The position numbers and the translations under genes were made by a program. From contig NC_092677.1 in the NCBI RefSeq assembly GCF_964355755.1, positions 439,001-503,000 on the forward strand: DNA of 64,000 nt. Direction: 5' to 3'. Source of the stretch: Antedon mediterranea. Its lineage: Eukaryota; Echinodermata; Crinoidea; Comatulida; Antedonidae. The notes beneath the pieces are model-generated. The model was not told where the DNA came from. It worked only from the letters and a program-made list of their open reading frames with translations, and searched no databases. Below are positions 1 to 64,000 of the stretch, one piece after another; positions within the stretch are counted from its first letter, which is position 1, and every line of letters starts with the position of its first letter.

Positions 1-634
1 ACATGTATACAATAGCATTACTCATAAAAAACATTTACTGTCATGAAGCGGTTTGTGAGAAGCATGATAAAGTAAACATATTGAATTACTGGTAAAAGAA
101 CTACTTTATTCTTTACTTGTTTAGTAAAATCTCAAAAATAAATACACCAGAGAGTACAGTAGGGATCATGTCACAATAATGTTCTGCAGTTACTGCAGTA
201 ACTATATCTTGTTTACTTTTTAACCTAGTTTTTAGGTATTCATACACACTGTCTATTGAAGTAACTGTGTATATTGAAATAAACTTAGGTCTCATGTTAT
301 TGCAGTATCATTTTATTACAGTATAAAAATAGTTCCTGCAGTAGCTGCAGTAGAATACATTTTACATGATCCCTAAATCTCTGTTTAAACTATCAAACTT
401 TACGCAACAACAAAATGTGATGTGCACATATATGGACATGATGATATCATATCACTACCATATTTGGGAAGATCATTAGCGTAAAGCTCTGCCTACACTA
501 TCAAACTAGTTTGACAAAAAAAGTGTGATGTGCCCAAATATGTTAGTGATATGACATCAACATGTCCATATGGGCACATCACATTTATTTGCCTTTGATT
601 GTGTAGACAGAGCCGTACATGAGTATTTTGTTAC
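1..634. other. Intronic/3' flank of ANKS3 with an inverted-repeat MITE
   Basis: No exon of the expected ANKS3 C-terminal helices could be found here, so this is read as intron. The right part (485-614) is a copy of the window's GCTCTGTCTACACTATCAAA element. The left part is AT-rich with several CTGCAGTA words and no recognisable gene. Confidence 0.5.
485..614. mobile_element. MITE copy 1 (TIR GCTCTGTCTACACTATCAAA)
   Basis: It begins with AGCTCTGCCTACACTATCAA and ends with GTGTAGACAGAGC. Between the inverted ends is a GTGATGTGCCCAAATATG...GGGCACATCACA stem. No coding capacity. Related copies lie at 3751-3874, 23110-23257, 25353-25462, 30871-30992, and in degraded form near 4100, 15410 and 43308. 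Confidence 0.8.
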
Positions 635-3600
635 CTGTTGATATTTATGAGCCATTTCCTGCATAATAGACTCGACCCTGTCAGCGTATGTTTGTTCAAG
701 ACTATCTTTGAATGGTGGCGCTTTACTATGTTTCCTAGCTATTGCATTTGTCATTTTCTTGCGTGGTCCTAATAATCTGTAAGACATTATATCTATTTGT
801 TAATAGGTTGGTTGGTGGTTTCCATACTTGGTTTTTCTATAATTATTACAGCTCATAGTCGAGCTATGAATCTATTTATTCCTGGTTTAAAATTGTAATT
901 TTTATTACCTGGGTTTTTCTAAAAGACACCACCCATTATCTAAGTCTCATAATGACATAGAAAATAGGGTTTATTTAACAGCTTACATTGCTGAAAGAGA
1001 AACATTACTTACTTAATACCAATTTCTTTGAGGTCTGTATCACTGAGTGTTAGAAACACCCTCAAGTCAACATCCTGTTCCTCAAACAACGCGTAATATT
1101 TACTTAGATTAAGACTCTCCAGCAACATTGCAAGGTTTGAGTAAGGATAAGGTTCCTCAACTTCATCCTTAAAAATGTTCACAACCTTCTCTGGTGGAAT
1201 GTTGCCATAGAGATGAGGAACATGTGACGGTGTCCCTATATGAGCATGATGCGAGTTTTCTTTCTTTCCATTCTCTTTGGATGACTTCTCCACATGGTCA
1301 CCAGTTGCCTCTTCATCGTTGCTTGAGATACTGTTTTCACGACTGATGCCAACTGATCCTGCAAGACCTCCGGTGCTGCCGCTCAAGCTGGATGAATTGG
1401 AGCTTTTAATGGTGACATCTCCAGCATCAAAGAAAGAGCTGCCATCACCAGCATTCTCATAATGTTCAAACCACGAGGAACCTGGAATATGAACAAATGT
1501 AACATATGTTAAGGAAACACTTCCCTGAGAATGAATCAAACAGGTGGTTATTTTTTCCAAGGGAAAAGTGCAAGCGTAAGCAATGGAAGAAAACATAGAT
1601 TTAGGCCTAGCCAAGTAGATGAAAGAATTTGATAGCATTTACTATTTATCTATTATTATCTATTTACTAGCACTTCTTCAGTTGGTCTGTAGATTGAAAA
1701 GGGCACTTCAGGAAAAAGGGGGTTCTTTCAAATCCTACAAACCCCCCTGGCTACAGGCTTGATGAATGAAAAGCACAGACCACTACAATCAATCTTTATT
1801 TTGGGAGAACCCCTTTATGAGGACATTTGTTGAGTCCTAATGGTGTTTGCTGTATTATGAATGTATGAAATGTAAATTATGTTGAATATTAGTATGGTCT
1901 TACCTTGCTCATTGCCGTCTAAGACAGCAAAGTTATGTTCCTTAGGGTTGATTGGAATATTAGTATGATCTTACCTTGCTCATTGCCGTCTAAGACAGCA
2001 AAGTTATGTTCCTTAGGGTTGATTGGAATATTAGTATGATCTTACCTTGATCATTGCCGTCTAAGACAACAAAGTCATGTTCCTTAGGGTTGATTGGTGA
2101 AATGACCTCACGATTGGAAACTGGGTCAGTTACAAATGGAAGATTGTCTTCAAATGTAACGTATCCACTTGGAATTAATGAATCTATAAAAATTAAATCA
2201 TTATTATTATGTGATATGTCCTTTTGTTTACAAAGCTAGTTCTATCAGAGGAAAAAGGTAATCAAGATGGTTGTAGTAAAGTAAAGATGGTAAAGTACAA
2301 GATGGATACAAGTAGATAAAGGACTACCACTTACCATTTTAAGCATCAGGAAGGTTGGACTTAAGGAGGAAGGTTTTGCAAGAGTATGACAAAAGAACAA
2401 AGAAGACAAAAGGGGAAAAGAGAACAAGGAAAAGAAGAGAATATGGGAAAGAAGAGAAAAAGGGAAGAAAACCATAATACTGTAATAGCACCATGTGAAT
2501 TGATAGGCTTACTTTTGCTAGGCTTTCTTACACCCTCAGTCTGTCTGCTGTCCTGAAGCATCTTAGCCACCGCATCTGGACCATCTCGTATACTTGGTCC
2601 TTTGCTTTTTAACTTAGATGTACGACCATGATGTCTGGGTCTTTGAAAATTCTCATCAGATGAGCTAAAATCGAGGCCTGAACCAAGCCCTACAGAAAAA
2701 GGAATGAAACAAAAGGAATGAATATATACAACTTGAAGTTAAAGTCGGTAAACTAATAATTGTATTATTTTTGTATTTATTGTTTGTTTGTCTGGAATTG
2801 GAGAGACACGCCCTTTGGCGATGGTTGGCAGCTCTTGTCTCTCCTCAGTGTTCCCTTTTTATGTTTATGTTTCACTGAAAGGAATAAAAAAAACAATGAA
2901 GAAATAAGTAATCAAAGCACTCACCTGGCTCTGACCGTAATGAAATTGACGCCATTGTATGATTGTCAATGAGGCTAACAATCTTCATGTGTCCATTTAC
3001 AATGGCCAATGACCTCGCTGTATCTCCCTTTGTATTCTTATACTCAATGTTTACACCCTGAAATATAATATTTAAATTATTTAGTCATTCTAAAATCTTG
3101 ACAACTGTTTAATTAATTCTATTCTCAAACTGAAATTTGAATTTCTATCTAGTAGAACGAATGCATAAATTAAGTAAATGTTAGAATTATTAACTGTAAA
3201 TATCTTACATGTTCAAGTAACTTGTTGACAATGATTTCATGACCTTCGGCCGATGCCATCATCAAAGGTGTGATTCCATGGTGATAGTCCCTGTAAACAA
3301 ATCATGTAAATCAAGTCATGTTTGAACCGTGTTTATCCTCATTAAATTTAATTTCAGGATTTGAGAGTTAAAGTACAAGGGTCATTCCTGTTCAAGCATG
3401 TAGACTAAATTATTAACTGGAAAATTGATAAAAAGGCAGAGGAAGATGAAGAGCCCAGTTCCTGTAAATGGTAAATGCCAAAGACCAGGGACTTAACATG
3501 AGTGTAGCAAATTACCAGACCTCAATGATGACCATAAGTCAACATTGCCAAAGACCAAGTGTAGCTAATTACCAGACCTCGATGATGACCATAAGTCAAC

Positions 3601-6448
3601 ATTGCCAAAGACCGAGAGTGTAGCTAATTACCAGACCTCAATGATGACCATAAATCAACATTGCCAAAGGCCGAGTGAAGCTAATTACCAGACCTCGATG
3701 ATGACCATAATAAATCAATGTTCACAAAGGACAGGACACAATGATGTAAATCTCTGTCTACACTATCAAACTACTTTGACAAAAAAGTGTCATGTGCCCA
3801 AATATGGTAGTGATATGATGTCATGGTGTCCATATATGGACACATCACATAATGTTTGATAGTGTAGCCAGAGCATGAATTATTCATTTGGACTCACACA
3901 ACATTTGCTTGTGCTTTGTTGTCTAGTAAAAACTGCACCATAGTTTGATGTCCAGCATTTGTAGCATAGAATAACGCACTCCATCCCTTTGTATCTCTCT
4001 GGTCTATCTTTGCTCCTTGCTGTAAATACACAATCAACAATTTACAATCAATGGATAATATTAATTATTTACAAAGATACAGTTATTATTATTATTAATA
4101 TTACATCATCATGGCAACATCACATTTTTTTGTCACATAAAGTTTGATAGTGTAGACAGAGATAAAAAGTTGTCTGATGTTTGACTTAATGACTGAACTA
4201 CTCTGTCCAGGTGGGGTTTTAAAACATACACATTAATGAATGTTTGACTTAATGACTGAACTACTCTGTCCAGGTGGGGTTTTTAAAACATACACATTAA
4301 TGAATGTTTGACTTAATGACTGAACTACTCTGTCCAGGTGGGGTTTTTAAAACATACACATTAATGAATGTTTGACTTAATGACTGAACTACTCTGTCCA
4401 GGTGGGGTTTTAAAACATACACATTAATGAATGTTTGACTTAATGACTGAACTACTCTGTCCAGGTGGGGTTTTAAAACATACACATTAATGAATGTTTG
4501 ACTTAATGACTGAACTACTCTGTCCAGGTGGGGTTTTAAAACATACACATTAATGATGTTTGACTTAATGACTGAACTACTCTGTCCAGGTGGGGGTTTT
4601 AAAACATACACATTAATGAATGTTTGACTTAATGACTGAACTACTCTGTCCAGGTGGGGTTTTAAAAACATACACATTAATGAATGTTTGACTTAATGAC
4701 TGAACTACTCTGTCCAGGTGGGGTTTTAAAACATACACATTAATGAATGTTTGACTTAATAACTGAACTACTCTGTCCAGGTGGGGTTTTTAAAACATAC
4801 ACATTAATGAATGTTTGACTTAATGAATGAACTACTCTGTCCAGGTGGGGTTTTAAAACATACACATTAATGAATGTTTGACTTAATAACTGAACTACTC
4901 TGTCCAGGTGGGGTTTTTAAAACATACACATTAATGAATGTTTGACTTAATGACTGAACTACTCTGTCCAGGTGGGGTTTTAAAACATACACATTAATGA
5001 TGTTTGACTTAATGACTGAACTACTCTGTCCAGGTGGGGTTTTTAAAACATACACATTAATGAATGTTTGACTTAATGACTAAACTACTCTGTCCAGGTG
5101 GGGTTTTAAAACATACACATTAATGATGTTTGACTTAATGACTGAACTACTCTGTCCAGGTGGGGTTTTTAAAACATACACATTAATGAATGTTTGACTT
5201 AATGACTGAACTACTCTGTCCAGGTGGGGTTTTAAAACATACACATTAATGATGTTTGACTTAATGACTGAACTACTCTGTCCAGGTGGGGTTTTAAAAC
5301 ATACACATTAATGATGTTTGACTTAATGAATGAACTACTCTGTCCAGGTGGGGTTTTAAAACATACACATTAATGAATGTTTGACTTAATGAATGAACTA
5401 CTCTGTCCAGGTGGGGTTTTAAAACATACACATTAATGAATGTTTGACTTAATGACTGAACTACTCTGTCCAGGTGGGGTTTTAAAACATACACATTAAT
5501 GAATGTTTGACTTAATGACTGAACTACTCTGTCCAGGTGGGGTTTTAAAACATACACATTAATGAATGTTTGACTTAATGACTGAACTACTCTGTCCAGG
5601 TGGCTATTTTTTTTTTCGTACATAAGTTGGGGACCCCTCATGAAACGTCACAAAATAAACATGAATAATTCATCAGTTAAATTTGTTGTTCCGTGTGCAC
5701 CCAAGCGTATAGCAACAAGAAGTGATTATGGCTGATTATTTCGACAATCCACACAAAACGCCGCTATTCTATTATGAAATCGCACGCGGCAACCACAGCG
5801 GAGATAGGCCTAGAATCGTACCGCACTTGTGTAATCACTTCTTGTTGCTATACGCTTGGGTGCACACGGAACAAGAAAATTAATGAATGTTTCTAGGTAA
5901 GACACAGTAGAATGAACAATATTATGTCAATCTCACTTGGAGTAAGAAGTAGCAAACGCTTTCATTGCCACAACTCGCTGCAAGCATAAACGCTGTTGCG
6001 CCTTTCTCTGTCTGAATGTCCACTTGAACTCCACCATCCAATAGCAAGTTTACGATGTTGTCATGTGATATATATGATGCATACATTAAGGGTGTCCAGC
6101 TTCCTTTGTTCTTTTGATTCAGGTCAACTTGACCGCTGAAAAATGACCATTTTGATGTAAAGTTAATCAAAATAGTTTTTTGAAAAACATACCCTTAATC
6201 TAATTGCAATATATAAAAAATGTCTTAAAGTCTAACAATAAAACTGACCTTTGGATAAATGCATGAACAGTTTCGTAATGACCAATGGAACAGGCAGTGT
6301 AGAGGTCAAGAGGAATCGGGTTGAATTGGTCTTGCAACGAATCATAACCACGCCAAACTGATAGACTTCGATCCAGAAACTCTGTCTCGCTGGCTTCATC
6401 ACTTGCTTCATAAGGGTAGTCAAGGTTACCAGCTGCTGCAGTTGCCAT
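635..6448 (-). CDS. ANKS3: ANKS3: ankyrin repeat and SAM domain protein 3 (3' end outside window)
   Basis: Nine coding exons read on the minus strand: 6448-6249, 6135-5937, 4019-3898, 3290-3209, 3057-2925, 2689-2513, 2183-2046, 1481-1013, 776-635. They join in phase to 554 residues and the last exon ends at a donor, so the C-terminus lies before base 1. The start is the ATG at 6448 (MATAAAG). Seen: ankyrin repeats over about residues 40-245 (SWTPLMYASYISHDNIVNLL, GITPLMMASAEGHEI); a GYVTF...SPIN stretch near 310-340; a SAM domain near 465-525 (FEEQDVDLRVFLTLSDTDLK, then LLGPRKKMTNAIARKH); and the start of the following helical region (YADRVESIMQEMAHKY). The order and these blocks match vertebrate ANKS3, which is known to act with ANKS6 and NEK8 in the ciliary/nephronophthisis protein network. 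The exon ending at 2046 has its donor tandemly triplicated. The intron between 4019 and 5937 holds a 1.4 kb minisatellite. The gene is divergent from the DNAAF8-like gene. Confidence 0.93.
1884..2096. repeat. 71-bp tandem triplication across an ANKS3 splice donor
   Basis: Three near-identical 71-bp units, in register at 1900, 1971 and 2042. On the minus strand each contains the last part of the ANKS3 exon (2183-2046) and the donor CAAG|GTAAG, followed by a little intron. The 5'-most copy (at 2046) keeps the reading frame. Read-through into the next copy is frameshifted and hits a stop. Confidence 0.85.
3474..3735. repeat. About 62-bp minisatellite in an ANKS3 intron
   Basis: Four to five imperfect copies of a unit with AATTACCAGACCTC, ATGATGACCATAA and CAACATTGCCAAAGAC, followed directly by a MITE copy. 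The open frame across it is only a by-product of the repeat. Confidence 0.8.
3751..3874. mobile_element. MITE copy 2 (GCTCTGTCTACACTATCAAA family)
   Basis: TCTCTGTCTACACTATCAAA at the left end and TTTGATAGTGTAGCCAGAGC at the right end form the inverted termini. The inner stem is GTGCCCAAATATGG / CCATATATGGACACATCACA. It lies in an ANKS3 intron. Confidence 0.85.
4100..4168. mobile_element. Half copy of the same MITE
   Basis: Only the right half is present: ATCACATTTTTTTGTCAC then AAAGTTTGATAGTGTAGACAGAG. It abuts the start of the 63-bp minisatellite. Confidence 0.6.
4172..5602. repeat. 63-bp minisatellite, about 23 copies, ANKS3 intron
   Basis: A head-to-tail array of a roughly 59-64-bp unit with the core GACTGAACTACTCTGTCCAG followed by GTGGGGTTTTAAAACATACA and CATTAATGAATG. 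Copies differ mainly by single T insertions in the T-run and by loss of AATG. The minus-strand open frames across the array are repeat artefacts. It sits between the exons ending at 5937 and starting at 4019. Confidence 0.95.
5686..5874. mobile_element. 189-bp element with about 43-bp terminal inverted repeats
   Basis: The left end TTGTTCCGTGTGCACCCAAG plus CGTATAGCAACAAGAAGTGA is repeated inverted at 5833-5874. The middle is unique and non-coding. It looks like a non-autonomous DNA transposon (MITE) in an ANKS3 intron. Confidence 0.85.
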
Positions 6449-7002
6449 CTTTATCAAAGTAAACAATTTATAACAAAATATTATAATTTAGAGCAATCAT
6501 TACCTGCTCTAATAATATTTCACTGTAATGTTTTGCATTGCACATTACAAATATTTCTAATAAAATATTTTAAGCATATTATAATTATTACTATATTTTA
6601 AATGATGGCAGACAGAGTAATGTAAATGTGATGGTGGGATCTATGTGATGATGATGTTTGTGTTTTCCCCCATCATCACTCTTTCCCAACCTCAACAGGC
6701 TCCTCTGACACCAAACAACAACAAAGGAGTTTGTGACACCAAACAACAACAAAGGAGTTTGTGATCTATCTCACCAGTCCAGTCATCAACACTCACTCAC
6801 TCACGGCCACGTAGGGCTAGGCCTAGCTAGCTGCTTCGTTTTTATTATGATAACATCTTAATTATCCCTTTTTACCTTTGTGGTAATTTGTATATTATGC
6901 AAAACTTACATTCAGTTACATTAATCACATTTTATTGGCAAAAATAGACATGGAATTTCATTACATTTTCACGTCTTTTTCAGGCAGTACGTACAGAAAA
7001 TT

Positions 7003-8892
7003 GAGGTATATTCAGAGCGTCATTTCGACGATCGACCATTCTCTACTTCTACGGAGCGCCATTTATGCCTTTATTTACTTCCGAAAAAGAAATAGTACTA
7101 CGGTAACTGGTTCAGTGGACTAAGAATGTATTTTCCCATAAAAACATGAACAATGAAAATTACTAAAATCATACTTTCCGTAGAAAGAAAAACTCCTAAA
7201 CAATGTTTTCACTTATAAAAAGACAAAATAAACGGTTAAATTCAACCAAAACCTGACAACCAATTTGACTTTTTTTGCTTTAAATGTTTTCAAGTAAATT
7301 TTTTTTTTCCGAGTATTAACAAAAAAATTTGTTTTCAGGGAGGGAAACGCTGTTAAATTTTGATGCTGTTAATTATTTACATTAGAAGATTTTTCAAATC
7401 ATGTAAATAAAATATTTTCCGGACGGGAAGCTAGCAGTTCCCCTCGTTTAGTTTGCAAAAGTAATCTCGAAAAGAACTCCATGTGGAAAAGAAGTCCACC
7501 CAAGAGTACTAAAAATGAAGGAGCACACGAGCTTCTTTTCGAGGTTTTATGGCAGTCTATTTAATGGAAAATAATGCCATGCAACTTTGTTTCTGATTTT
7601 AAAAAAGGTCCACTTGACATTTACAATCCTCAAAATATCTCTCTTTCAAAATAAAAGAAAAACAATATTCATTATTTTCCATTTAAAAAAAAAATCCACT
7701 GGCGCCAAATTGGGTCTACTTGAGCACAGTATATTAACATATGAAAAGATTGAAACTTGAGTGACTTCATTTCTCTTTTATATCACTGCTCCCATGGTAC
7801 CAATGTGTCCACTTGAGCACAGTGTTTTTATATGAAGATATTAAAATTTAATGACTTTATTTCTATTTTATATCACTGTGGTTCACTGGGGCCAAATTGG
7901 GTCCACTTGAGCACATAATTGTATTAACATACGAAAAGATATTAAAATTTAGTGACTTTATTTCTATTTTATTTTTTTATTAAACCTTATTTTGTGAGGG
8001 TGACCCTAAACAGCATATGCAGCAGACAGTCAAAAACATATATGAAAAAAACGGAAGAACTATGTTAAAAAATATAAAAATATATACTATGTACTTAAAT
8101 ACAAAAATATAGCCTACAATACTTTACAAAACGTTGAGTTTTTTCTTTTGGGATTAAATATTTTTTAGAGCAGACTTAAAATTATTTATTGTTACCGCAT
8201 TCCTTAGTTTCGTGGGTAGAAAATTTAGGTATGTTTTGGTGCTCTATAGATGAAGCTGTTCTTAAAAGTCACTGACACTTCGGGTACATCGATGATTGGG
8301 AATTCTGGCAAGACGCAGGGCAAGGTATTCCGGAGCAAGACCATTTGCAGACCTGTAGGCAAGGCAGCACAGATTTAAGGTGTTGTAAATGTTAGTTCGT
8401 GGTGTGACAGGATGATCTTTAAGGATAATGCGAAATGCTCTATTTTGAATTTAATGGTCTGTATTTGGTCAATATTCGATCTGATTCCCCAAACACTACA
8501 TCAATAGTCAATGTGTGGGAGGATTATAGTGTTATAGAGGAGTATGGATGTGTGTTTATTAATTCAATGACCGAGCACGCGATAAGATGGAGATGGATAA
8601 GCCCAGTTAACGGAGTTTATTTACATGAAAAGAAAAAGATTTAAATCAATGTGAATGCCAAGATATTTCTGTTTGTCAGTTTGTGATATGGGTATATACG
8701 TAACGATATTAAAAGTAGTGACTTTTATTTCTATTTTATTTTATCACTGTGCTACCCTGATGCTAAATTGTGTCCACTTGAGCAGTTACCGTAGTACTAT
8801 TTCTATTATTGAAGTTAATAAAGGCATAAATGGCGCTCCGTAGAGAAGTAGAGAATGCTCCAGTTGTCAGAATGACGCTCTGAATATACCTC
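7003..8892. mobile_element. 1.9-kb non-autonomous DNA element with about 110-bp TIRs
   Basis: The left end (GAGGTATATTCAGAGCGTCA, then CTCTACTTCTACGGAGCGCC and ATTTATGCCTTTATT) is repeated inverted at the right end up to 8892. Both sides are flanked by GAAAATT (6996-7002 and 8893-8899), a candidate 7-bp target duplication. Inside are three to four copies of a TCCACTTGAGCACA ... TTTATTTCTATTTTATATCA unit at 7700-8000 and 8690-8790, and a LINE remnant on the minus strand. No transposase frame was found. Confidence 0.8.
8250..8430 (-). mobile_element. Remnant of a CR1/L2-like LINE 3' coding end
   Basis: The minus strand reads ...TNIYNTLNLCCLAYRSANGL then APEYLALRLARIPNHR and RCTRSVSDF before a stop. 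This resembles the C-terminal part of CR1/L2 reverse transcriptases (compare INGMAPEYISDMLRLYVPGR in the LINE at 16-19 kb). It is short, isolated and nested inside the TIR element. Confidence 0.6.
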
Positions 8893-9511
8893 GAAAATTA
8901 TAAACACATCAGTTTGGCCCTCTATTGGCAGAGTTTAAATTTGGGTTCTCCTTCCGTCGTAATCCATGCAGTTTACGGTTGATTCACGATTGTTGACGCT
9001 TGGTTGACGTAAGCTACACACGAAAGAAAACACAGATGATCTTGGAAAAAATGGTGGATGACGATCTTTCTTGTATTCACTTTTTACGAAACTAAAGGCC
9101 TTGGGTAAACGTTAATTATTTGAAAATTATGCTATACAATTCATTTATAATACTGTTAAGAATATTATTTGCAGTTTATTTATAATATACACACTGTAAA
9201 TAGCCTTTTATAGTAGTATTTAGGTTGGTATCTAGGGACGCCAAACGATAGTTAGGCTGGCAGTTATTAGCCTAGCTAGCTAGGTAGGCCCTAGGCCTAG
9301 CCTAGGTACGACGATCTAGGCTCAGAACTGCTGAGAGCAGATCGGACCTACTATACTAGCATTGTAGACAAAATGTGATGTTGGGGAAATGCTCGTGAAG
9401 ATGGTATTATTATTAAAACTTACTTTCTATTCTAAAGAAATCAATCAAGATCAATTAAAAGAGGAAAAAGTATTACATTTGGTTTGGCAGATCAGATTGT
9501 GTTATGACATC

Positions 9512-12500
9512 ATGGCAAAGCAAGATGGTGAAGGGTCTAACTTACATAAAGAACTTAGTAATATATTCACTGAAGTTCAAGAAAAGCTACCATCTCTTGA
9601 ATTTGACCTATCTGATGTAAGTAATACTAATATATTAATATATAATAATATTAATAATAATATATTTACAAATAATGCACTTGTCAATTGTATGACTCAC
9701 TATACGACCCCCGGGAGAGGTGCGTCATGGGTGCGTCATTTACAAATAATTACTGACGCAGGGGTGCGTCAAAAAACCTAGATGGTACGTCACATCAATG
9801 AACAAGGTGTGTCAATGTCCGTCACTTTACCACCCACCATATCATAAACAACATGGTCACAGTGCGTCAAAATGGGTGCGTCATGGTCACCTAAAGGTAA
9901 GTCACCTTTTTGACGCACGGGTGCGTCATGGTATTCAAAAGTATGACGCACATCGGACAAATGACGCACCTCTCCCGGGGGTCGTATAGTGGGTCATACA
10001 ATTGACAACTGCATAAGTATACTAATATTTTACCAAATGGAATGGGTGAAATGTGTTTATTTTACTAGAATCTAAAGATAATTTATAAAATGTAATTTAA
10101 GTGCCCATTTAATTTGTAAGTAAAACCTTTTCTTGAAGGCGAGTTCAGATGAGGAATTAAGCATCTTCAACTGGTCTATGAAAAGTCCCTCAGGTGGTTC
10201 TGGACGTGATGATTTGCTTTCGCCCACAAGTTGGCAGTCAGCATTGGTTATTGATGATACCCAACAAGACAAGGAACAAGTTGTTCAAGCTAAGATGAAA
10301 GATTGTGGTAGTTCACCTATTACTACAGATTATTTTGATTACGATGAATTGGGATGCAATACCAATGAAACAATAGATTTATCAGATGTGAACTTAAACT
10401 TAAGTACCAAAGATGACGTACTTGAGTTGGATGCCATCAATTTTGAGGGAAATAACAACAAGCAATTAAACAACAATGAAATTAGAAAACAAGATATTAT
10501 AATGAAGAGTTTACCGTCAAGGATCGTGTCAAAGTTCATAACCAATCAAGCCCCTGTACCAGATTTTAAAAGAGTGAAAGAGCGGAATTTGGATCAGCTG
10601 TTAGAAGACCTTTCTGTTGGTTCTAGAATAGACTCTCACGAATTTGACACTCCACATTATTTAATTGCTGATGAAGATGAAACTTGTAAGTACAGTATTA
10701 TTAAGGTGTACTGTAGCATTAGGAGCACACCCCACCCCCACAAACTACTTGTAGCATTAGGAGCACACCCCACCCCCACAAACTACTTTTATTCTATTTT
10801 TTGAAAGACTATTGATATATTTAGCGTTTAAATATCCTGGATCTGACCTTGGACAAATAAGCATTCTAATGGGTTACCCTCCACCCAGCAAATGATGCTG
10901 TAATTATATATAATATTTTCTTGCTTACATTTTGTAGGTGCAGTACAAGCTAATAACACATCGTTAATGGATAAACTAGCCCAGCTCTGTATGTCACAAG
11001 CAGATGAGGTTAAAAATATTTCATCATCTTCAAAATACAAAGTAACAAAATATGCTGATGCTGGACAGAATGTAAAGGTCAATAAAGTAGGAACAGGCAT
11101 TAGGTAAGTGAATATAAAATACTAAAACTAATAAAACATCATTTGTTGTTAGCATCATTTTTGTTATCATGTATTATCATAATATCATCTTTATTGTAAT
11201 CCTGATCATTGTCACAATTGCCATCATGACATTTTAAGAAAGAATGTCTTGATTTAAAAATATTTTTTTGGTAATACTCAGATAAAATCCACTATAATAA
11301 CAATTATGTAGGGTGCCTCTAAGCGCTGAACAATCAATAAAAAATGTTAAAAAAGAGCAAAAGATTAATGTTGAAAATGAGCAAAAGATTAATGTTGAAA
11401 AAGAGCAAAAGATTAATGTTGAAAAAGAGCAAAAGATTAATGTTGAAAATGCAAAATGTGGGATTTGAGTATACGTTAGATAGAATCTTTATGAATCTTT
11501 CTTACATGGTCTTTAATTTTTAGTACTACTCAGATAAAATCAACATCCACCAGTGTGGGTGTGTCTATGGGTGTGTCTACAGATGTCTCTACTGAAACTC
11601 AACCAGTGACAACTTGTAGTAAAGGTGTATCGGCGTGTTCTAGCTCAAACAATTCAAATTCTAAAACAGCAAATAGACAAACAATTTACTTGGATTTGAG
11701 AGTGAAAGATAAACCAAAGTCAATGGAAAAAGTAGATGAAGTAAGTTATAAAGATTTTTATTAATGCAAACAAACAAATCCATCTGTGTATGTTACACAT
11801 TTCTGTTTTGTTATTTCTCTTTCAAATGATGAGCACAAAAAATGATTGTGTTGTTTTGTGTATGATTCGGGTAGACGTGTGTCTTTAGTACAGTACCGCT
11901 ATTGGTGTAACACTAATGAGTATATTTAATTCTTATTTTTCAGCCTTCTGCAGGATTTCAAGCTATTCAAAGAATTCTAGGAGTTGATCCAGACGCGTAA
12001 GTTGTAATTTTTATTTACTGTTTTTATTGCGCCAGCTAAAATATTGAGATATTTAAAGTAATTTATCATCATTCTGAGCTTTAAACAATTTCATGAACTA
12101 TCTGTATGAAATTGAAATCACTCATTATATACATACTGTAGATTGCAAATACATTTGGTATAGTTAAGTATGTTTGCTCATGTCATTAAGTCAACAGATT
12201 TATTTCATAATACAGTATAAAACATACCACAATTTTATATATGGTAAAGTATTTATTATACCAATTTTAGCAATGTGGCCGATGACTCTGATGACAATGA
12301 TGATGATGTCATAGATTGGCAAAAACAACGAAAACAGATCAGAGAAGCCCTAAGTGAAGGTCAATCTATAAAGACATGCAATGACATGCCAAGCCCTCGC
12401 AAAGTAATCAGGTAAAGACATGCAATGACTTGCCAAGCCCTCGTAAAGTAATCAGGTAAAGACATGCAATGACTTGCCAAGCCCTCGCAAAGTAATCAGG

Positions 12501-15500
12501 TAAAAATATGCAATGACTTGCCAAGCCCTCGCAAAGTAATCAGGTAAAGACATGCAATGACTTGCCAAGCCCTCGCAAAGTAATCAGGTAAAGACATGCA
12601 ATGACTTGCCAAGCCCTCGCAAAGTAATCAGGTAAAGACATGCAATGACATGCCAAGCCCTCGCAAAGTAATCCGGTAAAATATGTAATTGTTGAAATAT
12701 AGAAATGTCCATCTAGTGTACATTTCTAGAGGCAATTGTTTGTGATGATTATTATTATTCTAATAAACTATAAAATAATATTTTAATTTTTTTCAGGACA
12801 AATAAAGTAACACCGCCACCTAGAGTCATGCATCTTCCTCAAAAAATAATTCCTGAAAATAAGGTTTGTGTTTTGTTTTTCTACATAGTTTACTATCATA
12901 TCTTTTTAAAATTTGAAATCCATTAATTTTTTTTATGATCTTATCTCGGCAACATTTTTCTTTTTGAGTTGTATTTGGATATTTACACAATGTTTATTAT
13001 TCATTCAGGTAAAGTGTGAAAGCTTGTCACCAAGGGTAAACTCTGACATACCAACTATTAAAGATGCGAGTAATGGCCAAGAAACGGGTCAATCTATTAA
13101 GAAGCGTCAAGAAGCTGATTTAAAGAAATTACGCAGACAACGTGAGGAAGAGAAAGCTACAAAGCTGAGACTTAAGAGCCAACTTGAAGCATTGAAACCA
13201 ACGCATTCAATTGGTGGAAAGAATAAGAGCTGCTTTTCTACTGATACTGTATTTGACTTGGTATGTTTTCTTTCTGTAACTATCAATTATCAGTTAGTAT
13301 TGCTTTAACCATATCATTTACAACTCACACAGCTTGTGTGATTATCACAGTTTTGTTGTGAACAGCAACAAGTTTCCAATTTCGACTAAATATTTTTTCA
13401 ATCATAAATATTCTCAGAATTTTGCAAATTGTAATATTCATGGTGAAGTAAAGTTGTACAAAGAAATACTAATTAAATTTGTTATAGTCTGTTAACAAAT
13501 ATATATTTGTTTATCCTATAGGAAGCTTCTTATACCAAATTCCCTGACTGTTTACCACCGGTTGCAAGCTACAGTGGTGAGACACTACTCCTAAGTGTTT
13601 GCTTAACAAACAGTTTAAGACTGAAAGCTAACAGCAGTGCTGGTGGTAAGGTTATTGACACCAGCAATCATTCTGGAATCTCTGCAACTTACATCACTCT
13701 CTTAAGCTGGCTTTTGTCTTGCATTCCAAACAACTTTGATTTCTTGATGGAGACAGAAGTGGCTAGTGAATCAGCTTTGCCCTTCTATGTTGTAGGCCTA
13801 CAGCAGATCTTGATGGATGGAGAGTTGATGCTTATGACTGCCATCAGACCAGCAGGAAAAGTACACTCAACAACAACCAAACACAAACGCAAAAAGAAAG
13901 ATTTAAAACGAAACTGTTCGCAATTTGAATCATCAGTAGTTGAATTCTTAAATAAGAACACGTTGTGTAGTGTTTGTCCAGAAGCGGAGAAAGCATTCTC
14001 ATTGATAATAAATAGTTCTGGTGAACCTGCTGTACTTATGTCAAACCCATCGCAGAAAAGACTGTTCTCAGACGGTACTTACATACCAGAACTTCCGTTC
14101 ATCAGTAGTAAGCCTTTGAACACATTCATAAGTGTTCAAAGCAACACAGATATCATAGATCGTGTGTTCAACGCTCCCGTTGGTTTCTTTTGGCAGACAT
14201 TGGAATCTGAAAACCTTACATCTGATACAGAATCCAGTGTGTCTTATGATAATGTGAATGATGTACAAAACACAATGTCGTTGATTTATAAGTCTATATA
14301 CCAAGATCAAATCTGCATGCTGAGTATTCTGAATCGCATCATTTATGAAGGAATCGACGTTTGTGGAGTGCGATTGATATACACACCGGAAGACATGAGC
14401 TTAGAGGTTCCTGCTGCTAGTGTTGGACGCAAACAAGCAGCAGATTCCCCACGTACTGGGTCAGATCAAATGATTATAGATGATCTTAATAATGTCGGTC
14501 CAATTCTGGCGTTTGCTTTACGAGGTGCTAAAGCACGGATAAAGTGTTTGAATATCGTCGGACCGTCCGATCCACAGATTGCTCGTCGAACAGATCCCAA
14601 GTCGTTGATTGCACTTTTTGGAGGAGACAGTAGGTCAGAAGTCGCAATATACTGCCCTCGCAATGAAGGTCGTGTCAACTATGAATTGGCATTGTGGTTT
14701 GGTGGAAGAGTGCCACCTAATGGTGTTGTTGATGTAGGTTCAATCACTTCAAGATCTCAGAAGACTCGAGGTCTATGCAATAAGAGAAAGCAAGCTAAGA
14801 GTGCTTCCAATGATGAGAGTGAATGTAATGAAGATCAGACAACACTAAGGTACATATTTCTAAAAAATGTAATTTCACACTAACTGAACAAATCCTCTCT
14901 ATAAAATATCAATGTGGTGCGGTAAGGCTTGTACAAGGCACCTGGTCCAAAAACAATTCAAGAATGAATTCATGTTTACTGCAGTAAATCTGTATAATTA
15001 ATGAAAAAATAAAATCTTTCCTATTTGTGATTGTTCTTTTTATTGTTCATTTATAATGCAACACAAAATTTATCTCAAACGTAACAGAAGTTCTAAGTTC
15101 TTTGGCAATAAGAGTGTACCATATCAGATAACATAAATATCTGCAATTAGGTTACCTTCAACAATGTTTTCTTTTTCAGTTCCATCCCACCAGCATTACT
15201 CACAGCATCCTCCGCATCTGACATCTTCCTTGTTGTTTCTCCCATCATTCCTCCAATGTGCATTGGTACCATCTTGTCAACATGCTCAGAACGAGGATTT
15301 CAACTTAGAGGTTTAAGAAGACTTAGACTAAATTTCAAGCGTACTTCTGTACTAGGTAAGTGACTTTATTGATTTGATGTTTTGTACAATGCAATGGCTT
15401 TGTGTAAAGCTCTGTCTACACCATAAAACTTTAACAACTGGTCCTGTAAGCTATCTATTTGAAGTTTTTGTAGAGATTTTGCAAGGCACCTTTGCTTTTA

Positions 15501-18500
15501 GATGTGTTCTTAAAAAATGTTTGCTCAAATTAGTGAAATTGTTTAAAACATCCATTTTTAGGAATGACAGGAATTCAAGCAAAGGTTTTCAGCCCACTGT
15601 CATGCACCACACCCACCTCCCCTCAGACCCATGAGCTACGAGAGCAGCTGGAACAAGGGTTTGCAACAGCGCCACCATTCCCCATGCCATCGCTACTGAT
15701 TTTGTTAAGGAAGGAGAATGCTTATGGTCAAGGGAATGCACTGATTGAAGGACTGATGGTCCAGCTTGCACTACAGGGTAAGGCTTGTGTCTCAATGTAT
15801 TTTGGCAAAATATTTCTCAAAGACAACAAACCACAAACATAAAACCAGATCAAAACCAGATATCTATGCCTGGATAACCCATAAATGTTTTAAAATAACA
15901 ACCTTTTTCCAAAAACATTTAATAATGTACCTGTGCCTGACATACACAAGCCACAGTCGTCGATTTTTCATCGTGCGAATATGTATCAACGACAAACGGA
16001 AGCAAATCGTCCATTGGAGAATCATCAATTTCTACAAATAAAACCCCACAGAGACCAAATACACCAAGAGTGGAGCCAGTACCTGGACACAGTCCGCCGA
16101 CTGCAAAAGGACACAGCGCCATAAGTACTCATTTTTCTAAATTAAAATTATGTGTACTTAATGCTCGATCCACGCAACGCAAAGCCTCAAGAAAAGGAGT
16201 GGAGCAAGTATCTGGAAATGGTGAGACGAGTACTAAATCCACAGAAAAGCATAGGTCTATAGAAAAAGCACATCTTAATTTTGGCGTTCTAAATGCACGT
16301 TCACTGCGTAACAAGTGTGATGAATTTGTGGACTTAGTTGTTAGCTATAATCTAGATGTAGTGGCGGTGTCTGAAACCTGGTTAAGACCAGATGATGATC
16401 TTGTGATTGGAGATTTAACTCCACTAGGATATCGCTTTGTGCATGTCCCTAGGGTGGACAAAACTGGGGGTGGTGTTGGAATTCTGTCTAAGTCAAGCCT
16501 AGTTGTTAACTTGAAAACGGATGTACATACATATGCATCATTTGAGGCTATACATGTGCATATTACGTCTAACTCGAAATCTCTTCGTTTAGTTAACATA
16601 TATCGACCACCAACCTTGTCTGAGTTCCTAAATGATTTTGAAAAAATGTTGTTTGACTTTATTCTCTTTTCGTCTGAAATTGTTTTCTGCGGAGACTTTA
16701 ATATCCATATGGATAATAAAAAAAATGTGGCAGCGGATAGATTTAAAACACTGCTTAGATCGTTTGGTCTCCAGCAGCATATAAATGAACCCACACACTG
16801 TAGTGGGCACTGCCTCGACCTTATCATCACTAGAGATGATCTACTTCTCTCGGATGTAAAGATACACCCTGGCCTGTCAGATCATTTTGCCATATTTTGC
16901 AAGTTTGATCTTAAACGGCCCACAACACACAAAACTGTAAGAAAAAGTCGCAACCTAAAACAAATTGATATTGAGAAATTCACAAATGACATTAAAGCCT
17001 GTGTGTCTAATATAACTGATTTAAGTGTAATTCTTGAAGACAGTGTAGAAAGCTATTCTGATCTCAGAGCTGTACTTGATTTACATGCGCCAGTTCAGAA
17101 CAAAACAATTAGGCAAAAGGAAGCTAAACCGTGGTATACCGATGAAATTCGATCTGAAAGGAAAGTACGTCGTCAACTTGAACGTAAATGGATGAAATCA
17201 AAGCTTCCTAAGGATAGACAGGAATACTGTGTTCAAAGATGCGTTGTAAATGGACTGATTGAAAAGGCCAAGACGCGGTATTACTCTAGTCTGGTTAGTG
17301 ACTGCACAGGTGATCAAAAGAAACTTTTCAATATAGTAAATAAACTTTTACATCACTCCAAGTTATAACTGCTTCTGATAAATGTAATATATCTTATGGT
17401 TTAACTAGGTCTATACGGTTTTCTCAGTTCGAACCTGCAAGTGATGAGGACATTTTAAAAATTGTCAAAAATTCTCCCTCTAAATCATGTGCACTTGACC
17501 CGGTACCAACTTCACTGATTAAGAAATGTACTTCTGCATTTATTCCATTAATCACACATATTGTTAATAAGTCTCTTGAAAGTGGTTCTTTCCCAGAGTC
17601 TCTAAAAGTCACCCATGTTCGACCCACATTGAAAAAAACAGGTCTAGATCCCGAGATTCTGAAAAACTACAGACCTATCTCGAATCTTAGTTTTTTAGGA
17701 AAAATAATTGAGAAGGTTGTTTCTAAACGGATTTTGTCGCATGTACAAAAACATGGCCTACTTGATCCGTATCAATCTGCCTACAAAGCGCATCACAGTA
17801 CTGAAACGGCATTACTTCGTGTAAATAATGACATCCTACGTGGGATGGATGATGGAAAGCTAACTGCTCTAGTATTATTAGATTTAAGTGCAGCATTTGA
17901 TACGGTTGATCATTCTGTGTTGCTAAATAGACTCAGTACTTATATTGGTATTGAAGGAAAAGCACTTGATTGGTGTCGGTCATATTTGGAAAAACGACCT
18001 CAACACGTATGTATTGGTGATGCTATTTCAAAAGCTTCTTTTCTAAACTTTTCGGTACCACAAGGATCTGTTCTTGGGCCGCAATGGTTTACTATTTATT
18101 TACACCCGATACGGGATATCATAAGTAAATATGATCTGTGCTATCATGTTTATGCTGATGATACTCAGATTTATATTTCTTTTAAACCTACTATGAAACA
18201 CAGTGACATTTCTTTGGAATTGCTCCAACATTGTATCTATGAATTGCGTGTCTGGATGAAAAACAACTTTCTTAAATTAAATGATGAAAAAACAGAATTT
18301 GTTCTCTTTGGATCAAAACAGCAGTTGGAAAAACTGCCACCAAGCTTTATTCACATTGGTGAAACCCAAATTGACCCGGCTAGGCAGGTTAGAAATCTTG
18401 GGGTTGAAATGGATGTGGGTATGACTATGATTTCTCATATCTCAAAAACTATTTCTGCGTCGTCTTTTCACTTTCGAAGGATTCGTAAGTTTATAAATGA

Positions 18501-19300
18501 GACAGCAGCTAAACAACTTGTTCATGCTTTTGTCACTTCACGACTAGATATGGGAAACTCTTTGCTATACGGGCTACCACAAAAACAACTCCACAGGCTC
18601 CAACTGATTCAAAATACAGCGGCACAAGTTGTTAAAAAATTACCAAGATATGGACACATATCAAACACTTTGGAAATATTGCATTGGCTCCCTGTTAGGT
18701 ACCGCATTGTTTTTAAAATATTACTTTTTGTTTTTAAGTCTATAAATGGCATGGCTCCTGAATATATTTCTGACATGCTTAGGCTGTATGTTCCCGGACG
18801 TAATCTGCGCTCTAGTGACTCGCTGCTTCTACATCAGCCTAAGTCTCACCACTCATGGGGTGACAGAGCATTCTCCGTTACTGCTCCTCGTCTGTGGAAT
18901 GCTCTACCGAGCTCTATAAGATTTTGCAAAACTGTTGATACTTTTAAAAAATTATTAAAAACACATTTATTCATTAAGGCATATGGAAATCATGAGGTTT
19001 CTTAAAGTTGTTTAGACTTAGAATTGTTTTGTATACCTTTTCCTGGCCAGCATTATCTTTGGGGTGCCTCTGTCTTGGTTGTTGTCTCTGAGCACCCGGT
19101 CGTCTGTGGCAAGGCAAATGTGTATCCTGCTCCTTTGTTTGGTCACCTAGGTAGGGGTCCGGGACCGCGACAGAATAACAACGGATGGGGACCCTCCAAA
19201 GAAATTGCATTTTATTTGCCAGGAATTTGTATGATTGATTTCTTTTTTATTTTTAAATGCGCCTTGAGCACTCTGGAGTGGTATGTGCGCTATAAAAATC

Positions 19301-19333
<33 letters not shown>

Positions 19334-22300
19334 TTCTTTTTCATTTTTAGGTTTACTGCTCTCCATTCAGAACAATATAAACACCAAACTGATCTCCAGT
19401 TCATGTTTTCATATTGTGCCATACAGCGAGTCTCATATGGCCAACCTAGGGGGTGACATTTGCCGTGTGTCGGACACTGACCGACACATTAGTCTGCTCA
19501 ATCAGGGTAGGTTTTACACAAATCCTGAATTAGAACAAATTGTTGTGGTGACTTTGGTTGGTGTTGAAGCTATGAAGTTGACTGGTGCTTATGTGGATAA
19601 GATTCTTGGATTTTCAACCACAGTAAGTAGCTCTTGATCATTTAAACTAATTTAATAGTTTACTAGGTACAGACTTAGCTCATTCAGTACATTAAATACG
19701 GAAGACTCAATTTTTAAAAATAATTTTCTACTTTTTTTGTTAAAATTATGATTTATAATAACTTATGCTTTGTTTAGGGTATAGAGTTACTTGGTATGAA
19801 ATGGCTTCCTTCTCTAACATCAGCTCAAGCTAAGGAAATGACTCCATTTGAAGTTGGAGATCGCCACTGGCATTCAAGCCTACAAACTTTGACCTCTAAC
19901 CCTGTCGTTATTAATGTAATGCGTGGGGTCGATGCATTCCAACGTCTGCGCTCTATTCTTAGAATCAACTTAAATATGCCAATCAGTCGCTCTCAACCTC
20001 CATGTCTTGAAAAACTGATATCGCCAACTGCAGAACTGGCTTATCGTCAAACCGTTGTCTTCTTCTCGGATCGTGAACTATTTTCCGACCCAACAGTGCG
20101 GATTAATTTGCAATATCAACCACCATTACGAAACCCGAATCTCCAATCTGTGTCTACTGCTCGTTTCATGTGGGCAGATGACCCTGTGTCATCGCCGGGG
20201 AAAAGTAGAGGACGTGTTGGAAAGTCAGGGAAGAAATCGTTTGTTGTGGAGGAATCTGTTTTTAAGTCTATGACAGCAGGTAAGCCTTTGATAACTAGAC
20301 TAAGTTAGATTAGATTAAGCTACAGTAGATTAGACTAGACTAGATTATGCCAAAGCTAGACTAGACTAAAGCTAGATTAGACTAAGCTAGATTAGAATTA
20401 AAGTTACTGTAGATTACACTAGACAAGATTTGACTAAGCTAGGATAGACTAGATTATACTAAGCTAGGTTAGATTAAGCTAGATTAGACTAGACTAGATT
20501 ATACTAAGCTAGAATAGACTAAAGCTAGATTAGAATTAAAGTTACTGTAGATTACATTAGACTAGATTAGACTAAGCTAGGATAGACTAGATCAGACTAA
20601 GCTAAACTAGACTAGAATTAAAATTACTGTAGATTACTAGATTAGACTAAGCTAGACCAGACTAAACTGGAATGCCTGAACTTTTCAACCATATTAACAA
20701 TTGACATTTGTATTGACAGGACCAAGACCAATAACAACATTAGCTGTTATCAAGCCATACTCAATTGAGCGTAATCTGGTAAAGATCTTGAAGTACATGA
20801 CACGTGAAGGATTCAAAGTAGTTGGATTAAGACTGGTACAAATGAGCAGAGACCAAGCGCTTGCTTTGATTCCTAACTCATTCAAGACGGTAATAACATA
20901 TGTTTATTACTACAGTATTATTGTATAATCACTATAATGATAGTACCTAATTATATTTTTACTTGTATATTCTATAAAATCAAATAAACAAACAAAAAAT
21001 TAAGATCAAGAAGAGAATAAAACAATTCAACAACACTTACTAAAGAAAAATAAATTTAATAAAGACTGAAATGATATACAGGGACACAAAGGTAAACTGA
21101 ATCACTAAACTAAACAAGTCTTAAAAATTACAATAACATGTGCACAATAATGGCTTCACATTTATTGTTATCCATTTCAGATTGACCGGTACATAGAGTT
21201 CCATACTGAATTATTGACAACAAATCCATCAATGGTGCTGTGTCTTCAACGTGAGAATGCTGTCAAGAAACTGTTAGACTTATGCGGCCCTGAGGATCCA
21301 AAACACTGTAAATCTATTAACCAGTTTCTGTGGAGAGGCATCTTTGGAAAGGATGTTATTAGGAATGGTCTGCATGGTAAGAAATGCGTTCACTGTTGGT
21401 GTTAGTAGTATGAGTATTTAATAATTGTCAAGGTAGGCAGGGTTTGTGTTAAGATTTAAGATGAAGGGAACTTAAGAACAATTATAGTGGAGACCATTTT
21501 GGTATGTACAATTTAAGGAAGTCTCTAGCTTAGCTAAAAAATTAGCTAAGATAAAAATAATACTCAAAATTCATTTTAAATTTTGATTTATTATAAATAG
21601 AGAGAGATATAAGTGTACATAATATACATAAAAATGGCAATTGAGAAGGAGCCATTATTTTGTTTATTTGATTACATTTTTTCTTTTATGTAGTTTCTAA
21701 TAGTTATAGTGCAGCTGTTCAAGAAGAGAAACTGTTTTTTCCAACCGGACTTTGTTGTGAATCAACTCCAGATCTTGTGGCAGACGGGGTAAGAACAGAA
21801 ACTTAAGAACCTTAACATAATAGATATTTAACAGTAGAAATATCTGTAGCATAACTTGATATACCTTGATCTTAAGAAATAGTTTGTTGTTTTTGTAGAT
21901 CCATTGTCCATCACAAGACAAGATTTGTGGAGCTAAAGGACAGAAATTTATGAAGAAAAATACAAAGAAGGAAAATAGGGAAGATTACGTGTTCCTAGCA
22001 GGTACATTTTTTAAATATTGTAAAAAAAAAATATAACAGGAATATTTTTATATTGCTTGTTATAAATTAATTTTTATTTAATTAATTTAATTTGAGATTG
22101 GTTAGGATTCAAAAATTTGAGCAGGTAGTTGTGGGGAGAGAATAACAATTGTAAAAACCAAGTGCTAAACTTATATTATTACTAAATAATTATATTCTAA
22201 TTTTATTCTATCATTTCTAAAATAAAACAAAAAGGGTGGTTCCACCAAAATCTGTAAATTTGTTCACATAAAAATAAATTGCTTACATGTTTCCATTTTT

Positions 22301-23964
22301 AGCTCACAGTGGCCTCTGTGAAACAACCTGTGTCGTGCTGACTCCTCCCCTAATCCTACAAACCAATCAGAATAACCAGAATATGTATGTTGACATTTTG
22401 GACAAGTTAGTGTCTGCTGGATTTGAGGTTGTGGGAGCTCGTATGATTTGTCTGACGGAAAAACAAGCTGGAAAAGTTTTGAATATTTACAAGAGTTCGA
22501 TGGACAAGTTGGTGAGTAACACTACATAGAGTTGTAGATTGGTGATTAACGAGTTTGACGTCTAAGGTCCAGGATTCAAATCCTGAACTAGTACCTGTTT
22601 CTACTCCATTCCCTAAGCCTCAAATGAGAAATTATCATGATTAGTGAGTTATGATACTTGCTGTGGCATGTGTTTAGAATAAAATAAAACAAACAAATCG
22701 GGATTATAAAGTGTATACATACAATACCGTATATAGTTAATAATGGAGAAAGTAAAATAATTCAGTAATTGTTTGGAAAACTTGGGACTGTTTAGTATTA
22801 GGCAATTCTACAGGTTTCTATACATTTATCTATTGCAGCTAGCTCATCTGATAACATCTTCAATTTTATAAATACTCCATAATTCACTGTACTTTGATTT
22901 AGAGTTGCATTACATTGTTGTGTGTTCCCTTAGGTGTCTGTCCACACTAAGCCATCCTTGGTGCTTGCACTCGAAAGGGACAATGCGGTTTCTTGCTGGG
23001 ATACAATTTTGAAAAGGTAACAACATAATCTTTATCATACACTTTGTCTACTTTTCAAATATTGTTATATTGTAAAAGTTATTATTAGTTATTACATTAT
23101 TAAGTTTAAAGCTCTGTCTACACTATCAAACTAGTTGGACAAAAAAAATGTGATGTACCCAAATATGGTAGTAATATCCCCAAATATGGTAGTAATATGA
23201 TGTCATCGTGTCCATGTATGGGCACATCACATTAAGTTTGATAGTATGGACATAGCTTAATACATTTCTAAACATTCACAGCTCTGTAGTATCATCTGAA
23301 ATTCTATTGAAATATGCAGAAGACATTTTGAGACCACTTACACAATCTCAGGTATTTCATTTTATCTTTTCCATGCGAAATTTGCATTTTATTTCCATTC
23401 AAGTTAGCATTGTGTATGAACAAAGGTTTCCTTAATGTGGAGTCATTTGCCTCTTTTTTTCTATTATATTGTATTTGGGTTTTTTTTTCATACAAAGAGA
23501 AGCTAGAAATTCATAGAACTCTTTTCGTGTCTTATTTTATGGCTGTGATCAGCTACTGCAACAATTGAAAACGTTTCTAATATATCTTTAAAATTACTAA
23601 TCTTTCAATTTTATTACGGGTCAGAGATCATAATGATGATATATGAAATATAAATTAACCAATTCAGATACTAAAAGAATCTTCTCGTGTATAAAATTTA
23701 AATACATTTAACTACATGTACATAGGAAGTATTCTCCTCCTGTACAATAAATACATTAACTAAACAAAATAGTATGAAATTATAAATAATTAAAACATAT
23801 AAACAGCAATAATGATCTGAATTGTGATTTAGTCGCAAAAGTAAGAATGTTAAGGAGCACTAATATTAATATTATTAACTTTATTATAGGCACACACTGC
23901 TCTTGGGTTTTTCTTTGATGAGTTGTGTAATTCCAGTCATGGAGAAATTATTCATGAAAAGTAA
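9512..23964 (+). CDS. DNAAF8: DNAAF8 (C16orf71)-like protein with NDK-like domains
   Basis: Exons: 9512-9616, 10139-10685, 10938-11103, 11524-11740, 11944-11996, 12271-12411, 12797-12863, 13009-13260, 13522-14849, 15180-15355, 15562-15777, 19351-19622, 19778-20279, 20720-20889, 21181-21376, 21694-21788, 21899-22001, 22303-22511, 22934-23016, 23282-23351, 23890-23964. All phases agree, giving 1680 aa and stop TAA. The start is the ATG of MAKQDGEG. The N-terminal part recalls C16orf71, a cytoplasmic axonemal dynein assembly factor: LPSLEFDLSD near 28, EELSIFNW, LMDKLAQLC near 230, QTIYLDLR near 325. It is acidic and then charged/coiled (about 435-500). From about 700 there are NDK-like domains. 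The clearest, about 1348-1500, has TLAVIKP, EGFKVVGLRL, NPSMVLCLQRENAV, RNGLHG and EEKLFFP, keeping the lysine and the catalytic-type histidine. The others are degenerate. Human C16orf71 is far shorter (about 520 aa) and lacks these domains. Confidence is high for the gene and moderate for the symbol. Confidence 0.82.
9677..10012. mobile_element. 336-bp foldback/TIR element in DNAAF8 intron 1
   Basis: GCACTTGTCAATTGTATGAC ... CTATACGACCCCCGGGAGAG is repeated inverted at the right end (about 50-bp arms). The interior is packed with TGACGCA/TGCGTCA words in both orientations. No coding capacity. Confidence 0.85.
10713..10790. repeat. 38-bp direct duplication, DNAAF8 intron 2
   Basis: GTAGCATTAGGAGCACACCC plus CACCCCCACAAACTACTT occurs twice in tandem just after the donor at 10686. 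Confidence 0.8.
11276..11470 (+). repeat. 24-bp in-frame repeat behind a pseudo-exon start, DNAAF8 intron 3
   Basis: AAAGAGCAAAAGATTAATGT TGAA is repeated about five times (11345-11449), encoding EQKINVEK units. Upstream, ACTCAGATAAAATCCAC echoes the start of the next true exon (11524, ACTCAGATAAAATCAAC), and an AG precedes GGTGCCTCT at 11312. The frame is open until a TGA near 11467, but no phase-compatible donor is visible. Exon 10938-11103 joins 11524-11740 perfectly without it. It is probably a decayed duplicate of the exon start. Confidence 0.55.
12371..12678 (+). repeat. 44-bp x7 tandem array across a DNAAF8 splice donor
   Basis: Seven head-to-tail 44-bp copies. Each carries the 3' end of exon 12271-12411 (GACATGCAATGAC, CCAAGCCCTCGCAAAGTAAT) and a donor CAG|GTAAA. 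The first donor (12412) is in frame, and reading past it gives AGG TAA, an immediate stop. The last copy has CCGGTA instead of CAGGTA. Confidence 0.95.
15411..15436 (+). mobile_element. Terminal fragment of the GCTCTGTCTACAC MITE
   Basis: AAGCTCTGTCTACACCATAA in a DNAAF8 intron matches the MITE end only. Confidence 0.4.
16070..17368 (+). pseudogene. LINE ORF2, 5' part: apurinic-type endonuclease
   Basis: Open for 432 codons. Endonuclease blocks are visible: LNARSLRNKCDEF (about 75-90), VVAVSETWL, GGVGIL, FCGDFNIHMD, and LSDHFAIFCKF near 270. A charged linker follows (KPWYTDEIRSERKVRRQLER). The frame closes at TAA 17366-17368, where the reverse transcriptase continues in another frame, so this copy carries a one-base frameshift near 17363-17368. 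Confidence 0.85.
17368..19005 (+). pseudogene. LINE ORF2, 3' part: reverse transcriptase
   Basis: No stop interrupts the frame from 17368 to 19005. Motifs in order: NYRPISNLSFLGKIIEKVV, LDPYQSAYKAHHSTETALL, LDLSAAFDTVDHSVLL (catalytic D), PQGSVLGP, YADDTQIY (the catalytic DD), NDEKTEFVLFG, then a C-terminal LHWLPVRYRIVFKILLFVFK stretch. Broken from its endonuclease half only by the frameshift, so the insertion looks fairly young. Confidence 0.88.
20310..20672 (+). repeat. AGATTAGACTAAGCT simple repeat, DNAAF8 intron
   Basis: About 360 bp of short imperfect AGATTAGACTA / AAGCTAGA words, with a longer-range repeat of AGAATTAAAGTTACTGTAGA at about 20395, 20530 and 20615. Confidence 0.85.
23110..23257. 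mobile_element. MITE copy 3 (GCTCTGTCTACACTATCAAA family)
   Basis: Left end AGCTCTGTCTACACTATCAA; right end TTTGATAGTATGGACATAGC. A CCCAAATATGGTAGTAATAT word is duplicated inside. It lies in the DNAAF8 intron before exon 23282-23351. Confidence 0.85.
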
Positions 23965-24469
23965 GGATATGAATATGCATAAAAACATGACTATGCATAA
24001 AACATAAATATGCATTAAACATGAATATTCATTAGCACATTCATGATGATGCATACAACTATGAATATGCAAAAAAAAAAATGAATGCATAAATACATTA
24101 GTGTGCAAGAATACATGAATTTGCATAAAATTCATGAATATTCATTAGCACTTACATGAATATGCATACAAACATGAATATTTATTAGCACAAATATAAA
24201 TATGTATTTAATTTAGGATTTACTTGTTATGCAATATTATTTTATTTAATGACTAATTTATAAAAAGCCTCATTGTTATAAATTAATGACTAAATAAATT
24301 ACTAAATTAGTAAATAAATTTATTAACACACCCATTTTTGTAAATAATTTGAAGATATCCAAATTGGAATTCATAATATCGACAAAATAGTTAATTGTTA
24401 ATATAAAAATATATATAATATACAGATTTTAATTTGTAGTTGATGTTTAGAATGTAAATATGGTATCTT

Positions 24470-24815
24470 TACAACACCGAAACATTCCAATGTAATGCCG
24501 TCCACTGGTAACGTAGTTAATGTTACAAAATATTTTTAGGATAGAAAATATTTTTATTATACATATTCCAGTTAGTTGTATATCACATCACTTTTAAGTA
24601 AGCATACTTAAATCTCACCGATACATTCCATAAGTAATGCCGTCCACTGGTAACAATGTTATTGTTGCATAATATTTTTGGGATGTTAATACTAGAAAAT
24701 CTTTATAACATGTGTTTTTGTTTGTTATATAACAATACCACATTGCTTTTAAGTAAGTGTACTTAAATCTCACCGATACATTCCAAATGTTATGCCGTCC
24801 ACTGGTAACAATGTT
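24470..24815. repeat. About 150-bp repeat, three copies
   Basis: CCGATACATTCCA ... ATGCCGTCCACTGGTAAC recurs at about 24476, 24620 and 24774, with ACTTAAATCTCACCG before the last two and ATAATATTT-type text after each. Confidence 0.8.
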
Positions 24816-25039
24816 ACATAATATTTCATAGTTTGTATCTTGAAAGTAAAATGAATATTCAAAAGTTTAAAATACCAACATTTAATGATGGAAAATCTTT
24901 CCATTCATTTTTTCGTATTCGAAATTTGTGTATATATTTGTTCTAAAGTCTGTATATTTATGATTGAAAAGAATTTATAAAGGTTTATTTGTTATTGAAT
25001 TTGTCTACTGAAAGTGTTTTGATTTTATGAATCTAAAGT

Positions 25040-25140
25040 TAAAACAGTCGGACAGTCGGTCATGTCGGTCGATCAAGTCATGTACTGTCAATTCATGCCA
25101 TGTCGGTCGGTCGGTCAAGCCAAGTCATGTCCTGTCACGT
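25040..25140. repeat. GTCGGTC / GTCATGTC low-complexity tract
   Basis: Irregular short repeats of GTCGGTCGGTC and CATGTC(A/G) with no fixed period. Confidence 0.6.
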
Positions 25141-25352
25141 TATAACACGCTAACAAATATTTAAAGAAATGCAAGTATCATATTCATAATCAATGGAAAC
25201 ATAAAAATAGAATTTATTAAAAAAAAGTGTAATGTTTGTGAATCATTATTACTGTACATTTAAACTACACACATATAGGTACAACGTTTGCATTATGGTT
25301 TACTACATACTATCTTCCTTTCTTTTCTGTACATAATGTCTATTTTGCATAT

Positions 25353-25462
25353 AAAGCTCTGTCTACACTATCAAAAAAAGTGATGTGCCCATGAATGGAC
25401 ACGATGTCATACTGCTATACCATATTTTGTCAAACTAGTTTGATAGTGTAGACGGAGCTTTA
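25353..25462. mobile_element. MITE copy 4, compact (GCTCTGTCTACACTATCAAA family)
   Basis: Ends AAAGCTCTGTCTACACTATC and GATAGTGTAGACGGAGCTTT are inverted repeats. The middle is shortened, and the inner segment is inverted relative to other copies (CCATATTTTGTCAAACTAGT). Confidence 0.85.
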
Positions 25463-25564
25463 CCTAGTCATAAACTCATGTTTATATACAGTACTGTACT
25501 GTTGTTGCATTGACTTTGAACATAATATTGGTAGTTCTATTTTGTTACTTTTAACTCATCCGCA

Positions 25565-25615
25565 AGATCGTCCCCCTTCAATCGTCCCCCTTCAATCGTC
25601 CCCCTTCAATCGTTT
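25565..25615. repeat. ATCGTCCCCCTTCA x4 (14 bp)
   Basis: Four short tandem copies, the last one diverging into ATCGTTTGAATT. Confidence 0.75.
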
Positions 25616-25916
25616 GAATTGTGTGCTTTGTACTTCTTGTATTGTATTTTTGCTTATATTTTAAATATATCTAATACAATGCATAGTCTATAATAATAGG
25701 TGCTGCTGTTACGGTTAGTACACACTGGAGCAGTGTTCATGTGCGCTAAGCGTTCGTGCACGCTTGACGCGTACATACGCGTACAATATTGTGTGAATCG
25801 TCATTATTTACGTTCACCACTTATTACAACGTAGAAAGAACGTAGCACCAATAGGATGTACATCTATTATTGTAAAATTCATCCAGTATCCAATACATCG
25901 TATCATAATTATACAT

Positions 25917-25922
25917 TTTATT
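25917..25922 (-). promoter_or_regulatory. Poly(A) signal candidate for Ig receptor A
   Basis: TTTATT on the plus strand is AATAAA on the minus strand, about 80 nt after the stop codon at 26004. Confidence 0.5.
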
Positions 25923-26003
25923 AATAAGAATTGTAAATAAACATAACATTTACACTTGTACAGTAGTTTCACCTTAATTAAGTACTAGGACATAAAGTGA
26001 TGT

Positions 26004-29000
26004 CTACTTAGCTACATGAACTGCTGCAGGTACCTCATTTGCATAGGTTATTGGCGTCTTTCGAATGACCTGAACCATAAAATTGTACACAAATACAGTA
26101 TTACTGCAGGATACTGTTCATTGATGGCAAGAGGTGATTATGTTCTCATGTTTATGTTGATGAATTGTTACATCAAATTGTGACGTCATATAATTACATC
26201 ATTAACACTAGAGATATCATTAACATCATTAATACTAAATTAATGTTAAATTGTGTTTTACAAATGCACTGCTTTGCTTTTGTATGCTTTTTTGTTTGAC
26301 AATCTTGACTGTTCCAAAATATCTGGGCCAATCTACAAAAAAAGTGTTAAATAATGTTAATTATTTAAGAAAAAAGTTCGTTAAACTACGCTAAACTGTT
26401 TTCAATGGTCGTTTTATATGGAAATTTATAAAATAGAGAACCAATTAACATCTTAAATATGAACTGTTTGATTAACTATATTTAAGAAAATTATTCATAG
26501 AAAAAACCAATTTAGTGTAATGTTTTAGAACTCGTAAACTGAAGGGCCTCTCATCAGAAAATGATTCATAAATATCAATAGAAATACCATTCTTAGATTA
26601 AGTAACGTCCCACTTAACTAATCCCTCTATTGTCATTAATTGTTAACTACACAAAGTCATAGAAAGTAGTTTGCTTGTACCAGACGTAAAAAGTAGTTTG
26701 CTTACCCCAGACGTTGTGTCCGATGAATCGTCTTTTTCTTTTAGACCAACAAACTCAATTTCATTGTACGAAAATCCGGACTTCATGCTAATAACGAATT
26801 AATGAAAATATCTTAATATTAGAGTATAAAATTTGGATCAAATAATAATGATGCTGACGTCATAATGTATAGTAGGTTTATACGAAACTACGCGTGAAAA
26901 CTAAATCAAAAAAGGGCAAATTTACAGGAAACTGACAGAAGTACCAATCTTTCGAAAAACTCTTCATTTGACATTGAAACAAAGTGACATTATTCGGTAA
27001 AAGTTTAGTATTTATGGAATCTGAGATCTGACGATTCTGGTATACTTTACTGATATTTCTAAAGTAAAGGTTTAGTAGTGGCGTTTAACTAGGATTAAAT
27101 GAATTGATGATAATGTCAAATACCTGTATTATAACAAATAAATAAACTTACGTAGAATCATCGTATTTATCTGAAAAAGAAACAAGATAATCCATAATAA
27201 AATAAAGTCATCCATAATAATTACAGGATTGATACAACAAACACAATATATTAATTTAAAACACTATAATATCTACACAAAAGAATACATTTTGGTAAAA
27301 TTACCGTGACGAAGTCGAAAACCTTTTACGAATATTTCCTACGGTATTTTGCACGTACAAAGGGAATTAAGGTAATACACGTTCTTGACAGACAGTTTAA
27401 TTCATATATAAATTGATATGCATACTTACATCCTTTTGGCATTCGAGACCGCCTTTTACAAAATAAAAGACAGAAAATGATTAGAACGATAAGAAAGATG
27501 AAACCAGTCGTACACGCTGAGATAATGATGATGGTCATTGGCTCCAGTAGTGGTACTAAACAAAACATAAATGAATAATCACAATAAATATGTTTTCACA
27601 TGTTAAACTCATTTGTCTTCTTACTCTACCGACAATTACACAACAACAATACACACTGTACATACAATACATTTGAACGCGCGCGTCGAAGTTAGACTCC
27701 TTCATGGGATTTCAATCAGTTCTAATAATTAACTGCACTGTAATACTGCAATGGAAACTAAATAATAAAAGATTTGTTATGCCACTTTTCCAGCAAAGGT
27801 AAGACTATAATATAGAGTTATAATAACATTTATGTTTCGTACCAATTGTTACTACTATGCCGTTACCTTTTATGTGAATACGGAAACTCGCGGAACTTGG
27901 GAACGGAATTCCGCCTCGCACTCGACAAGTATATTTCATATTATCATCCATTAGGCTCGCATCAATTATCTCTATGTTCGCAGACGATGACAATTTAACT
28001 CCATTTTTGTACCACTCGTACGAATATGTATCTGCTGATTCGCACTCGTTTACACTGCAGACTAACGTCATTGATTTTCCTTCTTTTAGTGAAACCGATT
28101 CACCCTCAATAGTACGACCTGTCTTCATGTCACTCACGGTGGCATATCCACAGGAGTCTAGAGAAAGCAACAACAAAATATTTTACAAATTTAGCTAATC
28201 AACTGTACATATTAAACAAGATTTCTAGAAAAAAAAGTTACAAGTAGAGAAAAATAGTAATAATACAAGCATGGAAAAATTCCTCTATGTTAATATTGAT
28301 TTTGAATTCCCAACTTTATGTATTTGGCTAGATAATTAAGACGTATGATATTTCTAAGATCTAGAAAAGTGAGATATCTTAGGTCTTACTTTGATAGATC
28401 TTAATTTCTACACACTCTTTTTTTTCAAGTTTGCATTTTTTCAGGAACTTGTTTTGAACCTTTCAGTTTATATATGTGGTATTTTTTACCACATATTTTT
28501 ACGTCAGTAAGAATTCAGAGGAATGTGGAAAGTAGACATTAATTCGCAGTAAAGGCCGAATTGAATAAATATTGGCCTCCTCCTACCTCCAATGATTACA
28601 CTAGTCATTTTCTGCATGTGGCCGACTGGATTCGTAGCAGTCAGTGTCAGTTCGTACGACTTGCCAACTTCTTCCTCAGGAACGTAGAAGGTAAAGGAAG
28701 ACGTGGTCATTCCTTCCACTACATGTCCATCTTTTGTCCACATCAGGCTTGCTGGTGGGTTTGATTCCACCTCAAACGTAACGGTAACGTTCTGGTTGAT
28801 TACTGTCTTGGTGACACTTATGTCATTGATAACTGGTGAAACTGTAAGAAGAGTGTATAATATGGTAATACAGTTATTTTTTTATAAGTTTTATATTTCA
28901 TTTCCAAAAACACAAAAGGCCATCATACCAGCTTTATTAAATAATATGCCTACATAAGCTTACTATCAATTTTCTATTTTAGATACATTGCCCTTCCCTC

Positions 29001-29039
29001 CTCATCAAGAGAACAATTGAAACATTGATTGATTGATTG

Positions 29040-29073
<34 letters not shown>

Positions 29074-32000
29074 ATTAAAGAGTTAGCACACTGTTAAACT
29101 TGTTCCATGCCAGAATTAACAGGTTTTTACTGAATGTGCTAAATTTCAGATTATGTTAATTCAAATGTGTAAGTTCAAGATTCTGATTCCAACCCTTCAG
29201 TTAGTATTGTTGTATGTTTATTAGTTATTTTTTTATTATTACTTGTCAAAGTTTTTATTTTATTTAAAATACTTACAGTATACTTCTAGTCGTTTTGGAG
29301 GACTTGTTTCTTCCCTGACGTTGTTGCGCGCGCCACACACGTACATTCCGTCATCAGCACGTGATACGCTGTATATTATGAGTGTATGGTCACTTCGAAT
29401 CATGTGACTTCTAGAGGTTAAAGGAAGTTCTATGTTGTCTTTCTTCCAATAAACCGACGGCATGTTGTCACCAGTTGCCCTACAGGTCATCGTGGCGTTA
29501 CCTCCAACAACAATGCCATGCGATGGCACATTTGATACAGCTTCACTTAACCCTAAGTCAAAGAAGAAAAACAATTACTTTTTTCTGACTTAATACTTTG
29601 AGCCTTGTAGTACTACTAGTACGAAAGACACAGTGAACTAATATTCTTGATTTTGTTTGTGTTTATTAAATCTGTCTAGTCCACCATATTGTTTTCTTCA
29701 ACCTCCCCATGATTTGAATATAATATAACAAAACTTACAATAAACTTTAAGACTGATATCACCAAAGTCTTCATTTGGTGTATCCCCAATGATTTGAACC
29801 CGACACCTGTATTTTCCATTGTCTTCCTTTTGTACATTTTGTATCTGCAAGTCTGCTTCTCCTGACACGCTGTGACGTGGGTAGCCGTCCTCCCTATGAG
29901 TGGTTCCCTCGGTCCTGGTAAGAATTGGTTGTGGGTTGTCGTACTTATCTAGTAGACTCCAATGTACGATTGGTTCTGCGTTTACACTGGCAATTTTCTT
30001 GCTAAATGTACATCGTAGAACTACTGTACTCCCTTCCATTGATTCTGTACTTTGACCAACATTTACTGACGTACCAACAACCACTATAGAAAAAAAACAA
30101 TTGAATTATTGATTTTTTTTTTTTTAAATCATAAAACGTCTATTAACTCAAATAGTTTACGTTTTCTTTGCCCTTAATTTCCTCAGTGTAGTGCAAATAA
30201 GTCTCTGTATCTGTACGACTTTTAATATACCTGTGATCCTCGAATAGAATAGAATAAATGTAGGTAGGCCTAAGACTTAAGCCTACACATCACAAACAAA
30301 TCACGTAACTTACCCATGTATATAGGTATCGAACAAATACCTGAGTTCATTTGATTTTTTTTTTATTTTGGAATGTTTACCGTAGATATGACATGCACTT
30401 TTTTTGTCAAAGGTATCCATTGACAATATAGTCGGCTAGACGGTTTATAAAACCGAAGTTACAACCCATTTTGTTAAAGTTAAAATACTTAAAAATTATC
30501 TAAATTGAATAGGGCAGATGAACAACTAAATCCAGCTTTTTAAATATAATAATAGTTACGTTCTTGAACTGTTCACATCCTTTGTAACAATCGTGCTTGC
30601 GTTGATTTATGAATAACGCTAGCAGACTTTTAATCTGCTATTTTAGTAAGGAGGTCGTGTTAATGTCACTCTAAAGTTACACTCGACCTATTTTTATAAT
30701 GTTTTATTACAAAAAGAAAAATGGTTGTTATACAGTAGTAATAATTGTTTATACCTTGTCGACAGACATCCAGATAAAAGGCACCACAATACCCTTGCCA
30801 ATAGAAACATCTATCCGAATTTATTGTTAGACGTTTTAGCTAGTAATACTGTAGTTGTAAAGTTAATATACCTCTGTCTACACTACAATTTGATGTGCCC
30901 AAATATGGTAGTGGTATGCCCAAGTGTGGTGATATGACATAATTATGTCCATATATGGGCACTCACATTTTGTTGTGTAGACAGAGCTTTAGACGTTTTA
31001 GTTTGTAAAGTTGCTATAGTATTATATACCATTGTATTAAATAGACAGAAGTGAACGTGATTCTCGCTACTCTATATTACTCCATTCATTGGAATATTTG
31101 GTAATACAAACTGCAAAGTGTTTCTATGGAACGCCGTTTACGCAACATTTCAATGATATGAATTTTATGACGCGATATGTGAATGAAATGCATCGATATG
31201 AATTGAATGGCGCGATATATGAATGAAATGTTTTGAATTGAATGCTTTGAATTGAATGTTTTGAATGAACTGTTTTGAATGAAATGTTTTGAATAAATTG
31301 TTTTGATTGCAATGTTTTGAATGAAATGTTTTGAATGAAATGTTTTGAATTAAATGTTTTAAATGAAATGTTTTGAATGAAATGTTTGAATTGAATTGAA
31401 AAGTCAAACTATTGGTGGCGTATGTCATTCCCGCTCGCGATTTTTTTCTCAACCTCTTAGGCCTAAGCGTGGGTAGCCTCATCTCCACGCTGCCTTTACA
31501 GAGAATCCTAACAGACCTGAGTTCGGAAATATGTATTCCAATGTTTCAGGTCTGTTAGGATTCTCTGTAAAGGATCCATATTGATGACAGCGTGGAAAGG
31601 AGATGAGGGTACCCAGGCTTAGGCCTAAGAGGTTAAAACAAAATCGCGAGCAGGAATGACATACGCCGCCAATAGTTTGACTTTTCAATTCAATTCAAAC
31701 ATTTCATTCAAAACATTTCATTCAAAACATTTCATTCAAAACATTTCATTCAAAACATTTCATTCAAAACATTTCGTTCAAAACATTTCATTCAAAACAT
31801 TTTATTCAAAACATTCAATTCAAAACATTTCATTCAAAACATTTCATTCAAAACATTCAATTCAAAGCATTCAATTCAAAACATTTCATTCATATATCGC
31901 GCCATTCAATTCATATCGATGCATTTCATTCACATATCGCGTCATAAAATTCATATCATCAAAATTTTGCGTAAACGGCGTTCCATATGTTTCACCGAGA

Positions 32001-33881
32001 ATCTTGTGGAGTAGATTATCTAAGCTGGGTCTATAATGTATAGTTTACTACTATTTCAGGCACGTCTGTCCATAGTTTTAACCAGAAACACTTCTATTAT
32101 GCAACATATATTTGTATACAGTATAGTATAGCTACAGGACTGGCATTTATAATACCCGGGTTAAACGAATCTAGTCAAGTGAAATACAGATAGGCCTATA
32201 TCACGCAAAAATGAATGAATATATACAGCAGGGAAAAATTTCATTTGAATATTTTGTTTAGCAAAATTGCTAATCAAACTGATTTTTTAGTCAAGAAACA
32301 TAGTTTTGTATTGTATTTTTTGCTACACAATTGTAGAAATGTGTAGCAAAAAGTTTGTTTTGTATAGCTTTTTGCTATGCTACACTGGCGAAATTATTCC
32401 CTGTACAGACGTACTGTAAAGTAATAAATCTTCTTGAAATGTGTTAAAAAGTTATGGAATGAGGTTCTGAACTAAAGCAATAAACACAGAATTACGTTAT
32501 TATAACACGTGACGTATGTAGGGAGGACACACAAGTACGTGTGTATATTCGAACAGGTGTCTTGCGTTTCTCAACACGCACACTTTTTAAAAGACATGGT
32601 TTGTAATGCTTTTGGCCCGACCTTTGACATTGTATAGGGGGATATATATACCCATAGAGATATTATAGTCTTTATGATATACTACATCTTATATATAAAC
32701 TAAAGTTTTTTATTGATGAAGAAATAAAAGTTGGTCGATCCTACATAAGACAAAAAAAAAAATAAAGTTACTTTATCTCACCATTACTGTTTATGTTTGC
32801 GATATGCGACCGATGCGTGGGCGCAATTATGTGCATCAACCCGACATAGACGCACTTATCGAAAGTCAAATGCTGTGAACATTGCCAAATTGCCCATGAA
32901 TAATAGCCTATATGCATGGTAAGGGTGTTGAGTGCCAATGTTTAAATATCTTGACACCGGTAAATTAAGACACATTGTAAAATTGTCTTTGGTTTGTGGT
33001 ACTAAGTGAATAAATTACAACATTATAATAGTAGAGAAAAAGTTACTGAAAATCTAATCTAATACTCATAGCAATTATTCATGGGTGGGTTCCATGGGTG
33101 GTGGCTGAGAGTAAATGTTTATTGATAAGCCTTTAATTTGATGAGATGGTACTGCAGTACATGTTAAGAAACTATGGAGGAATATTGAAACCTGCGCTAA
33201 TTCTTCGAACCAAAAGTTTAGATTTCAATGTTGATGTATTTAACGATTGATTTGAAGAGGTTCAAGATCGCTGTTGTTATAATACATGTACCGTACTACA
33301 CCATTAGACAGAAATAAAAGTGGCTTAAAATAACAAACGTGTATACTTTTCGTATAAACACTTTAATCGTAATAATAGTATGACAATCAACTTAAAAGTA
33401 TATGAAGGTTATCTCCATTACTTTTTTTTTCATGATTATTGTGTATAAATGACAAACTACAAGAAAAACCAACATAATTGCTTTAGAAACGGTTATTTCT
33501 GCTTAGTTAATCTAATGTTTTATTCAATATTTAATTAATATTAATTACATGACACATCTTTGTTTTTGGAATCTTTATTTGTTTACTGATTTTATAGTAT
33601 ATTTCAGAATATCTTAGAATTGCCTTATTCAAATCTGCATATATAATGGGAAAATTGAAAACAGAAAATCAAAAATTAAAGAAAATTAAAACAAGATAAG
33701 CGGCCTGGATGTGTCTCTTGATGTTGAAGGGGTACACCCTCCATATATGTGTAGGTTCTGATAAAACAAACTTGACAACAATACAATATAAAAAAGATTG
33801 TGAAACAAACTTACCATCAATTACAAACAGATAGCATAGTCCAAGCCAGTACAATCTAAATCCACTAGTTAAATCCTTCAT
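26004..33881 (-). CDS. Ig receptor A: four Ig domains, transmembrane, tyrosine tail (508 aa)
   Basis: Minus-strand exons: 33881-33815 (signal peptide, LYWLGLCYLFVIDG), 30083-29739 (V-type Ig1, VVLRCTF ... DNGKYRCRV), 29552-29277 (Ig2, ATMTCRA ... DDGMYVCGA), 28841-28587 (Ig3), 28157-27867 (Ig4, MTLVCSV ... MKYTCRV), 27555-27430 (transmembrane, TIIIISACTTGFIFLIVLII, then CKRRSR stop-transfer), 27170-27152, 26787-26706, 26069-26004 (tail and stop). All Ig borders are phase 1. Ig3 has phenylalanine and threonine where the two disulfide cysteines belong. The tail has KYDDS, SYNEIEFV (a YxxI site like Src-family SH2 ligands) and TYANEV (YxN, Grb2-like). It is a type I cell-surface receptor or adhesion protein. 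No orthologue is recognised and the ligand is unknown. Upstream untranslated exons are likely (33882-34004 and 38272 onward). Confidence 0.85.
29022..29075. repeat. (ATTG)n microsatellite, intron of receptor A
   Basis: About 50 bp of ATTG units interrupted once by TATT. Confidence 0.9.
30871..30992. mobile_element. MITE copy 5 (GCTCTGTCTACAC family)
   Basis: CTCTGTCTACACTACAATTT at the left and GTTGTGTAGACAGAGCTTTA at the right are inverted. It lies in the first intron of receptor A. Confidence 0.8.
31125..31987. mobile_element. 863-bp near-perfect palindrome (foldback element)
   Basis: Arms of about 400 bp: TATGGAACGCCGTTTACGCA at the left end matches TGCGTAAACGGCGTTCCATA at the right end. 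The arms pair through a long AT-rich block made of GAATGAAATGTTTT / AAAACATTTCATTC units and a unique part (GCCTTTACAGAGAATCCTAA, CAGACCTGA) around a loop of about 26 bp at 31521-31546. No real gene; the frames on both strands are repeat artefacts. It sits in the intron between the signal-peptide and Ig1 exons of receptor A. Confidence 0.92.
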
Positions 33882-34004
33882 GATTATTTCCTTTTTACGT
33901 TAGATATTTCTCTGGTTGCACTCAGCACTGTACTCTTCGAATGGACGCCCTATATAGTTTAGTGGTGCACGACGCTCGAACCCAGTGCGGTCTCTACTGA
34001 ATAC
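33882..34004 (-). other. Probable 5' UTR part of receptor A exon 2
   Basis: On the minus strand TTTCATTACAG|GTATTCAG makes a good acceptor at 34004/34005, leading without a break into the start codon at 33881. Confidence 0.5.
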
Positions 34005-37000
34005 CTGTAATGAAAGAGCGGAAAATACAATATTTATGATTTAGAATGAAAATCCTTCCTCGTTGTCTTCAACAATACAAGTAACAATTGTACATCACGC
34101 TACACTGACCCAGTAGTTTTGTCAAAACTCACTCGTATATAACGAAAGTAAACGATAATAATCTGCCGTGCTTCTATGATCATGGCCTTAGAGCTGATGA
34201 TCTAAAATAATATCTAGCTACACGTATCAATCAATTTGTTTACATTATGTACATGATGTTTTGTTGTATATTGAAATATGTATGAGTAGAAATAGGTACT
34301 TTGTACAGTATCGTATCCACCAGATTCCCAGTGCTGTATCTCCACATACAATACTATCTATTTATAAGTATTATTAGGAATATTTGGTAATGCAGCATAT
34401 ACAGTAATTTATTTATATGACATCAACATGTGGTGGCTGTATCATGGAAGGTGATGATCTAAAATCATCATCATCAGCAAAATAATGTCTTGCTACACTT
34501 ATCATGTCTTTTAGTGGCGTGCAACGCGACTCTACAGATCACTTTGTCGGTCGGTAAACACTAACTTGAGCAAGTGACTGCAGCCGCCATGTATATGGCC
34601 TTGTTATATAATTTATATGGAAGATATGTGAGTAAAAATAAGTACAGAGTATAGATCTGTACATTATCGTCATCCCTGTATGTACTGTTGTTCATAGTAA
34701 TTATCGTAGTTTAATGATAAAACACAACATTATTCTTTGAGCTACACATAATATAATACTTCATCATGCTGTCTTATCAATGGTAGTACTATCACTACGT
34801 GATCATTATGATCATTATCAGCCATCATTAGTTTAATATGTTACATTTATGTGCATGCAATGTTGTACATTAAAGTTTTACTTCAATTTGGAAGGAGCAA
34901 AAATAGAACATTCATCTCTTATAAAAGTTGACCTTGATACGTGAGTCTAGACTCTAGAGCCCATACGTCACTCCTTACAGCATACTTAAATGATCAAGGG
35001 AGTGATAAATCCAATCTTTATTACGGATCACCAATTTTTGTAACGATCTTCACGATCATGAAGGGCACTTTTACGTTACAATAATAAACATTGCGATATG
35101 ACAGCTTCCAAAACTCTTGTTGTGTTTTTATTATTAATTGACAAGGGAACCACCACTGTATATTTCAACAAAATTAGATTAAAGTTTTATTTTATTATAT
35201 TAAAGAGATGATACTTCATCGCTTTGGCGATGTATATTATTACAGGCGCTCTAAAATGTCAATGGTACAGTTATAGAAGGGTGCCAATAATTCCAAGAAG
35301 AGTGGATTGTACGTACCGCGTATAGACTAGAATGAAGGGTGGGAATTTAGACTAGAAGGCTGACCACTATTTGATACCTCGCCACTATCCAGGTTTATCA
35401 CCTTATCTCACCTCCGCCAACAATTACAACCCTCAACAAGATGTGTTTCAACCTATTGAGTAGTGCTGCATGAGTTGATCTGGGCCTCAATGGTTCAATA
35501 ATAATAATAGCTAGTTAGGCCTACACTAAGCAGTATAATAATTTTAGCAGATTATAGAATGCCACAGTATTGCACTGTTGCCTACCGTACAGTACTTTTC
35601 CAGCAGTAATTTTATATAATAGACAGTTATATTGGTTTCCATTATCAATAGCGAGATATTTACCACCAAAAGTAAGTTTCATTCTTTAAGTTGTCTTTCA
35701 TTGTATGGTATAGTTATAAATATGCAGAATTAATAGGTTTAGATTCCTGTAACAATTGTTTCTTTTCAGTCAATTTAATACAATTATTTATGTAAACACG
35801 CCTGGTCGGTGAGTGTGTGCATTAGGGTTGACTGGAAACACTCAATGCGTGTGGCTTGTGTCAAAGGGGTGTACCGTACAAACACATTTTAGGTAAAAAA
35901 ATCGGTGTTAAAATCACACCGGAACATGCCCTATTTCATGAGTTCGAACTTCTACCACATGGTCCCCAGTATTTGAGATAAAAAATGATGTGAAGACATG
36001 GTTTTAAGAAAGACTAAGTGTTAAGTAACATTTAAAATAAATAATAACTGTAAAATTGGCCTAATATAGTTGTATTTAAAATTAGAGATAAAGAGAAAAC
36101 GTATTTGTTTTAGTTCAACATCTGGAATCTGGTTAATCCTTCAATTTTTATGAATTACATTTAAGCATTGTCAAAATGTTTGTACAGTAGTTTCGCAAAT
36201 TAAAAACAAACAAGCATCAGACAATCATGTTCTGTGCTTGAAACTAAATGTTCCCAAACTATGTGGAGGTAGAAATAATACCGCTAACGGTCCATCCGTC
36301 CGGTTTGTGATTCTCATGCACATTAGTTTTCATTGGTTTTGATTGAAAACGTATCAGTGATATTATGACTTTAGTTCATTAAATGTGTCCTTAGAACTAG
36401 AAACATTTCGTTTCTTATAGGTTTATCGAACTTTTCTTCACACGTTTTCTCTAAATTCTTTATCATATAGAGAGAATTATGTTTAATAACTTTTCTTACA
36501 ATTATGCCATATCAAATTATCACAATCGTAAATTTAGTGCGTACGTAAAATGTAAACAGTGAGCATTCATTATTTATGGATGAATACAAAACATAGTAGT
36601 AGAAGTAAAAGAAGCAAGTAGGCCTATAATTTCCTGGGAGTGTATACTTTGGTATAAGGCTTGGTTCCCACTAGCATACAACGCAAGGACGTATAGCACG
36701 CGCAACGCACACTCTCTCGCGCTGCGCCGCTGGAAACCAAGCTTTAGTACAACCATACATGATTGTGTAAGTGTGTACGTGTGTAACTGGAGATTAGAAT
36801 TCCTACTAATCAAACTAAGAAACAAAGGTATATCGTTACATGCACAGTGGGACCCTTATCTTATCTATCTACTTATTTAATACTTAAGTCATTAAATCCT
36901 CGTACTTAGATTAACATGTTCAATCTATCAATTGTTCTGTCTGGTGCTGTTGGTATATTTTGTTTTACAGAATTGACATTGATATATTTGGTTACCATAT

Positions 37001-38271
37001 ACGTTTCCATGGTTTTTGTCTTGAGTTGGTTTGTTTTCCGGTCAAAAAGAGAATTTTAGAATGTTGTGTAGGATTAGGTTTAGTCGCAATCAATGTTCTA
37101 CTCTTAGGTTGTAGAATTAAGCTTAAATTTATTGGAAACGCTGAAAGCTGGTACTGTAGTAGAGGGAATATTGTGAATGTTTTATTTCGTTTTCTAGCAG
37201 TAATGCATAGTCCATGATATATGAGTTCGTGATGGATGTTTATTTTTTCGTCGAGAGATGAATTTGGTAGAACTCTTTTGTATCATCTTTATTTAACTTA
37301 TGAGAAACAATGAAATGGGTTGGACTAATTTAAAACGTATTTAAAGGTCACTTGTATGGCGGCTTTTTTTATTACTAACCAAGCAATGAGGTCCAGATGG
37401 TATTCTCTTCTAGCCAATAGAAATACTGGAATGTTACGCTAATCCTGTGTAATCATTAACTAGATTTACTGGTCTCAACAACTATTCCATTCTACACCAT
37501 TCTGTTAGTGTCTATTTCAATTATTCAATGCATTTACAAAAATCCAGTTATCAAATTCCTTTCAATTTCATAAATATTTTGAAAAATATAATATCTTTTT
37601 GTTTCATTTTGTTTTCAACAATTCCCTTTTTAGGGATTTAAAGAAACATGTTAGAAATCTAAAGATCAAACGTTCAATTCAAGAAGATAAAATATTTTGT
37701 ATTGCCAACAAAATAAAGTTTTATTTTTAGGCCTACTCGTCAAATGACGTACATCGTGTTGTCATCATGTGTTAGGAGCCAAGAAATTCATCAACAACAT
37801 TCACAATGTCAATGAAAGAGACAAACAGAAATGTAAGCCTATAAAAACTATATATTATCAATTGCCAATTTTTCTATATATATAGTTTCTGTCTGTGTTA
37901 AAAAGTGTCATAAAAAATAGGAATTAGCGGCCCTTTTCTAACAAATTAAGTTTAGTCGTTTGGTCTATTCATTTTAAAGACGATAATACTTAGCAATTGT
38001 CTTTTGTTGCTGTAATTATTACGTACATTGATATACAGGCATACTATAAGCAATTATTATACGTCTTATACATAGATTACTACTGATTGTTTTACCTTCG
38101 TTCCACACCACATAAACATAATTTGATAGTAATCGTATGAGGGAGTATTCTTCTTATTTTGCTCCTAAAATTCTCCATTAAACCAATACATAAACTTATT
38201 TATTACTGACTCTTTTTAAACTTATCTGCTGCGCGACTAATATACTTTAAAAAATACTTTTTAAAACTCAC
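34005..38271 (-). other. Likely first intron of receptor A; no gene seen
   Basis: 4.3 kb without a convincing exon on either strand. A small inverted-repeat element lies at 36657-36746. The open frames here (for example 36574-36825 minus and 36960-37217 plus) lack domains and splice context. Confidence 0.45.
36657..36746. mobile_element. 90-bp MITE-like element with AAGCTTGGTTCC ends
   Basis: AGGCTTGGTTCCCAC at the left and GGAAACCAAGCTTTAG at the right are inverted. The interior is GC-richer (CGCAACGCACACTCTCTCGC). A related fragment (GCGTTGCGTCTCTAGTGTGA, ACCAAGCCT) lies at 54380-54412. Confidence 0.65.
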
Positions 38272-38345
38272 CTTGGATCTTGTTGATGTTGTTAGCTTGC
38301 TTAATTTCGGTTGAATGGATTTTAAGTTCTGACTACTCCGCACCT
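38272..38345 (-). other. Candidate non-coding first exon of receptor A
   Basis: The minus strand has a strong donor, TCCAAG|GTGAGT, at 38272/38271. It would pair with the acceptor at 34005. The upstream limit (transcription start) cannot be seen. Confidence 0.35.
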
Positions 38346-39051
38346 AATACTCTACTCCCAAGGTAACTAGACCGTGTGATAACATACATAGGTATGGCGT
38401 GCCACTCAACTGCTCATAAATCGTTTTTCACTTGCGACTGTATGGTACGCTAATCACGACTTAATTTAGATCATCATACAAAGTTCCTAATTTACATTTT
38501 GATGAATCTTTATTTTTAATTTTTGTGCATCTGTACGCTTTACGCGAACGTTTTTTTTGGTTTGAAGTTTCGTTGAATTTAAATACCATTCGTTTTAATA
38601 TTCATAACTTTATTTCAATATGTGAGTGTGATATATGTTGATAGTCATTAACTAATATTTACATCATTTACCCTGGTTCAGAGTAGCTACAAAATATATT
38701 CGTTCTATAAATCATATTACAATCTACAGCGTACATTATTTCACTATTGATATATATATAGATTGGCAGTCATTCCCAGTAATAACATTAAACGTATAAA
38801 AAAGCTTTTAGTATTGATTACAGTAAAGTAATCGGTCCTCGCCTATTTTATAACAGGCCCAAAGCCAGCCAACAAAAAACCACCTTTAAACATTTTAGGT
38901 ACCACTTTATATCAGGCCCCTACTAGTAGTTGTCTCCAGTCCCGTCTTGAGTCGATCATGTTTACTGTTCAATGTTCTGACCAAATATCATAACACCGTA
39001 GGCTCTTTCAACTCATTACATTGACTTATTTAACCTTGTATAGCTTGCTAA
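38346..39051. other. Intergenic between RTK B and receptor A; no gene seen
   Basis: AT-rich. It holds a minus-strand AATAAA (TTTATT at 38609-38614) that could end the RTK transcript and must also hold the receptor A promoter. Confidence 0.45.
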
Positions 39052-40486
39052 TTAAAATGACGTGTTGGTTTTATTAACACTGTTATCATATAATGGGTTT
39101 CTGATTTCGTTCATGTGAGATTCATCATCTCCCTCATCGTCGTCTTTGTGGAAGCCGTTATTTCCATACACATGTTGGTTTTTGTTGTCATCCGTACAGT
39201 CGTTTTCATCATCTTTTTGTTTTTCATCTTCATTATTCGTGGGTTTCCTTTCATTATTCTCGCGGTGGCTACTTTCATCAGTACTCAAATTGTGATCTTC
39301 TTTCTCTTCTTCGCACTCGTCATTGTGATAGTTATCATGTACATAAGGCCGATGTCCCTGTGTGTTTTGGTCTCCATTACAACCCTCGTACTCGTCTTCG
39401 TTGTAGCTATCGTGCATACCAGGCCGATGTCCCTGTGTGTTTTGGTCTCCATTACAACCCTCGCACTCGTCTTCGTGGTAGTTATCGTGCATACCAGGCC
39501 GATGTCCCTGTGTGTTTTGGTCTCCATTACAACCCTCGCACTCGTCCTCGTGGTAGCTATCGTGCATACCAGGCCGATGTCCCTGTGTGTTTTTGTCTTC
39601 ATTACAACCCTCGCACTCGTCTTCGTGGCGGTTATCGTATATCGTTGGCATCATTTTTTGGTTGCACTGAATGTTTTCATAAATGCTTTCCCGAAAGTGT
39701 GTAAAATCAATATAATCCTATAAAAAATACCCAAATAAATCAAATCAACATTGTTGAAAGATTCCTTCCTTGAACGTTCAGTCAATATAGGATTATGATT
39801 GTATTTAGTTTTAGGCCAAATAAAGTCATTTATATTTTTTCTCTGGGTGTAGGCCTATCGAAGTCTGAAAAGAGATCGCGTTAAAAAAACTAAAACGTTA
39901 CCTTGTCTTCGGATAATAAAGTGTCTAACTGCCCTGACAACTGGTCAAACGATGGCCTATCTTCTGGGTCAAGACTCCAACACCATATCATAAGTTCATA
40001 TCTAAACAAAAACATATTTTTCTGATACATTAATAACATTGCAAGGTATAATGTGTGGCGAAGTTTATTACGTGTTCTGTGGCGTTTAATAATCCATAAT
40101 CACATTGCAAGATATAATGTGTGGCGAAGTTTATTATACGTGTTCTGTGGCGTTTCATAATCCATAATCACATTGTCTAGATTAGTAATAAGTATATTAT
40201 TATTTGATTTCTTACATTGATTGTTCGCAATGATCAGGTTTAGGCATCCGATATCCTTCTTTTATCTTTACGATAAGATCACCTGTTGATATACCTGGAT
40301 ACGGGTGGCCTCCTGTAAACAAGTCATATCATTATTGTAACTATATAATTATCTGATCAACATAGGCCTGTAATCATCATCATTATCATCATCGCCATCA
40401 TTATCATCATCATCATCATCATAATCATCATCATCATCATCCTTGTCATCATTATCATCATCATCATTATCATCATTATCATCATT

Positions 40487-40524
<38 letters not shown>

Positions 40525-43500
40525 CATCCTTGTCATCATTATCATCATCATCATTATCATCATCATTATCATCTTCTTCTTCTCCTCCACTTCTCTCTTT
40601 ACCTAAAGTGATAATCTCCCACATTGTAACACCAAAGGACCATACGTCAGAACTCGTGGAGTATGCGTTGTCTAGGACAGCTTCAGGTGCCATCCAACGA
40701 ATGGGTAGTTGAGGCTACAAAAAAAAAATCAATCACATCAGGGAGATGTAAAATAAATTTAGTCATTGTACAAGTCCCTGCATAGTTCATGTTATGTTAT
40801 CAGTCAGAGGAAAATAGCAGAAGGCTTCCTACTTTCTAGGAGTGTTATCAGGTAATCTATATTGATCACAGTGCTGCTTTTGCCATTTTCCATCTAACTG
40901 TTATATAGATATGTATTTAGAACCCGATTTAGAATAGGTAGATAAATATGAGATCATAACACTATAAACGATCCTCTTCCTATTTGACCGTGAAATTTGC
41001 AAAGGTTGATAGGTATATAATTAATGTACCTGGTTGAGGTCCTCGTAAAGTCCACTTTGTTCCTTAGTATACGCCATTCCAAAGTCAGATAGTTTGCATC
41101 GTTTATCGTAAGTAAGCAGCACGTTCCTTGCTGCCAAATCACGATGGATACACTAGGAAATTAATTGATGTAATTAACTTTTTTTGAAATCGGTCACCTT
41201 ATAATTTAAATATAGACATATTTATTAAGTGTAATGATCTATGTAGTTAGACATTTATTAGTGAAATTCGAATGCGCCCTGACTAGTGACACTGTACATA
41301 TAAATATGTTTATCTACTTGGGATGCGATAACATTTCCAACAAATCAGAACTCAGGAATTTATTCTTGCGAATATATTTTTCTACAAAATAGGCTTCAAG
41401 CTATAAGAAGTTATACTATAAGCAAAACTGAGATTCGAAGAACATTTTTTTAAAGGGCTTTTACCTTTACCATTCCCTGGATCCCACATCTGTTTTATTC
41501 ATTATACGTAACATTTACCTGTATGGACGCCAGGTATGACATAGCCCTAGAAATCTGCCAAGCAAATGACGTCAAATCATCAGCGTTTGGCTGAGTGAGG
41601 GCGACAGGCGCGATATTGACAACTTCATAGGCGGCGTCATCATCATATTCTTGATGAACTTTTGGTACTGATAAAATATTTTTGGATTTGCGAGATTTGA
41701 ATAAGTAGTCTCGTAGATTTCCATAAGCTGCATATTCCAGAACAATGTATAGTGGATCTAAAAGAAAAATAGAGATTTGTTTCTAACTTGGGCGCAACGC
41801 AATCTAATTAAGATATCTTTAGTTAATGGAAATTTTATTTCAAATGTTGGGTTGAAAGTGCCTTACTTTTGCATTTGTCATATTGATAACTTTAACTTAA
41901 CAATTCTGCAATAATGTTTTTACGAAGCTAAAATATATTATTACCTTCCATTGTACAACAGCCAATTAGTTCTATAATGTTAGGATGTTTGCTAAATGTT
42001 TTCATCAAACTTAATTCATCTTGGAATCTGAACTTTTCTGAGTTATTGCAATTTTCTAAAAAGAGAATTGATAGAAATGAAATTATGTCAATATGCCAGA
42101 TTCCTTACCTTAGTTTTATTTAAAATAAACAACTGTTATATTGATAGGGTTAAAGGTACTAGTGGGGAAGTCTAATGTAATTCGGTGAGATTTTATTGTT
42201 CAAATCGAGTGGAGAAAATTTGGAATAGGCCTACTTGGAACTATTAGAATTCATTGCAATTAGACCCTATTTTGGCTGCCATCTTAGATTTCAAAATTGT
42301 GCTTATTTAAACTTATTAGTATAAACATGTGGACAAGTTTTATAATTGGTTATTTGTTTTTACTTTTGATGGTTTTGACAGCAACCGTAGTTTTACTCTT
42401 TTTACCCTTGCGGTAAAACTCAGCTCGTATCACCTTTCCAAAAAATCCTTCTCCTAAAACATCTTTTAACACCAATTTGTTTCGAGCTATTTCCCAGGAA
42501 TCCGTTTTTGCTGATCTGTTTCTCATGCTCATGATTGAAATAAGTGTCTAGTCGATATAAAATAAGAAAAAAATGTATAAAGTTTGCATCATAATAGGCT
42601 GAGGCGTATGTTGTTTAGGAGGGATAGAGTCGGGCTAGTATTGAGTGAGTGAGTGGCCGAGCGGTTAAGACAACCGTAATTACGTAGCCATAACATCGGC
42701 AAGGGTTCGAGGCTCACTCACTCCATGGTTCTGGTGGTAGAACGAGTCTTCTCGGATAAGGACTATAAACCGTAGGTCCAGTGTACACAACTAGCTCGTG
42801 TGCACTTTAAAGAACCTAGTACATCTTTCGAGACGAGTAGGGGGTTACCCCGGTGTATTAGTACATCACAGCCACTGATCACCAACTGGGTCCTCTGGGA
42901 GATCAGTCTTTGACTGAAGAGGTCACCCAGTATAAAAATGAACAAACAAACAAACATTGAAAAAGTACTTTATTGAAATCGCTGAAGTATTAGATGCTTT
43001 CATGTAATTGATGTCATCTGTATTGATCATTCTTTATAAACGTAGATTAAAAAAAATTGATCAGGCTACGTTTTTAGCTAATAATTATTTTGTAAATTAC
43101 AGTAATTTTTAAAAATAGAAATTATACCTACCTCCTGCCTTGGTGGTAAGGGTTTGTTACTGGAAGAAAATATATCAGTTATTTAAAATGTATTTGGACT
43201 GAGTTTGTAATAGAGTATAGTAAACTTAGTAATTCAGTTCGATCGAATAGATTGAAAATAGCATTACTATTCTAAATACAAAAATACATGTTATGTGACA
43301 ACAGAATGTGAAGTGCCCATGTATGGACATGTCACTATCATTATTTGGGAATATCACTACCATATTTGGGCACATCACACTTTGTGTCAAACTAGTTTAA
43401 TATATATTATCATTTCTTAACATAAAATATTGAAAACTACAAATGGAACAATAAACATATATAAAAATGTACCTTTTGGTTCGATGTCGGCGTTTATCTG

Positions 43501-46169
43501 CAAACAAATAATATCAAATAATTAAAATACGAATTATTAACATTTTGCTCATGAGTGGGCGAGATGATTATGACAAGAAGTTTGGTAATTGACAATAAAA
43601 CTAAGACATTTTATAGGTCTCAAAATATACATGTCATAATCAATAATATTAATTGTATGTATCTCGTTTTCATGGTACGAGGCCTATTATAGGCCTACGT
43701 TACACAATTATAAAAACATCATTCGATGTGAGCTACTGTATGACTTAGTATTTAGCCATGGTATTAGATATTATCAATACATCATTCGATGTGAGCTACT
43801 GTGTGACTTGGTATTTAGCCATGGTATTAGATATTATACCAAAATATTTTGTCACACACTTACTTAAGTAATACATGACTAGAATCACACATAATGCTGT
43901 AGCGATGCACGAACAAATAACAATGATAAACACCTCACCCATTGTTAATGCTGATGTTAGTACTGTAAAAAAGATAATAATATAAATTGTCTCATATAAG
44001 TTTGGTTGGTATAAGAATGAAGGCCATCATAATAGTATACATGAAAAATAGTATTATTATCATTATTATACATTATTGTTTTTAAACTCACTATCTACAT
44101 AGACTTCTACCGTCTCTCTATTCCTTCCAAGAGAATTGTTCACAACAAATGTGTAGTTTGTCAAAAGTCCCGTGTCTGATTTGTGGAAAAACAGTTCCAA
44201 ATATGGATTTGTCTCGCCTTCGATGACGTCACCATCGCTATCTAACCACTGGTACGTTCCGGATGGTTCAGCGTCAAATTCGAATTCAAGGAGATACGTT
44301 TCATAGGGATAGACAATGACTGGTTTTAATGGGTAAATCTTAGGAGCAACTGGAGGCAAAATCAGAAAAGTTAAGTTTTTAGAAAATGACAAATATACTT
44401 TGACAGATCGACAGAGGGCGTGCTATTTAATATACCGGCCCGTATTTAAGATAAAGATAACTCGAGATTTTAATAAACGTACTGTAACCAATAGGCCTAT
44501 ATATTTTCCTGAAAATCAATATAGGCATAATGGTCTGTAAGAATATACCCGTCAAGACGATAGTTTGAAATTTGTAGACGTACGTCATGTTGCAAGTGAC
44601 AAAGTACATACAAGCATTATATCATTATACAGTATATTAAAAATAATAATAAGTAGTATTGCAAAAACAATATAAAAAAATTGTTTACAAAATAATTTTT
44701 TTTTTAAATTTAATTTCAAAACATATACGTAACAAGATAACAGAAAAAAGGGATTGCAGGTGATTTTATCAAGTATATCTTTTATTTGATACTCACAAAT
44801 CACCGTTAAATTATAGGAATCGGAGAAATGTTGCTCAATTCCATTATCGGCCAAACAACGGTAATCTCCTGTATCTTCCTTCTCCGCATTAGTAATCCAC
44901 ATACCATTATAAGCATCGTAGTATCTGTTTTGGTCCGGAATCATTTCTCGAGAACCTTTCCAAACAGTAAAATTAGCTTTGGGATAGCTTGATTGTACGA
45001 AACAGGAAAATTTAGTAGTTTTTCCAATTTCAACTCTGTTTGGGTTTATTTCCATAGTTACAGGTAAAGCAAAATCTGAAAGAAAGAATGTAAACCAGTT
45101 AATGTGTGTAAGTGCAGGCTATATAAGGATTGTTGGTATAATAATTAATACTTACAAGCATACACAATAGTTTGTGTATACAATTCTTTATATCAAACCA
45201 ATTGTGTAAAATACGAAAATATATGGTAAATACCTTCTTGCCATATTGTTAATTACAAACCAGATGAACATTTACAATCATACTATATTTATCGAAACTT
45301 TTGCCAGATCTACACACATTCAACATTCATGATTTGTTGTCGAAAACACATTATAGCAAGAATAGGCCCTTACTGTAATTGACGTCACATTAAAAATGAT
45401 ATTTTGTAGATTATGTTGAAATAATGTTATAATAGCTATCAATCATACGTCAGTTCTTGTTTCAAACATGTAAGTTATGACTTGATTTGAATGAAATCTT
45501 GTTTGTGAATAAATTACCTCAAACACACAAAAAAAATAAAAAATTGAATACTGTAATCTTTGACGTTGTTACATTAAAAATGATATTTTGTAGATCCTAT
45601 TGAATGATTTAAAGTGTAATTTTAGTATCAAATCAGGCACAATGTACTCCAAAATAGTAATTTTATGCCAATACTTACGAATAACAGTAAAATTTGTGGT
45701 TTTATTATCCTCAATACTATTTATGGAACTCTTGACTTGACATTTGTATTGTCCAGCATCATATCTGGACACATTGTAGATAAGCAAAGTTGCTGAATCT
45801 ATGATGTCATAACGTGTTTTATCTATAATGATTCCAGAACCGTTGTCGTCTATGTCCGGTTCTGAAGCTACAATGAAATAGAAATTCCCAATTCGAGTGT
45901 ACCAGATAATATCAACATTGTCTGTATAATTTTCCAATGTGTAGTTACAGAATAGTTGGGCGTTTTCCCCTTCTACGGCAGTTACATAATCGGAGATAAC
46001 AACTGTGATCAATTGGTCTGAAAGAAAAATATTTAATTATTAGTAAGCGCCCTTTACAACATAATGTCTTTGAACCGATTAAAAAATATCACACTTATTA
46101 GTTTGTCTTACCTTGACAGTGTATTTGATTGTAAGTAGTAACTATTATGAAAAATGACAATAATTTCAT
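39052..46169 (-). CDS. RTK B: receptor tyrosine kinase, three Ig domains, repeat-bearing tail (905 aa)
   Basis: Exons on the minus strand: 46169-46112 (signal peptide [18 protein letters not shown]), 46017-45679 (Ig1), 45075-44797 (Ig2), 44349-44092 (Ig3), 43962-43864 (transmembrane), 43497-43473, 43159-43132, 42547-42364, 42055-41945, 41757-41519, 41152-41030, 40714-40603, 40312-40216, 40001-39902, 39717-39052. Phases agree throughout. The kinase (about 381-675) is complete: GEGFFGKV loop, VAVK lysine, helix-C glutamate in FQDELSLM, an insert with [36 protein letters not shown]. It resembles the FGFR/VEGFR/PDGFR group but no single orthologue is claimed. Ig3 lacks both canonical cysteines. 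The tail has SIYENI, about 4.5 units of a 25-residue repeat, and NPLYDN near the end. It should be an active cell-surface kinase. It is divergent from Ig gene C. Confidence 0.9.
39330..39650 (-). repeat. 75-bp coding repeat in the RTK tail (25-aa unit, 4 full + 1 partial)
   Basis: The consensus unit [20 protein letters not shown] plus GMHDS has period 75 bp, so the frame is kept. The first unit begins with R for Y, and the fourth reads YNEDEYEGC with PYVHDN. The fifth decays into [14 protein letters not shown]. Because the period is a multiple of three with no stops, all nearby frames look open on both strands. Confidence 0.95.
40040..40178. repeat. About 69-bp direct duplication, RTK intron
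   Basis: CATTGCAAGGTATAATGTGT GGCGAAGTTTATTA ... TTCTGTGGCGTTT.ATAATCC occurs twice in tandem. Confidence 0.8.
40370..40590. repeat. (ATC/GAT)n microsatellite, RTK intron
   Basis: About 220 bp of CATCAT/CATTATCAT units between the exons 40714-40603 and 40312-40216. On the minus strand the frame stays open from the kinase exon through an acidic D/E run, but a good donor (TTTAG|GTAAAG) precedes it and the true next exon restores LGGHPYPG. Confidence 0.92.
40798..40910. repeat. Dispersed repeat, copy 1 of 2
   Basis: AGCAGAAGGCTTCCTACTTT CTAGGAGTGTTATCAG.TAATCTATATTG ... CACAGTGCTG.TTTTGCCATTT is shared with 58990-59105 in an intron of gene E. The ends TCAGAGGAAAA... and ...TTTTGCCATTT are partly inverted, so it may be a small transposable element. 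Confidence 0.65.
42643..42955 (+). mobile_element. tRNA-derived SINE in an RTK intron
   Basis: The head carries both internal promoter boxes: A-box-like TGGCCGAGCGGTTAAGAC and B-box GGGTTCGAGGCTC. GAGTGAG and CTCACTC can form the acceptor stem, as in Ser/Leu-type tRNAs. The body holds GGATAAGGACTATAAACCGT AGGTCC and CTTTAAAGAACC, and the tail is (AACA)n. It lies opposite in strand to the host RTK. Confidence 0.85.
43308..43400. mobile_element. Decayed copy of the GCTCTGTCTACAC MITE (inner stem only)
   Basis: GTGCCCATGTATGGACATGT ... CCATATTTGGGCACATCACA matches the inner stem of the family. The outer ends are lost except CAAACTAGTTTAAT. Confidence 0.6.
43722..43845. repeat. About 59-bp direct duplication, RTK intron
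   Basis: ACATCATTCGATGTGAGCTA CTGT.TGACTT.GTATTTAGCC ATGGTATTAGATATTAT occurs twice. Confidence 0.85.
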
Positions 46170-48399
46170 TGGATTCTGTGGATGATAAAAAAAAGAGAAA
46201 AAAGCCTTACAAAACTGAAACATACCGAAATATACCGAAACATTCCGAAACATACCGAAACATACCGAAATAAACACCGAAACATACAGAAATATACTGA
46301 ATTTATTAAGGATTATGTCTATCTTGATAATATATTGCTTAATTGACTTTCGAATGTCAATTTTGTAAAAATGAAAATGATATTTCTCTCATGAATTCCT
46401 AAATTGTACTGTACTCTCGTGCTTTTAACTTGTATCAACTTAATTTGATAGAAAACGCTCTTTCACATACGTTTGATATTCTATTCTTTAATTATAAACT
46501 GAAAGCAGTAGACATACGATGATTGACAACACAAATTAACTTCGCTTATTACCACCGTAAAGCACATCATCTTTGGTTAACTTCACATTTTAATTACTAA
46601 GTCGTTTGCTTAAGTTTAATCATTATCATTCAATCTTAGTTTATTGTTTGTGTACTTAAAGCAGTGAAAGTTGATAATCGTTGAAAGATGAAAGATTACT
46701 ATTACATTTGGTAATCAATGCGTCTAATAAACCGGTTACAATATTACCGTCAAGGCGCATGGTAATCTGTGTTCGTGTGTAGATGCGACGCTTGTAGCCC
46801 TAACTTAAGATCTTTATTAAGGTTTCTTGAGTACACATATTATCACATCATTTAAACAGTTAGTTTGTACATTGAATGAGTGATTAATTATCAACATTGT
46901 GTTTTAATAATATGAACTCTTACAGAATTATGAAATTGCAAATGTATGAAAAGCATAGACGTGCATTTGAAAATGTACCTTCATATTTAAACATGTCACC
47001 CATTTTCAGGTAGGGTTTGTGAGAAGAGTGTTTAATAGCAAATTCTAAATAAGAAATATTATCCAGTCGTATCCAGGCATTTAAAACATTTTTAGTCATT
47101 TTAAAGGCACAAAATATCCAGATATTAGAAACACTGATCCAAATCATTCAATAATTTAAAATTCATTGGAATTTCTAATTCCAAGGTATAACATGGGTCC
47201 TCATAGGTCGAATGGTACTGTCGAATTATCACAATATAAACACTAGTATTTTGATGGTTAACAAATAGCAACACTTGGTACGTTAGATCACAAACACACA
47301 CAAACTATGTCGCTGTCTGTATTGCAAAATTAAATCATTATTGTTCGATCTTATTTAAGTTAATCGATATCCTCACATTGTAGTGATCGCAAAAACAATT
47401 CATTTAACCTACCTTTAATCTCTCCATTTTCCCAATAAGTAACTTCATCCAGTTATTTATTATTTATAACTCCAATAAATAGTTCAAATCAAAGTGACCT
47501 TTAGTATCTCGTGAATAATTGCATCGTTATCTATGTATAATAAAGGGCGTATATGCCTCCCCTTACTGTATATAATCGCCAAATCTGAGTCGTGTATGGT
47601 TCCCTCTAGTCCAAATGTTTATTTTAATTGTACACCGTACTTGTTCACATTTTTAGTGGATTTACAGAATACGTTATTTCAGTACTTTAATACCAACAAT
47701 TTTATAATTTCCAATCTATTTCCATTAAATTATGTTGAAAAGTTGGTATAATGATTTAAGTATGTTACTTAGCGGGCGCACATCATTTTTTGGTAGTTAT
47801 CACAACTGGCTTTAGAAAGCTTTCCTTCGGGCATGCGTCCTTCAGCCATTCTAATATCGAGTATACTAATTATTATTGTTCCAAATAAAATGTACTTACC
47901 GTTTGATAAATTTAACGACTAAAATCAGTTTGAAACATGCAGCCCTAGATTTGTAGCAATCTTTGTTTTAAATAGGATAAATATTATTTTATCAACATGT
48001 TTATTTCTATTAGAAATTTGATATAAGCCGATAGAGTATTATTTCATCAACATATTTATTTTATTATCCATCTGATATCTATTTATCAAGAAATTTCTGC
48101 TATAAATAATACAATAATCCATTTTTATTTATTTTAATATATAATTATGGTAAAATCGGTATGGCGTAAAATTATAAATAGAGCTTTGGTTCGAATCGCA
48201 TGTATAATACTTAATTAAGTCACGTAGTATAGTCAGTATATTACAACAGTAAATAAATTGCTTGTCTTGCGCATGTGTTATTGAAAAAGATCATAGTAGA
48301 GTTTTTGCAACAGAAGGAAATCGATCGATTGAAACAAATATAATGAGTGTTAGTCTGTAGTCATTGCATAAATATTTGTAGAATAAATCATTCTTTGAA
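46170..48399. promoter_or_regulatory. Divergent upstream region of RTK B and Ig gene C
   Basis: No coding exon is supported. The promoters of both genes must lie here or just beside it. 46215-46290 has short GAAACATACC repeats. No TATA box or binding site could be assigned. Confidence 0.45.
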
Positions 48400-48979
48400 C
48401 AGGTGATGCTAAAGTTCACCAACATAATACTTAATCCACTCAGCTGTTAATAAGCCTGGTAGTATGATAATTAGACTGCTACAAACGAAATAATCCGGCG
48501 ACGTCTTTTTTGTGGCCCGTACTCCGCACGGCCTAGCATCGTTATTCTCGATCTTTTCAATTTTATCGAGGGACTTAATTTTTAGATGGACGTTCTTGGA
48601 TCTTGATGCTGTACGGTAAGTTGAATGCAAAGTTAAATATTATGTTTATTGTATAATTATAGATTTATAAATCAAGATATCATTATCCCTAGGTAATATG
48701 CATATTCATTTGTACTGCTGTATACATAATAGCAAAAACTCCTCAAACCACAGAGATATTATAAAAAGCATTAGAATATCTTGTATTGTTCGTTGTTATC
48801 TAAGAATTCTGGAAAAACCAAAAATCAAATACAACATCTTTATAATTAATTAAGTCACACACATAATTCATTTAGCCCACCATAGTGTTTTTGTTCAAAA
48901 TCATAAAGTGGAATAATAAGACGCATTATCAGTAGGTTTGAAGATCTAATCTACATTTTTATTTGATTTTACAGGGAAC
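48400..48979 (+). other. 5' UTR exon and first intron of Ig gene C
   Basis: TGTACG|GTAAGT at 48615/48616 is a strong donor, and TTTTACAG|GGAAC at 48974/48975 is the matching acceptor, five bases before the ATG. The exon's upstream limit is unknown. A short upstream ATG frame (MDVLGS) ends before the donor. Confidence 0.5.
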
Positions 48980-51900
48980 ATGCGACGACGTATGCTTTAT
49001 TTAATGGTCTTGTTGATGGCAGCTGTAGGTGCGTAATTCATTTTCTATTTGGCCTAGTTCTGTATTTTTTAAAAACATCTTTTAAAAACATCTTTTAAGA
49101 TGCTTTAAAACATTGAGTAGTCAAAGCTAATAGGCTTAGGTACGGTATTTAAATGCATTGTGTATATAGTTATTCTATAAGTGACATCTCTGTACAACGA
49201 TATAAGCCGTAATAATTAAATATGTGAATAATATGATGGAAAAAAATATTTCACCACGAAATATACAATTACTATACTATATAGAACTATATTATCTTCA
49301 TTATTGTTATTATTTGTAGAGTAATAAGGTTTGGTAGAATTAATTGTAAACCATATTGATAATTAATTTAACAGTTTTTGACATGTTGTTATTAGCGCAC
49401 ATACTAAGAATCACAGTCTAATGGACTTAAGTCGATTGGAACAATCAATTACAAACGTCATGGTTTTATTTCTTACGATCAGTTGCTAACAAAATTTACA
49501 GCAGTTTAATTGCACATCGCATTTCTTATCGTACACTGCGACCTATATTTAACTAGTGTAGTTTAACTATTAAATATATACAGCTCCCACATGGCGTATA
49601 AAAACGATACAAAAAATCTAAAACATCACAAAACTCTATGGTTGTAGTGTAATAATCATAATTAATGTTACTGTTTTCGTCTTTCTAAATTCGTCCAATC
49701 TTTAGTCTTTTCACCAATATTATTATTATTTTCATTATTATCTATCATCCTGATTCTGACGAAGTTGCGTCATCATTTAAAGAAGAACCAAATTGATTTT
49801 CTTTGTAGAAATTTATTCCGACTTAAACACCAAAACAAATTCAACCCAACAAGCTTTAGAGGGTGCAAACACGACCTTAGTCTGTACGTTCACACCAGAG
49901 GACGGTATTGACATAACATGGAGTATTATTGATGAAAGTGATGTACCGGTATATAATGGCAAACTGTTAATATCCAGAAATGAAGTATTATTCAAACGAT
50001 ATGATCTAGTTGATCAAGCTAGTTTGTTGATTAGCAATGTTCGACAAAGTGACGCTGGTACCTATGTGTGTAGCATCTACAGCTCAGCTGATAAACTGTC
50101 GTATTCGTCACCAGTTACACTGAATGTCTTGTGTAAGTATTATATTATTGCTAAATGCACGCACACCGTTTTACTCTGTGTTTTATGTATCTCATGTTTA
50201 ATTGTATGCGATGTTTTACTGGTGAAACAAAGCTGTTTGTATGGAATTGAAGTTATACACTTGCGAATGATTGACCCAGAAAATGTATTAACTTGTGTAT
50301 TAATGGTCTACGGTATATTTTCAGAAGATGGGACGACATACATTATTTATTAGAGTTAGACCTATAACATACCAATAAAGAAGACGTAATGTTTTGGTAT
50401 ATTTTGGAAAATACTAAATGAATAATATAACAATTTGTTACACAAATCTATACACATTAAATAGGGATAGAGAAGCCGCATATTGAGTTACCTAGCAGCA
50501 CGATCAGTGAGGGTGAAGTTGCCACTCTTGTTTGTTCCACGTCCGCTAACCCTACTGCAACCTACAAGTGGCTTCGTGAAGGTTATAAAATCCAGTCGAA
50601 TCATCCTAGATATGTCCAGTCGTCTACAACTGGCGTGCTAACTGTATACCACGCAGGTTATGAAGACTTTACATCGTTTTCGTGTATGGCGTCAAATTCG
50701 GCTGGATCGAAGACTAGCGAAGAAGTAATATTGAACGTACATTGTATGTCTATCGCACTAATTAAGCCATCTCATTAAGTCTCTCACTAATTACGTCATC
50801 TCATTTCGATCTATTAGATTCAATCTGGCAAACCACCAGTATCGTCATCAATAATCATTATGTCATTAATGTTAACATTGAACATTCATTTCAGCTTCAG
50901 CAGGATTAAGAAACCACGTATGCAAACTTTCACTACAATCTCATTTATTATTTTACTTCTACGCTCTTAGCTTGTCTAACTGTGCCTAATTAAGATTTAC
51001 AATCAGCAACCTTTCTACTTATTTCCAGAGCTTTGCAATATTTCACTTTGCTAAAACTGTCATGTTGTTGACAATGAGAAATGTCTTCTTTTGTCCTACA
51101 ATATTGTATTGTCCTTTCTTTTGCTCATTTCTTGATCATTGTTTGTTTTTGGTAAATCTAACTGCAGATTCATACGGCACTCACCGTTTTCACAGGCTAC
51201 ATTTTTGGCACATGTTGCTCCCATTGATTAATTCATTTTATAAACATTGCATTTACTATTTTTTAGCCTAAAACTCGTCTCAACAGTGCTTTACCATTTC
51301 ATCGCCTCTGCTTAAATTGGGTAAATGATGGTTCTCGACCACGCACTCCCACCCTCTCCACTTGACAAGAATTTACTTAGATGTGTTTATAATAATATTT
51401 TTCCAAATTCTAAACTATAAATAAAATAGATCTATTGATTACATCGGTTGTTAATGATTGTCTTACCCTGAACAATTACGTGGACTCTTAACATTCGACA
51501 TGTTGCAAATAGTTGAATAAAATAAATTTCTTTTCTGAACATCCTTGTATCTTTACAATTACTATTATTGTCCATGCATAATCGTTCCAATAGGCCTATT
51601 CATCATCGTTCCAATAGGCCTATTCATAATCGTTCCAATAGGCCTATTCATCATAGGTAACTCAGATTGGTGAGAACCTATAATTTTTCAAACTAGACTA
51701 AAGTTGTAGCGTACCATACTGACTCTTGTTTCTTCTTACAGATATTCCTAGATTCTCAATTAGGAAACAAGGAAACTCCATACGATGTATTCCATATGGA
51801 AACCCTGCAATAGATCAGGTAGAGTACTACATTAATGGTACCAAGCAACCAGACTTAGAACAAGTTACAATTGATGAACGATTTTGTAATCTAGTTACGT

Positions 51901-53312
51901 GTTCGGCTGAAAACGTTGCCGGAAATGGAAATAGAACTGAATTGTACTGCCCAACAGGTATGTTTGTATTCTAATAAGAAACATACTTTATCATCATCTA
52001 CCATCTGAGGTCCATGACACTCTTATTCCTACATACTTCTCTATTGCTTCTTCTTTTAGTTCAGAATATGTATTATTATTTTTTAATCTATAGAATAGAT
52101 ACCCTCATCTTATTTTTCAGTCATACAGTATCTTCCTTCTATCATGATTTTCAACAATCTCTTCTTCTTCTCTACTTCTATTAAGAGAACGCCAACTTTC
52201 TATAAACCCTTACACCGGTAATGCCTACAATACTTGTGTGTTACATTAGACTATAATTATATAAAGTTTGCAGTACGTTTGTTTTGTAGTTGAGTATTGA
52301 CTTTAACAGTTTTCTTTAGAAACTCATACGGGTGTACTGCAAACTTTCCATCGTCATTATAAATTGTTTTTGTTTTAATCCTAACAATATGTATTTTATT
52401 TCTTTTCAGTAAAGACTGCACCCGAGAAACCCAAAGGTAAGTTTTAACTGAAGCTACATATCACCTCATTTTTATATTGGTCGACCAGCAATGGTACACA
52501 CAACTAAATGTGAAGTAGTAATATGGTAGGGCTTACTAAAAGGTGATGAGCAATGAGCAATTTTCCGCGGTACAGCAGCAAAAGAAAATGCCTAAAGGTT
52601 GTTTTTCTAGAGGATCCAAATTGTAAATGTTTCATTTTATTATTAGATCTTGGTAACCAGACGCTTGTTGGTGTTCTGACGTCAATCTTGATATTCTTGT
52701 CTTTATCTGTTGTTATGGTAATAGTCTACCTCGCTTTGCGACCCGGCCCAGGTAAGATAAAACTACTATTTTATCATATGCTTTATAATATATGTCCAAT
52801 AATTATTGAATACTTGTTAATTAAGTTATATTATCATTTAATTTTAAGATTTTGAACAGAAAGAAGGACGATATGATGATCTATTCGACGGACCGTCGCC
52901 AGTAAGTCGTATATAACTAATTATACGTATTTTACTGTATGGAACTTTGTGTGTGGGATCAGCCATATTTGTACATAATACATAAGCAATTTTGTCTACA
53001 TCGTAAGAAATACGATGACGTCATCCTCTCAACGATAACATAATGATATTGAGTTTATACAGCTGAAATGGCACTATTTCTTGGACGATGTCCACAGACT
53101 CTTTTAAAACAGGAGAAAATGTTCGTTTATGTTTTATAAATGAATTAACTTTCAGTTGGTTAATTTTATCAACAGATAAAGTAAGTCTTAGAAGCCTTAT
53201 TTTGTAAGTTTACACAGAAGCACTGTGCAATATGGGTGCATAAACATTAAAGTAATTGTTTAATTTACAGTACTATGGTGAAGACATAGTAAATGTAAAT
53301 TCTTTTAAATGA
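48980..53312 (+). CDS. Ig receptor C: three Ig domains, transmembrane (364 aa)
   Basis: Exons: 48980-49028 (signal peptide MRRRMLYLMVLLMAAV), 49809-50132 (V-type Ig1: TLVCTFTPEDGIDITW ... DAGTYVCSIY), 50465-50743 (Ig2: ATLVCST ... FTSFSCMASNSAG), 51742-51957 (short third Ig-fold: IRCIPYGNP ... FCNLVTCSAENVAG ... LYCPT), 52410-52436 (9-aa stalk), 52647-52751 (transmembrane: LVGVLTSILIFLSLSVVMVI), 52849-52901, 53271-53312 (stop TGA). All exon borders are phase 1 up to the tail. The tail is short, with RYDDLF (YxxL) and PYYGED. The third domain has four cysteines, one more pair than usual, shared with gene E. It is a type I surface protein and lies head-to-head with the RTK. No named orthologue is recognised. 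Confidence 0.87.
51590..51655. repeat. 27-bp repeat (CGTTCCAATAGGCCTATTCAT)
   Basis: Three tandem copies of ATCGTTCCAATAGGCCTATT CATAA/CATC in the intron before the third Ig exon of gene C. Confidence 0.85.
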
Positions 53313-53703
53313 AATACATTTTTTTTAGATGTAAATTCGTTTAATTGTTAGTTTGTGTGTGAAATTATGTAACTTTTTTCAATAAATTATACTACATTCT
53401 GTTGTAGCTGGTTTTCTTTGTCGTTATAATCATAATAAATAATTTATATTGAGTCAATCGGAGAAAAATATTTATTTGAATCGCACTCGCTTCCTGTAAA
53501 CTTTAAACTTGTTAAAACTATGAAACGCGGTTCCCGTAATAAAATAAACATTTATAATGCCACGATTATTAACATACAAATAGCACATGTTAGAGTAATG
53601 TACTACGCTGGTTTTGTTTGACTTGTGCACTTTGGAACCAAATGTTGAATGTAGTCAGCAGTCTGTACTCAATCAGTTCAAGATTCGAATGTAACCGTCA
53701 ACA
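53313..53703. other. Intergenic C-D; no gene seen
   Basis: About 390 bp, including the C 3' UTR. The promoter and 5' UTR of gene D must fit in the remaining 300 bp or so, which makes this a very compact tandem spacing. Confidence 0.5.
53381..53386 (+). promoter_or_regulatory. Poly(A) signal of Ig gene C
   Basis: AATAAA about 70 nt after the stop codon. Confidence 0.65.
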
Positions 53704-55709
53704 ATGGCTGTCGTGTTTGCACACTTAGTAATATGTGTCGTGTGCATATTAACAGGTAGGTACTACTCATTTGTACCAGAATTGGACAGCTGGTATTTAA
53801 GTTGTTTGACTGACTAACCAATCTAACTTTGTATTATTGATTTGATTATGTACAGTAGAATAACCATTGTAGTTATTATCTAATTTCAGATCTTACAGCG
53901 TGTTCAGAAGTATCACGTAATTGTAAGTAAACACATTAATATCCTATTTTAATTTTTTTCTATATTGCATTTATCCTATGCGATATTAGATAATTAAGTA
54001 TTGCATTTGTTATTTTATAGAATCGTAATATATTTTTGTTTCCAGATAACAGGACAGTTATTGAAATAAATGATAGTATTGTAAATGAAGGAGAACAAGT
54101 TGAGATAACGTGTAAGACCGAAACAAATAAAACAGTGGAAGATGTCACATGGTACCATGGTAACAAGATCATTAACGTGGATGATCCGCGTTTATCACAA
54201 AACGATGACGTCACAACATTGATGATCAATGAGGTTGATAGGAAAGATGCTGGTAACTACAGTTGCCAGACGGTAATTAACAAAACAAGAACGACTTCTT
54301 GGAACTTTGGCTCGCTAAAAGTTAACTGTAGTGAAGTGGAAAGAAATTTATAAAAAAGAAAAGCGAGTTTAAAATACGCTTGCGTTGCGTCTCTAGTGTG
54401 AACCAAGCCTAAATTAATTTCTATTACTGTTTGAATTATTATTTAATATTACAGATATTGAATTTGTGACAACAGAGTTTGACAACGACCATGTAATATG
54501 CGAGGTGATTAGTTATCCTAATCCAGCCACTGTCAGAGTAGTTGTGAACTCAAACAAGTTAAAGTCTGCAGACAACAAGGTAGAGTTTACACTAACAGAA
54601 CATGATTCTAGGTATAACGTGTCGTGTGAAGCAACCACACTCAGCGGACAAGTTGTTGTTCACAGTTTTGAAAACGAAGGTAATATATACGTAATATGTT
54701 TATTTAAACTATATTTATCTTTATTTTGTTATCAATTGGATCATACCGCAGAATGTCGATACAATTTTCAACAGCAAAGTATCAATATACAACGTTCGTT
54801 GTGATTATGACATCATGTTCCGAATTTGTGTATTTTCAGTTAATTGTATGTTGTAAAACGTTAATTGAATATGATATTTATTCAAATTTTTAAAATAAAA
54901 TTGTTTTAAAACTTATGAATAATACAGTGTTCTCATTCTTGTTTCGTTAGATCACAACGAAGATCGTAAGTATTTATTATTGTTCATATAATTTGAAATC
55001 ATTTGAAAAACATATACTTACTTTAATTATAAACAAATAATGAGTGATTCACTGGTGTACCGCACAACATATAGGCCAACTGTATTCAACTTTTCCATGG
55101 AAAAGTAGACTATTATAATATTCCTCCAATTAAACTTATTATTTAACATAGAGAAACAAAATCTCACCATGTAAAATGAAATTTACTCTTTTCAGCGGCT
55201 TTATCTCCAATGGTAGTCATTGGTCTAATATTAGGAGTAGGATCAGTCGTGCTATTCATTATACTTACGGTTTTTGTTTGTAAAAAAGGTAAATGTTTAG
55301 TTTAATTTAATGTTGTTGCAAAAGAATTTTATTTGTGGTATGGAGAAGGAGACTATTTTAACATTATCAAGGTGACTAATATTACGATGATTAATGACGA
55401 TGATAATGATTCAGATTGAAATAATGACGAAAAAATGTACATTATTTATAAACATATTTAACCATTTATGCTTCTATATGATGTGTTTCATGATCATGAT
55501 TGTTATTATTATAGTTAAAAAGAGAAGACAAAAGAACACAGAAGTAAAAAAGTAAGTTCTACATAATTATGTATTTTAATAAAGCTCTGATTATGTTTTT
55601 AAACTAGTTATACAAAAACTTATTTTTGTTTTTTAGAAACGATGATGGAAGGGTGTCCTATAAAGCAGTTCATAGTGAAGACAATGAAGAGATATCTATT
55701 AACACTTAA
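53704..55709 (+). CDS. Ig receptor D: two Ig domains, transmembrane, ITIM tail (269 aa)
   Basis: Exons: 53704-53755 (signal peptide MAVVFAHLVICVVCILT), 53890-53922 (11-aa linker exon), 54046-54327 (Ig1: VEITCKT ... DAGNYSCQT), 54455-54679 (Ig2: VICEVISYPNPATV ... YNVSCEATT), 54951-54965 (5-aa stalk DHNED), 55196-55288 (transmembrane: VVIGLILGVGSVVLFIILTV, then CKK), 55515-55551 (basic KKRRQK), 55637-55709 (stop TAA). Phases agree. The last exon contains VSYKAV at residues 252-257, which fits the ITIM consensus (I/V/L/S)xYxx(I/V/L), followed by an acidic stretch. ITIMs are known to recruit SHP-type phosphatases, so an inhibitory receptor role is inferred. AATAAA at 55918-55923 is the likely poly(A) signal. 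Confidence 0.87.
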
Positions 55710-56520
55710 ATTGTATCACATTGTTGTTGATTCAGTAGTATTTTAAGATACTGACCAAAACTGTTTAGTATCACCACGAATCTTATACCGTACGCCGCGT
55801 GGATTATGACGACGTTGCGTACACGTGAATTTGTCGACTTTGTATGTGGCTTTTAATTCAATATTATATTAGGATAACCAAAACAGTAGCTGTCACATGC
55901 CTACAGTCATGATGTTAAATAAAATATAACTTAATATTAAATATATATAAAATATTAACTTAAATATAGTTTGTTGTGTAGAGCTTAGTTTGAGTTGACA
56001 CGATACAAAAATAAAATAGTAGTACATTAATGTTCTTGTATAACATATTAAGTTAAATATATACAAATTTAAAACGATCTTTATCATGTCATGCTGCAGA
56101 CATTTTAAATAAGTATTATATATAGGCCTGTAGTTGTTTAGTATTTACATTTCGATTTGTGTATAGGTCCTAAATGGATTAAAGTTAAATAATTCAATAT
56201 TACAAATAACCTCTGACGACTGATTAACAATGATTGGTTCTAAGCCTATATAATCACATAAGAGTGTCATAATTCATACCATATAGTAACAAAAACGAAA
56301 TAAAACACAATGCGGATGTATCACCAACAACGGAACAAATATTAGTCAGTCAACATGTCTCTTCATCGTAGGCACCATAAAACAACTATAAAGCAATAAC
56401 TGTACAAAGTCCTGTACTCAGATGACTACATAGTGTCTTCAACAACAATGCACTCAAAACAGTACTCATAAACGTCGCTTTGAAAACTGAATGAAACTTT
56501 TACTTTACTTTAAACTAGAG
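55710..56520. other. Intergenic D-E; no gene seen
   Basis: Contains the D 3' UTR and poly(A) signal (55918-55923) and the unseen promoter of E. AT-rich, no repeats of note. Confidence 0.5.
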
Positions 56521-59500
56521 ATGTGTAAGATTAATGCTGGAATATATTTCTTTTTGACAACAACTGTGGTTGGTAAGTTTGTTATTTTGAATAACTTTTA
56601 AGGAACAATTATAATTGTGTTTGAACAGGTCTGTCTTGATTAGTTTACCTTTGTAATACCATTCATTCGTAGCATCCAACTCGAATGTTGGTATGTACTA
56701 AGAAAAGGTCGTTCGTTTTTAATTGTCATTTCATCACCACCAGGGCCTAAGTTCATACTCACTGGCTTTATCTAGATTAAGCTTGATCTAGATTGTTTCA
56801 ACAACATTTTAAAACAACAACAGAAACAGCAATCAAATCTTCCAGAATTAACAAGAAATTGTTGTACATGATAAAACAAGCATTTTACGAAGATTGTTGC
56901 GAATAATTCCTTTTCTTCGTAAACTTAGGTTGCTTGAGTCAACTACAACTAACAATACCTCAATCTCAAAGTTTTGTTGCTGGTGAAGATGCAGTGTTTT
57001 CCTGTAGGTACAGCCCGTCAGATGCCACTAGTGTTGACGTCACATGGTTTAAAGGTGATCTGTTTAACAATGAAGAAAGTTTGATTACGAGAAGCATCGT
57101 AATTAATACACGCGCGTCTCTGGTTGCTGTGGGAAACGGTGAAGCTAGCATGCGCTTGTCTTCGTATTCACGTACCGATGAGGGTGTGTATACTTGCGAG
57201 ATTTATGGCAACGTGGCCGGTGCACCTGATAGCAAAAAGAAATCAACAACGATTAGTACAAGAGGTGAGTGTTGCTACAACTTAATGATAGTCATGCTTA
57301 AGATCATGCTTAATTCCATGTTTGTTCTTCATGGTCATTTGCATGCTTATATGGATACAATATGAAGATGAGTGAAGTGAAAGATATATACACTAAAAGA
57401 ACATTTCAGATATTGAACCTATAATCATGGTGGAGAGTGAGGGGAAAGGAAAAATAGATTGAAGATTATGTTCTATAATATTTTATTTTAAAATTACTGT
57501 ATTTGTTTAAAAATAGAAAATGATAAACCTGTCTTAGAAATTGTCTCTGATGACTTGACTGAAGGTGGATCAGCTACACTCACATGTGTGACGAATTCGT
57601 ATAGCGATAAGACCACGTGGTATCGTGCGGATCAATTGGTGTCCATTGGTGAAAGATATCAAGCCGCTGATTCTGTATTAAACATCACTGTACTGACAAA
57701 CGTAGACCACGCTTGGTACAAATGTCAAGTTGAAAGAGAGGCTGACACGTTTGAAAGTGATGCTAAAATGCTGTCTGTTAAGTGTATGTTATATAATTTG
57801 CTTTGTTTTTTTTTTATATTTTACCTGAATTATTTTATCTAATAAAAGAAATTAAAAGAATTAAAAGATCAGAATCAACTCCCACATTTATAATAATTTA
57901 TAATAATAATATTTATATATAATATATTTATAATATATATATTTTTATTATATTTTCCTCAAAAAAATGTATATAAATGAATTAAGGAGGTAAGACAAAG
58001 AGGAACAAGTTCCTATTACCTAAAAGGTTTCAACAACAAAACAATTAAAGAGTATAAAAAAATGAGAGAGTAGACAATTATGTTGGGAGACTTCAAATAG
58101 TTTAATTCTATAATATTATTACTAATTATTGATGAGAGTGATGAGTTCATTTATTTTTTGTAAAACCGTGTCAAGACAGTTTCATCAAGCTGTTAGCTAA
58201 ACTTCGACAGTTGCGTTAAGATGCCGATTGGGCTCCTTCCAGCCACTGGATGGTTTGATGTGTAGTCTAGGAGACCAGCCGTTATTGCTTATGTTTATTG
58301 TTTATATTTTTCTTTTAGATACACCAATCCCAAAACTGATATTTAATCAGAACATGGTTGCATGTTCAGGGGAAGACTCATTCCCCCTACCGATGTCATA
58401 CACGATATATTTTGATGGGATACAACAAAAACTGACCAATGAAAATGAGGCAATGTTAAATAATGATTGTGTCAATATCACGTGTTTTGTTGAAAACACT
58501 GTAGGAACCGGAAGTGACACAGAACTTTGTCCTAAAGGTAAATATTACCATTAATGCACATTTCACACCAAGAAGTGACATCACCCTTGTTTGGTTTGTA
58601 CTTTAAAAAGTCATATTTCATTTCTGCCATACCATCACGATATTAAAAACTATAAAAATCCTCACTATAATCTTTTAGTAACAATGATTATAATGTACAC
58701 AACTGCAATGATTTTTTGTAAATTTCACATTGACATTTTTCCGTTATACGGGTAAATTGCTGGTTATATATGTTATATATGTTATAAGAAACATATCATG
58801 TATTATAGATAAATATTGATTATCATTCCGACTCATTAATGTTGAATGTTATTATGTTTTTTCTCAGACATTGTTTACCCAGAAAAACAAACAGGTAAGT
58901 TGTTGTTATTGGTGCTTACTCATCATCGGCGTCGTCTACCACCATCATACTACAACCAAAATCTCCAAAATTATCTATGTACAGTTAGGCTGTCAGGAGG
59001 AAAATGGCAAAAGGCTTCCTACTTTCTAGGATTTTTATCAGATAATCTATATTGTTTTGAGAACTCTTGCAACATGACCACAGTGCTGATTTTGCCATTT
59101 GTCCCCTTACTGTAGATTTACTTTCTATATGATTGGGTTCAAAGGTCATATTCATTATTATATTTGATCTTCACTTGTAGGACTACAAGGGGGTGCTGTT
59201 GCCGGTATCACCGTTGGTGTATTGTTATTCTGTAGATTTACTTTCTATATGATTGGGTTCAAAGGTCATTATTATATTTGATCTTCACTTGTAGGACTAC
59301 AAGGGGGTGCTGTTGCCGGTATCACCGTTGGTGTATTGTTATTCTGTAGATTTACTTTCTATATGATTGGGTTCAAAGGTCATTATTATATTTGATCTTC
59401 ACTTGTAGGACTACAAGGGGGTGCTGTTGCCGGTATCACCGTTGGTGTATTGTTATTCTGTAGATTTACTTTCTATATGATTGGGTTCAAAGGTCATTAT

Positions 59501-60251
59501 TATATTTGATCTTCACTTGTAGGACTACAAGGGGGTGCTGTTGCCGGTATCACCGTTGGTGTATTGTTATTCTGTGTTGTTGTTGTTGTAGGAGTTGTTG
59601 TTATCGTAGTTTTAAAAGGTAAACAAATTACTAATTGATTATGATTTCGACAGCAATGTTTGTGGAATGAACTATACAAAATACATTAACATTAATTCTG
59701 TATCCAGTGCAACAATTACTTATCTTCATAAAATAATGTATATTTCCCATTATATTTAGGTTTTATTTATAGGCCTATTAATTAACTTTATTTCTTTTAA
59801 TATGTATACATTTACCGTTTTTACCAAATGACTTGACTTTCTTGTTGTAGGTATGTGTTTCCTGCCAACATCTAAAAGTGGAACATTCTCTGTTAAAGAT
59901 ACGTGAGTATTGATTGAAAGTATTTAATAAATACTTTTTGTTTATAAACAAAACTGTCCTTTGTATTGTAGTTTATGTATATGTGACGTCATTTATTTCA
60001 TATGAGTACAACATAAAAAAATACTCCATAAAACTAATATACTATAATAATAGTCCTACTACTGTATTATTAATATTATTTAGAATACGTTGATAGCAGG
60101 TTTGGTTGTTAACTTTGATCATGATTTGTTGCTCTTTTTTTACAGCGGAGAGAATAAGTGTGAGTGGCCAGGTGGTTCAAATGATAGCGAGCAAGACAAG
60201 GGTACTGTCGAAGATGAAAGCTATGAAAATACCTCCTCAAACTGGATCTAG
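56521..60251 (+). CDS. Ig receptor E: three Ig domains, transmembrane, YENT tail (384 aa)
   Basis: Exons: 56521-56572 (signal peptide MCKINAGIYFFLTTTVV; an in-frame ATG at 56491 would add ten residues), 56929-57264 (V-type Ig1: AVFSCRYSPSDATSVDVTW ... DEGVYTCEIY), 57517-57783 (Ig2: ATLTCVT ... AWYKCQV), 58319-58537 (third Ig-fold: MVACSG ... CVNITCFVENTVG ... ELCPK), 58868-58894 (9-aa stalk), 59523-59618 (transmembrane: GVLLFCVVVVVGVVVIVV), 59851-59902, 60146-60251 (stop TAG). Phases agree. Ig1 is close to that of gene F, and the third domain and stalk to those of gene C. The tail has ESYENTSS (YxN, Grb2-like). The 5' half of the transmembrane exon with its acceptor is present four times; only the last copy is complete. 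A type I surface receptor, function unknown. Confidence 0.86.
57840..58000. repeat. AT-rich TATAATATTTATA tract, intron of E
   Basis: Low-complexity TATAATAATA/ATATATTTATA text after the Ig2 exon; nothing else is seen in this intron. Confidence 0.6.
58985..59110. repeat. Dispersed repeat, copy 2 of 2
   Basis: GCAAAAGGCTTCCTACTTTC TAGGATTTTTATCAGATAAT CTATATTG ... CACAGTGCTGATTTTGCCAT matches 40798-40910 in the RTK intron. It ends right where the 114-bp array begins. Confidence 0.65.
59114..59575 (+). repeat. 114-bp x4 tandem array across the transmembrane-exon acceptor of E
   Basis: Acceptors TTGTAG|GACTACAAGG occur at 59181, 59295, 59409 and 59523, exactly 114 bp apart. Each unit includes intron text (AGATTTACTTTCTATATGAT ... 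GATCTTCACTTGTAG) and the first 54 bp of the exon up to TATTCTGT. In the last copy the exon runs on into GTTGTTGTTG and a donor. In the first three it runs into AGATTTACTT and reaches a TGA. Confidence 0.95.
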
Positions 60252-60263
60252 GGGAATCTAGAC

Positions 60264-60412
60264 AATTTAAATGTCCGGAGCTTGGCGTTTTTATCTAAAC
60301 CTGTGGCGTCTAGATTTAAATGCCTGACGTTTGGCGTTTTTATCTAAACGTGTGGCGTCTGGATCTAAATGCCTGGCGTTTGGCGTTTTTATCTAAACGT
60401 GGGGCGTCTAGT
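60264..60412 (+). repeat. About 63-bp repeat after gene E (GTGGCGTCTAGATTTAAATG)
   Basis: Two to three copies of TGGCGTTTTTATCTAAACGT GTGGCGTCT.GAT.TAAATGCCTG. It probably lies in the 3' UTR of E, since it starts about 12 bp after the stop. Confidence 0.85.
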
Positions 60413-60535
60413 ATGTTTATTACTACAATAATGCTGTTTTATTTCTTTACTGTATTTTTATATTCTTACTTTAATTTATTTGCTAAAATTAATAATCATT
60501 TGTTTAGTTTTCTTAATATATAATTAATTTTAGTG

Positions 60536-60685
60536 CCTAGTTTAGGTCTGGCTGCACACACATTATGTTAATCTAGTGCCATGGCGTTGCCTAGTTTAGG
60601 TCTGGCTGCACACATTATGTTAATCTAGTGCCTGGCGTTGCCTAGTTTAGGTCTGGCTGCACACATTATGTTAATCTAGTGCCTA
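60536..60685 (+). repeat. About 56-bp repeat (CCTAGTTTAGGTCTGGCTGC)
   Basis: Three copies of GCCTAGTTTAGGTCTGGCTG CACACATTATGTTAATCTAG TGCC. Confidence 0.9.
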
Positions 60686-62059
60686 GTGTGTAGTTCACTG
60701 TTCTACGATTTTCTTGTCTTCCTTTGTTCTATTTTATTTTGCTCATTCCGCTCTGTTGTGGTGAGTATGCAGGAAAGCACTTGTTTGTAACATATTTTAT
60801 ATTAAATGTTGGATTTACGGAATATAGGGAAGTAGTTCATTTCATCATGTTTTCTATCTTATTAATTATAACTAAGCCACGTATACCTTTTCAAATGCAT
60901 TCGTTAAAATAAATAGTCTGACTTTAAATGAATTACGACTGAATACAAATGACGTCTGGATATAAAATGACGTCTCAGGCACATTTTTATTGGATTAATT
61001 ATAATTTAAATAAAAGTATTTCGCAATCTAACATTTTTGAGGAAAAAACTGATGACGGAGACTTGCATTAACTATACAGTAAATTACATTTTATAACGGT
61101 CACCTAGAGTACGTATACTGCAGAGAACCGCGTCTATTAATTATGTCGGGCGATGTTAGGATCAAGAAAACTATTTAGTAAAACATGGAGGTATATTTTT
61201 ATACCTCCATGAGTAAAATAACCAAAATATAAAAGAAAAATACCGTTGCAGAATATGGGAATCTGTGAATACCAATTACAATTCAAATTCATTTTGGTGT
61301 GGTGTTTTATTGAGTAGCCTATGCTAATCAACTATATAGGCGTTAATTGCTTAACTGTACATTACTAGAATCATTGAGCTGTATAGCTCCATGTGTTAGA
61401 ACGCTGCGTATAGTCTGAGACGCTGCGTATACGCTGAGACGCACAAACAAAACATTTGACCAATCACACATTACGACGGATCTTCCGAACTCTCGCTTGT
61501 GATTGGTTAAATTATTTGCGACGCCTCCCAGTCAGAACCGCCAAATTGGCAGAACATATTTGCAGTGCAGATACCTAATAATATTGTTATACTCACAATA
61601 TAACTATGCCCTGCATAATATTATAGCATGTAACACTGTAAATTACATACAACAAATCAGGGAAGAGTTAAATTACTCTTCTCTGACACAATAAATGCCT
61701 ATTTGAAAGTGATAATTAATAAAATAATTTATTTATGAGCAATTCTGCTGATTTTATCGATAGTTACTAATTAAATAAACATTTATATTTAAATAATGTA
61801 ATATATATGGAATTTCAAATGTTTAAATACGACACGATTTGGTTGTTTATTGTTTGTTTAGTTTGAGTTCGTGAACTAAAGTTAATGACTAACTATATCT
61901 TATCTTGATTGTAAACGGCCGGCCATTTAGTAACAGACCGTGGAGTTGGCGGGGAGAGTTTCATTCGTGGTCTCGCATCGTTTCTGTTTTACGTGACTAT
62001 TCATGAAATCTTAATTTTTAAAAAAAGTATTGTTAATATCGAAGTATTCCGTCAACGCC

Positions 62060-63924
62060 ATGGACATGTTATATTCCAGTTTGTTAATTATGCTTATAGG
62101 TAAGTACGACTAATATTATTTAATACATTGTAAGGCGTGGCTATACGTGTATTGCACGATACCATTAGTTTGTGTAGATATTAGGTTTGAATTACGTGTG
62201 AATAACCTGTTATTACTGAACTTTGGTCACAGACGCTTCTACATGTTAAACATTGGTCAGCCATTCAAATACACAGTATATTTCTATTACTGACTATGAT
62301 GTATACAGTCTATATGAATTTATAATGTTTGTAAGAAATAGATTAAACTAGAGAGTTAATTCATTACATGGCCTATTTGTCACTAGATATGTAGGCATTA
62401 AAAGTAATATTTAGTTCATATTCATTAAATATTATCAAACGTAACACTACCGGTAATATAATATGTATTTTCATTATGTTAGTTAATATAGTAGGTAATG
62501 ACGAAATAGCGCAATAAAGCACATTATTTCGGTAATCTTACTTTATTTGCATAGGCCCCCTAAAGACAAAGTTCTAATTGGATTGTGGTTCTGTCTCGGT
62601 CTTCGTTTCTAGAAACCTTTTCCTCCATCACAATACTAATACACAATACGTTTAATTATTGTGGTTTTGCTATTTGCCTAATTTCAGCTTGATTGCTTTC
62701 ATTTTTATACATAGGCTTCCTACACTTGGATAGATATACTATATTTTAATTTCTGTTAATAAGTACTACTGTTTTCTATAGGCCTGACATGCATCACATT
62801 TGAATTAAAGATTTTATCACTATATTTTGAATCATGTTTTTTTAACCATAGTCCCTATGGCTGTTGCACTAGAGGTCACAATAAGTGATGTGCAAGGATT
62901 TCCCGAGAATTCAGACGCGTTACTAGCTTGCGACTACGCACCAACTAGTGCAACGGGGGTTGATATCTCGTGGACACGAGTTAATGCTCAAAGCGAAATT
63001 ACTAATTTAGTAGTACGAAGTGAAGTGGTTGATGAATTCAAATCACGTATGGAGCTCCAGGTTGCTGATACTTTCCAGGGTAACGCTGGTTTAATAATTC
63101 GTAATGTCACTAAAGAGGATGCTATGTCTTACGTGTGTGCAGTATTCTCTACTAGTGATGGTCAAGAACAAGGAATAACTACTCTACAGATACAATGTAA
63201 GTATTGATCTTTTTGTTTTTCTCTTTCTATCATGCTTGCTACTTAATGGTATCTCTAAAACAGGACATGCTCCCGATTGAAAAAAAAAATCAATTCCTTG
63301 ATCATAACTTTCATAAATTTAAAAGGTCATATTTGACCTATACACTCAGCAAGACGTGCCCGCATATAAAAAAGAAATAACTATTATTTAAATACTTATG
63401 CGATCTACAGATATAATTTACATTGTGTATGGCCTACATAATATCCAAGTCCAAACGAAAAGAAAGAAAGAAACGAAACGTGTAGGACTAATAGACCTTA
63501 GATGAATGCGGATATTTTTCTGAACCCACAGTGTTAGTCTACGTTTTATTGGGGAAGGATTTTGTAGGTACTTAGTACTATAATACAATATTGAATAAAT
63601 GTGAAATGTTAAGAATTCTACTGTTTTTTGTTTTTATTTTAGGGAATTACAAGCCAAAAATTACAAGTGATCCAGCTCCAGATTCTTTGCAAGTTGGTGA
63701 CAACGTAACATTTACGTGTTTATCTGAAGCCAACCCTACATCAGAAATAGCATGGCTAAAGAACAACGTTACCATTGAGATGGATGACAGATTCACAAAG
63801 AACGAGAATGCATCTACTCTTCACATAGATGGTTTAACTCGAGATGATCACGCACTCTTTAGTTGTAGTTCAACAAACCCCGTAAAAGAAATAAGGAGTG
63901 ATCAGATTGAAGTTGATATAGAAT
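62060..63924 (+). CDS. Ig receptor F (partial, 3' end beyond window)
   Basis: Exons: 62060-62099 (signal peptide MDMLYSSLLIMLI), 62852-63196 (V-type Ig1: ALLACDYAPTSATGVDISW ... EDAMSYVCAVF), 63643-63924 (Ig2: VTFTCLSEANPTSEIAWLK ... HALFSCSS). All borders are phase 1, and the last exon ends with the donor AAT|GTAAGT, so more exons lie outside. Ig1 shares the A-T-(S/G)-V-D-(V/I)-(T/S)-W block with gene E, making F a tandem paralogue. Further Ig, transmembrane and tail exons are expected by analogy only. Confidence 0.85.
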
Positions 63925-64000
63925 GTAAGTAGTATGCCTAATATTGGTAATAGAACACTTGTTTACTTTAATTATAATGATTAAGAAGACATTTAGATCA

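Follow-up and report, generated by a model that had tools for sequence, protein, structure and literature searches.

The window, that is, the whole stretch of 64,000 nucleotides analysed, contains between positions 26004 and 63924 the six immunoglobulin superfamily (IgSF) genes, A to F, recognised in the earlier note. Ig domains above the Pfam cut-off were found in all six, and the strands given there hold, with A and B on the minus strand and C, D, E and F on the plus strand. Pfam V-set E-values were 1.6e-19 for A, 7.5e-14 for B, 1.7e-12 for C, 2.9e-15 for E and 2.8e-14 for F; in gene D, Ig_3 was matched (2.8e-14) and V-set stayed below cut-off. All gene models were derived solely from sequence and splice phase. 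The exon plan claimed to be common to the six genes was modelled for A-E, in which a signal exon with a phase-1 donor is followed by Ig exons and a transmembrane (TM) exon, all of phase 1-1; for F, more than one exon could supply the signal sequence, and no choice was made among them. Genes A-G can be assigned to the IgSF V-set/I-set class, taking into account their Pfam Ig domains over cut-off, their Cys-Trp-Cys core, and their signal and TM exons (the signal exon of F being unsettled).

Gene A was modelled with the following exons:

33815..33881, minus strand: candidate signal exon, uncertain, 3.7 kb upstream of the rest of the gene
29739..30083, minus strand: V-set D1 exon (Pfam; also recovered as C8:468743 in the genome V search)
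29277..29552, minus strand: Ig D2 exon (Pfam)
28587..28841, minus strand: D3 exon
27867..28157, minus strand: Ig D4 exon (Pfam)
27430..27555, minus strand: TM exon, phase 1-1
26004..26069, minus strand: candidate tail exon with TYANEV, an ORF with an acceptor at 26069, unsupported

The YxN motif attributed to the tail of A did not hold up, given that the TYANEV ORF at 26069-26004 is present but belongs to none of the listed splice chains. To the left of A, three cluster profiles detected no Ig exons in positions 1-26 kb of the window or in stretch L003; a V-set match at C8:383 kb, left of the window, was returned by the genome Pfam V-set search.

Gene B comprises an Ig ectodomain and a kinase:

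46112..46169, minus strand: signal exon
45679..46017, minus strand: V-set D1 exon (Pfam)
44797..45075, minus strand: Ig D2 exon (Pfam)
44092..44349, minus strand: D3 exon
43864..43962, minus strand: TM exon
42353..42547, minus strand: kinase exon with Gly-loop (GEGFFGKV) and VAVK (ORF limits)
41945..42055, minus strand: kinase alpha-C exon
41519..41757, minus strand: kinase hinge and insert exon
41030..41152, minus strand: kinase exon with HRDLAARN and DFG
40603..40714, minus strand: kinase exon with WMAPE
39893..40328, minus strand: kinase C-lobe exons, within ORFs 40328-40215 and 40099-39893
39055..39717, minus strand: tail ORF with SIYENI, Tyr-containing repeats of ~25 aa and NPLY

The complete kinase announced for this gene was borne out by its catalytic motifs and a Pfam PK_Tyr_Ser-Thr match of 1.9e-86, and SIYENI and NPLY do occur together in one tail ORF. 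By sequence, B is a receptor tyrosine kinase (RTK), formed by a V-I-I ectodomain, a TM exon and a complete FGFR/RET-like kinase, for which RET and FGFR chains are the top PDB entries matched over the full length. Within the domain set, the D1 domains of B and C are the best BLAST pair. Genome-wide, the best match of B's D1 outside B is gene C, at a weak 3.3e-5, and the whole ectodomain finds its best match outside B, through its D2 part, in an I-set exon of C6 (1.0e-5). From the side of C, gene G and several Ig ORFs of one exon each, located on C11, C3 and C1, rank above B (2.6e-5). The link between B and the cluster thus appears modest. With regard to a possible orthology with FGFR, VEGFR or RET, the ectodomain of B is V-set-first and its D1 is nearest to gene C in the genome. 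No D1/D2/D3-type exons were found in the stretches fetched around two kinase relatives (C7:0.11-0.12 Mb and C8:5.61 Mb, the latter carrying FN3), which are not the strongest whole kinase matches (C6:20.65 Mb and others). These relatives were taken from the B-kinase search; the Pfam kinase list does not include the exons of B itself, and a gene missing there tells nothing. Since the V domain of B best matches, although weakly, that of its neighbour C, and the stretches fetched around the two kinase relatives showed no Ig exons of this type, a chimeric origin of B, from a cluster-type ectodomain and a kinase, is possible.

The plus-strand genes C, D and E were modelled as follows:

48992..49028, plus strand: signal exon, gene C
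49809..50132, plus strand: V-set D1 exon, gene C (Pfam)
50465..50743, plus strand: Ig D2 exon, gene C
51742..51957, plus strand: short D3 exon, gene C
52647..52751, plus strand: TM exon, gene C, no tail assigned
53704..53755, plus strand: signal exon, gene D
54046..54327, plus strand: Ig D1 exon, gene D (Pfam)
54455..54679, plus strand: short second Ig exon, gene D
55196..55288, plus strand: TM exon, gene D
55515..55551, plus strand: small tail exon (phase 1 to 2), gene D, splice-phase chain
55637..55709, plus strand: terminal exon with ITIM VSYKAV, gene D, splice-phase chain
56521..56572, plus strand: signal exon, gene E
56929..57264, plus strand: V-set D1 exon, gene E (Pfam)
57517..57783, plus strand: Ig D2 exon, gene E
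58319..58537, plus strand: short D3 exon, gene E
59523..59618, plus strand: TM exon, gene E
59851..59902, plus strand: small tail exon (phase 1 to 2), gene E, splice-phase chain
60146..60251, plus strand: terminal exon with DESYENTSS (YxN), gene E, splice-phase chain

The modelled tails are short and depend on splice-phase chains. In both D and E, the predicted reading frame continues in phase from the TM exon through a small exon (1 to 2) to a terminal exon (2 to stop), which would provide D with the ITIM VSYKAV and E with the YxN motif SYENTSS, as had been suggested; among the chains listed, that of E has the top score and that of D scores third of seven. The YxxL motif proposed for C was not supported, the sole chain found from its TM exon leading into the tail exons of D. 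None of the seven modelled TM segments of A-G, read by eye, has a charged residue in its core, and nothing therefore points to an activating partner of the vertebrate type.

Gene F continues past the end of the window, where the extension of the analysis beyond 64 kb located the rest of it:

62852..63196, plus strand: V-set D1 exon (Pfam)
63643..63924, plus strand: Ig D2 exon
64289-64507 (window numbering), plus strand: D3 exon, outside the window
64933-65025 (window numbering), plus strand: TM exon, outside the window
to ~65.9 kb (window numbering), plus strand: tail, reaching ~1.9 kb beyond the window end

It had been proposed that C, E and F are tandem duplicates. They do form a single family, but an old one, and a recent tandem origin was rejected on account of D1 identities of 27-31%. 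The recent copies of F are instead 0.2-0.57 Mb distant: its ectodomain recurs at 0.71, 1.04 and 1.07 Mb of C8 with 80-94% protein identity, and D1 copies with 82-88% amino acid identity are located at C8:707.7, 1043.4 and 1068.9 kb and at C10:24.217 Mb. These copies exclude for F the possibility that the genes are single-copy orthologues of fixed number; no close copy of C or B was found. Comparison of F with L005, its copy at 0.71 Mb, gives exons that are 93-98% identical in DNA, with dS of 0.05-0.13, and introns that are unalignable or nearly so (z of 0.6 and 3.5 against shuffles). Behind near-identical ectodomain exons, the TM exons of F and of L005-L007 differ, each TM exon being assigned to its gene by position; that ascribed to L005 sits 2.6 kb beyond D3. 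No tail exon common to L005 and L006 was found.

A V-set array that holds at least ~80 V-type exons (search matches merged by hand) spans C8:0.38-1.66 Mb, and the window is situated close to its left end; of the 150 Pfam V-set matches scored across the genome, 46 fall in 0.38-1.67 Mb of one chromosome. The idea of a cluster of receptors with different signalling ends is correct, and was understated by the earlier note, as the array far exceeds six genes. No tyrosine phosphatase appears in the array among the matches listed. Genome-search matches are nearly all on C1-C11, with one on C17, and eleven large contigs would suit a crinoid. A conserved 18S piece of 68 bases matched at 13 places, 11 of them on C2, and the 18S fragment contained in stretch L004 appears to be of echinoderm type; cytochrome oxidase gave no match in the assembly.

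Recent duplications of 25 kb and ~133 kb are present in the array, and several match groups repeat at an offset of ~133 kb with identical scores. L006 and L007 are a young tandem pair in which the D1 and D3 exons carry 20 substitutions in 563 positions against 26 in 3615 of non-coding DNA (p 5e-7), the two Ig exons being about five times more diverged than the non-coding DNA. In 9 of the 11 differing alignment columns of D3 (indel bases counted singly), L007, F and L005 agree against L006. The exon-only identity of F and L005, together with the excess exon divergence of L006 and L007, suggests an exon-restricted exchange between copies, as in vertebrate paired receptors; the excess in L006 and L007 could alternatively reflect selection.

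Regarding variation in the first Ig domain, the D1 of F-type copies has dN/dS values of 0.37-0.65 (ten pairs), and positive selection on the whole F-type V domain was therefore rejected. Ratios above 1 were confined to the CDR-like loops of a second V subfamily of the same array (15 V exons, many of them clearly diverged), where dN/dS is 1.56 in the loops versus 0.62 elsewhere (p 0.0017), with loops partly picked after a prior scan. The TM exon and tail of this subfamily were searched for and not found.

Taking these data together, we moderately favour the proposal that A-F form the left portion of an IgSF receptor complex of megabase size, working like the paired-receptor clusters of vertebrates (CEACAM, SIRP, KIR/LILR), with mixed outputs and a chimeric B. 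The related ectodomains, differing TM exons, signs of exon-limited exchange and loop-biased change would fit a recognition role. According to this model, membrane-distal V domains would bind cell-surface or foreign ligands, and the output would be sorted by tail type: the ITIM of D would recruit SH2 phosphatases, the YxN motifs of E and of the B tail would recruit Grb2-type adaptors, and B would signal through its own kinase. B would probably have arisen by intron recombination, joining a cluster-type ectodomain to an FGFR/RET-like kinase, and exon exchange would keep ectodomains alike across different tails.

Other explanations have to be weighed. These genes might be ordinary developmental adhesion or growth-factor receptors, tandemly expanded, which recognise no foreign or allogeneic ligand. 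Adhesion proteins can likewise have V-I ectodomains (among the chains matched by the D1 profile are those of CEACAM, contactin, NCAM, JAML and CAR), the kinase of B is FGFR/RET-like and F-type dN/dS is below 1; however, at least ~80 V-type exons in a single block, recent 25-kb and ~133-kb duplications, identity confined to exons and loop-biased change are unusual for developmental receptors, and we regard this explanation as unlikely. A similarly low probability is given to B being a conventional Ig-type RTK placed beside the cluster by chance. Ig-RTKs are common, the kinase matches FGFR and RET, and the similarity of its D1 to C is modest and not reciprocal, B not being the best match from the side of C; against this, the D1 of B belongs to the V-set and, outside B itself, is matched best by the neighbouring gene, B shares the exon phases of the cluster, and no such Ig exons were found near two of its kinase relatives.

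Still less probable is that unpurged haplotypes or misassembly inflate copy number and exon identity, as the match groups repeated with identical scores at ~133 kb might indicate, since the unrelated introns and different TM exons of F and L005 are unlike allelic copies and the second subfamily includes many V exons that have clearly diverged. Equally improbable is a histocompatibility complex serving allorecognition, similar to the Alr loci of Hydractinia or the fuhc locus of Botryllus. The megabase size of the IgSF array and the presence of a member with an ITIM would agree with it; nevertheless, we know of no fusion or rejection biology in solitary echinoderms, and Pfam lists no sushi domain, which is part of the Botryllus receptors, in A-G. 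For the fuhc locus, the Botryllus review PMC12065747 describes V-Ig receptors with ITIM and hemITAM.

As in vertebrate paired receptors, Ig receptors are clustered, similar ectodomains have different TM exons or tails, one member (D) carries a predicted ITIM, and exchange appears, from identity patterns, confined to ectodomain exons. In contrast, one member here is an RTK, the genome is that of an invertebrate and the charged-TM activating partner is not seen in A-G. FGFR and VEGFR have Ig ectodomains, as B does, and its kinase sequence resembles those of FGFR and RET; B differs in its V-set-first, cluster-type ectodomain and repeat-rich Tyr tail. The domains of Hydractinia Alr are unusual, whereas Ig cores here are canonical Cys-Trp-Cys. 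What the two would have in common is the large size of the IgSF complex and the presence of both V-set and I-set domains; the Alr family has 41 genes, as cited in PMC11999971. The fester co-receptors of Botryllus fuhc, as described in PMC12065747, are also Ig receptors of V type that carry ITIM and lie in a clustered locus; they have long tails and a sushi domain placed between their V and C2 Ig domains, unlike A-G, in which Pfam lists no sushi domain, the modelled tails are short and one member has a kinase.

The exons named here are now available for expression, polymorphism and signalling tests. More tentatively, it is possible that an echinoderm lineage, independently of vertebrates, built a megabase paired-receptor complex in which one set of exchangeable V-type ectodomain exons is coupled to interchangeable outputs, among them a complete receptor tyrosine kinase and tails of inhibitory and of adaptor type. 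If this is true, the logic of paired receptors, with conserved recognition ends, changing signal ends and exon exchange, would have evolved outside vertebrates and colonial animals, and a kinase could be one of the exchangeable outputs.

All models of genes A to F, and of G, which lies outside the window, were predicted from sequence alone. The genome searched comprised 354 Mb in 18 contigs, numbered with the prefix C (11 of 13 matches to a conserved piece of 18S fall on C2), and the window occupies C8:439001-503000. Ig-type exons, placed by six-frame reading, and LINE-like ORFs lie in the window as follows:

15941-19005: LINE-like ORFs, whose domains include endonuclease and reverse transcriptase
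27.8-30.1 kb, minus strand: Ig-type exons of gene A
44.1-46.0 kb, minus strand: Ig-type exons of gene B, the receptor tyrosine kinase
49.8-63.9 kb, plus strand: Ig-type exons of genes C to F

Many of the Ig domains and transmembrane (TM) segments of A-F could be assigned phase 1-1 exons by splice scoring; the remaining exons were positioned by hand, the signal exons being phase-1 candidates. The first ectodomain Ig exon (D1) exceeds the Pfam cut-off for V-set in A, B, C, E, F and G, while D is matched by Ig_3, with V-set below cut-off. A short third domain is common to C, E, F and G.

These genes belong to a much larger block. Four merged searches, with match lists entered by hand, gave at least 80 distinct V-type exons at C8 383-1659 kb (median spacing 8.4 kb), some with stops or possibly pseudogenes, and a second subfamily within this array has at least 38 D1 exons at C8 1.06-1.66 Mb. 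Genome-wide, 150 Pfam V-set matches were scored out of 790 candidates, 46 of them inside C8 0.38-1.67 Mb and 40 inside a second block, C8:4.7-6.2 Mb, where 19 form one 20-kb tandem exon array. The stretch C8:1577501-1586500 holds a V-type exon with a series of near-identical repeats behind it, which in another frame may be EGF-like.

Other Ig arrangements were observed elsewhere. On the minus strand of C8, at 5121501-5131500 and 5136001-5146000, two near-identical Ig-like exons alternate in tandem every ~0.5 kb (19 ORFs, the outermost cut, and 11 ORFs, respectively), adjoined by a single-exon kinase ORF; this may be an exon array like that of Dscam, or else a giant multi-Ig gene. Long single-frame ORFs with Ig matches, mostly ~380-660 aa and some regularly spaced, occur in groups at C3:11.87-11.90 Mb and 18.70-18.88 Mb, C1:17.44-17.46 Mb and C11:15.8-16.0 Mb. 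A V exon of the F type, perhaps a shuffled one, lies on a different chromosome at C10:24201001-24219000; its aa identity is 86%, and the exons downstream of it include CUB-like (by eye) and MAM (Pfam 1.2e-12) ones.

Within the array, gene F and its copy at C8:0.71 Mb (L005) share 93-98% DNA identity in D1 and the successive Ig exons D2 and D3, with synonymous divergence of 0.05-0.13, and the match stops no more than 17 bases from the exon ends. Their introns are similar in length; that between D1 and D2 is unalignable beyond shuffles (z 0.6) and that between D2 and D3 barely alignable (z 3.5). Between L005 and either member of a tandem F-type pair (L006/L007), the D1-D2 intron is alignable (91-93%) and the D2-D3 intron is not. 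The TM exons of F and L005 differ, and a DNA search for that of F found no match in L005, the tandem pair or the C10 stretch L008. In the tandem pair, D1 and D3 diverge by 3.8% and 3.2%, against 0.5-0.9% in introns, 0.4% in D2 and 0.6% in the TM exon (D1 plus D3 versus non-coding, p 5e-7). The simplest reading of these alignments is exchange of exon sequence between copies, the alternative being selection on the exons concerned.

In F-type copies, dN/dS is 0.37-0.65 for D1 (ten pairs), 0.28-0.53 for D2 (five pairs; a sixth lacks synonymous change) and 0.20-0.39 for D3 (three pairs; L006 omitted). In the second subfamily, parsimony-count ratios are 0.78 overall for D1 (15 of 19 fetched exons) and 0.66 for D2 (18 of 20). 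Its D1 CDR2- and CDR3-like loops (22 codons) reach 1.56 versus 0.62 for the rest (p 0.0017), a loop set partly picked after a window scan whose lowest p was 0.028, uncorrected for the number of windows.

The complete kinase claimed for B in the earlier note is borne out: every catalytic motif was found, and the joined kinase matches PK_Tyr_Ser-Thr at 1.9e-86. In a PDB sequence search, one EGFR chain scored highest, followed by RET and FGFR chains, most of whose matches span nearly the full query. The SIYENI and NPLY motifs attributed to B both lie in its tail ORF, which also holds Tyr-bearing repeats of ~25 aa. Within the domain set, B D1 is closest to C D1 (31%). The B ectodomain has 13 genome matches, three being B itself; apart from these, the strongest hits fall on C6, to an I-set-type exon (1.0e-5, D2 part), and on C D1 (3.3e-5). 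In the reverse search from C, B (2.6e-5) is outranked by G and by several Ig ORFs of C11, C3, C1 and C8. A second such kinase was not seen in the array, since the 40 kinase matches listed include just one further C8 site, at 5.61 Mb, where an FN3-type receptor kinase (FN3 by Pfam) sits within the second V-set block. Identity to the B APE exon is highest at C7:0.11 Mb (71%; no Pfam match) and C8:5.61 Mb (65%), and no D1-, D2- or D3-type Ig exons were found in the stretches fetched around these two. Over the whole kinase other relatives match more strongly, C6:20.65 Mb (44%) being one of them.

Among splice-phase chains, one of TM, 1-to-2 and 2-to-stop exons is possible for D, E, F and H, a TM gene that also lies outside the window. 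As previously proposed, E would carry a YxN tail, the top-ranked of its chains listed, and D a candidate ITIM tail, ranked third of seven. The NYAEEDEK chain ranks top among those listed for F, and YTEV third of three for H. The sole tail chain found for C enters the D tail exons, and the TYANEV exon of A is in none of its chains listed.

No echinoderm complex of this kind was found in the part of the literature searched, which included PMC12065747, PMC11999971, PMC12828049 and PMC11310086. The combined evidence is consistent with a complex of recognition receptors whose outputs are mixed; its ligand, its cells and a possible role in immune or self recognition are matters of inference.
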